Program-made: the position numbers and the translations under genes
Shown here: piece after piece, positions 1 through 64,000 of the stretch
Numbering within the stretch: position 1 is the first letter of the stretch
Layout: every line of letters begins with the position of its first letter
Assembly (NCBI GenBank): GCA_029945445.1
Contig: JAQSCO010000060.1
Span: 1 to 64,000 of the forward strand
Reading direction: 5' to 3'
DNA length: 64,000 bases
From: Lacunisphaera sp.
Lineage (GTDB): Bacteria; Verrucomicrobiota; Verrucomicrobiia; Opitutales; Opitutaceae
The notes under the pieces: model-generated
The model's database searches: none
Told to the model about the DNA's origin: nothing
Seen by the model: the letters and a program-made list of their open reading frames with translations, nothing else

Positions 1-30
1 TGGATTGGTTTTGGATTTAACCATCCCCCC

Positions 31-55
31 TGTCCAGTTTTTGGGGTCCACCTCA
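31..55 (+). mobile_element. Possible IS3-type terminal inverted repeat (right end)
   Basis: The 25 bases run from TGTCCAG through TTTTTGGGG to a final TCA. IS3-family elements usually end in TGA...TCA with a TGGACA-type inner end and a run of C or G, and this stretch fits one such end. No transposase can be read in the 30 bases to its left, so the element itself would lie outside the window. The call rests on resemblance alone. Confidence 0.3.
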
Positions 56-56
56 T

Positions 57-127
57 TCAACGCAATTCTGCGAGCTGTTGCTCAAGCCAAACAAGCAAGC
101 AAGGACGAAGTGCTGAGGTCACTTTAG
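57..127 (+). pseudogene. C-terminal gene fragment abutting the possible IS end
   Basis: Frame 2 is open from the left window edge to a TAG at 125-127. The part right of the IS-like end encodes FNAILRAVAQAKQASK and a short tail. It has no start codon of its own here and looks like the tail of a gene interrupted at about position 56. A hairpin (GGCGGCA, GGT, TGCCGCC) follows at 129-145. The family is not recognised. It could also be a chance open frame. Confidence 0.25.
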
Positions 128-128
128 C

Positions 129-145
129 GGCGGCAGGTTGCCGCC
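129..145 (+). terminator. Candidate hairpin terminator
   Basis: GGCGGCA and TGCCGCC form a perfect 7-bp stem with a 3-base loop, directly after the TAG at 125-127. There is no T-run, so intrinsic termination would be weak. Confidence 0.3.
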
Positions 146-160
146 GGCAGCGGCAAATCG

Positions 161-271
161 TTCATCGTTCATTTTTCACTGTTCATTGTTCATTTTCTGA
201 ACCTAGGGGAGCAATGCAAATGGCCAAAGCCAATGAACATTGGACGATGGAAAATGAACGATGAACAATGA
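161..271. repeat. Heptamer repeat array, two facing arms
   Basis: The left arm (about 161-201) is built of GTTCATT-type 7-mers and the right arm (about 230-271) of AATGAAC-type 7-mers with single-base variants (GGAC, GATG, AAAATG). The arms are complementary, so the block could fold into a long imperfect hairpin. It sits just after the stop codon of the minus-strand GspB-like gene. The same 7-mer family recurs at 1015-1065, 1118-1378, 2600-2640, 2995-3043 and 4465-4560. Confidence 0.75.
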
Positions 272-1000
272 TCAGAACGTCCGCGTGTATCTCGCGCCGG
301 CTTCGTTCTCGAAAGTCAGGGAGCTGGACGTGATGCCGACGATTTTCAGGCCCAGCTCACGCTCGACGGTGTCACCCAGGCGGTAAACGCGGTCATTCAT
401 GAGGACCTTGCTGTCAGTGGCCGAGGCGCGGATGCCCGCGACGCGCAGGTTCTCGATGTAGGTGATCGCCTTGTTGTCGAGCTTGCCGACGGGAGCCGGC
501 GAAGCCGGTTGAGCGGGCTCAGAGGCCTGAGGCTTGAGACCTGAGACCCGAGGACTAACGACTGGCGGTGCGGGCTGCGGCTTGGCGGCGACAATCGTTT
601 CGGCCGCGGCCGGTTCAGGCTTTGCCGCCACGGGCTCGGGCTTCGCGACCACAGGCAGGCTAAACGCGGGCACGGTTGTTCCCTGCGGGGAACCCGGTGT
701 TTGTCCGGCGGGCTGCTTTGCATCCGCGGGCAAAGGCGCTGCGTTCTGAGATATTTCAGCTTTCCGCTTTGCGGTTTCTGGTTTCGCGCGGAACGCGAAG
801 TAGCCGCCGACCACGAGGATCATGAGTGCACCGGTACCGAGGCCGAGGCGGAGGAGCAGCGTGTTGAAGCCGGCGGGCTTGGCGCGCTTGGCGATCCGGA
901 CGGCCGACTCGCCGCCGATGCTCGGCATGCTGGCCAGCGGCGGGGCGTCGCCGGTCCGCTGCTTCTGGGCCCTCTTGAGCGCGTCGTTGATCAGGCTCAT
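272..1000 (-). CDS. GspB/ExeB-like type II secretion accessory protein
   Basis: This 242-residue protein has the layout of the GspB/ExeB family: a short cytoplasmic N-terminus beginning MSLINDALKRAQ, one transmembrane helix at about residues 47-69, a long Pro/Ala-rich periplasmic linker, and a small folded C-terminal domain (about 175-242) ending in YTRTF. Known members pair with the ExeA ATPase to help assemble or place the type II secretin across the peptidoglycan. The ExeA-like ATPase lies upstream on the same strand, which supports the call. A start six codons earlier (1018) is possible, but the family motif favours the ATG at 1000, which has a GGGAG 8-12 bases before it. The gap to the ATPase gene (about 380 bp) is filled with repeats, so the two may not be tightly co-transcribed. 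No other secretion genes are in the window. Confidence 0.7.
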   Translation of the reverse strand: MSLINDALKRAQKQRTGDAPPLASMPSIGGESAVRIAKRAKPAGFNTLLLRLGLGTGALMILVVGGYFAFRAKPETAKRKAEISQNAAPLPADAKQPAGQTPGSPQGTTVPAFSLPVVAKPEPVAAKPEPAAAETIVAAKPQPAPPVVSPRVSGLKPQASEPAQPASPAPVGKLDNKAITYIENLRVAGIRASATDSKVLMNDRVYRLGDTVERELGLKIVGITSSSLTFENEAGARYTRTF

Positions 1001-1014
1001 GGGGAGCGAAGCTC

Positions 1015-1065
1015 CCATCGTTCAATGTTCAACGTCCATTGCTCATTGTTCATTGCTGAAACCAA
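1015..1065. repeat. Heptamer repeat array
   Basis: GTTCAAT, GTTCAAC, GTCCATT, GCTCATT and GTTCATT units stand in tandem immediately upstream of the GspB-like start codon. They belong to the family seen at 161-271. Any promoter of the gene would have to lie within or beyond this array. Confidence 0.65.
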
Positions 1066-1117
1066 TGACCGGGGAAGGGCGACGCAGCGGGAGACGGACG
1101 GAAACCCGGGCAATGGC

Positions 1118-1378
1118 TCATTTTTCGTTGTCCAGTTTTCAATGTTCATCGGTCCAACAGCGGATCGGGCCAATGAACAATGAACAATGAACGATGAACG
1201 ATGGGAAATCATTGCGGTATCAATCGATCAGCGGCTCGAGGTCCTTGGAGGCGCGGCGGGCGTCTCAGTCAATTGTTCAATGTTCATCGTCCAATGTTCA
1301 ACGTTCATCGGTCCAGCAGCGGATCGGGCCAATGAAGAATGAACAATGAACGATGAACGATGGAAAATCATTGCGGTA
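1118..1378. repeat. Heptamer arrays with a 125-bp direct duplication
   Basis: Two copies of a 125-bp segment lie at 1145-1269 and 1304-1428, offset by 159 bp, with about five mismatches by eye. Each contains TTCATCGGTCC, an AATGAAC/GATGAAC heptamer array, and the last 16-17 codons of the ExeA-like ATPase gene. The right copy overlaps the functional gene end, and the left copy is a detached stub of its 3' end. The stretch between them is again heptamers. Confidence 0.8.
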
Positions 1379-2194
1379 TCAATCGATCAGCCGCTCGAGG
1401 TCCTTGGAGGCGCGGCGGGCGTCCCAGTAGTTCACTTCGTCGGACTCGCGAATGAAGGCCGACAGGAGGGACTTGTCGCAAAGATTGTTGATGATGCGCG
1501 GAATGCCGCGGCTCGCCTTGAAGATGTGGCGCAGGGCCCACGCCGTGAAATGCGGCCGGCCCATGCTGCCGGAAATCGTGAGGCGATGGTGGATGTAGCG
1601 GTCCATCTCGGCGCGGTCGAACGGCCGCAGCTCGTAGTGGACCAGGATGCGCTGGCGCAGCTGCCGGAGCTCTTCCATGGCGAGCTTCTCCTTCAACTCG
1701 GGCTGGCCCATGAGGACGATCTGCAAAAGCTTCTGCTTGTCGGTCTCGAGATTGGACAGCAGGCGCACCTGCTCGAAGACCTCGAAGGAAAGGTTCTGCG
1801 CCTCGTCGACGATGAGGACGATCTCGCGGCCCTTGGCGATACGGTCGAGCAACACCTGATTCATCTGGGCGACGAGGTCGTTCTTGCTGCGGGCCAGGTT
1901 GTGCTCGCCGAGCTCGGTGAGGATGGCCTTGAGCATCTGCGTCTCGGTGACGCGGGGGTTGAGCACGAGGGCGGTGTCGTAGTGCTGCGGATCGAGTTCG
2001 CTGAGGAACTTGCGGCACAGGGTGGTCTTGCCGCACCCGACCTCGCCGACGAGCACGATGAAACCCTTCTTCTCGTGCACCCCGTATTTCAAGTGTTGCA
2101 GGGCCTCCTGATGGGTGGTGCTCAGGTAGAGAAACTTGGGGTCCGGCGTGATATGAAACGGCATTTCCGAAAAGCCGTAATAGCTCTGATACAT
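1379..2194 (-). CDS. ExeA/GspA-like AAA ATPase
   Basis: The protein has about 271 residues and starts MYQSYYGFSEMPF, the usual opening of ExeA-type ATPases. Walker A is GEVGCGKTT (about residues 50-58) and Walker B is IVLIVDEAQ (about 126-133). Arg-rich sensor segments RQRI and SRGIPRIINN follow. ExeA proteins use ATP to support secretin assembly with ExeB, and members also occur in transposition (MuB/TniB-like) modules. The adjacent GspB-like gene favours the secretion role. The C-terminal peptidoglycan-binding domain of long ExeA proteins is absent. The start at 2194 is chosen over 2230 because it matches the family and leaves a gap to the divergent FtsB-like gene. A stub of this gene's 3' end is duplicated downstream. 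Confidence 0.8.
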   Translation of the reverse strand: MYQSYYGFSEMPFHITPDPKFLYLSTTHQEALQHLKYGVHEKKGFIVLVGEVGCGKTTLCRKFLSELDPQHYDTALVLNPRVTETQMLKAILTELGEHNLARSKNDLVAQMNQVLLDRIAKGREIVLIVDEAQNLSFEVFEQVRLLSNLETDKQKLLQIVLMGQPELKEKLAMEELRQLRQRILVHYELRPFDRAEMDRYIHHRLTISGSMGRPHFTAWALRHIFKASRGIPRIINNLCDKSLLSAFIRESDEVNYWDARRASKDLERLID

Positions 2195-2309
2195 CGCGCG
2201 AAAGTATTTGGGCCCCAGCGAAAAAAGCACGCCAAAACGGCGTGAATCCCCTTTGAAAAAGCGTTGCTTGGCCCTCCGGCGGCTTGTTTACCTTGGCGCC
2301 TTGCCACCG

Positions 2310-2600
2310 GTGAATTTCAGCAAACTTGGCCTCGGACTCTACGCCGCGCTTTTCGTGGGGGTCGCCCTGTGGGGCATCACGTTCTTCGTGCAGATGCAGC
2401 GCGACCTGACGACCCTGCGGCTGCAGGAAAACACGAACCAGCGGCGGTTGGACGAGGCCGTGGACCGCCTCCAGGCCCAGCAACAATACCTGGAGCGACT
2501 GCAGCACGATCCGGTGCTCGTGGAGCGCATCATCCGCCAGAAACTCGGCTACGCGAAGACGCAGGAATTTGTGTTCAGATTCGAGGAGGAGAAGAAGTGA
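2310..2600 (+). CDS. FtsB/DivIC-like septum formation protein
   Basis: This small bitopic membrane protein has a transmembrane helix near the N-terminus (LYAALFVGVALWGITFFVQM), then a coiled coil rich in Leu, Gln and Glu. It ends with the FtsB/DivIC hallmark of a DPVLVERIIRQKLGY-type segment. FtsB-like proteins form the FtsQLB complex that activates septal peptidoglycan synthesis. About 96 residues is the normal family size. The start is uncertain. GTG at 2310 gives a short cytoplasmic tail, TTG at 2301 is in frame, and the frame stays open back to TTG 2208. No convincing ribosome-binding site was seen. The gene diverges from the ExeA-like ATPase and is followed by a heptamer array. Confidence 0.75.
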   Translation: MNFSKLGLGLYAALFVGVALWGITFFVQMQRDLTTLRLQENTNQRRLDEAVDRLQAQQQYLERLQHDPVLVERIIRQKLGYAKTQEFVFRFEEEKK

Positions 2601-2640
2601 TCATCGTCCATTGACCATTGTTCATTTTCCAATGTTTCTG
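2600..2640. repeat. Heptamer array before the four-helix gene
   Basis: CCATTGA, CCATTGT, TCATTTT and CCAATGT units directly precede the ATG at 2643. They are in opposite orientation to the array at 2995-3043 on the other side of the gene, so the gene sits between inverted arrays. Confidence 0.65.
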
Positions 2641-2642
2641 CC

Positions 2643-3008
2643 ATGAAAAGCGAGAAGGCCAATCAGCTGGAGGAGCGATTGATCGATTTCGGCGTGAAAG
2701 TTATTCTGCTGAGTGGGAAACTGCCTCGTTCATATGCCGGGCAGCACATTGCCACGCAGATGCTCCGTTCAGGGACTTCGCCTGCGCCGAACTATGGTGA
2801 AGCCCGGGGTGGAGAAAGCCGCGCGGATTTTATCCACAAGATGGGCATTGCACTGAAAGAACTGAACGAAACACAAATTTGGCTTCAAATGATCCAGCGG
2901 GCCCAATTGCTGTCAGAAACGGAGGTTGAACCTGTGTTGGACGAATGCCGACAATTGGCTCGGATGATCAACGCTTCGATCCAGACGGCTCGCCACAATG
3001 AGCAATGA
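2643..3008 (+). CDS. Four-helix-bundle protein (S23/Avd-like family)
   Basis: The 121 residues are almost wholly helical and resemble the four-helix-bundle family first described from 23S rRNA intervening sequences (TIGR02436/PF05635): helix 1 has LEERLIDFGVKVI, then HIATQMLRSGTSPAPNYGEA, then FIHKMGIALKELNETQIWLQM, then the C-terminal ECRQLARMINASI helix. The avd protein of diversity-generating retroelements belongs to the same fold family. No reverse transcriptase or variable repeat was seen here, so no such role is claimed. The function of stand-alone members is not established. The last codons (RHNEQ) are read from a heptamer repeat array, and arrays flank the gene in inverted orientation, which suggests gene and arrays spread together. 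Confidence 0.85.
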   Translation: MKSEKANQLEERLIDFGVKVILLSGKLPRSYAGQHIATQMLRSGTSPAPNYGEARGGESRADFIHKMGIALKELNETQIWLQMIQRAQLLSETEVEPVLDECRQLARMINASIQTARHNEQ

Positions 3009-3043
3009 CAAATGGACAATGGAAAATGAACAATGAACAATTG
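2995..3043. repeat. Heptamer array across a gene end and the next gene start
   Basis: Seven-base units CAATGAG, CAATGAC, AAATGGA, CAATGGA, AAATGAA, CAATGAA and CAATTGA run through the stop codon of the four-helix gene and into the first codons of the next gene. It is the clearest 7-bp phasing in the window. Confidence 0.8.
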
Positions 3044-4453
3044 ATCGCCTCCTACCGCGACGCCGGCCAGGGGCAGGTCTTTGCCTTCTGGGACTCGCTC
3101 GCGCCCGCCGCGCGCAACGCGCTCGCCGTCCAGGCGCGCGAGATCGACCTTGCGGAAGTGGACCGCCTGAACCGCACGCTGGTGCTGAAGTCCGCCGGGG
3201 GCGCGGGCGTGGATCTTGCCGGCCTGACGCCGGCGCCGTGCACGCTGCTGCCGGCCAACGGAGGCGACGCGGCCCAATGGGCGAAGGCCAGGGCTGCGGG
3301 TGAGGCCGCGTTGCGGGCCGGTCGCGTTGCAGCGTTCACGGTCGCGGGCGGGCAGGGGACCCGACTAGGCTACGACGGCCCCAAGGGCACGTTCGCGGTC
3401 ACGCCGCTGAAGAAGAAACCGCTCTTTCAGCTGTTTGCCGAGAAGATCAAGGCCAGCGGGCTGCGCCATGGCCGGCCGCTGCATTGGTTTATCATGACGA
3501 GCCATGCGAACCACGAGCAAACCGAGAGCTTCTTTACCGAGCGTGGTTTCTTCGGCTTGGACCAGGGCCGCGTGCATTTCTTCCGGCAAGGCCGCATGCC
3601 GGCGGTGGATTTCGCCGGGAAAATCCTCCTCGAATCCACTTCGTCGCTCGCGCTGAGTCCCGACGGCCACGGCGGGTCCCTGCGCGCCTTGCACCGCAGC
3701 GGCGCGCTCGACCTCATGCAGCGGGAGGGCATCGACACGATCAGCTACTTCCAGGTGGACAATCCCATCGTGCGCTGTGTCGACCCCGCCTTCATCGGGT
3801 TCCATCTCCTGGCCGGTGCGGAAATGTCCAGCAAGATGGTGCCGAAGGCGTATCCGGAGGAGAAGGTCGGACACTTTTGCCTGCAGCACGGCAAGGTGGT
3901 CGTCATCGAATACAGCGACATGCCCATGGCGATGCAGCGGGAGACGAATCCCGGCGGCGCGCTGCGCTACAGCGCGGGCAGCATTGCCATCCATCTCATC
4001 GACCGCGAATTCGCCCGGCGCATGGCGGCCGGCGGCGACGGGGTCGCCCTCCCATTCCACCGGGCCGACAAGAAAATCCCGACAGTCGACGCCGCGGGCC
4101 GCTTGCTCAAGCCGGAGCAGGCGAACGGCGTGAAGTTCGAGATGTTCGTCTTCGACGCGCTGCCGTTCGCGCGCAACTCGGTCGTGATCGAGACGGCGCG
4201 CGAGGATGATTTCAGCCCGGTGAAGAACGCCGAGGGCGTGGACTCGCCGAAGACCGCGCGCGAGGATCAGCTGCGGCAGTTTGCCCGCTGGCTGAAGGCC
4301 GCGGGGGCCGTGGTGCCGGTCGACGCGACCGGCCTGCCGCACTCCGGGATAGAAGTTTCCCCGCTTTTCGGCTACGACACCGAGTCGTTCGCCGAGCGCT
4401 GGAACCGACTCGCCCCCCGGCCCGCGATCGCGGAAGGGCTCTACCTCGAGTGA
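3029..4453 (+). CDS. UDP-N-acetylhexosamine/UDP-sugar pyrophosphorylase
   Basis: The enzyme joins a sugar 1-phosphate to UTP to give a UDP-sugar and pyrophosphate. It has about 474 residues. The nucleotide-binding signature GGQGTRLGYDGPKG (from about residue 107) is of the UAP1/AGX type rather than the UGP type, and QVDNPIVRCVDPAFIG and KFEMFVFDALPFA further on are also UAP-like. The physiological substrate could be GlcNAc-1-P or another hexose-1-P. The downstream phosphohexomutase would supply the sugar 1-phosphate, so the two genes make a short UDP-sugar route. ATG 3029 is preferred because the start at 3005 would add residues encoded only by the heptamer repeat (MTNGQWK). The 3005 start would overlap the previous stop codon by 4 bases (ATGA). 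Confidence 0.85.
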   Translation, partial: NNEQLIASYRDAGQGQVFAFWDSLAPAARNALAVQAREIDLAEVDRLNRTLVLKSAGGAGVDLAGLTPAPCTLLPANGGDAAQWAKARAAGEAALRAGRVAAFTVAGGQGTRLGYDGPKGTFAVTPLKKKPLFQLFAEKIKASGLRHGRPLHWFIMTSHANHEQTESFFTERGFFGLDQGRVHFFRQGRMPAVDFAGKILLESTSSLALSPDGHGGSLRALHRSGALDLMQREGIDTISYFQVDNPIVRCVDPAFIGFHLLAGAEMSSKMVPKAYPEEKVGHFCLQHGKVVVIEYSDMPMAMQRETNPGGALRYSAGSIAIHLIDREFARRMAAGGDGVALPFHRADKKIPTVDAAGRLLKPEQANGVKFEMFVFDALPFARNSVVIETAREDDFSPVKNAEGVDSPKTAREDQLRQFARWLKAAGAVVPVDATGLPHSGIEVSPLFGYDTESFAERWNRLAPRPAIAEGLYLE

Positions 4454-4464
4454 TACCCGAGGTA

Positions 4465-4560
4465 TTTTTCATTGTTCATTTTTCAATGTTCACTGTTCAT
4501 TGGCCGAAACTCCGCCGGCCTCAGGCCCAAAAAAACGGCAAATGGACCATGAACAATTGA
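4465..4560. repeat. Heptamer arrays in facing orientation
   Basis: The left arm (about 4468-4502) has TCATTGT, TCATTTT, TCAATGT, TCACTGT and TCATTGG. The right arm (about 4538-4557) has AAATGGA, CCATGAA and CAATTGA. The arms can pair around a spacer of about 40 bases. The block fills the gap between the pyrophosphorylase and the phosphohexomutase and may also act as a transcript-end structure. Confidence 0.7.
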
Positions 4561-4573
4561 TTTTCCCCTCCCC

Positions 4574-6520
4574 ATGACCCCCACTGAAAAAATTTCCCAG
4601 GCCGCGAAGGATGGCAAGCTGATGGCGAGCGCCGCCGACAACCTGAACGCCTGGCTCAAGGCCGATCTCCCCGCGTGGGCGCAGCAGAGCCTCGCCGAAC
4701 TCATCGAGCGCGGCGAGTGGAGCGAGCTCAACGACCGCTTCTACCGCTACCTTGAGTTCGGCACCGGCGGCATGCGCGGCCGCACGATGGGCAAGGTGGC
4801 GGCCCAGGCCGAGACCGGCACGCTCTCGGCCACCGGCAGCCCCGAGCACGCGGCGGTCGGCAGCAACCTCCTGAATGAATTTACCCTGACCCGCGCCGTG
4901 GTCGGCCTTTACCACTACATGGCCCGATACCTCGCTGGGCAAAAGAGCAGCGCAAAGCCGAAGATCGTGATCGCGCACGACGTCCGGCATTTCTCACGGC
5001 ATTTCTGCGAGCTGGCCGCCTCCACGTGGGTGCGGCTGGGCGGCGAGGCGGTGATCTTCGATGGTCCGCGCTCCACGCCCCAGCTGAGTTTCTCCGTGCG
5101 CCATCTAAAGGCGCACACCGGCGTCGTCATCACGGCGAGCCACAATCCGCCGCACGACAACGGCTTCAAGGCCTACTTCACTGACGGCGCGCAGGTGACG
5201 CCGCCGCACGACAAGGGCATCATCGCCGAGGTCGACGCCGTGCCACTGTCGGCCGTGCAGGAATTTCTCACCAAGGATATTTCCCAGGTCGTCACGCTCG
5301 GCCGGCAGGCCGATGACGACTATCTCGCCGTCGCGGCGTCGGCGGCGCTCGATCCGGCGGTTTTCAAAAAGACCAAGCTGCGTGTCGTCTACACCAACAT
5401 CCACGGCGTCGGCGGCGTTTCGACGGTGCCGTTGTTGCTGCATGCCGGCGTGGATCTCAGCGAGGTGAAGGAGCAGGTGGCCTTCGATGCCCGCTTCCCG
5501 ACCGTCAAGTCGCCGAATCCCGAGAACGCCGACGCGCTCGCGCTCGCGGTGGCACTCGCCGAGAAGGGCGGGCACGACCTCGTGATGGCCACCGACCCGG
5601 ATGCGGACCGCATGGGTGCCGCGGTCAGGAACAAGGCCGGCAAGATCGAGTTGCTCACCGGCAACCAGGTGGGGGCGCTGCTCGCCGACTACCGCATCGC
5701 CAAATACAAGGAGCTCGGCTGGATCCCGGCGGCCGGCACGCCCTCGGCCGCCATCGTGAAGACCTTTGTCACGACCCCGCTGCAGGACGCGGTCGGCCGC
5801 GGCCACGGCGTGAAGGTCATCAACTGCCTGACCGGTTTCAAGTGGATCGCGGCCAAGATGCGCGTCTACGAGGAGAAACTGGTGCAGGCGATGGGGCCCG
5901 GCTTCGACTACGACGCGACCCCTTTCCGCGAGCGCGCCACGCTGCTCCAGCAGCACAGCACGTTCTACCTCTTCGGCACCGAGGAGAGCTACGGCTACCT
6001 GCCCAACGACATGCTCCGCGACAAGGACGGCAACTCGGCGTGCCTGATGTTCGCCGAGGTGGCGGCGTGGGTGAAGTCGCGCGGCCTCACCGTGCCGGAA
6101 TACCTCGACGAGATTTACCTCAAATACGGCTTCTTCCTCGAGGGCGTCATCAACATCTACTACGAGGGCGCGAGCGGGGCGGCGAAGATCAAGCGCATCC
6201 TCGACACCTACCGCTCGGCCCCGCCGAAGGCCTTTGGCGAGACGAAGGTGACGAAGTTCCAGGACTTCGGCCGCGAAAAGTTCTACGACGCCGACCAGGA
6301 GCTGATCCCGGCGCAGGACCTCTACCTTGTGACGCTGGCCAACGGCTACTCGTTCGCCGCGCGCGGCAGCGGCACCGAGCCGAAGATGAAGTTCTATCTG
6401 TTCGCGCAGGAGCCGGTGAAGTCCGCCGCCGATTTGTCCGCCGCCAAGGCGAAGGCCAAGGCCACGCTCGACGCGCTCAAGGCGCTGATCGAGGCCGACG
6501 CGCGCCAGCGGGCGGAATAG
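4574..6520 (+). CDS. Phosphoglucomutase/phosphomannomutase family enzyme
   Basis: The enzyme interconverts hexose 6-phosphate and hexose 1-phosphate through a phosphoserine. All four active-site loops are present: the phosphoserine loop TASHNP (Ser at about residue 189), the metal loop DPDADRMG (about 341), the sugar-binding loop GTEESYGYL (about 468), and the phosphate-binding loop RGSGTEPKMKF (about 597). At 648 residues it is of the long PgcA/PGM2-like kind. The neighbouring UDP-sugar pyrophosphorylase would use its product. The preceding gap contains heptamer arrays, so co-transcription is not certain. Codon use is as GC-rich as in its neighbours. Confidence 0.9.
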   Translation: MTPTEKISQAAKDGKLMASAADNLNAWLKADLPAWAQQSLAELIERGEWSELNDRFYRYLEFGTGGMRGRTMGKVAAQAETGTLSATGSPEHAAVGSNLLNEFTLTRAVVGLYHYMARYLAGQKSSAKPKIVIAHDVRHFSRHFCELAASTWVRLGGEAVIFDGPRSTPQLSFSVRHLKAHTGVVITASHNPPHDNGFKAYFTDGAQVTPPHDKGIIAEVDAVPLSAVQEFLTKDISQVVTLGRQADDDYLAVAASAALDPAVFKKTKLRVVYTNIHGVGGVSTVPLLLHAGVDLSEVKEQVAFDARFPTVKSPNPENADALALAVALAEKGGHDLVMATDPDADRMGAAVRNKAGKIELLTGNQVGALLADYRIAKYKELGWIPAAGTPSAAIVKTFVTTPLQDAVGRGHGVKVINCLTGFKWIAAKMRVYEEKLVQAMGPGFDYDATPFRERATLLQQHSTFYLFGTEESYGYLPNDMLRDKDGNSACLMFAEVAAWVKSRGLTVPEYLDEIYLKYGFFLEGVINIYYEGASGAAKIKRILDTYRSAPPKAFGETKVTKFQDFGREKFYDADQELIPAQDLYLVTLANGYSFAARGSGTEPKMKFYLFAQEPVKSAADLSAAKAKAKATLDALKALIEADARQRAE

Positions 6521-6567
6521 TCGCCAAGGCCCGCGTGGCGGAGTCGCTAACCAGCGCCCCGACATTA

Positions 6568-6601
6568 TTATCATGTCATAGTGTCATGATTGACATGATA
6601 A
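6568..6601. promoter_or_regulatory. Inverted repeat operator of the AbrB/VapC pair
   Basis: TTATCATGTCA (6568-6578) and TGACATGATAA (6591-6601) are a perfect 11-bp inverted repeat around a 12-base centre that holds a further TCATGAT. A CATGAT half-site follows at 6608-6613. It ends 22 bases before the antitoxin start codon, the expected place for autoregulation by an antitoxin-toxin complex. The AT-rich stretch stands out from the GC-rich surroundings and could include the promoter. Confidence 0.7.
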
Positions 6602-6623
6602 ACCTACATGATACGTTGGCGGC

Positions 6624-6875
6624 ATGAATCAAAGCACTCTCACTGAACGCGGGCAGATTTCCGTTCCAGCCTCCTTGCGCAAAGCAATGAACCTGCGTCC
6701 CGGGCAGCGGCTAAAGTTTGCCCCGATTTCCGATCACGAGTTCAGGGTTTTCACCCAAAACGACGCACCGCCTGGGCCTATCGCCATGCTGGGCTATGCC
6801 CGGAAGATAAGGTCTGGGCCCAGTCGGCGCACAAAGGACTGGATGAAGGAACTCAGGGAAGGAGAGACGGCCTGA
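6624..6875 (+). CDS. AbrB/MazE-type antitoxin (VapB-like)
   Basis: The 83-residue protein opens with an AbrB-type swapped-hairpin DNA-binding domain: LTERGQISVPASLRKAMNL followed by RPGQRLKF, closely matching the family consensus for strand, helix and strand. The C-terminal half (from about residue 50) is basic and probably wraps the toxin. It is followed, with a one-base overlap (TGATG), by a PIN-domain toxin, and preceded by a perfect inverted repeat, which is the layout of a type II toxin-antitoxin operon. It would neutralise the toxin and repress its own promoter. Confidence 0.85.
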   Translation: MNQSTLTERGQISVPASLRKAMNLRPGQRLKFAPISDHEFRVFTQNDAPPGPIAMLGYARKIRSGPSRRTKDWMKELREGETA

Positions 6876-7282
6876 TGTGGATCATTGACACCTGTGTGGT
6901 GATCGACGTTTACGAGGACGATCCCCAATTTGGCCTGGCCTCAGCCAAGCTGCTAGAGAAACTGCTCCCGGACGGGCTGGCGATCTCACCTGTTACAATG
7001 GTGGAGCTTTCGGTCGCTTTCGAAGGGAATATCACTCAGCAAAAAAGATTCCTGGAGCACTCAGGCATTTCACATGGCGAAGCTTGGACCGCGGTCGACA
7101 CCGAAGCGTCGCACCCGGCCTGGAATGCTTACATTAAAAGCCGCCGCCTGGCGAAAGTCCCCAAACGACCCGTAGCCGACATCCTAATCGGCGGGTTTGC
7201 CATCACCCGACAGGGCCTCGTGACGAGAAACCCTGCTGACTTCAAACGATGGTTCCCCAAACTTTTAATCCGGGAACCGTGA
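6875..7282 (+). CDS. PIN-domain toxin (VapC-like ribonuclease)
   Basis: The 135 residues fit the PIN fold. The first acidic residue is in IIDTCVVID (Asp 5), the conserved Glu is in TMVELSVAF, a third acidic site is in RPVADILIGGFA, and the final motif is TRNPADFKRWFP. VapC toxins are Mg-dependent ribonucleases that cut tRNA or rRNA and stop translation. All four acidic positions are visible, so the toxin looks intact. Translation is probably coupled to the antitoxin gene through the TGATG overlap. Confidence 0.85.
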   Translation: MWIIDTCVVIDVYEDDPQFGLASAKLLEKLLPDGLAISPVTMVELSVAFEGNITQQKRFLEHSGISHGEAWTAVDTEASHPAWNAYIKSRRLAKVPKRPVADILIGGFAITRQGLVTRNPADFKRWFPKLLIREP

Positions 7283-7445
7283 CCTCTCCCTCCTTGAGTG
7301 AAGCAGAGGGGGCGTCCCCGGGACCGAGGCGGCTCACCCATGCGGAAAGGCAGCGGCGCTTCCGAACTGGGCCGAGAATGCTGCGGCAAGCTTGCACCGC
7401 TGGCTGGAAAACGCTTCCGGGCAACATGCAGACACTTTTCCCAGC

Positions 7446-9881
7446 ATGATCAAAGCCCGTCTTATTCTTGCCTGGTTTCTCGGGCTCGCGGCGCTGCTCG
7501 CGGGCTGGCTGTGGTGGGACGCGAGCCGCAACCGCGATGCGTTCGTGGTCTTCGACCAGACAGGCGCATCGAGCGCGATCATCGTGCCGGGCGAGCCCAC
7601 GGAGCCGGAGTTAGCGGCGGCGCGCCTACTGAGCGAGACTCTGGCGGCGGCGGCCGGGCGCGACAGCGCACATTTTCCCGTGCAGCGGGAGAGCAGGTGG
7701 CGTTTCTGGCAGCGCGGCATCAGCGTCGGCAACACCCGCCAGGCGGCGCAGCTGCCCCTGCCGGGGACCTCGCGCCTGGAGCGCCCCGTGGGCATGGCCG
7801 TGACCCGGGGCGGGATCATTCTGCGCAGCCGCTGGCCGGAGGACATCGTCACTGCGGCCGGCTGGTTCCTGGAGAAGCAGACAGGGGCGCACTGGTTCAT
7901 GCCGGGAGCGCTGGGCACGGAAGTGCCGCGCCGGGTGAACCTGCGGCTGCCTTTCCGCACCGAAACGGTTTCGCCGTCCTTTGTATCGCGTAACCTCGGG
8001 GGATTGACTGCGCCCGAAGGCGCCGCGTGGTTCGGCGCCAACCGGCTGCAGGCGGTGATCGGGCATGGCCATAGCATGAGCACGATTTTCAAGCCGGAGG
8101 ATATCGCCCGCATGCCGGAATTGGCCCCGCTCCTCAACTGGCAGAAATATTTTCCCACGCGCCCGGGCGAACAGGAGTGGCAGCCCAATCTCGCGGCGGC
8201 GGCGGCGGCGGAGCATGCGATCGGCGTCCTGCGCCAGCAGCTTACCGAGTCACCCGCGGAGGTCGCCGCGCGGTTGTCGATGAACGACAGCATCCGTTAC
8301 GACCAGTCCAAGGAGACGCAGACGCTGGTGGGGCCGCCGAAGTTTTTCCGGCAGAAACCGGACTATTCGAATCTGGTGTTCGGTTTTGCCAACAAGGTCG
8401 CTCAGGGCCTCGCCGCGGAATTTCCCGACCGCCTCATCAGCACCTACGCCTACGACTGGACGGAAAACGTGCCGGGTTTTCGCGTCGAGCCGAACGTCGT
8501 GCCCTTTCTGACGGCCGACCGCAGCCAGTGGTTTGACCCGGCGTTCGCCGCGCAGGATCGGGACCTGATGCAGCGCTGGGTGGCCGCGGGGCCCAAAGTG
8601 GTCGGGATCTACGATTACTATGAAGGCGCGCCGTTCCTTGTGCCGCGCCCGACACTTTATGCCGTAGCGCAGTCCATCCCGTTTGCCTACGAGGCCGGGG
8701 TGCGGGCGTTCTACGCTGAGGCGTTTCCCAACTGGGGGCTCGACGGGCCGAAGTTCTGGCTCGCGGCGGAACTGCTCTGGGACACGAGGCAGGACCCGGC
8801 GGCGCTGCTCGATACCTACTACCGCGAATACTGGCAGGAGGCGGCGGGGCCGATGCGGGAATTCTTTGCCTTGTGCGACCGGCAATGGCTGGAGCAGCCG
8901 CGGCCTTCCTATTGGCTGAAGTATTTCAAGGACGAGCATCAGGCGCTGCGCTTTCCGCCCGAGGTGCGGCTGGCCCTGCGGTTGCAACTTGAGGCGGCGG
9001 GCCGGCTGGCCCGGTCGGAACTTGTGCGCGCGCGGGTGGATTTCACGAGTGCGGCGTTTGCCGTGACGGAGGCATTCTGCGAATTCACCGAGGCCCGCGA
9101 CCGCCTCTCGCGGCTGGCGCTGGCGGCGCCGCTCGATCCGCGGGCCGTGGTCGCCGCGGCGGGGGCGATGCGACAGGCCCGCGAAAAAGTCGAGACCGTG
9201 CTCCTCCGCACGAAGGCGCGGCACCCGCTGGCCATCACCGCGAACTTGCTGGAGGAATATACCCGCAACGACCCGCGGCGCCGGGCGCTGTGGCGCCTGC
9301 GGCGGGAGGGCCCGCCGGACCCGGCGGAGCCCGGGTTCCGGGCGGCGTTTGGCGACTTGCTTCCGGCGCCAACCGGCGCCGCCCCAAAGGAACTCATCAT
9401 CGACGGCGAGCTGACCCGGCTCAGCCTGCGCGAGGTGGCGGACTTCACGGCCCTCGACTGGGTGCGGGCCGGCTACTGGCGCGGACACGGCGAGCCGTAT
9501 GAGACGCGGCAAATCTCGCTCGGGCGCGAAGCCGCGGGCAACGCGATCCACTTGGCCGGCTGCAAGCAGGAGACGCTCTCGCAGTGGCACCCGGCGGAAG
9601 GCGGGGCGCTCTATGCCGGCACGGCGCGGGTGCGGGCGCAGGTCAGCCCCGGCAACATGACCTTCCTGATCATCACTTTCCTGGATGCGAAGGGCCAGTA
9701 TATCGGTCTCGGGGCCATCGACCGTTTGCCGGTGGGCGAGTGGCAGGATCCCGTGGAGCTGGCCGTGCTCGTGCGGGCGCCGAAGGAGGCGAAACAGATC
9801 GGCCTTGGCGTGCGCGTCCTGAACCAAGTGGGCGAGGACTACGCGGAATTTTCGCAGCTCTCGCTGCGGTCTTTGCCATAG
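7446..9881 (+). CDS. DUF4838-domain secreted protein
   Basis: This 811-residue protein starts with a signal anchor or signal peptide (LILAWFLGLAALLAGWLWW). An alpha-glucuronidase-like N-terminal domain follows, with VPGEPTEPELAAARLLSETL and later AGWFLEKQTGAHWFMPGALGT, and then a DUF4838 region (about 230-480) with YAYDWTENVPGF and AFYAEAFPNWGLDGPKFW. The C-terminal 170 residues look like a carbohydrate-binding beta-sandwich. DUF4838 proteins are related to GH20/GH67 TIM-barrel glycosidases, but their reactions are mostly unknown. The ATG at 7446 is chosen because it puts the hydrophobic segment at the N-terminus; an in-frame ATG 18 codons upstream would add a hydrophilic extension. It stands alone between two toxin-antitoxin regions. 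Confidence 0.7.
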   Translation: MIKARLILAWFLGLAALLAGWLWWDASRNRDAFVVFDQTGASSAIIVPGEPTEPELAAARLLSETLAAAAGRDSAHFPVQRESRWRFWQRGISVGNTRQAAQLPLPGTSRLERPVGMAVTRGGIILRSRWPEDIVTAAGWFLEKQTGAHWFMPGALGTEVPRRVNLRLPFRTETVSPSFVSRNLGGLTAPEGAAWFGANRLQAVIGHGHSMSTIFKPEDIARMPELAPLLNWQKYFPTRPGEQEWQPNLAAAAAAEHAIGVLRQQLTESPAEVAARLSMNDSIRYDQSKETQTLVGPPKFFRQKPDYSNLVFGFANKVAQGLAAEFPDRLISTYAYDWTENVPGFRVEPNVVPFLTADRSQWFDPAFAAQDRDLMQRWVAAGPKVVGIYDYYEGAPFLVPRPTLYAVAQSIPFAYEAGVRAFYAEAFPNWGLDGPKFWLAAELLWDTRQDPAALLDTYYREYWQEAAGPMREFFALCDRQWLEQPRPSYWLKYFKDEHQALRFPPEVRLALRLQLEAAGRLARSELVRARVDFTSAAFAVTEAFCEFTEARDRLSRLALAAPLDPRAVVAAAGAMRQAREKVETVLLRTKARHPLAITANLLEEYTRNDPRRRALWRLRREGPPDPAEPGFRAAFGDLLPAPTGAAPKELIIDGELTRLSLREVADFTALDWVRAGYWRGHGEPYETRQISLGREAAGNAIHLAGCKQETLSQWHPAEGGALYAGTARVRAQVSPGNMTFLIITFLDAKGQYIGLGAIDRLPVGEWQDPVELAVLVRAPKEAKQIGLGVRVLNQVGEDYAEFSQLSLRSLP

Positions 9882-9914
9882 CGGCGCGCGCGCCGCCCGG
9901 GAATTAATCCCGCC
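9881..9914 (+). terminator. Palindromic GC-rich structure after the DUF4838 gene
   Basis: GCGGCGCGCGCGCCGC (9881-9896) is a perfect 16-base palindrome overlapping the stop codon. CGGGA and TCCCG around ATTAA follow at about 9899-9913. They could fold at the transcript end, though no T-run follows. The rest of the gap to 10119 has no ORF but holds the 55-bp element described separately. Confidence 0.3.
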
Positions 9915-9995
9915 CCGCGGCGCGCGTTCCCCTCGGGGCGAAGGCCCCGTTCTAGGGGCCACGGGAAGTTCGGGCCGCGGCGGGCGGGCCGGGGG

Positions 9996-10050
9996 GGCAC
10001 TATGAGCTTTATGCTCCGGGGCGAAGCTGTTTAGCTCAAGGTGGGCCGGA
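9996..10050 (+). repeat. 55-bp bipartite element, copy 1
   Basis: The element has a fixed layout: GGCACTATGAGCTTTA, 17 variable bases, GTTTAGCT, eight variable bases, GCCGGA. A second copy with identical spacing lies at 24574-24628. Here it ends 69 bases before the PEP-CTERM gene. The AGCT-containing blocks are partly complementary, so a short hairpin is possible. The spacers do not match between copies, so the conservation is confined to the blocks. Confidence 0.65.
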
Positions 10051-10119
10051 CGTTGCCGCTCGGATATCACGGGCGACGATGGAGTTGTTTTCGGCCGAAC
10101 CCGCGCCGCGGGCCATTTT

Positions 10120-11064
10120 ATGCCCACCGAACACACAGTCCCACTGAATGCCTTCAAATCGCATTCCCTCTGCGCGGCCCTGGCGGCCGCTTTTTGTCTG
10201 CTGATCACGGTCGGACTTCAGGCCCAGACCCTCTATGTGAGCGACTACTCAACCGGTTTGATCACGGCCCTGCCGCTGGGCGGGGGCAGCAGCACCTTTG
10301 CCACCGCCCCCGGGGGATCGCAGCCCGAAGGCATGGCCTTCGACAGCGCCGGCAATCTGTATGTGGCCCTCGCCGCCACCAACACGATCTGGAAATACAC
10401 CCCGGGAGGAGTCGGCAGCCTCTTTGGCACGACCCTTATCACGCACCCCACGGGGCTCGCCTTCGACAGTGCCGGCAACCTCTACGCCTCGATGACGAAT
10501 AACGGGACCATCGAAAAATTTGGGCCCGGCGGCGGCACCTCCACGGTCTTCGCCACTGGCTTTGGCTCGGTCCTCGGTCTGGCGATTGACGGCGCCAACA
10601 ACGTCTATGGCGCGAACTACGCCGCCAGTCCCGGAGGATCCATTTTCCGGGTCGGCCCCGGCGGGGGCGCCGCCACCGCGATCGCCTCCACGCTGAACTA
10701 TCCCAATAGTCTGGCTTTTGACGGCGCGGGCAACCTTTACGCCACCATTGGCGGCACTACCGGAATCAATGAATATGCGGCGGGAACCTGGACGCCCGCG
10801 GTGTTCTACTCTCCGATCGCTGGCGGACCCACGGCGATCGTCTTCGATCCGGGCAGTGCCACCTTTTTTGTGTCCATGATCAACACGGGCCAGATCGAGC
10901 GCTACGCCCTGAACGGGACTGACCTGGGCGTCTTCGCCGGCGGTTTCGTCAGTGCGAGTTCACTTGCCATCTCGGCGGTGCCCGAGCCAGCCACCTACGC
11001 GGCCCTCTGCGGCTTGGGCGCGCTCGGTTTCACCGCCTGGCGCAAACGCCGAATCACCGTCTGA
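10120..11064 (+). CDS. PEP-CTERM sorting-domain beta-propeller protein
   Basis: The 314-residue exported protein has a signal peptide (about residues 1-35, ending near LQAQ). NHL/SMP-30-like propeller blades follow, with the repeated phrase FDSAGNLY or FDGAGNLY. The C-terminal sorting signal is VPEPATYAALCGLGALGF then WRKRR. PEP-CTERM proteins are processed by an exosortase and end up at the surface or in the extracellular matrix. No exosortase or glycosyltransferase gene is nearby, so the machinery must be encoded elsewhere. The role of the propeller is unknown. A perfect 9-bp hairpin follows the stop codon. Confidence 0.85.
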   Translation: MPTEHTVPLNAFKSHSLCAALAAAFCLLITVGLQAQTLYVSDYSTGLITALPLGGGSSTFATAPGGSQPEGMAFDSAGNLYVALAATNTIWKYTPGGVGSLFGTTLITHPTGLAFDSAGNLYASMTNNGTIEKFGPGGGTSTVFATGFGSVLGLAIDGANNVYGANYAASPGGSIFRVGPGGGAATAIASTLNYPNSLAFDGAGNLYATIGGTTGINEYAAGTWTPAVFYSPIAGGPTAIVFDPGSATFFVSMINTGQIERYALNGTDLGVFAGGFVSASSLAISAVPEPATYAALCGLGALGFTAWRKRRITV

Positions 11065-11086
11065 GCGATTGGTGCGGTCTACCCGC

Positions 11087-11110
11087 GGCCCGCCCGGTTT
11101 CGGGCGGGCC
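11087..11110 (+). terminator. Hairpin after the PEP-CTERM gene
   Basis: GGCCCGCCC (11087-11095) and GGGCGGGCC (11102-11110) form a perfect 9-bp stem with a GGTTTC loop, 22 bases after the stop. It has no T-run. From 11111 to about 11460 there is no supported gene, only GC-rich sequence without clear structure. Confidence 0.5.
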
Positions 11111-11462
11111 ATGAACGCCCCGTTCCCGGACACCCTGATCGCGGCTCAGCGGACGGAGCCGAGAATCAATTCCCTCGCTTGCGCGCGCCTTCGTCTCGGC
11201 GCGAAGGCCGCGCTCGAGGGGCTCTGGGGCCTTCGCCCAGAGGGAAAGCGGCCAATTATATCTCGCCCCGTAAGGGCGGAGTCCTCGGTCGGGCCTACAG
11301 GTATCACCTCACCCCCGCACCTGGGCAAGAACCTGCGGCTCCACGTCCACCGGGCGTGCCCGCCGCCACCCGAGGGCTGCTGTTTCGCCGTCTGCTAGGA
11401 ACAGAGGGCGGCTCACCCTGCGCTCACCAAGCGGGAACTGGGCGTGCCAGAGTGTAGAACTG

Positions 11463-11506
11463 AAAATAGACCTACAATAAGACTTGAAATAGACCAAAAT
11501 AAGACC
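11463..11506 (+). promoter_or_regulatory. Tandem repeat operator of the Phd/PemK pair
   Basis: Two direct repeats of about 22 bases, each holding AATAGACC followed by AATAAGAC, stand end to end and stop 4 bases before the antitoxin ATG at 11510. The spacing equals two helical turns, fitting cooperative binding of an antitoxin dimer. The stretch is AT-rich within GC-rich DNA and could include the promoter. Confidence 0.6.
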
Positions 11507-11509
11507 GAT

Positions 11510-11752
11510 ATGCATGACATGCTCAAACCACTGACAGTATCGCAAGCTAAACCCCGTCTGGGCGAACTACTTGACCAAGCCGGAAAGGGGCAATCGGTCT
11601 ATCTGCGGCGCAAGGAGCGGCTATACCGGATTGAGCCTGTAGCGGAGATTGAGCCGATCCCCCATCGCCCGTTCGGGTTCTTCTCGGTCGATGAGGGAGA
11701 CCCGATGGTCGCCTTGGCCAACTCTGCCCCGGCCGGCTTCCCCCCACAATGA
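11510..11752 (+). CDS. Phd/YefM-type antitoxin
   Basis: The protein has about 80 residues. Its N-terminus (LTVSQAKPRLGELLDQAGKG then SVYLRRKERLYRIEPV) follows the Phd/YefM pattern of strand, helix, helix, and strands that make the dimeric DNA-binding domain. The C-terminal tail is Pro-rich and probably binds the toxin. Its stop overlaps the toxin start by four bases (ATGA). ATG 11519 is an alternative start, and the frame stays open further upstream through the operator repeats. It should repress its own operon through the tandem repeats just upstream. Confidence 0.75.
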   Translation: MHDMLKPLTVSQAKPRLGELLDQAGKGQSVYLRRKERLYRIEPVAEIEPIPHRPFGFFSVDEGDPMVALANSAPAGFPPQ

Positions 11753-12093
11753 CCACGGTTCGCCAGTGGGACATCGTGCAGTTCCGGATTCGGCCGCAAG
11801 ATCGCGACCTTCATCCGGGCGTGGTCGTATCAGGCGAAGAGTGGTGCGCGTCTGGGCACACCACCAATGTCAACGTCCTCGCATGCGCCAAGCGGGCGCC
11901 GGCCGATTCCGTGAAGTCGTACCAGGTGGTGCTTAATGGGGCGGACGGCTTAGACTTTCAGACTACCGCCGACTGCCGGTTCTTTTACATCATCCCAAAG
12001 GACAGCGTTCAGTCCGTGACCGGGCGCGTGTCCCAAGAGCGCCGCCGCGCGATGGGCCGAAAGATCAACGAGGTTCTTCGCCTGCTGCTCTGA
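11749..12093 (+). CDS. PemK/MazF-type toxin
   Basis: The 114 residues begin RQWDIVQFRIRPQDRDLHPGVVVS, the beta-barrel opening of PemK/MazF-like endoribonucleases (GDIV...R..HP.VVVS). The middle has NVLACAKRAP and the C-terminal part is helical. MazF-like toxins cleave mRNA at short motifs. A Phd-like antitoxin is an unusual but documented kind of partner mix, since toxin and antitoxin families exchange. The four-base overlap supports one operon. The toxin appears full length. Confidence 0.7.
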   Translation: MTTVRQWDIVQFRIRPQDRDLHPGVVVSGEEWCASGHTTNVNVLACAKRAPADSVKSYQVVLNGADGLDFQTTADCRFFYIIPKDSVQSVTGRVSQERRRAMGRKINEVLRLLL

Positions 12094-12147
12094 CCAGGCA
12101 GTAAGTTGCCCCGGGGGCCCAGGCCGGCCCGCCACAGATTTTCTCCG

Positions 12148-12759
12148 CTAGCGCCCTAAGGTGTGGCGCAATTCCGCCAGTTTTGTTGCCACGAAAGTGC
12201 GGCGGCTTTTTCCCGCAATCAGCTTGGTCCAGCGATTGGTTTCCGACCACCGGAACGAGCGGGGTAGTGCCGCTTCGGGCAGCTTCACAAAAAGTCGCGA
12301 GCGGGTAGGGCTAAGGTAGACCAGATCGAATAAGGCCTTTTCGATCGTGGCAACCCGAGCCCCGTCTTCGATTGTTTCAAATCCCCCGAATAGTTCCGGA
12401 GGGATTCGATGCAATGACACGGTGCCGTGTGGGGTGCGGATCCTCCGGGCTCGACCCAAGGTCACGGCATAAATCACTCCGGGCACCTGCTCGATGACTC
12501 CGTGCCTGAAGAGAGCCGATTGCAGGGATACATAGGCGGGGGAGGGCGCCGCGATCTGTTCGGCGAGCCGCGTATTGGGTTGATGCCCGATGATCCAGCG
12601 ACCGCGGGTCAGTCGCCCGACCAAGGCGCGTTCCGCCAGCCGGCTGAGCAGAGCGGAAGCATTCGCCGGACTCACCTGCAGCAAGGCGGATACGTCGCGG
12701 GTTTCGAATGAAGGCACACCCAGTCCCTGCAGTCGATGCAGTGCTTCCATCTGGTTCAT
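12148..12759 (-). CDS. AbiEi-type antitoxin/transcriptional regulator
   Basis: This 203-residue protein has an N-terminal winged-helix region (about residues 15-60: SFETRDVSALLQVSPANASALLSRL) and then the AbiEi C-terminal region with YVSLQSALFRHGVIEQVP, IYAVTLGRARRIRTPHGTVS and ATIEKALFDLVYLSP. In AbiE systems this protein represses the operon and counteracts the AbiEii nucleotidyltransferase. Here it is the second gene. Its start overlaps the toxin stop by four bases (ATGA at 12756-12759). Confidence 0.8.
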   Translation of the reverse strand: MNQMEALHRLQGLGVPSFETRDVSALLQVSPANASALLSRLAERALVGRLTRGRWIIGHQPNTRLAEQIAAPSPAYVSLQSALFRHGVIEQVPGVIYAVTLGRARRIRTPHGTVSLHRIPPELFGGFETIEDGARVATIEKALFDLVYLSPTRSRLFVKLPEAALPRSFRWSETNRWTKLIAGKSRRTFVATKLAELRHTLGR

Positions 12760-13508
12760 GCGAGCGCCTCCAATCTCGCGACCACGGCCGCCTGCAAATC
12801 CTCCCAGATCGCCTTGGCATAGTAGGCAAAATACTCCGGCAATAGAAAAGCTCTCACCTGTCCCGAAAAATCATCAAAGCCAATCGTCAGCGCATTTTCG
12901 ATCGCGGCGGGAATCTCTTTTTTCACCTCGGCGCTCAGGGGGGCTTTCCCGGCGCCGCCGTCGAGTAGTAGTTTCAGGTCGAAGATATCCCGCGCTTGCG
13001 TTTCATTTCGCCGGCTTAAGGCCACGATTTTCTGCCGGAAGGCCATTTCATTGGAGTAATGCTGGGCCAAGACCGGATAGAGCTGATACGCCCCCACCAA
13101 GCCTGGATCAACCGCTTCCAGCTTATGATCGGGATCGAGACCCTTTCTCCGGGAGAATTCAATCTTGGTGGGCATAGATGGGCCGCCGCCCACTTGGATG
13201 CCCAATTTCCATCGTTGCGTTGTGCTGGTCTGCTTCGCCGAAGTCACATGCTCGATCGTGATTTGCTTGGCACGCAGGTCATCGGCCAAGGCTTTTGAAG
13301 CGAGAATTGTATCCACATTGTTCTCCAGCGTGGCGCGAGCCATCGTGCGAATATCGAAATCGATGTCCTCCGAATACCGGATGCTCTTGCAGTAGAACCG
13401 CAGATTGCAGCCGCCTTTGATCGCAAACAAGGCCTTGTCCACCCGCTTGCCCAGATGAATGACGAATACTAGATGAAATAGCTCGATGGCTTGGCGTTCC
13501 GACCACAT
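12756..13508 (-). CDS. AbiEii-type nucleotidyltransferase toxin
   Basis: The protein has 250 residues. The nucleotidyltransferase core is visible near the N-terminus: KGGCNLR (about 31-37), then RYSEDIDFD (about 44-52), the Gly-rich loop and paired acidic residues that bind the metal. DIFDLKLLLD in the C-terminal half is the other conserved family patch. AbiEii toxins transfer nucleotides to targets such as tRNA and cause abortive infection or growth arrest. The toxin is the first gene of the operon, whereas the classical order is antitoxin first. The control region carries a nested palindrome. Confidence 0.8.
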   Translation of the reverse strand: MWSERQAIELFHLVFVIHLGKRVDKALFAIKGGCNLRFYCKSIRYSEDIDFDIRTMARATLENNVDTILASKALADDLRAKQITIEHVTSAKQTSTTQRWKLGIQVGGGPSMPTKIEFSRRKGLDPDHKLEAVDPGLVGAYQLYPVLAQHYSNEMAFRQKIVALSRRNETQARDIFDLKLLLDGGAGKAPLSAEVKKEIPAAIENALTIGFDDFSGQVRAFLLPEYFAYYAKAIWEDLQAAVVARLEALA

Positions 13509-13523
13509 GAGATCAGCTTAATC

Positions 13524-13567
13524 ATAAATACCCGTAATCAACACTAATGTTGATAACTAGTATTTAT
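13524..13567. promoter_or_regulatory. Nested palindrome upstream of the AbiE pair
   Basis: The inner dyad is ATCAACA, CTAA, TGTTGAT (13537-13554). The outer dyad is ATAAATAC (13524-13531) and GTATTTAT (13560-13567). Both share the same centre, giving a 44-bp symmetric site starting 15 bases upstream of the AbiEii start. AbiEi proteins are known to repress by binding inverted repeats at their promoter, so this is the likely operator. It is strongly AT-rich against the local background. Confidence 0.7.
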
Positions 13568-14017
13568 TCCTCTCAGTGGAAAACACGCATACAACGGAAT
13601 ATCAGGATATAGAACCATGAGAGCTGATGGAGGCTTTGTCGGCGGATAATCGTTCCGTGGCCTGGGAAATTGTGCCGGCGAAGTTGCCGCGGCGGTGTCG
13701 GGGAGACGCCCCCCGTTGCGCGGCGGCTTAGGCCCACTTCGGCGAAAGCCCGCGAGGGGGGCGGGGCGGTGGGGGTGGGCTCAGCGCCCGCGGTCCGGGT
13801 CCCGCTTCGCCGTGTTCCGGGGAGTTCGTGCGCCGGGGAGCCTGCCCACGACCGGCCGGGGGCGCCTACTCCCAACGGGCTAGGCGCATGGGGCAAGAAA
13901 CGCGGCCCTTTCGCCAATCGTTGCCGAGTGGGCGCGGCCGGTTTCAGCGAAAATGCAGGCAGCCGGCCCAGCCCTGGCCTTCTCCCACCCCGGCCGGCGT
14001 TTCCCATCCCCCAAGCC
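13568..14017. other. GC-rich gap without a supported gene
   Basis: Very GC-rich sequence with many short self-complementary runs precedes the aminotransferase. Frames are open through it on the plus strand, but the residue composition (Arg, Pro and Gly rich) is typical of untranslated GC-rich DNA. No RNase P, tmRNA or SRP RNA signature was recognised. Confidence 0.4.
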
Positions 14018-15381
<1,364 letters not shown>

Positions 15382-15388
<7 letters not shown>

Positions 15389-17793
15389 CGCCCGCCCAGG
15401 AAACCGCAACGACTGCCCCACAAGACAAGCGCGCGGCGCCCTTCAAGTTTGGCCCGCGCCGCGGCGTGTTCGTGAACGCCGCCGAGCGGCTCGCGCAGGA
15501 AGGCGCGCCCCTCGATGCCGCGGCCCTGGCCCACTGCGAGGCCTTCGACCTCCTCTACCGCACGCTGTGCGCGGTGATGTATAACTATGCGCCGCTGTCG
15601 GGCCATCCGGGCGGCTCGATCTCGTCGGGCCGCTTTGTGGCGCGCCTCCTCTTTGCGTCGACCGACTACGACCTCGGCCAACCGGGCCGCACCGACGCGG
15701 ACATCATTTCCTATGCCGCCGGGCACAAGGCACTGGGTCTCTACGCCCTGTGGGCCTTGCGCAACGAGATCGCCCGTCTCGGCGCGCCCGACCTGCTGCC
15801 GAAGGACGAGAAGTTCCAGCTGCGCTTCGAGGATCTGCTCGGTTTTCGCCGCAATCCCGTCAACGCCGCTCCGCTCGCGCGGCAGTTTCACGCCAAGGCC
15901 CTCGACGGCCACCCGACCCCCGCCACGCCGTTCGTGCGGCTCGCGACCGGAGCCTCGGGGGTGGGCCTGCCCGCCTCGCTTGGCCTCGCCTGGGGCGCGG
16001 CCGATCTTTACGGCGCGGACGCGCCGCGGGTCCACATCATCGAAGGGGAGGGCGGCCTGACCCCAGGCCGCGTCGCCGAGGCGCTCGCCGCCGCGGGCAC
16101 CGCCTCGCTCGGCAATGTCGTCCTCCACGTCGATTGGAACCAGTCCTCCATCGATTCGAATTGGGTCTGCCGCGACGGCGAGACACCCGGCGACTACGTG
16201 CAATGGACGCCGGCCGAGCTGGCCTACCTCAACGACTGGAATGTCATCTACGTCCCGGACGGTTTCTCCTGGCAGCAAATCACGCTGGCCCAGCGGCTCG
16301 CCCTCGCTCAGGCCAACGGCCAGCCGACCGCCATCATCTACCGGACGGTCAAGGGCTGGCATTATGGCATCGAGGGCCGGGCCTCCCACGGCGCCGGCCA
16401 CGCGCTGTGCTCCGCGGGATTCTACGCGGCAGTCGCCCCGTTGCTGCCGAAGGACACGGTCCCGCTCCCGTGCTGCGACGGGAACGCGCAGATCTGCGGC
16501 GGGGGCATGGACGCCACCGTCGTCGAGCAATGCTACTGGGAAACCCTCGGCCTCATCCGCGCGGCCTTGGCGGCGCGCCGGTCCACGGTGGACGTTCTCG
16601 CCGCGCAATTGCGCGCCGCCCGGGAGCGGCTGGAGGCGCGCGCGCTGCGCCCGCGCCCGGATGCACCCCGGCTCGCGGCCGCCTATACGATCGCCGCCGG
16701 GGCGCAGATGAATCTGCCGCCCGAACTCACCCTGAAGCCGGGCACGAAAACCACGTTGCGTGAGGAGCTCGGCCGCGTGCTCAACCACTACAACCGCGCG
16801 ACCGGCGGTGCGTTCATCGTCGCCTCGGCCGACCTCATGGCCTCGACCAGCATCAGCAAGGCGGGCGACGGGTTCCCGGCGGGGTTCTATCACCGCGGCA
16901 CGAACCCGCTGGCCCGGCAGCTTGCGACCGGCGGCATCTGCGAGGATGCCATGACGGCGATCCTGGCGGGCATCTCCACCTTTGGCAGCCACATTGGTGC
17001 CGGTTCCTCGTATGGGGCCTTCAGCGCGCCGCTCGGGCACATCGCCGCGCGGCTGCACGCGATCGGCAACCAGGCCCGCCTCGCCCTCGAGGGCGGCGAC
17101 TACCGGCCGTGCTTCATCGTCTGCGCCCACGCCGGCTTAAAAACCGGCGAGGACGGTCCGACGCATGCCGACCCGCAGCCGCTCCAACTGCTGCAGGACA
17201 ACTTCCCGCTCGGGACCATGATCACGCTGACCCCGTGGGACCCGTCGGAGATTTGGTATCTCGTTTCCGCGGCCCTCGACCGGCGGCCGGCCATCATCGC
17301 ACCGTTTGTCACGCGGCCGCCCGAGACCGTGGTCGACCGGGCGGCCCTGGGGCTGCCGCCGGCCGCCAGCGCGGCCAAGGGTGTCTGCCGCCTGCGCGCC
17401 GCCCGCAACCAGTCCTCGGGCACCATCGTGCTGCAGGGCACCGGCGTGACCAACGCGTTCCTCACCGGCACGCTGCCGCTGCTCGACCGCGAGGGAATCG
17501 ACCTCAACGTCTACGCCGTCACGTCCAGCGAACTCTTCGACCTGCGGCCGCCGGGCGAGCGCGAATTGCTCTTTCCCCAGGCGCACCAAATGGAGGCCAT
17601 GGGCATCACCGATTACACGCTGGCGACCATGACGCGCTGGGTGCGCTCGGATTACGGCCGCGCGCATACGCTGCATCCGTTCCGCGGCGGGCACTTCCTC
17701 GGCAGTGGCTCGGGCGCCAAGGTGATGGCGGAGGCCGGACTCGACGGCCTCAGCCAGTTCGAGGCGATCCGGGCCTATGTGAAAGACCGGTAG
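15382..17793 (+). CDS. Transketolase-like thiamine-diphosphate enzyme
   Basis: This 803-residue protein has transketolase architecture. Near the N-terminus is SGHPGGSISSGRF (the conserved His of transketolases). The thiamine diphosphate region starts EGEGGLTPGRVAEAL and ends VDWNQSS. A pyrimidine-binding middle domain follows, and the C-terminal domain ends SGSGAKVMAEAGLDGLSQFEAI. Transketolases move two-carbon units between sugar phosphates. It is about 140 residues longer than usual enzymes of about 660; the extra length appears spread through the middle (about 330-480). Phosphoketolase was considered because of the size but its signatures are absent. The 7-base overlap (ATGCTGA) with the aminotransferase implies translational coupling. 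Confidence 0.8.
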
Positions 17794-17972
17794 GCGAAAG
17801 GCCGCCGGAGACCAATTACGGGCGTGCCGCACCCCGGGGCCCTTTGCTTCTGCCCTCGATTAGCCCCCGCACAATTTCCGGCCGGCCGGTAGGATGGCTT
17901 GTCAGCGTCCAGTCGCCGGGCTAGGTTTCTCCCAGCCTTGGCGGCAGCATGCCGGCGAGGATTTATCATCAT

Positions 17973-18752
17973 ATGTATACCACCCCCCGAGTCGCATCCC
18001 TTCTGCTCCGGATGATTGCCGGACTTTTGGTCGCGGCGGCGGGCACCGTCTCTTTCGCCCAGGCCGACCGCAATGCGGAACCGGTCGACCGGATCGAGGC
18101 CATCATCCCAAGTGCAGTGCGCGCCCTGCCGCTCGAAAATCCCCAGGTAAACTTCCAGGTGCGCTTGGATGAGACGGGCCGCCTCGTTGAGCACATGGCG
18201 ACCTCCGCCACGCACTACCAGTTGATCCCGGCAGCCGAAACGGCCCTGCGGGCCGCGGCCTTCAGGCCCGCTCTCGCCAACGGCCGGCCGATACTGGCCG
18301 TCGGTCAGGTGACCGTGACCCTCTATGATCCCGAGCAGAGAAATTTCTTTCAAGGTAGCGGTCCGATGCCATTCGGCCAGTCGGCGACCGATGCAATGCA
18401 AGGCAGGATCTATAGCATCAACCCCGAGCCATTGGCGTATCACCGCTCGAAGGCCGGGGAATTGGACAAGCCCATCGAGGTCGCCTCCAGCAAGGTGATG
18501 CTCTACACTGATGCCGCCGGGAAGCCAGCCAAGGGCAAGTGCGTGGTCGAGTATTGGGTCGACGCCGACGGCGCGGTCAAATTCCCGCGCATCGTGTCCT
18601 CCGACAACGAGGCCGTCTCGTTGAGCGCCCTGCTCACGCTGCAGCAGACGAAATTCGTTCCGCCCACCCACAACAGCCTGCCCACCTACGTGCAGGTGCG
18701 CCAGCCGATGGAGTTCGACACGGCCCCGGTCCCCCCGGCTCCCGGAAAATGA
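17973..18752 (+). CDS. Secreted protein with two TonB C-terminal-like domains
   Basis: About 259 residues. A signal peptide or anchor (LLLRMIAGLLVAAAGTVSFAQ) is followed by two regions that each look like a TonB C-terminal domain: VNFQVRLDETGRLVEHMA with ALRAAAFRPALANGRP, and KCVVEYWVDADGAVKFPRIV with ALLTLQQTKFVPP. TonB C-terminal domains contact TonB boxes of outer-membrane receptors or occur in periplasmic proteins of unknown role. There is no proline-rich linker and no ExbBD nearby, so energy transduction is unproven. ATG 17973 is preferred over 17949 because an AGGA lies upstream at a usable distance. Confidence 0.65.
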   Translation: MYTTPRVASLLLRMIAGLLVAAAGTVSFAQADRNAEPVDRIEAIIPSAVRALPLENPQVNFQVRLDETGRLVEHMATSATHYQLIPAAETALRAAAFRPALANGRPILAVGQVTVTLYDPEQRNFFQGSGPMPFGQSATDAMQGRIYSINPEPLAYHRSKAGELDKPIEVASSKVMLYTDAAGKPAKGKCVVEYWVDADGAVKFPRIVSSDNEAVSLSALLTLQQTKFVPPTHNSLPTYVQVRQPMEFDTAPVPPAPGK

Positions 18753-18844
18753 AGTGATCGCGCCCGGCGCACTGGCCGGACCGGGTGCGCGCCCGGCCCG
18801 CGGCAGGATGCACTGATCCTCAAGCCTCGGGCGGGTGACCCGAT

Positions 18845-20629
18845 CTATGGCTTGGTTTTGCCAGCCGGAGCGAGCCGGCCGCTGAGTTCCTCGATGGCGG
18901 ACTGGTCATCCGCCTTCCGCGCGATGCCCAGGCCTTGGGCCCATGCGGCGCGCGCCGCCTCCGTCCGTCCGGCTTTCTGCAAGGCCGCGCCCAGCACGAG
19001 AAATCCCCGGGCATCGTCCGGTGCGGCATGGGTGTAATGTTCCAAAAGGACGGCCGCCTCCGCTGCCCGTCCTAGTTGCAGGGTCAGGGATCCGGCTTCG
19101 CGCAGCAGGGCGGGGTAGTCCGGCTGGGCGCCGAGTCCGGCGCGGTATTCCGCGAGGGCGGCGGCGGGCTGCCCGGCTTTCTCCGCCGAGAGTCCCTTGA
19201 GCCAGTGCAGTGAGGCCAGCAGGTATCGGGCATTCGGCTCATCCGGTCGCAGGGCATTGAGCTTGAGCACAAGTGGCTCGGCCCCCTCCGGGTCGCCGGC
19301 TTCCAGCCGGATCGCGCCAAGGGCGAAGAGTGCCTCGGGGTATTCCGGCCGCATCATCAGGGTCTGGGCAAAGGCGGCCTGCGCTCCCGCCCGGTCACCC
19401 GCCTCCAGCAGGCTGCAGCCGAGGGTGTATTGCGCCTCGGTCAGAGTCGGATCGAGCCGGAGCGCCTCCCGCAGAGCCACCTGGGCTTCGGCATTTCTGC
19501 CGGCGTCCCGCAGGGCCCCGCCGAGCACCTCCTTGAGGGCGCCCAACTCCGGCCAGCGGCGGATGGCGCGCCCGATGACTTGGATGGCCGTTTCCGGCTG
19601 GTGCACCGTGCGGAGCAACTGGGCCAGCAGACGGTGCATCTCGGGCTCATCCGGAAATTGCGCGACCGCCGTCTCCAGCACCGTGCGGGCCTCCGCGGGG
19701 CGCTCCATTTTCAGGTAAAGATTCGCCAGCATGTCCCACAGGTAGGGGTTGGCAGCGGCCAGCGGGGCGAGGTGCGCGGCCTGCTGGAGAAGCTTCTCCT
19801 CCTCGTCGAGGCGTCCTTCCCGCTCCAGGGTCACGGAGCGCAGCAGCAACTGGGTGGAGTCGAAGCAGTGCGCGGTCAGACTGTCCAGCCAAGGGTCCGC
19901 CGTGCTGAGCGAAAGGTCGCTCTCCTCGGCGAGCCGGCGCTCGCGGTTTGCCTCGCCCAAGTCGCCCGTCGCGGTGAGCAGATCAACCCGCAGCTCGTGC
20001 AGCGGCTTGATCCGCGGGTGGGCAACTTCCAGGGCCTGCAGCCGCTGGTCCAGCGCCTTCGGGTCCCCGCCATGCCGGAACTCAAAGGCGAGCAGCTCGT
20101 GCTGCATCCGCGGGTTTTCCGGGTCCAGGGTCAGGGCGCGTTGCAGCGATTTTCTGGCCGGCTCCAACGCCGCGCCTTCCTCCTGCCGCGCGGCGAGCCG
20201 CAGCCAGGCGGGGGCGTAATCAGGATTCCGCTCAATCGTGGCCTGCAGCGCCTGCGCGGCCGCCGCCTTGTCGCCCCGGCGCAGGGACAGGTCGGCATAC
20301 CGGTAAGGCCAGAGGGCGTTCTTCGGCTCCAGCCGGCGCAGCGCGTCCAAGGACTGGGCGGCCTCCCCGAGAAAGCCGTTCACCTGATAAAGCGCGGCGA
20401 GCCGGGCCAGTGGCTCGGCGGGAATGCGGGCCCGGCCCACCGCGGTGCTCTCCTGTCGGAGCAGCTGCTTGAATTCGGCGGGCCAGCGGGTCAGGTCGGG
20501 AATCGGGGGAACCCCCGCAACCGCCACCGCGGCGTGGGACTGCTGCCGCCACACCACGAGGGCGGACCAGCCGCCGGCCGCGATGATCGCGACCAGGACG
20601 CCGGCGATGATGGTTTCCCTGCGTGTCAC
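18845..20629 (-). CDS. TPR-repeat protein with N-terminal membrane anchor
   Basis: The 594-residue protein starts with a transmembrane segment (IIAGVLVAIIAAGGWSALVVW). From about residue 75 to 560 it is a chain of tetratricopeptide repeats, seen in repeated patterns such as ALRLDPTLTEAQYTLGCSLLEAGDRAGAQ and AFAQTLMMRPEYPEALFALG. The partner is unknown. Its start lies 11 bases after the stop of the FG-GAP protein gene on the same strand, so the two form an operon and probably a cell-envelope complex. TPR plus FG-GAP pairs are frequent in Verrucomicrobiota and Planctomycetota. Confidence 0.8.
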   Translation of the reverse strand: MTRRETIIAGVLVAIIAAGGWSALVVWRQQSHAAVAVAGVPPIPDLTRWPAEFKQLLRQESTAVGRARIPAEPLARLAALYQVNGFLGEAAQSLDALRRLEPKNALWPYRYADLSLRRGDKAAAAQALQATIERNPDYAPAWLRLAARQEEGAALEPARKSLQRALTLDPENPRMQHELLAFEFRHGGDPKALDQRLQALEVAHPRIKPLHELRVDLLTATGDLGEANRERRLAEESDLSLSTADPWLDSLTAHCFDSTQLLLRSVTLEREGRLDEEEKLLQQAAHLAPLAAANPYLWDMLANLYLKMERPAEARTVLETAVAQFPDEPEMHRLLAQLLRTVHQPETAIQVIGRAIRRWPELGALKEVLGGALRDAGRNAEAQVALREALRLDPTLTEAQYTLGCSLLEAGDRAGAQAAFAQTLMMRPEYPEALFALGAIRLEAGDPEGAEPLVLKLNALRPDEPNARYLLASLHWLKGLSAEKAGQPAAALAEYRAGLGAQPDYPALLREAGSLTLQLGRAAEAAVLLEHYTHAAPDDARGFLVLGAALQKAGRTEAARAAWAQGLGIARKADDQSAIEELSGRLAPAGKTKP

Positions 20630-20640
20630 CTTCGTTGCGC

Positions 20641-21927
20641 CTACCGGCGCCGCCAGAGTGTCACGCGGCTCATGTTTTCGAAGGGGGGATATGAATGGAA
20701 ACCCCCGGTGACGAGCACCGGCACGCCGGTGCCGTACAGGTCCCCCGCCGCCACGGTGATCAGCGAGGAAAATTCATGGGTGAGGGGTACCCGGGTGAAG
20801 TTCTCATGGCCGTCATTCATCCAGGCCGTCATCCAGGCCGCGGCGGAATCCTTCGCATTGTTGAAGGCGGAGACGGTCACGATGTCCATTTTCCCATCGC
20901 CGTTGAGGTCCACGACGAGCGGGCTGTAACACCCGGCGCTGTCGCCGATGCGGTGGTAGGTGAAGTTGCCCTGCCCCTTGTTTTCAAACCACTGCACGCC
21001 GTGGGTGGGCGCGGGGGCGGCAAAGACGCTGTTGAAGCCGTCGCCGTTGGTGTAAACGAGGTCGGGGCGCCCGTCGCCGTTGACGTCTCCGACTTCGAGG
21101 CCGCTGCTGCCCAGGTTCAGGTCATTGGTGATCCAGACCATGCGGTCTTCAAATTTGCCGCCCCCCAGGTTGCGGAAGAAATGCACCTGCCCGTAGACCT
21201 GCGACGAGTCCTGCGAGACCAGCGCGGCCAGGTCCATCTTCCCGTCCTGGTCGAAGTCCGCCACCGGGGTCATGATGGTGCCCGGCATGTTCAGCAGCTG
21301 GTGGCTGAGAAACTTCCAGTCGCCCAGATTCTCCATCCACTGGAATTCACCCTGCACGTAGCCGAATTGCCCCACCACCAGGTCGATTCGCCCGTCCCCG
21401 TTGAGGTCCGCGCCGCGGAGGTCGTTCACCCGGGCCATGTTTTCGGCGATGATGTGGTTGCGGAATTGCCCGCCGCCGAGGTTCTCCATGATGACAACCT
21501 TCCCGATCTTGTCGTTGCTGGGGGTAATCACGCCCATGCTGGCGATCAGCAGGTCGGGTTTGCCGTCCTGGTTGATGTCGCAGACCGCGGCGTGGGCCGG
21601 CCCCTGCACGGGCTCGCCGATGAATTGCTCGGTGAAAACCCCGCGAGGGTACTGCCGGATCCAGCCGATGCGATTGGCGGCGGCGTCACAGACGATGATG
21701 TCCACGAGCCCGTCCTGATCGAGATCGACGCAGCTCACGTGGCTGATCATTGGGTGGCCCTGGATCGGGAAGCCGACCGGCACAGGAGCGTAGGTGGCTT
21801 GCTCCACTTTGGCGGCGGTCACGGATCCACCCGGCTGCTCCCGGGTGAGGAGAAACACGAGGACGCCAACGACGCCCGTCGCGACCAGTCCGAGGGTGCC
21901 CAGCAGGAGCATGGAGGATTTTTTCAT
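20641..21927 (-). CDS. FG-GAP/VCBS-repeat protein
   Basis: The 428-residue exported or anchored protein has an N-terminal hydrophobic segment (LLGTLGLVATGVVGVLVFLL) and at least six FG-GAP/VCBS calcium-binding blades, marked by DLDQDGLVDI, DINQDGKPDL, DLNGDGRIDL, DFDQDGKMDL, DVNGDGRPDL and DLNGDGKMDI. These form a seven-bladed propeller like the integrin alpha head and usually bind other proteins or glycans. No catalytic residues are recognised. It is the first gene of a two-gene operon with the TPR protein and is transcribed away from the aldo/keto reductase. Confidence 0.85.
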   Translation of the reverse strand: MKKSSMLLLGTLGLVATGVVGVLVFLLTREQPGGSVTAAKVEQATYAPVPVGFPIQGHPMISHVSCVDLDQDGLVDIIVCDAAANRIGWIRQYPRGVFTEQFIGEPVQGPAHAAVCDINQDGKPDLLIASMGVITPSNDKIGKVVIMENLGGGQFRNHIIAENMARVNDLRGADLNGDGRIDLVVGQFGYVQGEFQWMENLGDWKFLSHQLLNMPGTIMTPVADFDQDGKMDLAALVSQDSSQVYGQVHFFRNLGGGKFEDRMVWITNDLNLGSSGLEVGDVNGDGRPDLVYTNGDGFNSVFAAPAPTHGVQWFENKGQGNFTYHRIGDSAGCYSPLVVDLNGDGKMDIVTVSAFNNAKDSAAAWMTAWMNDGHENFTRVPLTHEFSSLITVAAGDLYGTGVPVLVTGGFHSYPPFENMSRVTLWRRR

Positions 21928-22157
21928 GGGTTTGAGAACTGCTGGCGAAAGCGAAGCGGAAGGTATTAAGGGCGGGCCGGCCGGCTCGCCGCGTGATCAG
22001 ATTATCAGGGATCGACGAAAGGTGCGCATGGGCTGCCGGCAGGCAGGCATTGAAGCAGCGGAGGCCCCGGAAGCTCAAGAGCATTACCCTTGGCGGCCGG
22101 CGGGTGATTTCAATCGTGGCTTGCCCTTCGCGGCCCGGGCGCGCGCAATTTGCCCGC

Positions 22158-23096
22158 ATGGAAACTCGTCTCCTCGGCCGGACCGGCCTGCGTGTTGGGG
22201 TCGTGGGCTTCGGGGCCTGGCAGCTGAACAACCCGCAGTGGGGTGGGCCGGACCAGCCCGAGTCGATCCGGCTGGTGCAGGCGGCGCTTGCCTGCGGCTG
22301 CAATTTCTTCGACACGGCTCCCGGCTATGGGGAGGGCGCCAGTGAGACGGCGCTGGGTCAGGCGCTGCGGGGCCGGCGCGACGCGGCCGTGATCTGCACC
22401 AAGTTCGGGCACACCGACGAGCCGGCCAACGACTTCACGGTCGCGGCCCTGCGGCCTGCCCTGGAGGGCAGTTTGCGGCGGCTGCAGACCGAGCACGTTG
22501 ATCTGCTGCTGCTGCACAATCCTCCGGCGGCGCGGCTGGATGGAGTGCAGGGGGCCGACCTCTATGGCGCCCTCGCGGAGCTGCAGCGCGAGGGCAAGGT
22601 GCGTTGGTTTGGCGCCTCGCTCGATCATGCGGCGGAACTGCAGATCTTGGCGCGCACGACGCCCGGCCAGGCGGCCGAAATCCTGTTCAACGCCTTTCAC
22701 CAGGAGCCGGCGGCTGCGTTGGCCGAAGCCCACGCCGCCGGACTCGGCGTCATCGCCAAAGTCCCGTTCGATTCCGGCTGGCTCAGCGGAAAATACGATG
22801 CGGGTGCCCGCTTCACCGGCATTCGCGCTCGCTGGACTCCGGTGCAGATAGCGCGCCGCGCCAGCCTGGTCCAGCGACTGCGCGCCCTTTTGCCGGCCAG
22901 CGTGCCGCTGGCGCAGGCCGCCTTGGGGTTCATCCTGGCGCACCGGGAGATTGCGACGGTGATTCCCGGGGCCAAGACCCAGGCCCAGTTGGCCGCGAAC
23001 GTCGCGGCGGCCGAGCGACCCCTCCCCGCGGAAGTGGTGGCGACGATCAGGAAATTTTGGGCCGCGGAGATCGCGGGCGAACCCTTGCCCTGGTAA
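22158..23096 (+). CDS. Aldo/keto reductase
   Basis: This 312-residue NAD(P)H-dependent oxidoreductase has the catalytic tetrad: FFDTAPGYGEG (Asp and Tyr), ICTKFG (Lys) and LLLLHNP (His). The C-terminal cofactor segment is VIPGAKTQAQLAANV. Family members reduce aldehydes and ketones or oxidise sugars; the substrate cannot be assigned. ATG 22158 starts the family consensus METRLLGRTGLRV. The open frame 55 codons further upstream is not protein-like. It diverges from the FG-GAP/TPR operon with about 230 bp between them. Confidence 0.85.
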   Translation: METRLLGRTGLRVGVVGFGAWQLNNPQWGGPDQPESIRLVQAALACGCNFFDTAPGYGEGASETALGQALRGRRDAAVICTKFGHTDEPANDFTVAALRPALEGSLRRLQTEHVDLLLLHNPPAARLDGVQGADLYGALAELQREGKVRWFGASLDHAAELQILARTTPGQAAEILFNAFHQEPAAALAEAHAAGLGVIAKVPFDSGWLSGKYDAGARFTGIRARWTPVQIARRASLVQRLRALLPASVPLAQAALGFILAHREIATVIPGAKTQAQLAANVAAAERPLPAEVVATIRKFWAAEIAGEPLPW

Positions 23097-23174
23097 GGCG
23101 GCCGGGGTTGGCGCCACGGGGCGCCGGTGCTGGGCCATTGACTCATGGGTCTGATCACAGAAAATCGTTTTCCC

Positions 23175-24218
23175 ATGTCGCTCCGCTTCACCCTCCACCG
23201 CCTCGCTCTCGTCGTATTGCTGCTCATCGCGGCCGGCCGCCTTTCGGCGGCGGATGCACTGCCCGGCGGCCGGCGGCCCGTTTCCTACATGATCGGCGAC
23301 GAGTGGATCGGCAACGGGGTGTCCTTCAGCCCCTACCGCGACGGGCAGAGCCCGAGCGGCCCGGCGCGGCCGAGCGAAGAGGAAATCGCCGCTGACCTTG
23401 GAATCGTGGTCCGTTACTGGAAGCTCATCCGCGTCTACGAGAGCAAGATCGTTTCCGAGCGGACCCTGCGGGCCATGCAGGCGGGGCATCTCCCGGTGAA
23501 ACTTATCCTGGGGGTCTGGATCGAGCCGGAAAAGACGGCCGAGGCCAAGGCCCGCAACGCCGTGGAAATTGCCGCGGGCATCCGGCTGGCCAATGCCTAT
23601 CCCGACCAGGTGCTGGCGGTGTGCGTGGGCAATGAAAACTGCGTGGAGTGGTCGGCCATCCGCACGGACCCGGCGGAGATGGTCCGTCATATCCGCGCCG
23701 TGCGCTCCGCCGTGCGCCAGCCCGTCACGGTGGCCGACGACTACAATTTCTGGAACAAGCCCGAGTCGAAGGCCGTCGCGGCGGAAATCGATTACATCGA
23801 CCTGCATGCCTACGCGCTGTGGAACGGCCAGCCGCTGGCGCAGGCCCTGACGTGGCTCGAGGGCATCTATGACGCGGCGGTGCGTTTCCACGCCGGCATT
23901 CCCGTGATGATCGGCGAGACCGGCTGGGCGAGCCGGCACGACCCCAAGCGCAACGGTCCCTACGAGGAAGGGACCCTGATGAAGGCGGAGGTTTCCGATG
24001 CGGCGCAGCTCAATTACCTGCAGCAGCATTACACGTGGGTGCGTGAGCGCCGGGTGCCCACGCTGCTGTTCGAGGCCTTTGATGAAAACTGGAAGGGTGG
24101 TGGGGCGGAGGTTTCTCCCGAGGCTTCGGAAAAGCATTGGGGCGTCTTTGATGCCCAGCGCCGCCCCAAGCCCGCCTTCACCGCCATCATCCGGGAATTC
24201 TATCCCGCGGCGAAGTGA
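23175..24218 (+). CDS. GH17-like beta-glucanase, secreted
   Basis: About 347 residues with a signal peptide (LHRLALVVLLLIAAGRLSA). The TIM-barrel signatures of glycoside hydrolase family 17 are visible: VCVGNENC with the acid/base Glu (about residue 145) and VMIGETGWAS with the nucleophile Glu (about 245). IRVYESKIV and IDLHAYALWNG are also typical. GH17 enzymes act on beta-1,3 or beta-1,3-1,4 glucans such as laminarin-type storage glucans. No permease or other glucanase is next to it. Confidence 0.75.
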   Translation: MSLRFTLHRLALVVLLLIAAGRLSAADALPGGRRPVSYMIGDEWIGNGVSFSPYRDGQSPSGPARPSEEEIAADLGIVVRYWKLIRVYESKIVSERTLRAMQAGHLPVKLILGVWIEPEKTAEAKARNAVEIAAGIRLANAYPDQVLAVCVGNENCVEWSAIRTDPAEMVRHIRAVRSAVRQPVTVADDYNFWNKPESKAVAAEIDYIDLHAYALWNGQPLAQALTWLEGIYDAAVRFHAGIPVMIGETGWASRHDPKRNGPYEEGTLMKAEVSDAAQLNYLQQHYTWVRERRVPTLLFEAFDENWKGGGAEVSPEASEKHWGVFDAQRRPKPAFTAIIREFYPAAK

Positions 24219-24333
24219 GCCGGGACCCCCGCGGAAGAATAGAGTGGGTCCGTTGGTTCAACGTGGCCCGGCGCAGGAGAGGGATCGTAGAGGGCCCGTA
24301 GTCTTCGTGCAGAGGGGGTAAGGGCGCGGGTAA

Positions 24334-24469
24334 TTCGATACTTTGGCTAAACGTGATGCTCGCCTGGTTGCGCGTGTGGGGATTTAGCGCCCCGGCAAAT
24401 TCGCAGGTCTTTCCAAGTCATCACGATTCCCGGATGTAAGAATCCCCCACTTGGCTTGCGTCTATCACA
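24334..24469 (+). pseudogene. 3' stub of a duplicated Ser/Thr kinase gene
   Basis: These 136 bases match 28682-28817, the end of the large kinase gene and its downstream flank, without gaps and with about 12 mismatches by eye. The stub still reads in frame (SILWLNVMLAWLRVWGF through to SHHDSRM) to a TAA at 24437-24439. It stands upstream of the ECF sigma gene, where the tail of a preceding sigma-kinase unit would be if the unit had once been tandemly duplicated and then deleted. From 24219 to 24333 nothing else is recognised. Confidence 0.8.
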
Positions 24470-24573
24470 TCGGTAGGCAACATTCACGTTTGCCGTCCGA
24501 AGCCGAACGCGGAGAGCCACTGGGCCTCGTAAGCGACATTCGGTAGGCCGGGTCTTCACGGAGACTGGCGCGC

Positions 24574-24628
24574 GGCACTATGAGCTTTAACCAGTTCAGT
24601 GAATTTGTTTAGCTACGGTTGTGCCGGA
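24574..24628 (+). repeat. 55-bp bipartite element, copy 2
   Basis: Same blocks and spacing as 9996-10050: GGCACTATGAGCTTTA, 17 bases, GTTTAGCT, 8 bases, GCCGGA. Here it ends one base before the ATG at 24630 and overlaps the alternative GTG start (24621) of the sigma factor. It could be a shared promoter or leader element, or a small repeat. Confidence 0.65.
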
Positions 24629-24629
24629 G

Positions 24630-25175
24630 ATGACGCTCATTCTGAAGCAGATTGAACATGGTGACATTCAGGCGGCCGACAAATTGCTAACGCTGGTCTA
24701 TGCCGAACTGCGCAAACTGGCCGCCGCGAAAATGGCAAACGAGCCGTCAGGGCAAACGCTCCAGCCGACCGCATTGGTTCACGAAGTTTGGCTGCGCCTC
24801 GGTGGTGATCAACAGCCTCGCTGGCAAAATCGCGCCCATTTTTTTGGCGCCGCGGCCGAGAGCATGCGCCGCATCCTTATCGACCGCGCCCGCTCCCGCC
24901 GGGCTTTGCGCCACGGCGGCGGCCAGCTCCGGGAGGATCTGAGTGCCGTCGACTTGGCCGCACCGGCCGACGACGATCGTGTGCTAGCAGTGAACGACGC
25001 CTTGGAGCGATTTGCCGTGGTCGAGCCGAAGATGGCCGAGTTGGTGAAACTGCGATATTACACCGGATTGACGGTGGATGAGGCGGCACAGGCGCTTGGT
25101 ATCTCGGTCGCCAAGGCCAAGCGCTGGTGGACATACTCCAGCGTCTGGCTCAAAGCCGAGTTGATGCCCCCATAG
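24630..25175 (+). CDS. ECF sigma factor (Planctomycete/Verrucomicrobia type)
   Basis: About 181 residues. Region 2 is LTLVYAELRKLAAAKM with the PTALVHEVWLRL segment typical of the Sigma70_ECF (PF07638) group, followed by NRAHFFGAAAESMRRILIDRAR. Region 4 is ALERFAVVEPKMAELVKLRYYTGLTVDEAAQALGIS then VAKAKRWW. Such sigma factors are usually encoded beside a large membrane Ser/Thr kinase and are thought to be controlled by it, without a classical anti-sigma factor. GTG 24621 is an alternative start. No anti-sigma gene is seen. Confidence 0.9.
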   Translation: MTLILKQIEHGDIQAADKLLTLVYAELRKLAAAKMANEPSGQTLQPTALVHEVWLRLGGDQQPRWQNRAHFFGAAAESMRRILIDRARSRRALRHGGGQLREDLSAVDLAAPADDDRVLAVNDALERFAVVEPKMAELVKLRYYTGLTVDEAAQALGISVAKAKRWWTYSSVWLKAELMPP

Positions 25176-25417
25176 CCCCGACACGCCGCATTTGCCGCAC
25201 CGGTAAGAAGCGACAGCGAATAATTTCCGACATGCCCAGCCAGACCCCATTGGCCAACAGGCGCTCTCAGCTCCATTGGCACCCGATTCAACCTCAGCGA
25301 TTGAAACTCCAACCTTCGGGGAAAATCACCCCCGCACGATTTTTTGTAGTAAAAATGGCCAAATAGCGAGACGGCGGCATCCGGAACCACGCATTGAAGC
25401 AGGAACCCCTATTACCC

Positions 25418-28400
25418 ATGAACAAAGCCCCTCGTTCCGAAGAAGCCATTTTCGCCGCCGCCGTCTCGCTCCCCCAACCCGAACGCGGCCCTTATCTCGA
25501 GGGGGCCTGCAGCGGCGATGCGGCGCTGCAGGCCAGGATTGAGCTATTGTTGCGGATCTACGACCAATCCCGCGGGCTTCTGACTGACTCTCCTGGCGAC
25601 GCAATGCGGACCGCCCTTGCCTCGATCCAACCCGAGTTGGCAATCGGCCAGGCATTGGGCCGCTACAAGCTGCTGGAAAAGATCGGCGAGGGCGGCTGCG
25701 GCATTGTCTACATGGCCGAACAGGAGGAGCCCATCCGTCGCCGCGTTGCGCTCAAGGTCATCAAACTTGGCATGGATACAAAAGAGGTCATCGCCCGGTT
25801 CGAAGCCGAACGGCAGGCGCTGGCGATGATGGACCACCCGAACATCGCCAAGGTTTTCGACGCCGACACGACAGCAACTGGCCGACCATATTTCGTCATG
25901 GAGCTGGTGCGGGGCATACCCATCACGCGCTACTGCGACGACAACAACCTGTCGACCGTCCAGCGCCTGGAGTTATTTCTGCCAAGTCTGCCAGGCGGTG
26001 CAGCACGCGCACCAGAAGGGTATCATTCACCGTGACCTCAAACCGTCCAATGTGCTTGTCACCGTCAATGACGACGCGCCGGTTACCAAGGTAATCGATT
26101 TTGGCATCGCAAAAGCGACCCAGGGCCGGCTGACGGATGCCACGCTCTTTACGGCCTTCGAGTCATTCATCGGGACACCCGCCTACATGAGTCCCGAACA
26201 GGCGGCGATGACGAGCCTGGATGTCGACACCCGGAGCGACATCTACTCGCTGGGCGTTTTGCTCTACGAGCTTCTGACCGGCCGCACGCCATTTGAAGCG
26301 AAGGAACTGATGCGGATCGGCATGGACGAAGTTCGCCGGCACATCCGCGAAGTGGAACCACCCCGGCCCTCGACTCGCCTTTCCACCCTGACCTCCGCCG
26401 ATCAAACCACCATTGCGAAACGGCGTGGCACCGCGCCCGTGCAGCTTTCGATGGCCTTGGCCGGCGACCTGGACTGGATCGTGATGAAGGCGCTCGAAAA
26501 AAACCGCACCCGACGCTACGAGTCCGCGGCCAGTCTGGCGCTCGACCTGGAGCACCATCTGCAAAACGAGCCCGTGACCGCCCATCCGCCGAGCACGGCA
26601 TACCGCCTGGGCAAAGCGATTCGCCGTAACAAAGTCGCGTTCGGCACCGGCGCCGCCGTCATCGTTTCGCTCGCGGCCGGCATCATCATTGCCACCACGG
26701 CCTACCTCAAAGAGAAGGCGGCGCACGAATTTGCCGTGCAGGCGGCGCAGGAGATGTCGAAATTTGGCCAACAGGCCCAGGGCCACCGCGAAGAAACAAA
26801 TCTTCTAAACCTCAAGGCCCAAGCGAGCGACAAAAAGGCCAATATCGAAGCGGCGCGAAGCGCCTACGCGCTTCCGTTGCTCAGGGAAATATTTAATCAC
26901 TATGGGTCGGGCTCTCTTCCCGTGACCGGGCGAGCCCAAGTGCTGCAAACCCTCGATCAAGCGGCGGACCGCGTTAGGCGCGACTTGGCGATGCCTCTGG
27001 AAGCAAAGAGTGATCTGCTCGATGCGTTCGGAGATGGCTACATGGCGCTCGGGGAGTTTGGGCGGGCCGAGAAGGAGTTTCGTGAGCTGCTGGCGTTGCG
27101 ACGCAGCAGGTCGGATGCTAAGCCCTACCCCGGCGATGGAATTATGCGCCCCGACACGGCGGCCGCGCTCGATAAGCTGATTGAAGCACTGAGACGCCAA
27201 AGCAAGTCGGGCGAAGCCGACGCAGAAAGGCGAAGCATGGAGGCGGCGCAATCGATATTCCTCAATACGTTCTACGGGGCCCGCTATATTGAAAGTCTCG
27301 GAGTAGATTTGCTTAGGCAGGGCAAATATGAAGAAGCCGATGACCGCTTGCGGGAAGCCAAGGAAGCATATAAGAACGCAGAGCGACCGCGGTTCTATGG
27401 CGACCCCTACATGGGTGATGATTGGGATTTCGGATTGGATGACGCTATCATGTTTACTCGATTTCAAGCCGGCGATCTTACAGGGACAAAGGAGTTGGCA
27501 AATCAGATACTTCGATCTGCCAAGGTGGAGCGGTGGTGGAGTGTAACCAATCCCCAGAACGTCCAGATACGCGGCGCAGATTTAGAATGGCGCGTGACCC
27601 ATGCGCATGCCATGCTCGGCCGAGTCGCGTTACGGCAGGACGACTTGGAGGCGGCAAAAGCCCATTTGCTCGCATCCGTCCAAAGCACAAGTTCCCTCAT
27701 GGAGAGGGGACACGTGAATTTTGATCTGCCGACGGAGTTGATGGAAGCAGGCGCTCGCGACACGGTCATCCAGTTTATCGATTTGGATGAAAAATCTGCG
27801 GCATACTCTAATATCGGCGCTGGCTGGGCCGGTTTTGGGAACCGTGATTACCCCGTCTATCAATTGGATGCCTGGGATCGGAGAAACGCCTTGAATCGCA
27901 ATCAATGGAGAAAGGATATCGCAGCAGGCCGGGTGCCTGATGATTGGAAGAAAGAGTTAAATCTCAAGCCGCAAGCAAAGCCTAGTGTCGCGCTGAAGCC
28001 TTTGCCGGAGTCGGAAGGCAAAACACCCCTTCGCCGTGAGATCTCGTTTCTGCTCGGCCAACTGCAATACCCGCTCTATTTTCAGATGTGCGGCTGGGCC
28101 TTGGCGGTGCCGGTGCTGTTTCGCCGGCCTCTCGGCTTTGGCGGCATTTCGCTCCGGACGGCATTCTGGTTCACCGGCCTCGGCGTCTTGTGCATCGTAG
28201 AAGCGAGCCTTTTGCTGGCGCTGTACTGGCAAGCTTTTGGGTTCGCCCTACGGGTCGCCTTCGTCTCGCTCGGCTTCCAGGCGTTTCTTGCGCTGGCCTG
28301 CGGGGCAATGTTGTGGGAAATCAGACGGGCTCTTCGAGGAGAAACATCGGCCGGGCACACAACCCTCCTCGTGCGCGCCTTGCTTGGCTTTCTTGCCATA

Positions 28401-28787
28401 TTTATAATCCTAAAGACTATTTTGACTAATTCTGATGGCATTGCCCCGGACTATGTCCTGTTGATGTCAGTGTTCGCCATGCCCCTAATGGTGATAGTGC
28501 CGATCGGAATATTTGTTGGTGTTGCCGCAGAGTTGTTGAAATGGGCAAAAAGCAACGCTTCGCTGCCAAGACGGACCAAAATCTGCCTTTACCTTGCCGC
28601 GCCGCTTCTGGGCGCGCAGATGGTCGCCGGTGAATGGCACGTTCTGGCCGCCAGTCACCTGATCAGCCGGCCGTGGGCCATTTCGATACTTTGGCTAAAC
28701 GTGTTGCTCGCTTGGTTGCTCGTGTGGGGATTTACCGCACCGGCAAACTCACAGACCTCTCCAAGTCATCACGATTCCCGGATGTAA
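25418..28787 (+). pseudogene. Membrane Ser/Thr protein kinase gene with an apparent frameshift
   Basis: The first frame (25418 to a stop at 26035) encodes an N-terminal helical region and the small kinase lobe: GEGGCGIVY loop, VALKVIK lysine, FEAERQAL glutamate. It then reads out of phase after RLELFL. The second frame, open to 28787, carries the rest: QHAHQKGIIHRDLKPSN, VIDFGIAKA, GTPAYMSPEQ, a transmembrane helix (AAVIVSLAAGIIIATTAYL), a long helical TPR-like sensor region, and several C-terminal transmembrane helices. Removing one C in the CC at 25982-25983 restores the family sequence LQVCQAVQHAHQ. The intact protein would have about 1120 residues. The lesion could be a true mutation, recoding, or a sequencing error. 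An intact kinase would pair with the sigma factor upstream. Confidence 0.8.
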
Positions 28788-29051
28788 GAATCCCCCTCTT
28801 GGCCTGCGTCTATCACACCCCATCGCTCGCAGATGGGGTGGACGGGGGCCGATCGTGACTGAAGAAAGCATTGGGCGTGTCGGGAAAGGGCTTGGCCATT
28901 AGACGTAAGATGGCCTTACGAGGGCGCAACGCGATTTCACCAATCGGAAAATCGCGACCAAGGGCTGCGGGCCGGTTCAACAATGATCTCGGCCGGCCAT
29001 GATAAGCCAGGCCGATTAAGCCAACCTTCACTTCACGAAGCCTTAACTTAG
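28788..29051. other. Gap after the kinase gene
   Basis: No convincing gene is present. A hairpin with CGCGATTT (28930-28937) and AAATCGCG (28948-28955) around a 10-base loop is the only clear structure. The first 30 bases are the flank duplicated at 24440-24469. Confidence 0.4.
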
Positions 29052-29077
29052 AGGAACTGACCTACTTCAGTGTGCGC
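29052..29077 (+). repeat. Left 26-bp inverted repeat around the DUF4143 ATPase gene
   Basis: The stretch begins AGGAACTGACCTACTT and ends GTGTGCGC. Its reverse complement occurs at 30392-30417 with two mismatches. The pair encloses one gene (29179-30330), as in a small transposable unit. No target-site duplication is evident by eye. Confidence 0.75.
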
Positions 29078-29178
29078 CAAGGGCCGGCCTGCCCCGTTCC
29101 AGGGCAGAAGAACTCTGCTGCGCCGGGAAGAGAAACATATTGCATAACGGCAACGAAGTCGCCATATTGCGTCCCAGA

Positions 29179-30330
29179 ATGGCATTCATTCCGCGAATCT
29201 TCATCCCTGGAAAAGACCACTTCTTCCTGCTCGGACCACGCGGAACAGGCAAGACCTTGTGGACCAAGCATCAGTATCCCAACGCCCTGCGCATCGACCT
29301 GCTCGACCCGGAAAACCTCCGCTCGTTTGCGGCCAAACCCGAGCGGCTGATCGAGGTTATCGAGGCCAATCCCAAGCGCGAGCAGGTGATCATCGACGAG
29401 ATCCAGAAGCTTCCTGCGCTGCTGGAGGTCGTTCAACTACTCATCGAGCGCAAGACGGGCCAGCAATTCGTCCTCACCGGTTCCAGCGCACGCAAGCTGC
29501 GCCGCCAAGGGGTGAATCTCCTGGGCGGTCGCGCGGTCCAGAAAACCCTTCACCCCTACCTCGCCGCCGAACTTGGCAGCCGGTTCTCCCTCTCCAAGGC
29601 CCTCCGGCAGGGCATGCTGCCTCTCGTTTGGGCCGCCGACGATCCCGGGGCCACGTTGAAAGCCTACAGCGGACTCTATCTCCGCGAGGAAGTGCAGATG
29701 GAAGGTCTCGTGCGAAACGTGGGTTCTTTCGCTCGCTTCATCGAGGCGATCAGCTTCTCCCACGCTTCGGTGCTGAACCTCAGCAATGTGGCCCGGGACT
29801 GCCAAGTGAAGCGCAAGACCGTGGAAGGCTATTTAGAAATCCTCGAAGACCTGCTGCTGGGCTTCCGTCTCGCGGTGTTCAGCAAGCGCGCCAAGCGCGA
29901 ACTCGCCACCCATCCGAAGTTCTATTTCTTCGACGCCGGGGTATTCCGGGCCAACCGGCCGGCCGGCCCCTTGGACGCCCCTTCCGAACTCGACGGACTC
30001 GCCTTCGAGGGACTGGTGGCGCAGCACTTGCGCGCCTGGTGCGACTATTCCGCCGGCGGCAATCAACTTCACTATTGGCAGACCCGTTCGCAGGTGGAGG
30101 TCGACTTCGTGGTCTATGGCGAGTCGGGCCTCCACGCCATTGAGGTGAAGAACACCAGCCACGTCAGGGCGGAGGACCTGCGGGGCCTCAAAAGCTTCGC
30201 GGAGGACTATCCTCAGAGCCGCCTCTCCTTCGTTTACCGAGGCAAGGAGCGCCTGAAAAAAGACGGCGTCCTCTGCGTCCCGGGCGACGAGTTTCTCGCC
30301 AATTTGGCACCCGGCAAATTCCCGGACTGA
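29179..30330 (+). CDS. AAA ATPase with DUF4143-type C-terminal domain
   Basis: About 383 residues. The N-terminal AAA-like domain has Walker A GPRGTGKT (about residues 19-26), a Walker B-type IIDEIQKLP (about 79-87) and the arginine-rich LTGSSARKLRR. A winged-helix segment (NLSNVARDCQVKRKTVEGYLEIL) follows. The C-terminal DUF4143 part ends with a PD-(D/E)XK-like core: HYWQTRSQVEVDFVVYGESGLHAIEVKN, with Glu, Asp and EVK in place. The family is widespread and poorly understood; roles in defence or DNA handling have been suggested. ATG 29179 (MAFIPR) fits the family. The gene is bounded by 26-bp inverted repeats about 100 bp and 60 bp away, suggesting it moves as a unit. Confidence 0.85.
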   Translation: MAFIPRIFIPGKDHFFLLGPRGTGKTLWTKHQYPNALRIDLLDPENLRSFAAKPERLIEVIEANPKREQVIIDEIQKLPALLEVVQLLIERKTGQQFVLTGSSARKLRRQGVNLLGGRAVQKTLHPYLAAELGSRFSLSKALRQGMLPLVWAADDPGATLKAYSGLYLREEVQMEGLVRNVGSFARFIEAISFSHASVLNLSNVARDCQVKRKTVEGYLEILEDLLLGFRLAVFSKRAKRELATHPKFYFFDAGVFRANRPAGPLDAPSELDGLAFEGLVAQHLRAWCDYSAGGNQLHYWQTRSQVEVDFVVYGESGLHAIEVKNTSHVRAEDLRGLKSFAEDYPQSRLSFVYRGKERLKKDGVLCVPGDEFLANLAPGKFPD

Positions 30331-30391
30331 GACACACCACCTTCCGGCGCCGCAAGTTTAGGCGACTCGACCGAGGAGAAATTGGCCACCC

Positions 30392-30417
30392 GCGCACACC
30401 AAAGTAGGTCAGTTCCT
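30392..30417 (-). repeat. Right 26-bp inverted repeat around the DUF4143 ATPase gene
   Basis: Starts GCGCACACC and ends GGTCAGTTCCT on the plus strand, pairing with 29052-29077 at 24 of 26 positions. It lies 61 bases after the stop codon of the ATPase gene. Confidence 0.75.
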
Positions 30418-30451
30418 TCTGGAGCTGCTGTGCCGCGCGCTGTTGGCGCCC

Positions 30452-30503
30452 AACGCGGGAATCATATCGCGGGTTCGAATTCCCTCTCTCGGCGCCGGTC
30501 ACC
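30452..30503 (+). other. tRNA-like remnant (possible attachment scar)
   Basis: The segment contains GGGTTCGAATTCCCTCTCT followed by CGGCGCC, resembling the T-arm and acceptor 3' side of a tRNA-Ser, and begins with GGCGCC, which could pair with the acceptor end. At about 52 bases it is too short to be a tRNA, and no anticodon arm can be drawn. It could be a decayed tRNA 3' end left by integration, or chance. The rest of 30331-30655 has no gene. Confidence 0.25.
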
Positions 30504-30584
30504 TCGGCCAGCAATTTGGCGCGTTCGCCCCCGGAAGCCGACCGCGGTGAGCCGATTGAGGCCGCATGCGACATACTCCGGAGA

Positions 30585-30602
30585 ACGGAGCCTTCGCTCC
30601 GT
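30585..30602. terminator. Hairpin after the Asp-box protein gene
   Basis: ACGGAG, CCTTCG, CTCCGT forms a 6-bp stem located 54 bases beyond the stop codon of the minus-strand propeller gene. A UUCG-type loop is typically stable, but no T-run follows on the minus strand. Confidence 0.3.
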
Positions 30603-30655
30603 AGGCGGCGAGGGCGGGGCGGCGGATTTGCGCCGGACTCCGCCGGCTGGTCGGA

Positions 30656-33600
30656 TCAGTCGAGGTCGGCTTCCTGCGCCTCATCCGGGCCGTCGGGTGG
30701 ACGTTCCGGTTTGAGGCCGGCCAGGCCGGCCGCCGTCAGTTGCGCGTTCAAGGCCGGGACTTCCGCCGCGAGGAGCTTCTCCCACGCCTCGGTCAATTCC
30801 TGCAACTCATGCGCCAGGGCCTCCGCATCGGTAATCTGCCCGGCCGTTGGGGCGGCGTCCGAATAGTCGAACCGGCCGTAAAGCTCCAGCGCCTCATTGT
30901 TGATACCGGTTAGATTGAACTCCGCGCCCGCTGGCGCGGCCAGTTGCGCCTGAACTTTCTTTTGGAAGGCGCTGAGGCGGTCGGCGAGGAGACCGTGGGC
31001 CCGGGCGAACCGCTCGCCGGCCTGCTCCAGCAGCGAGCGCGCCTGGCGCAGGAGCCGCGTGCTCCGGTCCACGATTCCCGCCACCTGCTGTTGCAGTTGG
31101 AAATTGCGCGCGAGGTCCGCCGCACTGAGCCGCAGCCGTGGATCCGCGGTCACCAGGAGCGGCGCGGTGCTGGTGTGTCCCGCCACCGTCAAGCGCACCT
31201 GATAGGCGCCCGGCAAGGCGCGGGGGCCGGCGGGCAGCCGCGGGGTGCGGTTGGGCACGGCGGCGATGGGATAATGGTGGCGCAGGGATTCCGGCGCCGT
31301 GTAGTGCAGGTCCCAGACCCAGCGATGCAACCCCGCCGCCGTCGCCAGCGCCGGGGGCCGCTGCACCCAATAGGACGGGATGGTGAGCTTGGCCAGACTG
31401 GCGGCGGTGATCTCGGGCGCGTCGGCGTCGGAGAACCGCCGCACGAGCCGCCCCCCGGCCTCAAAAATTTCCAGCGTGACCGGGCCGACCGCCGGCGCGG
31501 GCAGCAGGTAGTCGATGATGGCTCCGTCGGGGGGATTTTCGCCAACGGGTTCGTCGGGCGGCAGCGGCGTGTCGGTGTTCACCGAATTGCGCACGCGCAC
31601 GGCCGGCGCCGGCTGGAACAAGGTGACCGTCGCGGGGGTCGCGCCGGCGTCAATCTGCCGGAGGGGCGTGATGTCGTCCAAAATCCAGAACGACCGGCCG
31701 TGGGTGGCCACGATGAGATCGGCGTCGTGGAGGCACAGGTCGCGCATCGAGGTGTGGGGCAGATTGAGCTGCAGCGACCGCCAGTGATCGCCGTCGTCGA
31801 GGGAGAACCACACGGCCTTTTCGCTGCCGGCGAAGAGCAGGCCCGGCCGCACCGGGTCGGCGCGCACGGTGTTGACGGGCGCATCGGCGGGCAGCCCGCC
31901 GGTGATCAGCTGCCAGGTCCGGCCCGCATCGTGCGTGCGGTAGATATACGGGGTCAGGTCATCGACCCGGAAACGGCTGACGGCCACATAGGCGTTCTGC
32001 CGATCAAAACGGGAGGCGTCGATCTGCGTGACCTTGCTCCACGCGGTCACGCCGGGCGGGGTCACGTCCAGCCACTTCGTCCCGCCGTCGGTGGTCAGCC
32101 ACACCAGGCCGTCATCGGTGCCCGCCCAGATCACGGCCTGGTCGAGCGGCGAGGGGGCCAGGGCATAGATGACTCCACGTTCCTTGTCCGCCTCCGCCGC
32201 CTCCTTGGCCGGCAGGGCGCCGACGCTGGGCGGGATGCCGGCGTGCGGCCGCGACAGATCGGGACTGAGGGTCCGCCAGGTCTGGCCCCCGTCGTTCGTC
32301 GCGAAGAGTCGGTTGGCGGCATAATACAGGACGTGCGGATCAACCGGGGAAAACATGATCGGCTGCGTCCGCACGGCGCGGAGTTCGCCGGCCGCCAGCG
32401 GGACCGGCGTGACCGCCTCGACCTGCCCGGTGTCCCAGTGAAAGCGCGACACTTCCAGGCGGCCCGCGCCGTAGACCAGGTTGGGATCGAGCGGATCGGG
32501 GGTGACGTAGCCGTATTCGCTGGCCCCGACCGGGTGCCAGTCCCGGAAGGAAATGTAGCCGTCGTTGCCGCGGCTCGCGATGCCCACCGAGCCGCTTTCC
32601 TGCTGGCCGCTGTAGACGCGGTAAGGAAACGCATGATCGGCCGACACATGATAGAGCTGCGCCGTCGGCTGGTTATACCATGAGCTCCAGGTGCGGCCGC
32701 GGTTCAGCGTGACGACCGCGCCCTGGTCGCTGACGAAGAGCATGATTTCCGGGTGCAGCGGATTGATCCAGAGGTTCTGGTAGTCATCGCCGCCGGGCGC
32801 GCCCTTGAGCGCGCTCCAGGTCTTCGCGCCGTCACTCGAGCGCCACGCCACGACGGTGGTGCTGTAGACGAGGTCGGGATTCTGCGGGTCGACCCGCAGC
32901 ACCGGCAAATCGCCGCCGCCGATGGCGAGGGCGGGCCGCGGGTCGGGCGTGGCCGCGGTCCAGGTTTCACCCGCATCGTCCGAACGATAGATGCCGCCGC
33001 CGGCGGGCACTCCGACAACGGCATAAAGCCGGCGCGGATCGCTCGGGGCCACGGTGGGAAAGATCTGCTGCAGGTCCGCCGGCAGTCCCTGCGTTAGTTT
33101 CCGCCAGGTCAGGCCACCGTCCGTGGACTTGAACAGGCCGCCGTGCGGCCCGCGGTAATGATTGCGGCTGTCCCAGGGCCCGAGGCGTGATTCCCAGAGT
33201 GCGGCATAGACCACATTCGGGTTCGCCGGGTCGAGGCAGACCTCCGAGCCGCCGGTGTTCTCATCGACAAAAAGCACCTTGGTCCAGGTCACGCCACCGT
33301 CGAGCGAGCGAAAGATGCCCCGTTCGGCGTTGGGCCCATAGGGATGGCCCAGCACCGCGGCAAACACCCGGTCCGGGTTGCGGGGATCCACGACCAGGGC
33401 GGGAATCTGCTGGCCGTCCCGCAGGCCGAGGTGGACCCAGGTCGCACCGGCGTCGGTCGACTTGTAGATGCCATCTCCGACCGACAGATCGGGCCGGCGC
33501 AGGCCTTCGCCGCTGCCCACATAAACAATGTCCGGGTTGGAGGGGGCCACGGCAATCGCGCCCACCGACTGAGTGGGCTGCGCATCGAACAGCGGCCGCC

Positions 33601-33838
33601 ACGTCCGGCCGGCATCATCGGTCTTCCACACCCCGCCGTTCACCTGGGCCATGTAGAACACATGGGGTTGGCCGGCCACGCCCGCCGCGGCCCGGGTGCG
33701 CCCGCCGCGAAATGGGCCGATGTTGCGCCAGTGCAATTCGTGGAGCAGATCCGCGGGGACTGGGGCGGGGGGCGCCGCCAGCACGCGGCCAAGGATAAGC
33801 AGGGTGAACAGGCCGACGCGCGCCGCGGAATTCATCAT
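30656..33838 (-). CDS. Asp-box/VPS10-like beta-propeller exported protein
   Basis: This 1060-residue protein has a signal peptide (GLFTLLILGRVLA). From about residue 35 to 750 it carries ten or more BNR/Asp-box repeats, seen as KTDDAGRTW, KSTDAGATW, RSLDGGVTW, KSTDGGLTW, RSDDAGETW, TNDGGQTW, TTDGGTKW and THDAGRTW. This is the fold of VPS10/sortilin, sialidases and xyloglucanases (GH74). Sequences opening with ELHWRNIGPFRGGRTRAAAG are common in Bacteroidota and Verrucomicrobiota and are annotated only as glycosyl hydrolase or sortilin-like. The last 300 residues are a beta-sandwich then a helical tail. No catalytic acid is confidently identified. It is a single gene facing the DUF4143 ATPase. 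Confidence 0.75.
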   Translation of the reverse strand: MMNSAARVGLFTLLILGRVLAAPPAPVPADLLHELHWRNIGPFRGGRTRAAAGVAGQPHVFYMAQVNGGVWKTDDAGRTWRPLFDAQPTQSVGAIAVAPSNPDIVYVGSGEGLRRPDLSVGDGIYKSTDAGATWVHLGLRDGQQIPALVVDPRNPDRVFAAVLGHPYGPNAERGIFRSLDGGVTWTKVLFVDENTGGSEVCLDPANPNVVYAALWESRLGPWDSRNHYRGPHGGLFKSTDGGLTWRKLTQGLPADLQQIFPTVAPSDPRRLYAVVGVPAGGGIYRSDDAGETWTAATPDPRPALAIGGGDLPVLRVDPQNPDLVYSTTVVAWRSSDGAKTWSALKGAPGGDDYQNLWINPLHPEIMLFVSDQGAVVTLNRGRTWSSWYNQPTAQLYHVSADHAFPYRVYSGQQESGSVGIASRGNDGYISFRDWHPVGASEYGYVTPDPLDPNLVYGAGRLEVSRFHWDTGQVEAVTPVPLAAGELRAVRTQPIMFSPVDPHVLYYAANRLFATNDGGQTWRTLSPDLSRPHAGIPPSVGALPAKEAAEADKERGVIYALAPSPLDQAVIWAGTDDGLVWLTTDGGTKWLDVTPPGVTAWSKVTQIDASRFDRQNAYVAVSRFRVDDLTPYIYRTHDAGRTWQLITGGLPADAPVNTVRADPVRPGLLFAGSEKAVWFSLDDGDHWRSLQLNLPHTSMRDLCLHDADLIVATHGRSFWILDDITPLRQIDAGATPATVTLFQPAPAVRVRNSVNTDTPLPPDEPVGENPPDGAIIDYLLPAPAVGPVTLEIFEAGGRLVRRFSDADAPEITAASLAKLTIPSYWVQRPPALATAAGLHRWVWDLHYTAPESLRHHYPIAAVPNRTPRLPAGPRALPGAYQVRLTVAGHTSTAPLLVTADPRLRLSAADLARNFQLQQQVAGIVDRSTRLLRQARSLLEQAGERFARAHGLLADRLSAFQKKVQAQLAAPAGAEFNLTGINNEALELYGRFDYSDAAPTAGQITDAEALAHELQELTEAWEKLLAAEVPALNAQLTAAGLAGLKPERPPDGPDEAQEADLD

Positions 33839-34043
33839 CCCGCGGTTATGGCAGGGCGGCGGGGGGCCGCAAGCTTCGCGGACTCCTCGCCCGGTGGCCC
33901 GGCCCGCGCTTAACTTTGGCGCCGATCACCGGCACCAAAGTGCGGCGTCTGGCCGTCGCAACTCGGCCGGAGCCAGCCCGACCTCAACTGCGCCCCGAGA
34001 CCTCCTGCTGGTCGGAACCTGCACCTGGCCGCCAATTTCCCGT

Positions 34044-34144
34044 AGATAGAACCCTAGTGATTTTATATAAGCGGTTTCATTAGCCTGCAGTAACAGACAC
34101 CTTGTGTAGGCGGAAAAACGCCGAATTAAATCAGGGTTCTATCT
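34044..34144. repeat. AT-rich 101-bp element with 12-bp terminal inverted repeats
   Basis: AGATAGAACCCT (34044-34055) and AGGGTTCTATCT (34133-34144) are perfect inverted repeats, each followed inward by a GATTT-like stretch. Inside is a second hairpin, GGCG AAAAA-type loop CGCC, near 34109-34122. The composition is far more AT-rich than its surroundings. No ORF is present. It could be a MITE-like element or a structured RNA. The region 34145-34255 is also AT-rich and holds nothing recognised. Confidence 0.6.
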
Positions 34145-34255
34145 CAACCAGGTTGGTTGCCGTCCATATCGGGCCTCTGAGATTGAGAGATTTAAGCGGT
34201 GTGAATTATCTGACTTGCCCTGAGAGTAGGTGACCAAGGACCAAGGATCACTTAT

Positions 34256-34611
34256 TTAAGGCAAAGGGCCTGCTAGGGGTAGGTATTGGGGCTCGGCACT
34301 GTTGTGTCCTTGGTGTCGCCGCATTTTGCCGTCGGAGGCAAGACGACCGATGTGGCCTCTAGCTCGATGGATGCTGGCCCCCGGCTCTTTCTGCACGATT
34401 GAGAGGGCGGCGGAGGATTGGTCGTCGGTGATGTTGAGGAGAATATTGGGCTGGGGGCTGCCACCTTCGACGCATCGGCGGAATGCACGGGGCAGGAGAA
34501 CCCCGCGAGGATCGCGGCGAAGACGGTGCGGGCCACCGGACACATGGGTGCGGCGCACGGAGCCATCCGCTGGAATCGGCGTGGAAACGCCGGCCGGGAC
34601 CGGGCAAGCAA
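34256..34611 (-). pseudogene. Decayed sulfatase gene (5' part)
   Basis: On the minus strand one frame encodes a signal-peptide-like start (MCPVARTVFAAILAGFSCPVHSADASKV). Another frame then continues with QPNILLNITDDQSS and later GHIGRLASDGK, matching the sulfatase N-terminal pattern PNI..I.TDDQ and N.DRLA..G. The shift occurs near 34460. The formylglycine motif CxPxR and all later domains are missing, so the gene cannot be functional. It is the first recognisable sulfatase trace downstream of the TonB-dependent receptor. Confidence 0.55.
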
Positions 34612-34613
34612 AA

Positions 34614-34651
34614 ATCCAGCTGGATCGCTTCGGGGAAGAATCCAGCTGGAT
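34614..34651. promoter_or_regulatory. Two 12-bp palindromes upstream of the sulfatase remnant
   Basis: ATCCAGCTGGAT occurs twice, at 34614-34625 and 34640-34651, 26 bp apart centre to centre. They lie upstream of the decayed sulfatase gene and downstream of the receptor gene. Twin perfect palindromes look like operator sites, and a hairpin role is also possible. Confidence 0.5.
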
Positions 34652-34713
34652 TGTTTTGGTTGCTCCGCGTCACGCCCAGCCAGGCGACCGGGGGCGACGG
34701 AGCTTGGACTGGT

Positions 34714-37700
34714 TCAGAACTTCATGCTGGCGGTGAGTTCATACGTGCGCGGCTGCACATACATCTTCTGCAAAATGTGCGGAATGCCGTTGCCGTAGTC
34801 GACGGCGTTGTTGGGATAGTATTCGGCCTGATTCAGGAGGTTTCGCACCCGGAGCGAAACCAACCAATTCGTCGTTTTGTCCAGCAGCTTGGTTTTCCAG
34901 GAATAACTGACGAAGGCATCCGTGGTCAGAGATTCGGCGCCCGTGAACGGGTTCTTCGTGTCAAAGTTGCCGGCCACTTCCGGAAAGCCGATGGTGGGGG
35001 CATCACGCCAACGCGCACTGGCGCCCACGCGCGTGCCTTTCAACGGGCCTTGGTCCCAGGCGTAGCTTCCGACCACATTCACCAGCCAATTGTTACCGCG
35101 AATCCGGGAGCCCCCGACCTGGGCTTCATGGTAATTCAAGCGACGTTCCATGCCGGCCATATATTCGCCGATGGTCCGGGTGGCATTGAACACGGGGTTG
35201 GCGATGAGCGACGTGATGGCCGTATCATTACGATACGGCAGGACGTATTTATCATACCACGGCCGGGTGTATTTGTAGGTGCTGCCCAACGTCGCATCAT
35301 TGTATGAGACGTTGCACATCAGGCGCAGCTGTTTCGTGGGATTAAGCGTGACCTCCAGCTCATAGCCTTCCGACGCATCCGACTCCAAGTCCGTCCAAAG
35401 GCCATTGCTCGTCTGGTATTCGGTGAAGCGTTTGGCCCCGGTGACCTTGGTGCCAAATCCGTTGAGGACCATGCCCTCGAGGTATCGCTCGACATAGCCG
35501 TTCACGCGGGCCATTTCGATGCCGATCGCTCCATCCCGGAGCGGGTTGGAGATCCGGTTCTCGGCTGCGTTGTGGTAATAATTGAGCTTCAAGATCACCC
35601 GATCGTCGAAGAAGAAGCCGCGCAACCCTAAATCGTAACCGTTGCCTTCTTGATTGGGTAACGATTCGTTGTTGATGTTATAGGCGCTGCCGGCGGCGCC
35701 CACGGTGTTCGTGGACTTGTTGGCGAAGGCATCCAGCCACTTCGTGACCTTGACCACGACACCGACGTTTGTGTTGGTGACCTCCGTGGTTTTCGCCGGG
35801 GCGAACGTTCCCTGTCCCTTCCCGCCGTTCAACAGGGTGACCGGAATCACGTCAAAGAGGAAATTATGGGATGAGATGGTATCCTGGCGGATACCCCCCG
35901 TGAGGATCAACCGCCGGGAGAACAGCTCCCACTGGCCAATGGCGGCCTTGGATTCGGTGGTTTCGGGCGCATAGCTGTTGTTCAGGCGCGCCACCATCGC
36001 CGCCGTGATGGCGGGGACGACACCACCCGCAACCGCGGGGTTCGCCGCCTGGTTGATCTTGCTGAGCTCATTGATGTTCAAGGAGGGGAAGTTGACCGGC
36101 TGCCCCGGCAACAGATAGTAGCGCCGTCTTATCAGGTTTTCCGTGCCGGCCGCGCTCCCGGCGATGGTGCCGTCCGCCCGCACCGACGTCGTGGTCGCTT
36201 CCTCGTTCTGCGTGTTGAAAGTGTCATCAGTGCGATAGTAATAGAAAGCAACGGCGGTGAACTTGCCGAGATCGAAGCCCTTGACGGGCTCAATGCGACT
36301 CAGGTCGACTTGATGGGTCAGGGTTGCGCGCCACTGTTTCGTGATTGAGTCGCGGGTTTGCAGCAAGGCACCTGACTCGAGATAGGGCACACCGAAATAG
36401 GGATTGAGCGGTTTGGTGGGATCCGGGTTGTTCGACGCCAGCTGGGTCGGGAGATAGTAATTGGGGTCGATGAAGACCTCGTAGTCGCCCCGTTGCATCG
36501 GCTGCCAGTCCTCGGTATTCGATTTCTCGTAGACGCCAGCCAGTTCCAGGTAGGTTTTTTCCAGCACCTGCTGCTGCCACGAGGCCGAGTATTTATCGAA
36601 GGTGATGTCATTATGCTCTGCCGGTCCAGTGACCATGGTGTCCAACGGGAAGTTCACCCCCGGCACGACGGAAATTTTCGAGAGGCTGGTCTGATTTTGG
36701 GCCACGCCGTTGACGACGATCTCCGAACCCCGGGATTTGTTTTTCCAGTTCTGCACGCCCAGCTGCGGGTCATTCATGATATACACGAGATAGTTGGCAG
36801 TCGAAAATCCCTGGGTAACCCCGGTGATGATATTGCGGGCGGCATTGCGCACCGTCGCGGACGTGGAAGTGTTCAGGAGGTTGTCGATCGTATTCGCTTT
36901 TTGTAACGGGGTCAGCGGAGAGTTTAGCCAAGCGGAAACGCTGTCATAGGCGATGTAGGGCCGGGGCAGGGATTCGTCGATTCTGCCGGTTTCCGCATTG
37001 ACGTTGATGGTCGCGCCTTTGAAAGGCTGAATCGTCAGATTCAGATAGGCCGAGTTGCGCCGGCTATACTGCAAATCGCGCGGGGTGCGTTGATCGGTGG
37101 ACAGGCCGGCGAAGCGCACCGCCAGTTTCTTGGGGATGAGAACCTGATTGATATCCACACTGGCGCGTCTCGTGCCTTCCGAATCGAAGCGCACTTCCAG
37201 CCCATAGCTGTTGGCATTGAATCTTCCCACCTTGTTGGTCGCATCAAGACCTCCACCCACGGAACCCAAACCAAAGAGCAGGGAATTGGGTCCCCGGGAC
37301 TGGGTCACCGTCTCGGTGTTGTAGCTGTCCACCTTGATGCGGCTGGTGAAAAAATTGTTGGTCAGTGTATTGGAGCGGAACCCACGCACCATGTAGGCGG
37401 TGCTGTTGCGCGACCCGTTACCTTCCTGATCCGAGGAGTCCGTCTTGAATCCCTGGGTGCTGGGCAGAAACTCCAGGGCTTCCTCGTAGTTCACCGCGCC
37501 GATGTCCTTCATGAATTCCTCGGTGAGAATCGTGATCGGGTTCGCCAGATCGCGGACCTGGGAGCGTAATTGCGTCCCCGACAAAGTCTCCGACGCGTAA
37601 TACCCGCTGGTGGACTCAGGGGTTACGACGAAGGGATTTAATACGATCGTTTCCGGCGCCGTTTGGGCGGGGGTCGTTTGGGCGAGTGCAGGCAGCGACA

Positions 37701-37764
37701 GGATGGACAAACTCACCCCGATCAGGAGGTGAAGACAAGGGATGCGTGATCGTTTGCTTTTCAT
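34714..37764 (-). CDS. TonB-dependent outer-membrane receptor
   Basis: This 1016-residue protein has a signal peptide (HLLIGVSLSILSLPALAQ). A TonB-box-like stretch near VLNPFVVTPES follows, then a plug domain (about 60-210: GTQLRSQVRDLANPITILTEEF, AYMVRGFRS, SRGPNSLLFGLGSVGG) and a 22-strand-type barrel ending in aromatic F (YELTASMKF). Such receptors import large or scarce ligands with energy from TonB. Standing at the downstream end of the sulfatase/GH92 cluster, it is the likely importer of the glycan fragments. There is no SusD-like partner, as is usual in Verrucomicrobiota. An 18-bp palindrome lies 185 bp upstream, shared with two other gaps in the cluster. Confidence 0.9.
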   Translation of the reverse strand: MKSKRSRIPCLHLLIGVSLSILSLPALAQTTPAQTAPETIVLNPFVVTPESTSGYYASETLSGTQLRSQVRDLANPITILTEEFMKDIGAVNYEEALEFLPSTQGFKTDSSDQEGNGSRNSTAYMVRGFRSNTLTNNFFTSRIKVDSYNTETVTQSRGPNSLLFGLGSVGGGLDATNKVGRFNANSYGLEVRFDSEGTRRASVDINQVLIPKKLAVRFAGLSTDQRTPRDLQYSRRNSAYLNLTIQPFKGATINVNAETGRIDESLPRPYIAYDSVSAWLNSPLTPLQKANTIDNLLNTSTSATVRNAARNIITGVTQGFSTANYLVYIMNDPQLGVQNWKNKSRGSEIVVNGVAQNQTSLSKISVVPGVNFPLDTMVTGPAEHNDITFDKYSASWQQQVLEKTYLELAGVYEKSNTEDWQPMQRGDYEVFIDPNYYLPTQLASNNPDPTKPLNPYFGVPYLESGALLQTRDSITKQWRATLTHQVDLSRIEPVKGFDLGKFTAVAFYYYRTDDTFNTQNEEATTTSVRADGTIAGSAAGTENLIRRRYYLLPGQPVNFPSLNINELSKINQAANPAVAGGVVPAITAAMVARLNNSYAPETTESKAAIGQWELFSRRLILTGGIRQDTISSHNFLFDVIPVTLLNGGKGQGTFAPAKTTEVTNTNVGVVVKVTKWLDAFANKSTNTVGAAGSAYNINNESLPNQEGNGYDLGLRGFFFDDRVILKLNYYHNAAENRISNPLRDGAIGIEMARVNGYVERYLEGMVLNGFGTKVTGAKRFTEYQTSNGLWTDLESDASEGYELEVTLNPTKQLRLMCNVSYNDATLGSTYKYTRPWYDKYVLPYRNDTAITSLIANPVFNATRTIGEYMAGMERRLNYHEAQVGGSRIRGNNWLVNVVGSYAWDQGPLKGTRVGASARWRDAPTIGFPEVAGNFDTKNPFTGAESLTTDAFVSYSWKTKLLDKTTNWLVSLRVRNLLNQAEYYPNNAVDYGNGIPHILQKMYVQPRTYELTASMKF

Positions 37765-37948
37765 GGTTTGGGGGTATTTCGGTTCTAGGTGGGGGGGTGA
37801 AAAGTCCGGCGGAGAGCGACAAAATCAGGTTGAGGCGGGGGCGTTTCAGGGGTGGAGGGTAGGGTGAGACTTGGCGGGCACGGGGTTTCCTAGGCGGGGA
37901 CTCACGAGCAATCTCAGCGTAGTGTCGCATGTTTCCCAACTTGCAGGT

Positions 37949-37966
37949 ATCCCCTTTTAAGGGGAT
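37949..37966. promoter_or_regulatory. Shared 18-bp palindrome upstream of the TonB receptor
   Basis: ATCCCCTTTTAAGGGGAT is a perfect palindrome 185 bp upstream of the receptor start. Related sites are at 54996-55012, 55029-55046 and 58067-58084, all upstream of minus-strand genes of the glycan cluster. It is the probable binding site of a cluster regulator not encoded in this window. Confidence 0.65.
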
Positions 37967-38060
37967 GGGCGGTCGGCGGAAACGTCTCTATGATTCACGG
38001 GACGATGTTGGCTTGTCCGGCAAAAATCTGGCTCAAGATGGCGGTGCGGATGACCATAAT

Positions 38061-38080
38061 TGGCGCCGGGCGCCATTTTT
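38061..38080 (+). terminator. Intrinsic terminator on the plus strand
   Basis: TGGCGC, CGG, GCGCCA is followed directly by TTTTT, the best intrinsic terminator in the window. No plus-strand gene precedes it, so it may end a short transcript starting near the palindrome at 37949-37966. The remaining gap 37765-38265 holds no supported gene. Confidence 0.5.
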
Positions 38081-38265
38081 ACATTTCCGGATTGGGCTGG
38101 CCGCGTGCGGCGTGGCCGACGGCGTGGAAATAGCCTGGCCCGGTGCAGCCGAGATGACCGTGAATTAGCCAGCGCGTGCGACGCTAGAGCCAATCGACCC
38201 GGGCGACGAACAGCGGACGCGGTAAACGCAGCGAAATGAAGGGGGGGACAGTGCAATTCATGGCT

Positions 38266-39597
38266 TCAATCGATTTTCTGTCTTGAGGCGGCCGGCCGCG
38301 GCGAGGTTGGAACTGGTGAGGGGATCGGGAGCAAGTCGGGGAGGTCATCGTTGGCCGGAATTTCCCCCCGGATGACTTTGCCGGCCGCGCCGGTGAGGCG
38401 GAGATAGTAGTCGCTCGGCAGGCCCTCGTAGGTGACGAATTGGGCGCCTTCGCCGACGGGCGGTTCGTTGGTGACCTTGAAAATAGCGGTGCCTTCGTCG
38501 ACCTCGTCAAACATGGCGACGTAGAGCATTTCGGCGCCGATGCGCTTGGCGGCCACTACCTGCGACCAGAAGAACCGGCCTTGCAGACGGGGAATCGCGT
38601 TGAGCGGGGCACCCTTCATGTTGAACCAGCTGAAGCCAGGGAAGGCGACGGGCAGGTAGTCGATACCCTGCGCTTTGCACCACGTCAGGTCGGGCTGCCA
38701 GGTTTCCTGCGCATGCTGGGTGGCCGCTTCAGGGGTGCGGTAGCGGCCGGGCGTCCAGGGGGAGATCACATCGGCGAGCTTCAGCACCTCGTGCAGCAGC
38801 GGATCGGTGATGGTGTCGCGGCCTTGTTCGCGCCAGTAGCTGGGGATGCCGAGCATGATCGAGACGCCGCCGCTGGCCGGATCGTTCTTCAGGAAGGTGA
38901 GAATCTTGAGCCAGTCCGCGAGGGTGGGCCGAGGCTTGGCGTCATTGTTGCCGCAGCCCCAGAGCGCCACCAGTGGCTTGCCGCGGTGGTGCAAGTAGGC
39001 GGGGTCGCTGGTCAGGCGCGTATCCTGCAGGAGTTTTTTCCAGTCGGCGATCAATACCTCGGGCTGGCCGGGCGCAAAGCCGCTGAGGTCATACATGAGC
39101 GCGTAGGTGCGGCCGGAGCGCTTGGCGCCGGCGCGGACGTTTTCGAGGACGGCATTGTTGACGGCGAGGGAAGTGCCGCGGGTCAGCGAGCCGGCAAAGC
39201 GCTGCAGGAAAACGCCGTCGATGCCATGCTCCTGCATCCACTGGAAGTGGCGCAACACGGTGGGTCGGCGATAGGAGCTGAAGACCTCGGCTGGGGTGCC
39301 GTCGGCGTGGACAAAATCAGTGGGGAATCGCTCGTCCGGGCCGAGTTCGGACATATCGGGCCACAGGTCGACGCGGATGGAACCGGGGCCGGGCCGCTTG
39401 CCGCTGGGGCTCCAGTGGTTGTAGCCGCGGCCCGCGCCATCGCCCTCGGCGTTGAACCAGCCTTGGTAGCCGACCATCACTTTGCCGGTGAGGGTGGTGG
39501 GGTTGACGCGCACCACGCCGGGTCCGGCGCAACCCGTGACCAGCACGGCGAGGAGCGTGCCAAAGCACAAGGTTCTGAGGGTTGTCGTGATTTTCAT
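38266..39597 (-). CDS. GH71/99-like lipoprotein, paralog A
   Basis: About 443 residues with a lipoprotein signal (LLAVLVTGC). The catalytic TIM-barrel region has VMVGYQGWF, FQWMQEHGIDGVFLQRF, YALMYDLSG, GKPLVALWG, PGFSWFNM and YVAMFDEVDEGTAIF, the pattern of the glycoside hydrolase family 71/99-like group. GH99 enzymes are endo-acting alpha-mannosidases/mannanases and GH71 enzymes are alpha-1,3-glucanases. The Asp/Glu of FDEVDEG are candidates for catalysis. The start follows the sulfatase stop by 34 bases, so they are probably co-transcribed. A Pro/Ser-rich tail follows the catalytic domain. Two paralogs lie at 41993 and 55142. Confidence 0.75.
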   Translation of the reverse strand: MKITTTLRTLCFGTLLAVLVTGCAGPGVVRVNPTTLTGKVMVGYQGWFNAEGDGAGRGYNHWSPSGKRPGPGSIRVDLWPDMSELGPDERFPTDFVHADGTPAEVFSSYRRPTVLRHFQWMQEHGIDGVFLQRFAGSLTRGTSLAVNNAVLENVRAGAKRSGRTYALMYDLSGFAPGQPEVLIADWKKLLQDTRLTSDPAYLHHRGKPLVALWGCGNNDAKPRPTLADWLKILTFLKNDPASGGVSIMLGIPSYWREQGRDTITDPLLHEVLKLADVISPWTPGRYRTPEAATQHAQETWQPDLTWCKAQGIDYLPVAFPGFSWFNMKGAPLNAIPRLQGRFFWSQVVAAKRIGAEMLYVAMFDEVDEGTAIFKVTNEPPVGEGAQFVTYEGLPSDYYLRLTGAAGKVIRGEIPANDDLPDLLPIPSPVPTSPRPAASRQKID

Positions 39598-39631
39598 GGA
39601 AGTAGTCTGGGTCCGAGGTTGGGGGCGGGAT

Positions 39632-41050
39632 TCAGGCGGCCGGCACCGGCGCTGCGTCCAAGACGATTTCGTCGTAGAGTTTGCGCAGGCGCGCCACGAT
39701 TTCGGGATGGACGGCGGCCACGTCGTGTTGTTCGCCGGGGTCGGCCTGCAGGTCAAAAAGCTGCAGGGGGGCGGGCGCAGCTCCCGTGGTGAGGCCGGGA
39801 TAATCGCCCGGCTGATACTGCTCGAAAGGGGCGAGGATCGTCACGCCGTCGGGGGCGCGCGGGTCGATCCAGCGCTCGCCGGGTTCCCGCAGCTTGATCC
39901 GCGGATCCGGCGCGGGGAGAATGTGCAGCTTCCAGCGGGCATCGCGGACCGTGGCCAGGCGCGGCCCGAGCTGGCCGATAATCACCTCGTGCGGGCTGGG
40001 GGCGGCCGAGGTGAACTGGGGCATGAGGTCGCGGCCGTCGATCACGCGGTCCGCGGGCGGCGCGATGGCCGCGGCTTTCAAGGTCGTGGCGAAGAGGTCC
40101 ATCATCACGGCGGGTGAGTGGTTGACGTGGCCGGCGGGAATTTTTCCCGGCCAGCGCGCGATGCAGGGTACGCGGTAGCCGCCCTCATAGGAACTGGCCT
40201 TCATCCCGCGCAGACCGCCCGTGCTGCCGCCGTAGTAGGGACCGTTGTCGCTGGTGAAAATCACGAGGGTTTTCTCCTCAAGACCAAGCTCGCGGAGGGT
40301 CTGCAGGATCTGGCCCACGCTCCCGTCGAGCTCGGCCATCACGTCGCCATAGAGGCCAGCGCCGGATTTCTTGTAGAAAGCCTCGGACGCGGCCAGGGGC
40401 TTGTGCGGCATCGCGTGGGCGAGGTAGAGGAAAAAGCCCCGCGCTTGGTTGCGCCTGATGAAATCGATCGCGCGGGCGGTGTAGCGCTGGGTGACGTTGG
40501 CCTGCACGAGGGGATATTCGACGGGCTGGTCGCCCTCGAGCAGTTGCACGGGGCGCATGTCGTTCGAATAGGGAATGCCAAAATATTCGTCAAAACCGCG
40601 ATGCGTCGGCAGCCACTCCGGCCGGGCGTGGCCGAGGTGCCACTTGCCGACCATGCCGGTGGCGTAGCCCGCGCGTTGGAAAAGCTGGGCTAGCGTGATT
40701 TCGCGCTCCGGCAGGTGGAGGGTGTTTTCCTCGCGGCGCTGACCATCCGGCGCCGGGTTGCCCGTCAGGCCGTGGCGAAAGGGATAGCGGCCGGTGAGCA
40801 GCGAAGCCCGCGTCGGCGCGCAATACGCCGCCGGACAGTTGAACTGCGTGAGGCGCGCCCCCGCCGCGGCGAGGCGATCGATGTTCGGCGTCTTGAAATT
40901 CGGGTGGCCGTAACAGCTGAGGTCACCGTAGCCGAGGTCGTCGGCGAGGATGATGACCACGTTGGTCCGGTCAGGCGGAGCGGAGTCGCCGGCGTGGAGT
41001 AGGCCCGAGGCGGCCAGGAACAGGAGGGAAAGGAATGCGGGGCGCTTCAT
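39632..41050 (-). CDS. Sulfatase S1 (arylsulfatase A-like)
   Basis: The 472-residue exported enzyme hydrolyses sulfate esters. A signal peptide (LSLLFLAASGLLHA) precedes the metal-binding NVVIILADDLGYGDLSCYG. The formylglycine motif CAPTR has its Cys at about residue 77, followed by ASLLTGRYPFRHG. GKWHLGH and FTSDNGPYYGG carry the other metal and substrate residues. The Cys needs conversion to formylglycine; no activating enzyme is in the window. The start overlaps the metallophosphoesterase stop by four bases, and a GH71/99-like gene follows, so sulfate removal and chain cleavage are coupled in expression. Confidence 0.9.
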   Translation of the reverse strand: MKRPAFLSLLFLAASGLLHAGDSAPPDRTNVVIILADDLGYGDLSCYGHPNFKTPNIDRLAAAGARLTQFNCPAAYCAPTRASLLTGRYPFRHGLTGNPAPDGQRREENTLHLPEREITLAQLFQRAGYATGMVGKWHLGHARPEWLPTHRGFDEYFGIPYSNDMRPVQLLEGDQPVEYPLVQANVTQRYTARAIDFIRRNQARGFFLYLAHAMPHKPLAASEAFYKKSGAGLYGDVMAELDGSVGQILQTLRELGLEEKTLVIFTSDNGPYYGGSTGGLRGMKASSYEGGYRVPCIARWPGKIPAGHVNHSPAVMMDLFATTLKAAAIAPPADRVIDGRDLMPQFTSAAPSPHEVIIGQLGPRLATVRDARWKLHILPAPDPRIKLREPGERWIDPRAPDGVTILAPFEQYQPGDYPGLTTGAAPAPLQLFDLQADPGEQHDVAAVHPEIVARLRKLYDEIVLDAAPVPAA

Positions 41051-41949
41051 GGTGATTTGGGATTTTTGGTCGCGGCTTCCTTCGCGGCGGGCGGGTTTAC
41101 GTCGATGCGCACGGGGAGTTCGCCGAGTTCATAGTAACGGTGCTCGATCGTATCGTCGCGGACGATCGCAACGCGGAAGCCGGATTTCGCGCCGCCGAGC
41201 GGCTGGCCGACGGGACCGGTGGTGATCGCCTGGAGGGAGCCGTCGGTCGCCTCCGCGTTGCGGTGATAGTGACCGCAGAAAAGATAGCGCACGCCGAACT
41301 CGCGGAAGAGGGCGAGGAGCGCGGCGCGGCGCACCAGCGGGATGTTGAAATACTGGTCGGGCTCACTGGCGCTTTGCAGGAACCACGGGTGGTGCTGAAA
41401 GACGACAATGTGCCGGGCGCCGCCGTCCTGAGCGCGCTGCAGCTCGGCGCGCAGCCAGCGATCCTGCTCGGCGAGCAACTCCGGCGCCTGCGCCGGCGAG
41501 TGAATGAGCGTGGAGTTGAGCACGATGCCCGTGAGTCCGGCGTGTTGAAAGGTGTAGCGGTCCGGCCCGAAGGTTTCCACATAGGCGGCGATCGTCGCCG
41601 GCGTCGGGACGTTTCCGATATCGTGGTTGCCGGCGAGATTGTAGACGGGTATCGCGGGATCGATCTTCGCCAGGAGGCGACGGTAGCCGGCGATTTGCGC
41701 GGGGTCGCCGGGCAGGTTGACGAGATCGCCGGTCACGATGACGAAGGCGGGGTGCAGGCGGTTGACCGCGGTGACGACGAACTCGAGATTGGCGGCCTCC
41801 TGCGCGAAGTCGGCATTGGCCGTGAACATGCCCAGCTGCGGGTCGCTGAGCTGGATAAAAAAGAACGGCTCGGCGGCGGACGCCGCGGTCGGCAGGACGG
41901 GAGCGAGCGAAACCAGCAAGAGGGCGGCGAGCCTGACGAGGGGATTCAT
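41047..41949 (-). CDS. Exported calcineurin-like metallophosphoesterase
   Basis: This 300-residue protein has a signal peptide (LAALLLVSLAPVLPTAASA) and the two-metal phosphoesterase motifs: SDPQLG (replacing the usual DxH), VTGDLVN, LAGNHD, VVFQHHP and CGHYHRN. It would hydrolyse a phosphate mono- or diester in the periplasm. Within a glycan cluster a phosphorylated sugar is a reasonable substrate, but this is inference. Its ATGA overlap with sulfatase S1 and 43-base distance from the upstream GH71/99-like gene place it inside one operon. Gln in place of the His of the first motif is common in exported members. Confidence 0.85.
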   Translation of the reverse strand: MNPLVRLAALLLVSLAPVLPTAASAAEPFFFIQLSDPQLGMFTANADFAQEAANLEFVVTAVNRLHPAFVIVTGDLVNLPGDPAQIAGYRRLLAKIDPAIPVYNLAGNHDIGNVPTPATIAAYVETFGPDRYTFQHAGLTGIVLNSTLIHSPAQAPELLAEQDRWLRAELQRAQDGGARHIVVFQHHPWFLQSASEPDQYFNIPLVRRAALLALFREFGVRYLFCGHYHRNAEATDGSLQAITTGPVGQPLGGAKSGFRVAIVRDDTIEHRYYELGELPVRIDVNPPAAKEAATKNPKSP

Positions 41950-41992
41950 GATGGCTGGGAACAGCGCGCTGCTTGGGAGGGACTCCGGTCTT

Positions 41993-43303
41993 TTATTTTG
42001 AGCCGAGTTCGAGCTGGACGAACTCGGTGGTGACCGGGATTTCTCCGCGCAGCATTTTGCCGGCGAGACCGGTCAGCCGCAGGTAACGATCGGCGGGGAC
42101 CTCCTGGTAGGAAAGCAAGGCCGCGGCGGCCGGGGTCACCGGCAGCTGGTTCGTGCATTTGAAGATCGCGGTGCCCTCGTCGATCTCGTCGAACATGGCG
42201 ACGTAAAGCATCCGGCTCCCGGCCCCGGCGGCCGTGCGGATCAGGTCCCAGTAGAAGCGTCCGCCTTGCCGCGGAATCTGGTCGAGCGGGCGCGCGCCGC
42301 CGGGTTTCCCGCGGCTGAGGTTATACCAGCTGAAGCCCGGATAGACGCAGGGGGCATAGTCCAGGCGGCGCGCCTGGCACCACGCCAGGTCGGCGGCCAC
42401 GTGCGCCCCGAAGCGCTCCCGCTCGTTGTGCAGGTTCGGGGTGAACCGCTGCACCGTCCACGGCATGATCACGTCCGCCTGCTGGATGATCTCGTGCAGG
42501 TAGGGATCGGCGAGGGTGTCGACCTGCAGCTCACGGAAATAATTGGGCACCCCGAGCATGATACTGCAGCCACCATAGACCGGGTCATTTTTCAGAAAAT
42601 CGATCAATTTCTCGAGGCCGATCGCGCGAATGTTATAGGACCGGTCCGGGAAACCCAGTCCCCAGATGGCGACCAGTGGTTTGCCGCGATGATAGAGGTA
42701 AGTCTGATCCGCTCCCTGCTGGGTGATGCGGAGCTCATCCACGAGTTCCTTCCAGTCTTGAATGATGCTGGAGCAATCTTCGCCCTCCGCTTTCAGACCC
42801 GAGAGATCATACATCACGGCCAAGGCGCGGCCATGCGCTTGGGAGGCCTTGAGCGCGTGGCCCAGAATCACGCGGCCCTTTTGCCGGCTTTCCGGGGTGC
42901 GGGTGACGCGGAAGAACCGCTGCATGAAAACCCCGTCGATGCCGTATTCTCGCATCCAACGGAAATGCACGTCGACCGTGCTGGCGTCCCACGAGCTGAA
43001 GACGCGGGCCGCGGAGCCGTCAGGCATTTTCAGGGCAGCCGGGTAGGTGGCCGGATATTCAGCGACGTCAGGCCAGAGATCGACCTTGAGGTTCTCGGCC
43101 TCGAAGCTGCCTTTGCTCGTATAATGCACCCAGCCCTCCCCGGAGCCATCGCCGGCGGCGCGAAACCAGCCTTGGTAGCCGCACATGACCCGGCCTTCGT
43201 AGGACATGAAGCGCGAGGCCGGCGAATGTTTCGTCCCGGCGGAAGCAGACGGCAAGATCAGCCCCGTCAGGGCAACCAGCAGGGAGATGAATCGATAGGG
43301 CAT
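41993..43303 (-). CDS. GH71/99-like protein, paralog B
   Basis: About 436 residues with a signal peptide (FISLLVALTGLILPSASAG) and no lipobox. The same conserved blocks as paralog A are present: VMCGYQGWF, FRWMREYGIDGVFMQRF, LAVMYDLSG, GKPLVAIWG, PGFSWYNL and YVAMFDEIDEGTAIF. ATG 43303 is preferred over 43336 because it puts the signal peptide at the start. It probably acts on alpha-linked mannose or glucose chains. The difference in anchoring (soluble here, lipid-anchored in A and C) suggests a separate location in the periplasm or outside. Downstream genes follow closely. Confidence 0.75.
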   Translation of the reverse strand: MPYRFISLLVALTGLILPSASAGTKHSPASRFMSYEGRVMCGYQGWFRAAGDGSGEGWVHYTSKGSFEAENLKVDLWPDVAEYPATYPAALKMPDGSAARVFSSWDASTVDVHFRWMREYGIDGVFMQRFFRVTRTPESRQKGRVILGHALKASQAHGRALAVMYDLSGLKAEGEDCSSIIQDWKELVDELRITQQGADQTYLYHRGKPLVAIWGLGFPDRSYNIRAIGLEKLIDFLKNDPVYGGCSIMLGVPNYFRELQVDTLADPYLHEIIQQADVIMPWTVQRFTPNLHNERERFGAHVAADLAWCQARRLDYAPCVYPGFSWYNLSRGKPGGARPLDQIPRQGGRFYWDLIRTAAGAGSRMLYVAMFDEIDEGTAIFKCTNQLPVTPAAAALLSYQEVPADRYLRLTGLAGKMLRGEIPVTTEFVQLELGSK

Positions 43304-43393
43304 GGAGGGAGGAGTTGCTTTTTTGCGCGCACCCACGAAGCGGGCGAACGGGTGAGGAGAATAAAAGTGGGGTTTGTCGCAGGGACCGTTTGA

Positions 43394-43492
43394 TTAGAGG
43401 CGCTCCGCGAGGGTGCCGGCCGCCCAGGCCGCCATGGTGTGCTCTGCCCCCGGTTTGACGACCGTGTTGAAGCCACTAAGGAAGCCCGCGGG
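43394..43492 (-). pseudogene. 3' remnant of a PfkB-type sugar kinase gene
   Basis: The minus strand reads GFLSGFNTVVKPGAEHTM and then AAWAAGTLAERL to a TAA. The last 11 residues equal the end of the intact PfkB kinase at 47511, and 32 bases (43398-43429) are identical to 47515-47546. GFLSGF resembles the segment after the GAGD motif of PfkB kinases. The catalytic part is missing. It lies between GH92 gene A and GH71/99-like gene B, where a kinase gene was probably lost. Confidence 0.5.
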
Positions 43493-43532
43493 AGACGAGG
43501 GGAGCGGCCGGAAGATAACACGCGAATTCATT

Positions 43533-45824
43533 TCAAGGCGCGTTCCAGAAGACCGTTTTTCCGGCCCCCATCTCGAACACCAGTTCGTGACCGGCCATGA
43601 GGTCGGCATACGTGATGAAGGGCGTCTTCAGCGGCTCGCCATCCAAGGTGACACGCTGCACGTAAGGATGATTCGCCGCTCCGTTCTGCATCCGCACGAC
43701 GAAGGGCTGCCGGCCCGGCAATGCAATGCGGGCCTCGTCAAACAAGGGACGGCCGAGTGAGAAATTGGGGTCGCCGGGAGCCACCTGATAAATGCCCAGG
43801 GCACTCAGCACAAACCACGCGGACATCTGGCCGGCATCTTCGTTGCCGATCAGGCCGGCGGGCGTGGCCAGATAGAACTCGGTCATGATCTGGTGGACGA
43901 TTTCCGCGGTGCGCCAGGGTTGCTCGGCCCAGTTGAAGAGATAGGCGATATGATGGCTCGGCTCGTTGCCGTGGGCGTATTGGCCGATCAAGCCGGTGAT
44001 GTCGCCGGAGATTTCCTTGCCGGTGAGGGCGGAACTGGTCGTGAACAATTCATTCAATTTCGCGGCAAACGGCTCCCGGCCGCCAAACAACGCCATCAGT
44101 CCGGGCACATCGTGCGGCACAAACCACGTCCACTGCCAGGCGTTGCCCTCGACGTATTCGCCGCTCTGGTGGTTTGAGTCGGTGGGTGTGAACGGTTCCA
44201 GCCATTGGCCATCCATTTTTTTGGCGCGCATGAAGCCGGTCTGGGGATCGAAATACTGGCGGTAGTAGCCGGCGCGCTTGAAATACTCCGTCGCAATTTC
44301 CTCGCGGCCCAGGCGCTTGGCCAGGGTGGCGATGGTCCAGTCGTCGTAAGCGAACTCCAGCGCCTTGGAGACAGACTTGCCTTCGAGATCGGCCGGAACA
44401 AACCCCTTGGTGGCGTTGTAAAGCTTGGCCTTCGGCATCAGCTTCGCGCGGACATCGTCCGAGTTGTAGGGAATGGGTTTGTTATCGTCGTATTGCGACG
44501 CAAACAGGACAGCTGCCATGGCCTGATTGAGGTCATAGTCACGCAGTCCCTTCACGTAAGCATCCACGATCACCGGCACGGCGTGATAACCAATCATGCA
44601 GCCCGTGTAGTTGGCGGCCAATTCCCACATGGGCAGGATGCCGCCTTCATCGTGCTTGCGGAGCAGCGAGCGAATCCACGCCTGATCCAGCTCTGGATTG
44701 AGGATGGTGTAGAGCGGATGTTGCGCGCGAAAGGTGTCCCACAACGAGAATACGGTGTAGTTCGTGTAGCTGGTGTCCTGATGAATCTTCTGGTCCATGC
44801 CGCGATAACGCCCGTCCACATCGCTCGCCAGGTTGGGGCAGATGGCGGTGTGATACAGCGCGGTGGCAAATATTTTCTGCTGGTCGGGCGTTCCGCCTTT
44901 AACCTGAATCCGGTTCAACGGTTCCGCCCAGGCCGCGGCCGCTTGCTTCACCACGCCGTCGAAATCCCATGCGGGCACTTCCGCCGTCAGATTCCTCTTC
45001 GCGCCAGCGCCATCCACCGGGCTGAGGCCGACTTTGACCAGCACCGTCTCGGCGTCCGCCGTGGCGAAGTTGAGCCGCACCTTGACGTTCTTGCCGGTGA
45101 CGGATGACTTCCCTTGCTGCAAAACGTCGTTCACAAAAAGTTCGGCGGTGAACGGCTGGGAAAGCTCGGCGTGAAAATAGATCCAGCGGTTTTGCGCCCA
45201 GCCGCGCACATGCCGCCAGCCGGCGATCTCGCGATCATTGAGAACTTCGATCCCCGCCGCCAGAATCTCACGATTCTGGATGCTGTGCTTCAGGTCCACG
45301 ATCACGCCCGCCTTCGTTGCCTTCGGGAAAGAATAGCGGTGCACGCCCGCGCGCGGGGTCGCCGTTAACTCCGCCTTGATCTGAAAGCGGTCCAGCAGCA
45401 CGCGATAGTAGCCCGGGGTTGCGAACTGGTTTTTTTTGTCGAAGGCGGACCGATACCCGTAATCCGGTTTCTGGGGAGTGCCCGAGCTGATGCTGATGTC
45501 GCCCGTGAATGGCATCATGAGCACGTCGCCGTAATCGCCGATGCCCGTGCCACTGAGATGCGTGTGGCTGAAGCCCCAGATCTCCGTGTCGGCATCGTAG
45601 TAGCCGCCGCACGCATCCCAGCCGCTGGTGCGAGTATCCGGGCTGAGTTGCACCATGCCAAACGGCGTGGTCGCCCCGGGGAACGTGTGGCCATGATACC
45701 CGGTGCCAATAAAGGGGTCAACCTGCTGGAGAATGCGGTCAGCCGCGCTGGTCGACTGGAGTGTCACGGTGCTCATGGCCAGCAGCAGGCCGAGTGTGCG
45801 GGTCCATCTGCGATTCATGTTCAT
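43533..45824 (-). CDS. GH92 alpha-mannosidase A
   Basis: About 763 residues with a signal peptide (TLGLLLAMSTVTLQSTSAA). The N-terminal GH92 hallmark is VDPFIGTGYHGHTFPGATTP followed by FGMVQLSPD. In the catalytic (alpha/alpha)6 domain GNEPSHHIAYLFNW holds the catalytic acid Glu, and GNEDAGQMSAWFVLSALG the base-type acidic residues and the calcium site. GH92 enzymes are calcium-dependent exo-alpha-mannosidases that invert configuration and trim alpha-mannan and N-glycans. The frame extends to a GTG at 45911 overlapping the sulfatase S2 stop (GTGA), but the signal peptide supports ATG 45824 or 45818. Confidence 0.9.
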   Translation of the reverse strand: MNMNRRWTRTLGLLLAMSTVTLQSTSAADRILQQVDPFIGTGYHGHTFPGATTPFGMVQLSPDTRTSGWDACGGYYDADTEIWGFSHTHLSGTGIGDYGDVLMMPFTGDISISSGTPQKPDYGYRSAFDKKNQFATPGYYRVLLDRFQIKAELTATPRAGVHRYSFPKATKAGVIVDLKHSIQNREILAAGIEVLNDREIAGWRHVRGWAQNRWIYFHAELSQPFTAELFVNDVLQQGKSSVTGKNVKVRLNFATADAETVLVKVGLSPVDGAGAKRNLTAEVPAWDFDGVVKQAAAAWAEPLNRIQVKGGTPDQQKIFATALYHTAICPNLASDVDGRYRGMDQKIHQDTSYTNYTVFSLWDTFRAQHPLYTILNPELDQAWIRSLLRKHDEGGILPMWELAANYTGCMIGYHAVPVIVDAYVKGLRDYDLNQAMAAVLFASQYDDNKPIPYNSDDVRAKLMPKAKLYNATKGFVPADLEGKSVSKALEFAYDDWTIATLAKRLGREEIATEYFKRAGYYRQYFDPQTGFMRAKKMDGQWLEPFTPTDSNHQSGEYVEGNAWQWTWFVPHDVPGLMALFGGREPFAAKLNELFTTSSALTGKEISGDITGLIGQYAHGNEPSHHIAYLFNWAEQPWRTAEIVHQIMTEFYLATPAGLIGNEDAGQMSAWFVLSALGIYQVAPGDPNFSLGRPLFDEARIALPGRQPFVVRMQNGAANHPYVQRVTLDGEPLKTPFITYADLMAGHELVFEMGAGKTVFWNAP

Positions 45825-45907
45825 ATTGGTTCGGGGAGTTTTCCCCGCGGTGGTCGATGGTCGTTGCATTAATCCGGGCAAATGCCCGGGGCTGGGCCCG
45901 GGGATCT

Positions 45908-47461
45908 TCACTTGGCGTTCGTGTTGACGGGTTGGTCCACGAGCAGCGGCGAAGGGAAATCGGCGGCGCGCTCGCCATCCCGGCTGCGCAACCGCTGGTT
46001 GCTGATGCCCCCGGTGGGGGCGTTGAGGGGGATGGCCATGCCGCCGAGTTCCTCCATGCGCGCGTAGAGCCGGGCCTCCATGGCCTTGGCGGTCTGCTGG
46101 TATGCCGGCTCGTAGAAGAGATTCTTCGTTTCACCGGGATCAGTCTGGAGATCGTAGAGTTCGTCGAGGTCCCAGAGTCCGTAATAGGTGATGTATTTGT
46201 AGCGTTCGCCGCGCAGGGCGAAGACGGTGGGGGACTGGGGGAAGTTCTTCTCCCAGTAGTAAGCATAGAGAAAATTGTCGCGCCAGGCGGTGGATGTGCC
46301 CTCGGCGAGCGGGAGGAAGTTCAGGCCGTCCATGTGCGGCGGCGGCCGGAGGCCCATCGCGGTCATGATGGTGGGGCCGACGTCGATGTTGGCGACCGCC
46401 TGCTCAACCGTCCGGCCACCCGGGAAGAGCGAGGGGCACTGCATCAGCATGGGGATGCGGATGGAGGCATCGTAGGCGACGCGTTTGTCGATGAGGCCGT
46501 GCTCGCCAAACATGAAGCCGTTGTCGCCCATGTAGAGGATGAGCGTGTCGTCGTAGACGCCCATTTTTTTGAGTTCGTCGACGAGGCGGCCGACACTGTC
46601 GTCGACGGCGCAGAGGGTCTCGCAGTAGCGTTGATAGTATTGATCGACGTCGAGGTCGCTGTGGTAGGGGAAGTCGACGCCGTGCCAGGAGTTGCGTTGG
46701 TCGCGCAGCCAACGGGGCTTGAGGGCGTAGTTTTCCGGGGTGTTGGCGGCGCTGGCGGGGCGGACGATTTTCTTGCCGGCGAATTTGCCTTCATGGCGGG
46801 CCGCGGGGGTGAAGTTGGCGTGGACGGCCTTGTGGGAGAGATAAACGAAGAACGGCTTCTCGGCGGGCTTCTGCTGGCGGAGCCATTCCACGGCATAGTC
46901 GGTGAGCTCGTCGGTGATGTAGCCCTGTTGTTTGACGCGGCGGCCGTCGACGTTGAGGGTGTAGCCGGGGGTCGGCGGGAGGTATTCGCCCTGGCCGCGA
47001 AAGCTGACCCAGCGGTCGAAGCCGGGCTGCGGTTGGTCATCCTCGCCGCCCATGTGCCACTTGCCAAAGAAGGCGGTGGCGAAGCCGGCGCGCTGGAGAT
47101 ACTGGGGAAAATACAGGGTGCCCGGCGGGATGGGGCGGTTGTTGTCGATGACGCGGTGGCGAAACGTGTAGAGGCCGGTGAGGATGGAGGCGCGGCTGGG
47201 GGAGCAGAGCGAGGTGGTGACGAGGGCGTTCTTGAAGTGGACGCCGTTGCGCGCGAGGGCGTCGAGGTGCGGGGTCTCGGCGATGGGGTGCCCCAGGAAG
47301 CTCAGCGCGTCAAAGCGATGGTCGTCGGTGACGATCAAGATGACGTTCTTGGGCTTCGCGCCGGGGATACGCTCGGGCACCACGGCGGTGGGGACGGGGA
47401 CGACGGCAGCGCGGAGCGCGGTGCCGGCGAGGAGGAGGCAGGGCAAGAGGAGACGACGCAT
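45908..47461 (-). CDS. Sulfatase S2
   Basis: About 517 residues with a signal peptide (LLLPCLLLAGTALRA). Sulfatase motifs in order: NVILIVTDDHRFDAL, CSPSR with the Cys to become formylglycine (about residue 86), GKWHMGG, and MGDNGFMFGEHG. The His in DDHR and the long insertion around FSPF-like loops resemble the heparan/N-acetylglucosamine 6-sulfatase-type group, but the exact sulfate position is not assigned. It is located between the PfkB kinase and GH92 mannosidase A, 83 bases before the latter. A start 46 codons upstream would overlap the kinase gene and is rejected. Confidence 0.85.
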   Translation of the reverse strand: MRRLLLPCLLLAGTALRAAVVPVPTAVVPERIPGAKPKNVILIVTDDHRFDALSFLGHPIAETPHLDALARNGVHFKNALVTTSLCSPSRASILTGLYTFRHRVIDNNRPIPPGTLYFPQYLQRAGFATAFFGKWHMGGEDDQPQPGFDRWVSFRGQGEYLPPTPGYTLNVDGRRVKQQGYITDELTDYAVEWLRQQKPAEKPFFVYLSHKAVHANFTPAARHEGKFAGKKIVRPASAANTPENYALKPRWLRDQRNSWHGVDFPYHSDLDVDQYYQRYCETLCAVDDSVGRLVDELKKMGVYDDTLILYMGDNGFMFGEHGLIDKRVAYDASIRIPMLMQCPSLFPGGRTVEQAVANIDVGPTIMTAMGLRPPPHMDGLNFLPLAEGTSTAWRDNFLYAYYWEKNFPQSPTVFALRGERYKYITYYGLWDLDELYDLQTDPGETKNLFYEPAYQQTAKAMEARLYARMEELGGMAIPLNAPTGGISNQRLRSRDGERAADFPSPLLVDQPVNTNAK

Positions 47462-47510
47462 GCTGGGAGATGGTTGAAAGGAGTCGGGCGGGACCGCCGG
47501 GTCGGTTAGA

Positions 47511-48662
47511 CTACAGGCGCTCCGCGAGGGTGCCGGCCGCCCAGGCTGTGAGCAGTTTTTCCATGTCGGCAAACGTGGCGGAGCGGCCGGAGCGAACAAA
47601 ATGGCCGCTGGCGCAATTGCCGGCCAGCACGAGGCCCGCGTCGTCCAGGCCCTGCAGGGCGGCGGCCAGGCAACCGGCGCCGAAATTGTCCCCCGCCCCG
47701 GTCGAGATCAACGGGTCGGCGCAATAGGGACCCGGCACATAGACCGTGGCGTCGGCGCTGGCGCAGGCGGCCCCATTGTTCGGATGGACCACGACGCGAT
47801 CGACGGCCAGGCGCGAACGCAGGTAGGTCGTGAGTTCCGCCACGGCATCGGCATCCTTGCGCCCGTGGTAGGCGCCGCCGAAAACTTCGGCCATCTGCCA
47901 GGCCTCCTTCAGGTTGAAACTCAGCAACGTCTCGCACTGGCGCGTGATCGGCCCCAGGCGGGCCACCAGCTCCTCCCGTTCCACCACGGGGCGGGTCTCG
48001 AAATCGGCCAGATCCATGAAGTAGAAGACTTTCTTGGCGGGCACGCCCAGCTGGCCCAGCCGCGCGGCCAGCTGGCTCCAGATTTCACCGGCCTGCGGCA
48101 GCTTGCCCCAGTTGACGGCACTGATAAAGCGCGCCGCTTTCAACGCCTCATCCAGGGCGGCCGGACCGACACACTCCAGCAGGCGATCCCAGGTGACCTC
48201 CGTGCAGGCGGACATGTCGTTCAGCATGATCTTGCCGTCGGTGAATTCCAGGCAGGTGGTTTGCGCGGCCCGGCCCAGCGTGTAGAGCCGCTTGGTCTTG
48301 GCCCCCAGCGCCGCTTGAAAGATGGGCAACACCTCGGGGTGGCCCAGCGCGCCGATATAGGTGACGTCGATCTTGCCCGCGTAGATGTCATGCAGGGCGG
48401 CGGCGAAGAGCGGACCGTTGCCGCCGAACTTGTCGCCCAGATGCCGCGCGGGGTAAGACGCGGCCACGCCGGCCGCTGCTGCGACTTTCGGCCCGAACTC
48501 GGCCATCGAGGGCGGAGATTGCAGGCGGACGAAGGTGTCGATGAAGCCGTCAAACCCGCACAAGCCGGAAAATCTTTCCGGGGCAGGAGTGCGGATTTTT
48601 TCCTTAAAGCCCCGGATGACCGGGGCGAGGGCCGCCACGTCGCGATGGATGAGGGTAGGCAT
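47511..48662 (-). CDS. PfkB-family carbohydrate kinase
   Basis: About 383 residues and no export signal, so cytoplasmic. The N-terminal substrate part has CGFDGFIDTFVRL and LGDKFGGNGPLFAAAL. The C-terminal ATP/anion-hole motif is STGAGDNFGAGCLAAAL with the catalytic Asp. PfkB kinases phosphorylate sugars such as fructose, ribose or ketodeoxy sugars. The acceptor here is unknown; the position next to the FucP-type permease suggests it acts on the monosaccharide taken up. The start at 48662 leaves 10 bases to the permease stop. A 3' remnant of a second such gene lies at 43394. Confidence 0.85.
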   Translation of the reverse strand: MPTLIHRDVAALAPVIRGFKEKIRTPAPERFSGLCGFDGFIDTFVRLQSPPSMAEFGPKVAAAAGVAASYPARHLGDKFGGNGPLFAAALHDIYAGKIDVTYIGALGHPEVLPIFQAALGAKTKRLYTLGRAAQTTCLEFTDGKIMLNDMSACTEVTWDRLLECVGPAALDEALKAARFISAVNWGKLPQAGEIWSQLAARLGQLGVPAKKVFYFMDLADFETRPVVEREELVARLGPITRQCETLLSFNLKEAWQMAEVFGGAYHGRKDADAVAELTTYLRSRLAVDRVVVHPNNGAACASADATVYVPGPYCADPLISTGAGDNFGAGCLAAALQGLDDAGLVLAGNCASGHFVRSGRSATFADMEKLLTAWAAGTLAERL

Positions 48663-48672
48663 GAGCGGGGGA

Positions 48673-50157
48673 TTAATTGGCCAGGTCCTTCCGGCCCATC
48701 CGGTGGCCGATCGCGCCATAAAAAGCGACGTAACCGTAGGCGAGCAGCGGGATGAAAAACGACCCCTGCAGGCCGAAGCGATCGGCGACGAAACCCTGCA
48801 GCGGGGGCAAGAGGGCGCCGCCGAGAATCGCCATCACGAGCAGCGACGAGGCCTGGCTCTTGTGGATGCCGACGCCTTCGATCGCCAGGGAGAAGGTGTT
48901 GGACCAGCCGATGGAGCTGAACAGACCGACGGCGATGACGCACCACATGGCGAGTTTGCCGCCGGCGAAGATGGCGGTCGCCAGCAGCACGACCACGGTC
49001 AGCGAAAAGATCGTCAGCGTGCGGGCGGCGAGCGCCCGGCCGAACTGGAACAGCAGCCAGCACAGGCCGATGAACGGCAGATAGCTCCGGAATACCGTCC
49101 AGTTGTCCTGAAACTGGCGGCCCCACAGGGCGGCGAATTCGCCGAAGGTGTGATTGGTGAGGAACTCGATCGGACAGCTCTTGGCGGCCCACAGGAAGAG
49201 GAAGGCCACGAGCGGAATGATGAGCAGCAACGTCTGTTTGCGGGTTTTGGACATCTCTCCGAGTTCGACCGCGCCCATGAACCGGCCGATCATCAGCCCG
49301 CCCCAGAAGATCGCCACATACTTGCTCGCCTCGGCGGCCGGCATCCCGGCCACGTCCGGCAGGGCCAGGAAGCTGATGAGGGCGCTGCCGACCGCCACCT
49401 CGCCGCCGACGTAGGCAAAGATGGCCAGAATGCCGAGGCGAACATGGGGATACTGGAGGGCGCCGCCGCCCTTTTCGATGCGGCCTTCGCCGATGTGCGG
49501 CAGGTGAATGAAGAAAAAAATCACGGCCAGCACGATGAAGACGAGGCAGAAGCCCAGGTAGGGCAGCTTGACCGAGTCCGCCCCGTGCGTGCCCGTCTTC
49601 GCGAAGTATTCGAAGATCAGGTAACCGCCGATCAGTGGTCCCGTGGTGGTGCCGAAGGAGTTGAAGCCCTGGGCCAGGTTCAACCGGCTGGAGGCCGTTT
49701 TTTCCGGGCCCAAAATTGTCACGTAGGGATTGGCGGCAATCTGCAGCATGGCAAAGCCCAGGCCGACGACAAACAGCGCGCCGAGGAACAGCGGGTAGGA
49801 AGCGAGGGCGGCGGCCGGCCAGAACAGGGCGCTGCCGGTGGCGGAAATCAAGAGGCCCAGGACGACACCGTTCTTGTAGCCGATCCGCGCGATGGGATCA
49901 CCCTTCACCACCGAGATGATGAAGTAAACCAGGGCGCCCACGAAATAGGCGCCAAAGAAGGCAAATTGCACGAGCATCGCGCGGAAGTAATCGAGCGTAA
50001 ACGCCTCCTTGAAACGCGGGATGAGGATGTCGTTGAACACCGTCATGAAGCCCCAGAGAAAGAAGAGGCTGGTCATGATGGCGAAGGCGCCGCGGGAGCC
50101 GGTGCCATTGCCGTTGGCAACCGGAGTTGGGTGAGTGGAGGGTAGATTGGCAGCCAT
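48673..50157 (-). CDS. FucP/GluP-type sugar:proton symporter (MFS)
   Basis: The 494-residue inner-membrane permease has about 12 predicted helices. The opening segment FAIMTSLFFLWGFMTVFNDILIPRFK and the following YFRAMLVQFAFFGAYFVGAL are hallmarks of the fucose-galactose-glucose:H+ symporter family. GLGFAMLQIAANPYV and RLNLAQGFNSFGTTTGPLIGG also match. It should bring monosaccharides released in the periplasm into the cytoplasm; which hexose cannot be read from the sequence. It is directly followed by the PfkB kinase, so uptake and phosphorylation are co-expressed. Confidence 0.9.
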   Translation of the reverse strand: MAANLPSTHPTPVANGNGTGSRGAFAIMTSLFFLWGFMTVFNDILIPRFKEAFTLDYFRAMLVQFAFFGAYFVGALVYFIISVVKGDPIARIGYKNGVVLGLLISATGSALFWPAAALASYPLFLGALFVVGLGFAMLQIAANPYVTILGPEKTASSRLNLAQGFNSFGTTTGPLIGGYLIFEYFAKTGTHGADSVKLPYLGFCLVFIVLAVIFFFIHLPHIGEGRIEKGGGALQYPHVRLGILAIFAYVGGEVAVGSALISFLALPDVAGMPAAEASKYVAIFWGGLMIGRFMGAVELGEMSKTRKQTLLLIIPLVAFLFLWAAKSCPIEFLTNHTFGEFAALWGRQFQDNWTVFRSYLPFIGLCWLLFQFGRALAARTLTIFSLTVVVLLATAIFAGGKLAMWCVIAVGLFSSIGWSNTFSLAIEGVGIHKSQASSLLVMAILGGALLPPLQGFVADRFGLQGSFFIPLLAYGYVAFYGAIGHRMGRKDLAN

Positions 50158-50249
50158 GGAGGGGAGTGGTCAGGGATTAATGCTGTTACGGAACGGGGGG
50201 GGGATATCAGGTAACTGGTTTAGTGAATAGAGGGGGGCGTGGGATGTCC

Positions 50250-51653
50250 CTAGGCCAGTCCCGCGTTCTTCATCACGAGGCCCAGATCGTATTCCGGGCG
50301 GCGGGCCGGGCGGCCGCGCAGCGCGTTCGCCTGTTCGTTGCCGACAAACGACTCCGTGGCGGCATCCCAGGTCAGCGGGCGGCCGAGCTTCATGCCGATC
50401 CACGCGGCGCAGCAGGCCTGGACGCTCTTGACCGCCTGATCCACCGGTGCGATCGGATCGCGGTTGGCGGCGATGGCTTCCAGCCAGTTGAGGTAGTGAT
50501 TGGGGCTGGGCATCCAGCGGGTTTCTCCCGCCTCGAGCGGGGCAAGCAACTGGTCGTCACTGGCCCGGAAGGGGCTGGGGCCGGCCGCCACATTGGGGTC
50601 GCTGGCGGTGACCTTTTCCGAACCGCGCGCGCAAAAGATCCAGCCACGGTCACCCTCAAACCGCAGGCCGTTCTCGAACTTGTTGTCGAGGATCACCTGC
50701 ACGCCGTTCGGATACATCAGCTCGATGTGGTAGTCGTGGTGCACGGTCCATTGGTCGTCCTGCATGAAGTGGGCCTGGGCGTTGATCGTCGTCGGTCCGC
50801 CGGATTCCTGGCCCATCGCCCACTGGGCGATGTCCATGTGGTGCGCGCCCCAGTTGGTGATCATGCCGAGGCCGAAATCCTCGGTGGTGATCCAGCCCGG
50901 CCGCCCGCTGATGGAGTTCTGCGGATGGACGCGGCCCTCCATGTAGGGTTGCTCCGCCACCGGCCCGAGCCAGCGGTCGTAGTCGAAGGTCGCCGGCACC
51001 GGCATCGGCGCCGGCGGCTGGCCGCTCGGCTTGTCCAGCCCCACGCCGATGCGGACGACGCGCAGCCGGCCCAACCGGCCGTTGCGCACCAGTTCGCTCG
51101 CCTGGCGGAAGGCAAAGTAGGGTTTTTCGGAGCGCTGCTGCGAGCCGGTCTGCAGGATCACCTTTTTCGCGCGCACGGCCTGGCGCAGGGCGATGGATTC
51201 GTTGATGCCGTAGGTGATGGGCTTCTGCACGTAGAGATGCTTGCCGGCCAGCGCCGCCTGCACGGCGACGAGCGCGTGCCAGTGGTCGGGGGTGCTCACG
51301 ATCACGGCGTCGATGTCCGGCCGCGCGAGCACCTCGTGGAAATCATGGTAGGCCTTTACATCCACGCTCGCTTCGCCCTGCCGTTGGTAAAACTTCACGA
51401 CCGTCTCCCGGGCGAGGCCCAGGCGGCGGGCATCGAGGTCGCACACGGCCACGACCCGGGCCAGCGGGTGGGCCAGCGTGCCTTCCAGATCGGAGGTGCC
51501 CATGCGGCCACAGCCGATCTGGGCGATGTTGATGCGCCGGTTGGGCGAGAGGGCGCCCCGGGCCGGGGTGCGCAGGAAGCCCGGCAGCACAGCGAGGCCG
51601 GCGCCGGCGAGGAGGGTATTTTTGACGAAGGTGCGGCGGGTGAGGTGGCTCAT
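50250..51653 (-). CDS. Tat-exported Gfo/Idh/MocA oxidoreductase
   Basis: About 467 residues. The N-terminus has a twin-arginine signal (RRTFVKNTLLAGAGLAVLPG). The Rossmann fold has INIAQIGCGRMG, then VAVCDLD, VIVSTPDHWHA and EKPI-like QKPITYGI with the catalytic Lys. Gfo/Idh/MocA enzymes oxidise or reduce sugars or use NAD as a bound cofactor. Export by Tat fits a protein folded with its cofactor before transport. It lies 7 bases after the double DUF1080 gene, a pairing seen in 3-keto-sugar pathways. Confidence 0.85.
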   Translation of the reverse strand: MSHLTRRTFVKNTLLAGAGLAVLPGFLRTPARGALSPNRRINIAQIGCGRMGTSDLEGTLAHPLARVVAVCDLDARRLGLARETVVKFYQRQGEASVDVKAYHDFHEVLARPDIDAVIVSTPDHWHALVAVQAALAGKHLYVQKPITYGINESIALRQAVRAKKVILQTGSQQRSEKPYFAFRQASELVRNGRLGRLRVVRIGVGLDKPSGQPPAPMPVPATFDYDRWLGPVAEQPYMEGRVHPQNSISGRPGWITTEDFGLGMITNWGAHHMDIAQWAMGQESGGPTTINAQAHFMQDDQWTVHHDYHIELMYPNGVQVILDNKFENGLRFEGDRGWIFCARGSEKVTASDPNVAAGPSPFRASDDQLLAPLEAGETRWMPSPNHYLNWLEAIAANRDPIAPVDQAVKSVQACCAAWIGMKLGRPLTWDAATESFVGNEQANALRGRPARRPEYDLGLVMKNAGLA

Positions 51654-51660
51654 GGGAAGA

Positions 51661-53097
51661 TCAGGGGGTGGTAATGACGCGGACCTTGATGTTGCGGAAA
51701 GCCACGGCGTTGCCGTGCTCCTGCAGTAGAATGTGCCCGGCCGGCCATTCGCCGAAGCCCGGGATATTCTTGTATTTGCTCGCGGCCACGGCCGCGCGGA
51801 ACGCCGCGGAGCCGCGTTCGTATTCCAGCACCTTGGCGCCATTGAGCCAGTGCTCGACCTGACGGCCCTGCACGAGGATGCGCGCCGTGTTCCACTCGCC
51901 GATGGCGTGGGGCCGCTTGCTGGCGGCGGCGGGGATCAGGTCGTAGAGCGAGCTGACGGTGCGGTTGCCGTCGCGGCCGAGCTTGGCATCGGGGTGCAGC
52001 GCATCGTCGAGGAGCTGGAACTCCAGGCCGATGGCGGAGCCGACGGCGGCCTGGGCGCCGGTGTCGGTGATGGCGGCGAGACCGGGCTGGACGAAATACT
52101 TGATGCCGCTGTTCGCACCCGGGGTGAGCTTGAAATCAGCCACGAGTTCGAATTGGGCATACTGTTCCCGCGTGATGATGTCGCCGCCGCCGATCGCCTC
52201 CGCGCCGCCGCCGTCGAGCACGTTCAACTGGCCATCCTGGATCGTCCAGCCGTTCGCGGGAAACGTCTCGGCCTTGGCGCTGCGCCAGCCGTCGCCGGTC
52301 CGTCCGTCCCACAACAGCCGCCAGCCCGCCGCCTGTTCCTCGGCGCTCAGTGTGTTGGGGGCGGCCGCCGTTGCGGCGCCGGCCGGGAGTTCGGTCAGCA
52401 GCAGGTTCCGCCAGCGCACCTCGATGCCGGCCTTGGCCTGATCCTGACCGATGCCATGCACCTGCAGCGCGATGAAGCCCCGCGGGGTGAGACCGTCCTT
52501 GAGATCGGCGCAGGCGGTGCCGTTGAGCCAGGTCTTCAACGAGTTCCCCCGGGCCTCCAGGCGGACGTGGTTCCAATCCCCGGCGCGGAAAATCCGCTGG
52601 CCGAGCGCGCTGAAGGCCTGGGCTTCCGCGCTCTTTTCGCCGCCCGCCGGAAAGAGCCAGCCGCGGCGGGCCTCGTCATAGATCCCGCCGCTCCACATCC
52701 GGGCGCGCGCCACGTCGGGATCGATCTCGATCTGGTAGCCATGCACCCGGCCGGCGGCGATCTTGTACGTCTGGCCCGCCCACGCCTGCTCGGTTGGGTG
52801 GTCGAAACACTCGCTGCGAATCTGCACGCCCGAGTTCAGCCTCGGGTCCACCTTGAAGTCATACTCCAGGATGAAATCACCATAGGTTTGGGTGGTGCAC
52901 AGAAAGGTGTTCGGCGTGTCCAGCACGGAACGGCCGACGATCTCGCGGCCCTCGATGGTATAGGTCGCCTTGCCGCCGCGCTGGATCCAGCCGGTGAGGT
53001 CGCGACCGTTGAAGAGCGGCACCGGCGTCTGGGCCGCACAGAAGAGCGACAGGGCTGAGGTGAGCAACGCGGAAACAAGGAGGGATTTGCAGTGCAT
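51661..53097 (-). CDS. Double DUF1080 (3-keto-glycoside hydrolase-like) protein
   Basis: This 478-residue exported protein has a signal peptide (LLVSALLTSALSLFCA) and two concanavalin-like DUF1080 domains. The first spans about 25-225 (LFNGRDLTGWIQRGG, LNSGVQIRSE, GDWNHVRLEARG) and the second about 245-478 (LLWDGRTGDGWRSA, ANSGIKYFVQPG, GEWNTARILVQG). DUF1080 proteins include hydrolases/lyases of 3-keto-disaccharides. Two fused domains may give two sites or one catalytic and one binding unit. The adjacent Gfo/Idh/MocA oxidoreductase could produce the 3-keto sugar substrate. It starts 123 bases after the sulfatase S3 stop. Confidence 0.8.
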   Translation of the reverse strand: MHCKSLLVSALLTSALSLFCAAQTPVPLFNGRDLTGWIQRGGKATYTIEGREIVGRSVLDTPNTFLCTTQTYGDFILEYDFKVDPRLNSGVQIRSECFDHPTEQAWAGQTYKIAAGRVHGYQIEIDPDVARARMWSGGIYDEARRGWLFPAGGEKSAEAQAFSALGQRIFRAGDWNHVRLEARGNSLKTWLNGTACADLKDGLTPRGFIALQVHGIGQDQAKAGIEVRWRNLLLTELPAGAATAAAPNTLSAEEQAAGWRLLWDGRTGDGWRSAKAETFPANGWTIQDGQLNVLDGGGAEAIGGGDIITREQYAQFELVADFKLTPGANSGIKYFVQPGLAAITDTGAQAAVGSAIGLEFQLLDDALHPDAKLGRDGNRTVSSLYDLIPAAASKRPHAIGEWNTARILVQGRQVEHWLNGAKVLEYERGSAAFRAAVAASKYKNIPGFGEWPAGHILLQEHGNAVAFRNIKVRVITTP

Positions 53098-53220
53098 GAA
53101 AGGTGTTATTCACAGATCCAAGGGTGGTGATTTGACCAGAAGGAGTAGTTAAACTCAAACGCAGGCGCCCCGCGAGCAGTCATGGGCTTGAGAAAGGTGC
53201 GGCGCGGCATCGTAACTTGG

Positions 53221-54855
53221 TCAGATTTCGGTGTGGCGCAGGTTGGCCAGGAGCGGATTAGCGGTGCGGACCATCCAGGCCTCGAGTTCCGCCTTGAGCG
53301 CCTGCGCTTGCGGCAGCGCACGCGCTTTGTCGGGATTGCGCCCGATCAGGTTGTTCATCTCCAGCGGATCTGTTTTTAGGTTGTAGAGCGCATGGACCGG
53401 CAGGCGGGGCGGGCGGTTCGCGCCCACGGCATACACGATCAGTTTCCAATCCCCCTGGCGGATCATGAACGGACCGCCGTTGGCGACCACCCCCCAGGCC
53501 GACACGGCGGCTTCACGTGGATCGGTCCGGCCCTCGATTAACGGCCGCAGGCTGCGGCCTTCGTTGGCCGGAATCGGCTGGCCGGCGTAATCGAGAATGG
53601 TGGCGAAATAGTCGACGTGGGAGACGGGCCGGGCCACGTGCCCTCCGGCGGGGATGGTGCCCGGCAAGCGCAGGATCAGCGGGATGTGGGCCGAGCCCTC
53701 GAACATGATGTTCTTCGAGTCCATGCCGTGGTCACCGAGCATCTCCCCGTGGTCGCTGGTGAATACCACCAGCGTGTTTTCGCGGAGCCCCTTGCGGTCG
53801 AGCGTGGCGAGCAGCTTGCCCACCCACTCGTCGGCCTGGGCAATCATCGCGTAATAGACCGCGGTCAGTTCCTGGACTCGGCGCGGGTCGCGATAACGGT
53901 CAGCGATGGCCGGGTTCATCCGCGGCGGGTGGGGCGAGTTGGCATGAGGATCGTCGATGCTAAGCGGCACCGGCATGTCCTGGGGCGCATACTGGCTGAA
54001 ATAGGGATCCGGCACGACAAACGGCGGATGCGGCGGACCGATCGAGCAGGTCAGGGAGAAGGGAACATTCGGGTCCATCCGCTCCAGTGCGGCCAAAGCC
54101 TCTTGCCCTTCAAAGGCCGCGAGCGAGGCATCGGGTGGGATAAGCAATCGGCCGATGATGCCCCCTTGGCCGGCGAGGGGATCTCCGCCGGCCTTGTCCT
54201 GGCGCTTGGCATTGCCCGCCGCGGCGGGCAACGGGTCCTTCGCCGGGCCCGTGACCGGCTCATGGTGCCAGTCGATCGCATACGGGACGTAGGGACGCAG
54301 GCTCATCGTGTCGATCAACTCGCCGGGGCGCGCAGCCCGGGCGGGCGAGAGGCGATCAAGGTAGCGGCGGAAGGCCTCGGTGTTGCTCTCGATCGCCACG
54401 CCGGCCGCCTTGTTGACGGGTTTGACCGGGACGGAATAGGTGCGGGCGAACTGGTAGGGCACATGCCATTTGCCGTAATACTCGGTGCGGTAGCCGGCGC
54501 GCGAAAGCACGGAATCGAAGGTGGGGACGTCAGGCACATCCGGATTCGTGAGGTCGCCGTTGCCGAGGACCTTGGTGGTGTAATTGGAGAGTCCGGTGAG
54601 GATCACGGTGCGCGCCGGCACGCAGACCGGGCAGGCGGAATAGGCGTTGTCGAAGATCGTGCCTTCGCGCGCCAGCCGGTCGAGGTTGGGCGTCTTGAGC
54701 ACCGGGTTGCCCGCGCAGCCGAGCGCATCCCAGCGCTGCTGGTCGGTCATGATGAACAGAACATTGACCGGTCTTGATCCGGCCGGGGCCGCGTGACCCG
54801 AAGCCGTGAAGAGCGAGGCGCAGGCCATCGCGAAAGGGAGGAGTTTCTGGCTCAT
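53221..54855 (-). CDS. Sulfatase S3
   Basis: About 544 residues with a signal peptide (LLPFAMACASLFTASGHA). The motifs are VNVLFIMTDQQRWDALGCAG, CVPAR (Cys at about residue 78), GKWHVPY and FTSDHGEMLGDHGM. The DQQRWDAL and GDHGM forms resemble choline-sulfatase and N-sulfoglucosamine-type sulfatases. ATG 54855 is chosen since it begins the signal peptide; the frame continues far upstream without protein-like features. It is the first gene after a gap holding two copies of the shared palindrome, so it probably starts a transcription unit running through DUF1080, oxidoreductase, permease and kinase. Confidence 0.85.
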   Translation of the reverse strand: MSQKLLPFAMACASLFTASGHAAPAGSRPVNVLFIMTDQQRWDALGCAGNPVLKTPNLDRLAREGTIFDNAYSACPVCVPARTVILTGLSNYTTKVLGNGDLTNPDVPDVPTFDSVLSRAGYRTEYYGKWHVPYQFARTYSVPVKPVNKAAGVAIESNTEAFRRYLDRLSPARAARPGELIDTMSLRPYVPYAIDWHHEPVTGPAKDPLPAAAGNAKRQDKAGGDPLAGQGGIIGRLLIPPDASLAAFEGQEALAALERMDPNVPFSLTCSIGPPHPPFVVPDPYFSQYAPQDMPVPLSIDDPHANSPHPPRMNPAIADRYRDPRRVQELTAVYYAMIAQADEWVGKLLATLDRKGLRENTLVVFTSDHGEMLGDHGMDSKNIMFEGSAHIPLILRLPGTIPAGGHVARPVSHVDYFATILDYAGQPIPANEGRSLRPLIEGRTDPREAAVSAWGVVANGGPFMIRQGDWKLIVYAVGANRPPRLPVHALYNLKTDPLEMNNLIGRNPDKARALPQAQALKAELEAWMVRTANPLLANLRHTEI

Positions 54856-54995
54856 TTTAGACCTGAGGTTTGTCCGGCGGCACGGCGCGGGCGGCCAGAG
54901 TAACCACCTGCTCCAACTTCGAGGGGAGAATTTGGCTCCAACGATTGCTCGGCGACCGACCGACCGGGGAAGGCCTCTCGGGAAAATATCGGCAT

Positions 54996-55012
54996 ATCCC
55001 ACCATAGGGGAG
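54996..55012. promoter_or_regulatory. Shared palindrome, weaker site upstream of sulfatase S3
   Basis: ATCCCACCATAGGGGAG keeps ATCCC and GGGGA but has one base fewer in the centre than the other sites. It lies 33 bp from the stronger site at 55029-55046, about three helical turns, as expected for paired operator sites. Confidence 0.45.
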
Positions 55013-55028
55013 CAGCGCCTGCTTGGGC

Positions 55029-55046
55029 ATCCCCTGAAAAGGGGAT
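55029..55046. promoter_or_regulatory. Shared 18-bp palindrome upstream of sulfatase S3
   Basis: ATCCCCTGAAAAGGGGAT matches the site at 37949-37966 in both arms, with a different centre. It is 174 bp upstream of the sulfatase S3 start. The gap 54856-55141 contains nothing else recognised. Confidence 0.65.
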
Positions 55047-55141
55047 GGGTCCCCCGATTCGGCGCGGGCGCGCGGAATACGCCCTGACGAATCGCTTTGG
55101 GGCCGGAATGACGGGTGAATCCGGCGACTGGTTGGCTGAGT

Positions 55142-56515
55142 TCATCGGTTGGCCGTGCTGGTGCGCAGCCATTGCCGAATCTCTCCCGTGAGACGCAGGT
55201 AATAATCGCTGGGCACGCCCTCCTCATGCAGGAAGGGGCTCTCCCCCCCGGGCGGATTCTGACTGGTCTTCATGACGGCGGTGCCCTCGTCGATTTCATC
55301 GAACATGGCCACGTAGAGCATCGTCGCGCCACCCGCGAGCGTGCCCGCGGCCAGCGAGCGGAAAAACTCGCCCCGCTGGCGCGGGATGGCGTCGAAGGCC
55401 GCCTCGTTGCCGCGAGACCGCTGGAGATTATGCCAGCTGAAGCCCGGATAGATCACAGGCAGGTAACTGAGTCCACGGGACCCCGTCCAGGCGAGGTCGG
55501 CGGTGACCATGGTTTCACTCGTGCGCCGGGCGTCCTCCGGTGTCTTCAGGCGGCCGACGGCCCAGGGACTGAGGACATCCGCCAGCGCGAGCACGCGCAG
55601 CAATTCCGGATCGGCCACCGCATCGTTGGTTTGCTCGCGCCAGCGATAGGGCACACCCAGCACAACGGTGTTGCCGCCATACACGGGATCGTCCTTGAGC
55701 CAGCGGATGAGGCGCTCGCATTCGGCGAGGGTGTATTGTCGCCCATCCTTGAAGCCGACGCCCCAGAGCGCCACGACGGGCTTGCCGGCGTGACGCTGTA
55801 ATCGCGGGTCGTCCCGGATGCGGCCGAGGTCCACCATCCGGCGCCAGTCGTCCATGACGGCCTTTTCGATCGTGCCGCTCCGCGAGCCGGAGAGGTCATA
55901 CATCAATGCCCAGGTCCGGCCGTGGCGCGCGGCCCCGGTGCGGACGCCGCGAAACACTGCATTGCGCATCGCCGCCTGCGGCATCTGGCTGAGCGTGGTG
56001 ACGAAACGTTGCAGAAAAACTCCATCGATCCCATACTCCTCCATCCAGCGGAAATGGCGGTCGATCGTGTCCGGGTGACGGGCGGTGGTCACTTCGGCCA
56101 CGGAGCCGTCGGCGAAGCGGAACTCCGTCGGATAGCGCTCGCCAAGCCCGGCCTCGGTGAGGTCAGGCCACATGTCGATGACCGCGGAGCCCGGGGAAAA
56201 CCGGCGCGTGACGCGGGCGCTGCGTTGGGACGAGTTGACCCCGTAGTGCGTCCAGCCGATTTCCGAACCGTCGCCCTCGGCCACGGCCCAGCCCTGGTAT
56301 CCCGCCATGACCTTGCCCGAGAGGCTGTCAGGGTTGATCGCCCCGTCGGGCAGAGGCGCCGGCGGGGGCGGCGCGAGCAGCGCATGGGTGCCTTTCCAGT
56401 TTGTCGGGAGCGACTGGTGCCACGGTTGCGTCGTGCAGCTGGTGAGGAGCAACAGCAGCGCAACGGCCCAACCGAGTGGACGGCGGTGCACGGCATGACT
56501 CGGCTGGGATCTCAT
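55142..56515 (-). CDS. GH71/99-like lipoprotein, paralog C
   Basis: The 457-residue protein has a lipoprotein signal (LLLLLTSC). Blocks shared with paralogs A and B are VMAGYQGW, FRWMEEYGIDGVFLQRF, WALMYDLSG, GKPVVALWG, PGFSWHNL and YVAMFDEIDEGTAVM. A Pro-rich stretch after the lipid anchor (LLAPPPPAPLPDG) is a probable linker to the membrane. It probably cleaves alpha-linked glycan chains. The start overlaps the sulfatase S4 stop by four bases (ATGA), repeating the sulfatase then GH71/99-like order seen at 39597-41050. Confidence 0.75.
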   Translation of the reverse strand: MRSQPSHAVHRRPLGWAVALLLLLTSCTTQPWHQSLPTNWKGTHALLAPPPPAPLPDGAINPDSLSGKVMAGYQGWAVAEGDGSEIGWTHYGVNSSQRSARVTRRFSPGSAVIDMWPDLTEAGLGERYPTEFRFADGSVAEVTTARHPDTIDRHFRWMEEYGIDGVFLQRFVTTLSQMPQAAMRNAVFRGVRTGAARHGRTWALMYDLSGSRSGTIEKAVMDDWRRMVDLGRIRDDPRLQRHAGKPVVALWGVGFKDGRQYTLAECERLIRWLKDDPVYGGNTVVLGVPYRWREQTNDAVADPELLRVLALADVLSPWAVGRLKTPEDARRTSETMVTADLAWTGSRGLSYLPVIYPGFSWHNLQRSRGNEAAFDAIPRQRGEFFRSLAAGTLAGGATMLYVAMFDEIDEGTAVMKTSQNPPGGESPFLHEEGVPSDYYLRLTGEIRQWLRTSTANR

Positions 56516-57924
56516 GACTTCCTTGGTTCAGACGGGAGCAGTGCCTTCAGGCGAGCGATGACGGTGGTGTTCGTGGGTTCGGCGGCGACGTTGCGTGTTT
56601 CCTCGGGATCGCGGGTTTCGTCGTAGAGTTCGGCGGTTCCATCGGTCCATTCGGTATAGCGCCAGTCGGGCGTGCGCACGGTCCGGCCGCGCGCATCGCC
56701 GTGCACGACGATCGTCGTGGCGGCGCCCTTGCCGGGGCGGGCGGGATCGTCGAGTTGCGGGCGCAGGCTGCGGCCGGGCAGCACGCCCGGCGGCGGCAGG
56801 CCGACGTAGTCCAGCACGCTGGGGAACAGATCGACGAGTTCGACCGGCGTCGGACACACGCGGGCGGCGCCCGAGGCGGCGGCGCCGGTCTGCGAAGCCG
56901 GCGGGCGCACGAGGAGCGGCACGCGGCAGCTTCGCTCAAAGAGGGTATCCTTGTTCCACCACGCGCGTTCCCCGAGGTGATAGCCGTTGTCCCCCATGAA
57001 AATCACCAGCGTGTTGTCCCGCGCTCCCAGCCGATCGACGGCGGCGAGCACGCGGCCGACCTGCGCGTCCATGAAGCTCACGCCCGCGCAATAGGCGCGC
57101 AGGAATTCCAGGCGGTCGCGGTCGGTGAAGGCGGCGAAGGCCTGTTTGAACGCGCCCGATGGAATGGCGAGCGGCGGAGCCGGGGTTTGGTCCGCCGGAT
57201 CGCGTTTCAGGGTGAGGGAGCCCTCCGGATAGAGATCGAAATATTTCTGGGGGGAGATGAACGGATCGTGCGGCCGGTGAAAGCCCACGGCGATGAACCA
57301 CGGCCGGGCCCCGGCCTGCTCCATCGTGGCTATCGCGCGGGTGGCGGATTGGCCGTCCGGCGTCGCCTCATCGGCGCAATCGACCGCGGCCCATTCGCAC
57401 CACTTGAGCGCGCCGCCGGTCAGGTTGCGCCCGGCGACTATCGGGCCGGGCACCCGCTCCGCCGAGTCGTAGAAGGCCTCGTCCCAGGATACGGCGCGGT
57501 CCAGCCAGACGGCGCGTTCCTCCTCGGTGCGCCCGATGGTGTGGAAGACCTTGCCGAACGCGGCCGTATACCAGCCGTGACGGCGCAGATACTGCGGCCA
57601 GGTGATAACGGCGGGCATCACCTCGCGCAATCGCGTGCGGTTGTTGACCACGCCGATGGTTTCGGGCCGCAGCCCGGTAAGAAAAGAGGCGCGGCTCGGA
57701 TTGCACACCGGGTATTGCGCGTAGGCCCGGTCGAAACGCACTGCCCCCGCGGCAAAGGCATCGAGATGGGGGGTGCGAACCTGCCGGTTGCCATAGCTGC
57801 CCACGCTGTCCCGCAGGTCATCAGAGATGATCAGGAGAATATTTGGCGGGCGCGCGGGCGCATCGGTGGAGGCTGCAGCAGCCAGCGCCGCCGAAGTAAG
57901 CAATAGCGAAAAGCGGGCCAGCAT
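56512..57924 (-). CDS. Sulfatase S4 (iduronate-2-sulfatase-like)
   Basis: About 470 residues with a signal peptide (LARFSLLLTSAALAAAA). PNILLIISDDLRDSVGSYG, CNPSR (Cys at about residue 74) with ASFLTGLRPETIGV, FGKVFHT and MGDNGYHLGE follow the iduronate-2-sulfatase-like pattern; many marine enzymes of this type act on algal sulfated glycans, so the name says little about substrate. An upstream ATG at 57954 is possible. A palindrome at 58067-58084 lies about 113-143 bp upstream, making this the likely first gene of a unit with GH71/99-like paralog C. Confidence 0.85.
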   Translation of the reverse strand: MLARFSLLLTSAALAAAASTDAPARPPNILLIISDDLRDSVGSYGNRQVRTPHLDAFAAGAVRFDRAYAQYPVCNPSRASFLTGLRPETIGVVNNRTRLREVMPAVITWPQYLRRHGWYTAAFGKVFHTIGRTEEERAVWLDRAVSWDEAFYDSAERVPGPIVAGRNLTGGALKWCEWAAVDCADEATPDGQSATRAIATMEQAGARPWFIAVGFHRPHDPFISPQKYFDLYPEGSLTLKRDPADQTPAPPLAIPSGAFKQAFAAFTDRDRLEFLRAYCAGVSFMDAQVGRVLAAVDRLGARDNTLVIFMGDNGYHLGERAWWNKDTLFERSCRVPLLVRPPASQTGAAASGAARVCPTPVELVDLFPSVLDYVGLPPPGVLPGRSLRPQLDDPARPGKGAATTIVVHGDARGRTVRTPDWRYTEWTDGTAELYDETRDPEETRNVAAEPTNTTVIARLKALLPSEPRKS

Positions 57925-58066
57925 GGAACGAGAGGGGCTGGGGGTGGAAAGCATGGGGTGGGGCTGGGCTCCCCTCGCCGGTTTTTAGCGATCAGCCGAC
58001 GATCGCTCGCGGGAATCCGGCAGCAAGGATTTTCGCCGACTGTATTCGAATCACCCCTCGTTGTGC

Positions 58067-58084
58067 ATCCCATGATAGGGGGAT
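58067..58084. promoter_or_regulatory. Shared 18-bp palindrome upstream of sulfatase S4
   Basis: ATCCCATGATAGGGGGAT has the same ATCCC arm and GGGAT arm as the sites at 37949 and 55029. It is 113 bp upstream of ATG 57954 (143 bp from 57924). The rest of 57955-58202 has no gene. Confidence 0.6.
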
Positions 58085-58202
58085 GCGTAAGTGCGCGGCT
58101 CCGGATCAGCCGCTGGGTCGGTTCATTTCTCCGCCCCGCATTCGGCGGACCGCAAACGGCAAATCCCGCTCCGCCCCGCGCCCAACCACCCGCTCGCCGT
58201 CG

Positions 58203-59087
58203 TCAGCGCCACTCCAGCACCGCGGTCACGGGGTAATGATCGGAGGGAAACCGCCCGTCGCGCGCTGCGCGGTCGATCTCGCTGGCGCGCGCGACGAAGT
58301 GATCGGTGTGAAAAATGAAATCGATCCGGGACCCGAGCACCTTCCCCTTGAAGCCATGGGCGCTGGCCTCATCGGACTGGCGTGACGGATGCACTTCGCG
58401 ATAGGAGTCGATCCAGCGGATCGCATCCGGCGCCGCGGGCCGCACGAGCACGGCGTAGGCCGGATTATCCTCGTTGATATTGAGGTCGCCTGTCAGCAGG
58501 GCCGGGGTGCCGGCAGCCAGCGCGGCGACGCGCTGCGCGATCAGCTTGCTCGCCTCCTGCCGGGCAATTTTTCCGACATGGTCAAAATGCGTGTTGGCGT
58601 AGAGGAAATCACGCCCGGTCGCGCGATCCGTCAACCGCACCCAGGTGCAGATACGCGTGAGCGCGGCATCCCAGGACTTGCTGCCCGGCACGTCGGGCGT
58701 TTCCGAGAGCCAGAAGTCCCCGTGCGGCCCGGCGGCAAACCGCGCTTTCTTGAAACCGAGCAGGGCCCACTCGCCGCTGCGCTGCCCGTCGTTGCGGGCC
58801 ACGCCGACGAAATCGTAGTCGGGCATCGCCGCCGTGATGGCGTCATGCTGGTCCGCGAGCACCTCCTGAAAGCCGATCAGGTCCGGCGCGAAGCGCGCGA
58901 TGAGCGCGAAGAATTGCTCGGTGCGCCGCGGCCACGCGTTGTCGCCATCCTGGGCCGCCGAGTTGCGGACATTGAACGACATGAGCCGGAGCGGAGCGAC
59001 CGGGTCGGCCGCTACGGTGAAAGGGACGGCGAGGGCAACGGCGAGGGCGAGGCAGACACGCCGCACGAGGAGGGAGAGCGAAGTCAT
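58203..59087 (-). CDS. Endonuclease/exonuclease/phosphatase-fold protein, exported
   Basis: This 294-residue protein has a signal peptide (LALAVALAVPFTVAA). The fold's motifs are all there: LMSFNVRN, IGFQEVL (metal Glu), YANTHFDH, LLTGDLNINEDN and PSDHYPV with the catalytic His. The fold includes DNases, sphingomyelinases and sugar or lipid phosphatases. Export and position between GH92 mannosidase B and sulfatase S4 make a glycan phosphatase or phosphodiesterase more plausible than a nuclease, but this is inference. It begins 13 bases after the GH92 gene, so they are in one operon. Confidence 0.85.
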   Translation of the reverse strand: MTSLSLLVRRVCLALAVALAVPFTVAADPVAPLRLMSFNVRNSAAQDGDNAWPRRTEQFFALIARFAPDLIGFQEVLADQHDAITAAMPDYDFVGVARNDGQRSGEWALLGFKKARFAAGPHGDFWLSETPDVPGSKSWDAALTRICTWVRLTDRATGRDFLYANTHFDHVGKIARQEASKLIAQRVAALAAGTPALLTGDLNINEDNPAYAVLVRPAAPDAIRWIDSYREVHPSRQSDEASAHGFKGKVLGSRIDFIFHTDHFVARASEIDRAARDGRFPSDHYPVTAVLEWR

Positions 59088-59100
59088 AGAGGGAGTAGGT

Positions 59101-61338
59101 TCATTGGGGGATGACCGCGTCCTTGCCCCAGTCCTTGTTGGGTTTTTCCGCCAGGTCCAAGGTCAGGGTGCCGCCGGCCATCACGGTGGCATAGGTGATG
59201 AAAGGCGTGTCCAGGGGCTGGCCGTTGAGCGCCGCTTTCTGGATGTATTTGCGCTCCTTGCTGGCCCCCTTGGCCACAATCGTGAAGGTCTTGCCGCCCG
59301 TCAGCCGGATCGTGGTCCGCTCAAACACGGGGCTGGTGATGGTGAAAACCGGCAGACCGGGAGTCACCTGGTAAAGGCCGATTGAGGACAAGATGACAAA
59401 GCCGGACATGCCGCCACCGTCCTCATCGCCGGGCATGCCGAAGATGGTATCCTGGAACCAGACATCGAGGAGGAAGCGGGTGCGTTGCTGCGTCTTCCAG
59501 GGCGCGCCGACATAGTTGTATAAATACGGGATGTGGAAGGACGGTTCGTTGCCCATGGAAAACTGGCCGACGAGGCCGGTCGAGTTGGCCCCGTTCACGT
59601 AGAAATGATTTCTCCCCATGCCGAGCGGCTCGCGGAAGAGTTGGTCGAGGCGTTCTTCCGTCGCCTTCTTTCCCCCCAACAGACCGACCAGGCCGGCGAT
59701 GTCGTGCTGCACCTGCCAGGCGTAGGTCCAGCCATTGTTCTCGTCGTAGAACTCGCGGTAGCCGGGGCCGCCGGCGGACTTGGGATCGATCATGATCCAT
59801 TCGCCCTTTTCATCCTTGGGCATGAAGAGGCGCTCCCCGGGATGCCAGAGGTTGCGGTAGAATTCGGCGACCCGTGAAAACGTCTGGAAATCCTCCGCCC
59901 GGCCGAGGTCCTGGGCGAGCTGCGCGAGGGTCCATGCATCAAAGGCGATACCAAGCGTGACGGCGACGGCCTGGCGTTTCTCGAAACCGTCCACCATCGG
60001 ATCCGTCTCCTGCTGGCCGGGGCGCAGCGCCGGAAAAAAGCCCTGGGCGTAGAAGAAGTCGTCGAGAGGGCCGCGGGGGTTGCCTTGACGCCACGGCAGG
60101 AGGGAACCTTCGGTCAGGTTTTTCTTGATCCCGGCGTAGGCACGGTCGAGGTCGAAGCCGGTGATGCCCTTGCGGTGGGCGTCGAGGAAGAGGGCCGAGG
60201 AATGATAGCCATTCATGCACATCCGGTTGCCAAAAATCTGCGGGAAGGTGGGCAGCCAGCCACTTTGCTCATACATGAGCGTGTAGGAGTTGAGGATGTC
60301 GCTCTCGAGCTGTGGATCGATGAGGGTGCGCAGGGGGTGGGTGGCGAGGTAGGTGTCCCAAATCCAGTCATCGACGTAGAAGGGGCGGTCGCTTTGGTGC
60401 ACTTTCTGGTCGTAGCCGCTGAAGTATTGGCCGCCCTCGTTGACATCGACCATGCGCTCGTGGGTGCGGTAGAGCGCGGTATAGAAGGAGCGCTTTTGCG
60501 CCTCGGTGCCGCCCTCGACCACGAGTTGGTCGGTGACCTTGGCCCACGCGGCGTGGCCTTGGGTGACGAGGTCGGCGAATTTGGCCGTGGCGGCTTCGGC
60601 CCGGTAGTTCTTCATCGCCTGCGCGGGGCTGATGTAGGAGATGCCGTATTTGATGAGGACGGTGGCAGCGGCGGCTACGGGCAGGGTAAAGGAAAAGCCG
60701 CGAGGGGCGGGATCGAACCGCAGGCCCGCGATCGGCCGGCCCTCGGGATCGGTGATCTCACCGTAGGCGTAGACCGTCTGGGTCAGGGTGATCGTCTTGA
60801 GCCCCTTGTTGTCGAAGCTGAATTGATCCTCGAGGGCGAAGGCGTTGGCGCCGGGGGATGAAATCTTCAGGTTGGCGCTGCCGGAGAAAAGCAGGTTGCG
60901 GTCGGCGGTGGTGACCGGGAAGTCGACCTGATAGATGGCGGCGCGCTTGGCCGGGGTGAAACTGACCCGGATGTCGTCATCAATCAGGTAGGTGGAGTAA
61001 TGCCAGGGGCGCACCACGTCGAGGTCGTGGTCGATGGTCATTTTCCTCTTCCAGGACTCGGCGGTGAGGGGGCCGAGGACGACTTTCATCGGCACGATGC
61101 CGGCCATGCGGTGCCCGCCGACCTGCAGGGGGAATCCGCTGACCTGATCTTCGATGTAATTATTCTTGGCCGGAACCATCCGCAGCATCTGGTTCGGCAG
61201 GCTGAAAGTGGGAAAGGTGGGGACCAGCAGCATGGACACGTTGCCGATGCGGGGATCGATATAATCGGTCAAGTCGGCGCCAAGGGCGGGGCTGAGCGTG
61301 GCGACTGCGACTAGAATGGCCGTCGGGAGTGATTTCAT
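59101..61338 (-). CDS. GH92 alpha-mannosidase B (divergent)
   Basis: The 745-residue protein has a signal peptide (PTAILVAVATLSPALGA). It belongs to the GH92 subgroup whose N-terminus has DYIDPRIGNVSMLLVPTFPT in place of the HGHTFPGA signature. The acid-residue segment GNEPSFHIPYLYNY is kept, and the base/calcium segment is GDEDGGGMSGFVILSSIG, differing from the usual GNEDAGQMSAW. It likely removes terminal alpha-mannose but may prefer another linkage or a substituted mannose than enzyme A. It lies 67 bases after sulfatase S5 and 13 bases before the phosphatase-fold gene. Confidence 0.85.
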   Translation of the reverse strand: MKSLPTAILVAVATLSPALGADLTDYIDPRIGNVSMLLVPTFPTFSLPNQMLRMVPAKNNYIEDQVSGFPLQVGGHRMAGIVPMKVVLGPLTAESWKRKMTIDHDLDVVRPWHYSTYLIDDDIRVSFTPAKRAAIYQVDFPVTTADRNLLFSGSANLKISSPGANAFALEDQFSFDNKGLKTITLTQTVYAYGEITDPEGRPIAGLRFDPAPRGFSFTLPVAAAATVLIKYGISYISPAQAMKNYRAEAATAKFADLVTQGHAAWAKVTDQLVVEGGTEAQKRSFYTALYRTHERMVDVNEGGQYFSGYDQKVHQSDRPFYVDDWIWDTYLATHPLRTLIDPQLESDILNSYTLMYEQSGWLPTFPQIFGNRMCMNGYHSSALFLDAHRKGITGFDLDRAYAGIKKNLTEGSLLPWRQGNPRGPLDDFFYAQGFFPALRPGQQETDPMVDGFEKRQAVAVTLGIAFDAWTLAQLAQDLGRAEDFQTFSRVAEFYRNLWHPGERLFMPKDEKGEWIMIDPKSAGGPGYREFYDENNGWTYAWQVQHDIAGLVGLLGGKKATEERLDQLFREPLGMGRNHFYVNGANSTGLVGQFSMGNEPSFHIPYLYNYVGAPWKTQQRTRFLLDVWFQDTIFGMPGDEDGGGMSGFVILSSIGLYQVTPGLPVFTITSPVFERTTIRLTGGKTFTIVAKGASKERKYIQKAALNGQPLDTPFITYATVMAGGTLTLDLAEKPNKDWGKDAVIPQ

Positions 61339-61405
61339 AAGTGGAGCGGGTGCCGCGCGGGATTAACTTCGGCCAAGAGGAGCAGCGTATGGGAAAACCG
61401 CATGG

Positions 61406-62953
61406 TCATTTCTTATCCTTGGGATTACGGGCACCCGGTCTGGCGGCAGGCTTGTCTTCCCAATGAAAATTTTCGCCTTCGGTCACTAGCTTCATCTCGC
61501 CGCGTTTTTTACCCGGCGCGGCAAATTGGGCCGGGGCCGCCGCCTTCATCTGATCCATCAGGCGGCGATACTCGGGTTGGGCGGCGAGGTTGGTCCATTC
61601 GGGGGAGTCATCCTTTTCGTTGTAGAACTCCTCACCGCCGTCGGCGTAGTGGATGTAGCGCCACTGGGTGTTGACCACCGCGTATTCATTCGGCGCGGCC
61701 ACCGTAAACGCATTGCGATCCTTCGCGGCGGCGGGATTCTTCAACGCTTCAGCCCACGACCCGCCCTCGAGTCCTTGGTCCGGCTTCAAGCCGCAAAGCT
61801 CGACGAGCGTCGGATAAATATCCAGCAGCATAGCGCTGGCGTCCAATGCAACGCCTTTCGCCAAGTTCGGACCGGCCCACAGCATCGGCACGTTGGTGGT
61901 GCGCTGCCAGAGGGTATGCTTGCCCCATTGGCCTTTCTCGCCGAGGTGATAGCCGTTGTCGCTCCAGAGGACGACGATCGTGTTGTCGCGATAGGGGCTC
62001 TTATCCAAGGCGTCCAAGACGCGCCCGACCATGGCATCGGCGTAGCTGATGCAGGCCATGTAGGCCAATTGCGCTTCGCTCAGAATTCCCATGGATACAA
62101 CCGTATCATACACATTCTTTTTCCGCGCCATACGGACTTTGCGCTGGGCGGGAGGAATGTCGTCGAGATCGTCCTCCTTCAGTGTCGGGTGCCACATCGT
62201 CTTGAGGTCGTATTGGTCAAAATATTTTGCCGGGGCGTAATTTGGGTAGTGCGGTGCATAGAATCCCACGCCGAGGAAGAAGGGTTTTTCGTGCTGGCGG
62301 CCCAGCACCCCGGCGGCCCAGTTGGCCCGCATGGTGTCGGCCATTTTTTCTTCATCCTCGTTCGGGAGTGGGGCGGTCTCCAGGAACCCGGCGTCCATAT
62401 CCTGGGCGGGCTTGCCTTTGTTGAAGGCCCCGTGGGGATAGGGATCCGGGCGCGGCGCACCCGGGAAGCGCCAGGTGTCCTGGCCCCAGCCGGCGAGCTT
62501 CTGCGCCTCGGTCTGCAGATGGAATTCCGTCCAACCGCGCCGGTCGAGGAAGCCGGCGGTGTGGTGATACAGTTTGCCGGTGCCGTAGGTGGCATAGCCG
62601 CTCTCTTGAAAAGCCACCTGTAACGGACGCAGGTCGGGTCGTTGCACAAACGTGGGCGTCTCCTCGTAAATCCCCGTCGTGGAGGGCAGCCGCCCGGTGA
62701 GAATCGAGGCGCGGGAGGGGGCGCAAAAAATTCCGACCGTGTGCGCGTTGCGGAATGTGATCCCGCGCTTGGCGAGCCGATCCAAGTTCGGGGTTTTCAC
62801 GTAGGGATTCCCCATCGGCCCGATCCAGTCATTCATGTCGTCCACGGCGATCATGAGCACATTGGGCGAGTTGCGGGCGAACATCGGTCCGGGAAACGCG
62901 GCGAGACCGGTCGCGAGCAACAAGAGGGACAGGGTGAGCTTCGGGGTTTTCAT
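61406..62953 (-). CDS. Sulfatase S5
   Basis: The 515-residue enzyme has a signal peptide (LTLSLLLLATGLAAFPGPMFA). SPNVLMIAVDDMNDWIGPMG, CAPSR (Cys at about residue 77) with ASILTGRLPSTTGIY, YGTGKLYHH and WSDNGYHLGEKG are the sulfatase blocks; the WSDNGYHLG and DDMNDW forms place it with iduronate-2-sulfatase-like proteins, as for S4. The C-terminal end is Lys/Arg-rich. It is followed by GH92 mannosidase B, so it probably removes sulfate that blocks the mannosidase. Confidence 0.85.
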   Translation of the reverse strand: MKTPKLTLSLLLLATGLAAFPGPMFARNSPNVLMIAVDDMNDWIGPMGNPYVKTPNLDRLAKRGITFRNAHTVGIFCAPSRASILTGRLPSTTGIYEETPTFVQRPDLRPLQVAFQESGYATYGTGKLYHHTAGFLDRRGWTEFHLQTEAQKLAGWGQDTWRFPGAPRPDPYPHGAFNKGKPAQDMDAGFLETAPLPNEDEEKMADTMRANWAAGVLGRQHEKPFFLGVGFYAPHYPNYAPAKYFDQYDLKTMWHPTLKEDDLDDIPPAQRKVRMARKKNVYDTVVSMGILSEAQLAYMACISYADAMVGRVLDALDKSPYRDNTIVVLWSDNGYHLGEKGQWGKHTLWQRTTNVPMLWAGPNLAKGVALDASAMLLDIYPTLVELCGLKPDQGLEGGSWAEALKNPAAAKDRNAFTVAAPNEYAVVNTQWRYIHYADGGEEFYNEKDDSPEWTNLAAQPEYRRLMDQMKAAAPAQFAAPGKKRGEMKLVTEGENFHWEDKPAARPGARNPKDKK

Positions 62954-63081
62954 GTGAGCGGAGGGAAGGAGGACAGGGTGAGAGGGCGATGCGGGTGGGT
63001 GGCAACGCGCCGATGATCTCCGCGGAGATCCGGTGTCGACGAGGTAACCATCATCATAATTATGGGCGACTTCGCTTGGGC

Positions 63082-63738
63082 CTACAACGTGAACTTCACG
63101 CCGATGACCGGGGTGAGATCGAGTTTGAAGCTGGCGGCGGGCTCGAACTGGCGGCCTTGGGCGAAGAGGGAAAAACTTTTCGTCACGCGGTAGCGCAGCT
63201 CCGCTTCGACGTAGATTTGTTTCTGGCGGAAAATCCAGTCACCGAAGCCGTAGTCGAAGACGAGGAATCCAGATAATTTTGGGGTAAACGCCTGTGAAAT
63301 GAAAATCGCGGCTTGGGCGTCATGGTCGCGGGTGGCGATCGGATAGAGCTTGAGCGCGAAAGCGTTTCCTTGGCCGAAGGAGGTATTCCACACGAGGCCG
63401 AGACGTCCGATGCCGGCGTAGTCGGTGCCGCCGTTGGCCTCGAAGGTCAGATTCCACTTTTTCAACTTTGGATCGAGGGGCCCGAGCGACTGCATGAAAC
63501 GGATCTCTCCATAATAGGTGCTAAGATCAAATTTGTTGACCCGCTTGCCGTAGAAATCGACGAACCCGTAGGTCGCCAGCGAGGGATTGAAGTTGCCGCC
63601 GCCTTCGGCGCGGGCGGTGCCAATGGCGTAGTCGGTGTAGTAACCGGGCTGGAGCTCGAGCCACGCGGCGGTGGCAGAGAAAGCGGCGCCGAGCGCGGCG
63701 AGGAAGAAGACGGAGCGGCACAAGGTGGTGAGGGACAT
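63082..63738 (-). CDS. Small outer-membrane beta-barrel protein (Tsx/DUF5020-like)
   Basis: The 218 residues start with a signal peptide (SVFFLAALGAAFSATA). The rest alternates polar and hydrophobic residues as in a 10-12-strand barrel (GFVDFYGKRVNKF, WNLTFEANGGTDYAGIGRLG, IYVEAELRYRVTKSFSLFAQ) and closes with an aromatic-containing strand, VIGVKFTL. It resembles nucleoside-channel Tsx-like and DUF5020 proteins. It could be a diffusion channel for monosaccharides or nucleoside-like solutes. It begins 11 bases after the previous gene and 128 bases before sulfatase S5. Confidence 0.65.
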   Translation of the reverse strand: MSLTTLCRSVFFLAALGAAFSATAAWLELQPGYYTDYAIGTARAEGGGNFNPSLATYGFVDFYGKRVNKFDLSTYYGEIRFMQSLGPLDPKLKKWNLTFEANGGTDYAGIGRLGLVWNTSFGQGNAFALKLYPIATRDHDAQAAIFISQAFTPKLSGFLVFDYGFGDWIFRQKQIYVEAELRYRVTKSFSLFAQGRQFEPAASFKLDLTPVIGVKFTL

Positions 63739-63749
63739 GGGAGCAAATG

Positions 63750-64000
63750 CTATTTGGCGGGAGAGGCGTTTGCTGCCGTCGCTTTGCGCCAGGCGGCGAT
63801 CGATCGCGGAAGGTACTCGCGGTAGTCTTCGCCATAATTCGTGTTGATCTTGAAGTTGATAAAGGCGACGTGTGCGCGGATGCCGGCGGCGTCGGTCAAC
63901 CGCACGAGACTGGCCCAGTCGAATGCGCCCCGGTCGAGCGGCTGGAGGGTCGAGCGGTCCATCGTGCGCGGCGAAGTCATGTCCACCTTCGCATCGGCGC
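63750..64000 (-). CDS. C-terminal part of a gene cut by the window edge
   Basis: The minus-strand frame is open from the right edge to a TAA at 63750. The visible 83 residues include DWASLVRLTDAAGIRAHVAFI, then KINTNYGEDYREYLPRSIAAW. The layout looks like the last strand and helix of a TIM-barrel protein, perhaps of the sugar phosphate isomerase/epimerase kind, but the family is not recognised with confidence. The GTG at 63986 is unlikely to be the true start because the frame continues upstream. The gene is 11 bases from the outer-membrane protein gene and so in the same operon. Confidence 0.55.
   Translation of the reverse strand, partial: ADAKVDMTSPRTMDRSTLQPLDRGAFDWASLVRLTDAAGIRAHVAFINFKINTNYGEDYREYLPRSIAAWRKATAANASPAK

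What the first reader, a model, noticed from the sequence alone, without database searches (positions are those of the whole stretch)
34714..64000. A 29-kb polysaccharide utilisation locus for a sulfated alpha-mannose glycan
Seen: all genes on one strand; five intact Cys-type sulfatases, two GH92 and three GH71/99-like proteins, two exported phosphohydrolases, a FucP-type permease, a PfkB kinase, a Tat oxidoreductase, a double DUF1080 protein, an outer-membrane barrel and one TonB-dependent receptor. Known: GH92 enzymes are alpha-mannosidases, GH99 enzymes cut alpha-mannans internally, and sulfated alpha-mannans occur in marine algae. Inference: desulfation, internal cleavage and exo-trimming of a sulfated, perhaps phosphorylated, alpha-mannan, with no SusD-like protein. 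The set appears unusual for a single locus in Verrucomicrobiota.
Basis: partly seen in the sequence, partly recalled or inferred. Interest (0 to 1): 0.85.

Follow-up and report, generated by a model that had tools for sequence, protein, structure and literature searches.

The report
Sulfated-mannan digestion locus in Verrucomicrobiota
This stretch of a Verrucomicrobiota genome holds most of a 27-gene cluster that is predicted to strip sulfate from, cut up and import a mannose-rich sulfated sugar polymer, likely from algae, with an enzyme set that resembles one known from marine Bacteroidota but has no SusD-type binding protein and carries additional genes.

The parts
34714..37764 (-). TonB-dependent receptor, likely importer of oligosaccharides; no SusD partner found
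   Evidence: PF07715 Plug 35.5 bits; near GH99a at 68-91% identity in 8 loci
38266..39597 (-). GH99a: GH99-related predicted endo-alpha-mannanase, lipobox-like VTGC ending at residue 23
39632..41050 (-). S1a sulfatase, often directly upstream of GH99a in relatives
   Evidence: PF00884 203.6 bits; CAPTR; a copy >=60% identical directly upstream of GH99a in 9 of 17 relatives with GH99a >=69%
41047..41949 (-). calcineurin-like phosphohydrolase with signal peptide (by eye)
   Evidence: PF00149 51.6 bits; 88% copy before S1a-GH99a in L010 and L119
41993..43303 (-). GH99b: GH99-related paralogue
   Evidence: 45.5% to GH99a; FDEIDE at 371; E 2.4e-169 to profile A1
43533..45824 (-). GH92a predicted exo-alpha-mannosidase
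   Evidence: PF07971 574 bits, PF17678 289 bits
45908..47461 (-). S1b sulfatase, nearest solved relatives include 5G2V and 7LHA/7LJ2 (S1_11 references of PMC13063451)
   Evidence: CSPSR
47511..48662 (-). Khk/PfkB sugar kinase that travels with the locus
   Evidence: PF25270 113 bits; >=81% orthologue only in the 4 of 21 genus genomes that carry the locus
48673..50157 (-). gluP/FucP-type sugar permease
   Evidence: TIGR01272 250.9 bits, cut-off 202.6; TIGR00885 fucP below cut-off
50250..51653 (-). Gfo/Idh/MocA oxidoreductase with Tat-type signal, predicted glycoside 3-dehydrogenase
   Evidence: NF058561 129.7 bits, cut-off 750; SRR-type motif
51661..53097 (-). double PF06439 (DUF1080) protein, predicted 3-keto-glycoside hydrolase
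   Evidence: PF06439 265 bits, 2 stretches
53221..54855 (-). S1c sulfatase
   Evidence: PF00884 171.8 bits; CVPAR; nearest solved: 7oz8
55142..56515 (-). GH99c: GH99-related paralogue, lipobox-like LTSC
   Evidence: 48% to GH99a; FDEIDE at 405
56512..57924 (-). S1d sulfatase
   Evidence: PF00884 150 bits; CNPSR; nearest solved 6hhm, 5fql
58203..59087 (-). endonuclease/exonuclease/phosphatase-family phosphohydrolase with signal peptide (by eye)
   Evidence: PF03372 55.2 bits
59101..61338 (-). GH92b predicted exo-alpha-mannosidase (diverged N-terminal domain)
   Evidence: PF07971 460.7 bits, PF17678 58.4 bits
61406..62953 (-). S1e sulfatase
   Evidence: PF00884 146.6 bits; CAPSR; nearest solved 6hhm
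63082..63738 (-). 218-aa putative outer-membrane barrel
   Evidence: no Pfam match at 1e-3; barrel reading by eye
63750..64000 (-). part of an AP_endonuc_2 TIM-barrel protein (to contig 64,724; signal peptide by eye); the locus goes on to contig 77,201: ManA-like 64727-65818 -, MFS 65815-67068 -, GH99d 67166-68536 -, GH92c 68552-70807 -, GHx 71020-72300 -, GH92d 72582-74825 +, histidine kinase 74833-76578 +, response regulator 76596-77201 +
   Evidence: PF01261 38.8 bits and the other families; coordinates

Best explanation
This is a 42.5-kb, 27-gene locus that is predicted to degrade and import a sulfated, alpha-mannose-rich polysaccharide. Shown here: gene content and strand, the modelled GH99 fold of GH99a with both catalytic glutamates, intact sulfatase motifs, confinement of all GH92 and GH99-like genes of the genome to this locus, and recurrence of parts of the kit in related genera. 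Inferred steps: (1) sulfatases, matured by an FGE-type enzyme, open the polymer; (2) the lipobox-bearing GH99-related enzymes (GH99a, c) cut internal alpha-mannosidic bonds at the cell surface; (3) the TonB-dependent receptor, without SusD, takes up oligosaccharides; (4) in the periplasm further sulfatases (one of them S1_11-like), four GH92 exo-alpha-mannosidases and the unclassified GHx trim them, while the Gfo/Idh/MocA, DUF1080 and TIM-barrel trio may remove residues by 3-oxidation and elimination or hydrolysis where plain hydrolysis is blocked; (5) the hexose enters through the gluP/FucP-type permease and is phosphorylated by the co-inherited Khk-type kinase or a ROK kinase, with the ManA-like isomerase feeding fructose-6-phosphate; (6) the divergent histidine kinase and LuxR-type regulator switch the locus on.
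For: Families. GH99 fold and catalytic pair (GH99a modelled; pair present in all four). All 4 GH92 and all 4 GH99-like genes of the genome in the locus. FGE-family proteins present (10 stretches, 9 over cut-off; the family is wider than FGE). ROK kinases (3 stretches). Congener G016 (two contigs) has a related locus with GHx, GH92b, GH99b, TBDR, S1d, GH99a, S1a, GH92a, S1b, KHK, FucP, GH92d, HK, RR, DUF1080. Kinase >=81% only in the 4 of 21 genus genomes with the locus (Fisher 1.7e-4, relatedness not corrected). Other genera: G163 has on one 39-kb contig GH99b-EEP-MPE and sulfatase-GHx-GH92 runs with a FucP-type gene, and a second cluster with GHx, FucP, GH99c, GH92, DUF1080 and sulfatases; G128 has two GH99-like genes, GH92, DUF1080, Gfo and several sulfatases; G200 has GHx beside GH99a and sulfatases. 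Same logic proven in Polaribacter/Ochrovirga: S1_51 + GH195 (GH99-related) + GH92 + S1_11; GH92- and sulfatase-rich PULs with a GH99-related gene in Flavobacteriia.
Against: Over 200 genomes of the family GH99-like genes (30 genomes) and GH92 genes (48) co-occur in 8, close to the 7.2 expected (Fisher 0.82), so GH99-like enzymes also serve elsewhere; 61 of 63 more distant loci (L025, L027-L088) show no GH92 beside the GH99-like gene. In the 57 nearest genomes the association is modest (both 5, GH99-like only 4, GH92 only 7; Fisher 0.015). PF16317 cut-off not reached. No sulfatase here is close to OpSulf1 9FVT (S1_51): 77-78 bits and far down the lists for S1a and S1b, not among the best 60 shown for the other three. 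GHx has no match in congener G017. The ManA-like protein is below its model's cut-off and was not found in the G016 and G017 stretches read. 3-dehydrogenase model far below cut-off. Substrate and linkage are untested, and no activity or expression was measured.
Confidence: 0.62

Rival explanations
1. The target is not a mannan but a sulfated heteropolysaccharide (algal or cyanobacterial) in which alpha-mannose is a side chain, and the GH99-related enzymes cut another alpha-linkage of it.
For: GH99-like genes are common without GH92 in the family, and 7,336 of 7,999 scored candidates matched the profile, so the family as a whole may have another substrate; the second MFS permease is nearest, below cut-off, to a D-galactonate transporter model, hinting at an acidic sugar; the G016 locus holds more sulfatase-like genes than this one.
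Confidence: 0.2
2. The locus degrades high-mannose N-glycans or phospho/sulfo-mannosylated glycoproteins rather than a polymer.
For: GH99 and GH92 enzymes act on eukaryotic high-mannose glycans (MANEA among the fold matches); two phosphohydrolases; PMC10877868 counts GH92 among host-glycan genes of MAGs, Verrucomicrobiota included.
Against: No GH18, GH85, GH20 or GH29 match among the 27 genes; five sulfatases; same combination proven on a sulfated mannan in Bacteroidota.
Confidence: 0.13
3. The cluster is an assemblage of generic exported hydrolases without one substrate, in a sulfatase-rich genome.
For: 27 sulfatase stretches across the genome; no family-wide co-occurrence of GH92 and GH99-like genes.
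Against: All GH92 and GH99-like genes of the genome confined to it; conserved order in congeners and recurrence of the kit in other genera; kinase co-inheritance; own regulator pair.
Confidence: 0.05

Closest known systems
Sulfated alpha-mannan PUL of Polaribacter sp. Hel1_33_78 / Ochrovirga pacifica (Krull et al. 2026, PMC13063451; abstract, sections 5 and 8 and passages read)
   Same: GH99-related endo-enzyme, GH92 exo-mannosidase, S1 sulfatases including an S1_11-like one; sulfatase and GH99-related enzyme side by side (fused in Polaribacter)
   Different: Here a TonB receptor and no SusD found, no close S1_51 sulfatase, four GH99-like and four GH92 genes, GHx, 3-keto-glycoside-type genes, own kinase and permease, Verrucomicrobiota host whose nearest relatives have no marine site in their titles
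Type A GH92/sulfatase-rich PULs of North Sea Flavobacteriia (Kappelmann et al. 2018, PMC6298971; passages read)
   Same: Multiple GH92, sulfatases, a gene distantly related to GH99
   Different: Those have SusC/D and GH2, GH3 and GH88 genes; no match to these GH families was found here
GH99 endo-alpha-mannanases BxGH99 / human MANEA
   Different: About 15-17% identity; below Pfam cut-off
3-keto-glycoside pathway (DUF1080 hydrolase BT2157, PMC9007349; Agrobacterium GlycDH/OGE operon, PMC10628242; passages read)
   Same: Gfo/Idh/MocA, DUF1080 and AP_endonuc_2-type TIM-barrel genes in one place
   Different: Placed in a mannosidase locus; all three carry export signals (by eye or motif); dehydrogenase far below the known model's cut-off; none tested

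Membership tests
SusCD-type sulfated alpha-mannan PUL | several GH92 genes | tested here: met
   4 in locus, 4 in genome
SusCD-type sulfated alpha-mannan PUL | several S1 sulfatases with intact CxPxR | tested here: met
   5
SusCD-type sulfated alpha-mannan PUL | GH99-related endo-enzyme gene | tested here: met
   (relation; endo-activity not tested)
SusCD-type sulfated alpha-mannan PUL | SusC/SusD pair | tested here: not met
   TonB receptor present, no PF07980 in genome (one model)
SusCD-type sulfated alpha-mannan PUL | S1_51 endo-sulfatase like OpSulf1 (9FVT) | tested here: inconclusive
   no close match (best 60 of 82-88 shown each); SulfAtlas models not on hand
SusCD-type sulfated alpha-mannan PUL | S1_11 mannose-6-sulfate sulfatase | tested here: inconclusive
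   S1b scores 239.5 bits with 5G2V and 223.9 with 7LHA; subfamily assignment not run
GH99 (PF16317) | score over the curated cut-off | tested here: not met
   22.8 bits for GH99a, cut-off 33; no match for b, c, d
GH99 (PF16317) | GH99 barrel fold and catalytic Glu pair | tested here: met
   GH99a model; both glutamates invariant in 32 of 32 aligned sequences and aligned with GH99
GH195 | sequence relation to PbSulf1-GH195/OpGH195 | not testable with these tools
   no GH195 sequence was at hand
GH92 | catalytic domain over cut-off | tested here: met
   GH92d nearest solved 6f8z and 2wvy, named alpha-1,2-mannosidases
3-keto-glycoside pathway | glycoside 3-dehydrogenase model NF058561 over cut-off | tested here: not met
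   129.7 bits, cut-off 750
3-keto-glycoside pathway | PF06439 domain and AP_endonuc_2 TIM barrel in the same locus | tested here: met
Type I phosphomannose isomerase | TIGR00218 over cut-off | tested here: not met
   56.8 bits, cut-off 116.2
known (alpha/alpha)6 GH family for GHx | assignment to one GH family | tested here: inconclusive

The most novel reading that the evidence does not exclude
Opitutaceae of inland waters have evolved their own SusD-free machine for a sulfated alpha-mannan that joins two chemistries: GH99-related/GH92 hydrolysis plus exported 3-oxidation and elimination, with GHx as the founder of a new mannan-active glycosidase family; this would mean that sulfated alpha-mannan of the diatom type is a carbon source outside the sea.
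Probability: 0.22. Interest if true: 0.75.

Novelty: new variant of a known kind. Interest (0 to 1): 0.55.

Why it matters
The one proven sulfated alpha-mannan cascade that I found is from marine Bacteroidota (PMC13063451). In the listings (title and start of abstract; eight papers opened, mostly in passages) I saw no such locus described for Verrucomicrobiota, though PMC10877868 mentions GH92 genes in Verrucomicrobiota MAGs as host-glycan genes; this is a limited search of open papers. A SusD-free version with four GH99-related enzymes gives test targets for how another phylum handles such a polymer, gives a telling context for a very large GH99-related family of which no characterised member came up in my searches, and for GHx, and predicts sulfated mannans in inland waters.
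Full report
What is there. The window is positions 1-64,000 of a 558-kb contig in a 4.17-Mb, 66-contig genome. The same run goes on past the window: a TIM-barrel protein (AP_endonuc_2) with a signal peptide by eye, a ManA-like isomerase, a second MFS permease, a fourth GH99-like protein, a third GH92 and GHx, and then, divergent, a fourth GH92, a histidine kinase and a LuxR-type response regulator, up to contig position 77,201. That makes 24 consecutive minus-strand genes and three plus-strand genes; 20 of the 26 gaps are under 130 bases.

Is it more than chance. The genome has four GH92 and four GH99-like genes, and all eight lie between 38.3 and 74.7 kb of this contig. Of 27 sulfatase stretches in the genome six, from five genes, are here.

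GH92. All four pass the model. GH92b and GH92d form a pair (45% identical) apart from a and c (27-32%). Only GH92d was compared with the PDB: nearest are 6f8z and 2wvy, named alpha-1,2-mannosidases.

Sulfatases. S1b has as nearest solved relatives a set that includes 5G2V and 7LHA/7LJ2, the S1_11 structures with which Krull et al. compare their mannose-6-sulfate sulfatase. S1d and S1e are nearest to 6hhm, then to iduronate- and choline-sulfatases, S1c to 7oz8, S1a to GalNAc-6-sulfatase and arylsulfatase A types. OpSulf1, the S1_51 enzyme (PDB 9FVT), is not close to any. FGE-family proteins that could mature sulfatases exist.

Conservation. In the genus 4 of 21 genomes have GH99-like genes; these four have three or four GH92 each, and 2 of the other 17 have GH92. 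The kinase has an orthologue of 81% or more in exactly those four and no match in the other 17. G016, two contigs, has a related locus in largely the same order. G017 has the contig length and gene position of the Lacunisphaera MAG004 record, so the window's genome very likely belongs to that genus (inference). A sulfatase 60% or more identical to S1a stands directly before GH99a in 9 of the 17 relatives whose GH99a is 69% or more identical; of the other eight at least one (L022) is cut by its contig end. In other genera parts of the kit recur in other orders: G163, G128, G200. Against this, over 200 genomes of the family GH99-like (30) and GH92 (48) genes co-occur in only 8, as chance gives (Fisher 0.82), though in 6 of these 8 they lie within 40 kb. 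In the 57 nearest genomes there is a modest association (Fisher 0.015).

GHx. This 426-aa protein has a modelled (alpha/alpha)6 fold (model of an 89% identical relative, pLDDT 84.2) nearest to alkaline/neutral invertases, GH116, GH63 and phosphorylase domains but no sequence match in the PDB. Strong matches (over 340 bits, the next being 246) in the 200 family genomes are in G000, G016, G163 and G200 only; sulfatases are near in each place, and GH92 or GH99-like genes too except on the 6-kb contig C770 of G200. It is missing from G017, which has most of the rest of the kit. Other relatives come from Opitutae and Bacteroidota. It is a candidate new glycosidase family of this kit.

3-keto-glycoside genes. 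The Gfo/Idh/MocA protein with its Tat-type signal is a distant relative of the glycoside 3-dehydrogenase family, the DUF1080 protein belongs to the domain family of the 3-ketotrehalose hydrolase BT2157, and the TIM-barrel protein is of the sugar-phosphate-isomerase type to which the O-glycoside beta-eliminase of Agrobacterium was annotated. In G017 the first two are 87% and 76% identical; in G016 the second is 75%, the first only 28%, and the third 36%. A route by 3-oxidation is a prediction.

Compared with what is known. Krull et al. (PMC13063451, abstract, sections 5 and 8 and passages read) proved that a sulfatase, a GH99-related enzyme (GH195), a GH92 and a second sulfatase turn diatom 6-sulfo-alpha-1,3-mannan into mannose and sulfate; 18 other putative enzymes of that locus appeared inactive on it, a warning against reading every gene of such a locus into one pathway. 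Kappelmann et al. (PMC6298971, passages read) describe GH92- and sulfatase-rich loci with a GH99-related gene. The present locus works by the same predicted logic; it is not a SusCD-type PUL, since no SusD was found in the genome (one model). The Verrucomicrobiota paper PMC8857213 (passages read) treats fucose-type polymers and has no occurrence of 'mannan'. PMC10877868, PMC9213526, PMC9723552, PMC10628242 and PMC9007349 were seen in passages only.

Verdict. Confirmed observation, longer than described; interpretation likely in its main line, untested in every step; new variant of a known kind.

Noticed in passing
L003 (contig C60 299-318.9 kb): A second run with five sulfatases, an MFS permease and a TonB-receptor-like protein (by eye) on the minus strand, probably another polysaccharide locus.
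   Followed up: no
L005 and L006 (contig C1 1-40 kb): Stretch with several sulfatases and proteins that look by eye like GH29 fucosidases; perhaps a fucan-type locus.
   Followed up: no
window 30656-33838: 1,060-aa protein with sortilin/BNR-type repeats (PF15902) directly after the end of the locus on the same strand; role unknown.
   Followed up: partly
loci L025 and L027-L088: The GH99-like protein stays 52-61% identical to GH99a across records titled Planctomycetes, Armatimonadetes, Lentisphaerae, Sumerlaeota and Verrucomicrobia, with a GH92 nearby in only 2 (L055, L062) of these 63 loci: a widely shared function of unknown substrate.
   Followed up: partly
L119 (G017:C141): G017 carries a further phosphohydrolase-S1a-GH99a-S1d-TonB receptor block (88, 86, 75, 57 and 73% identical) besides the genes on its contigs C159 and C164.
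   Followed up: partly
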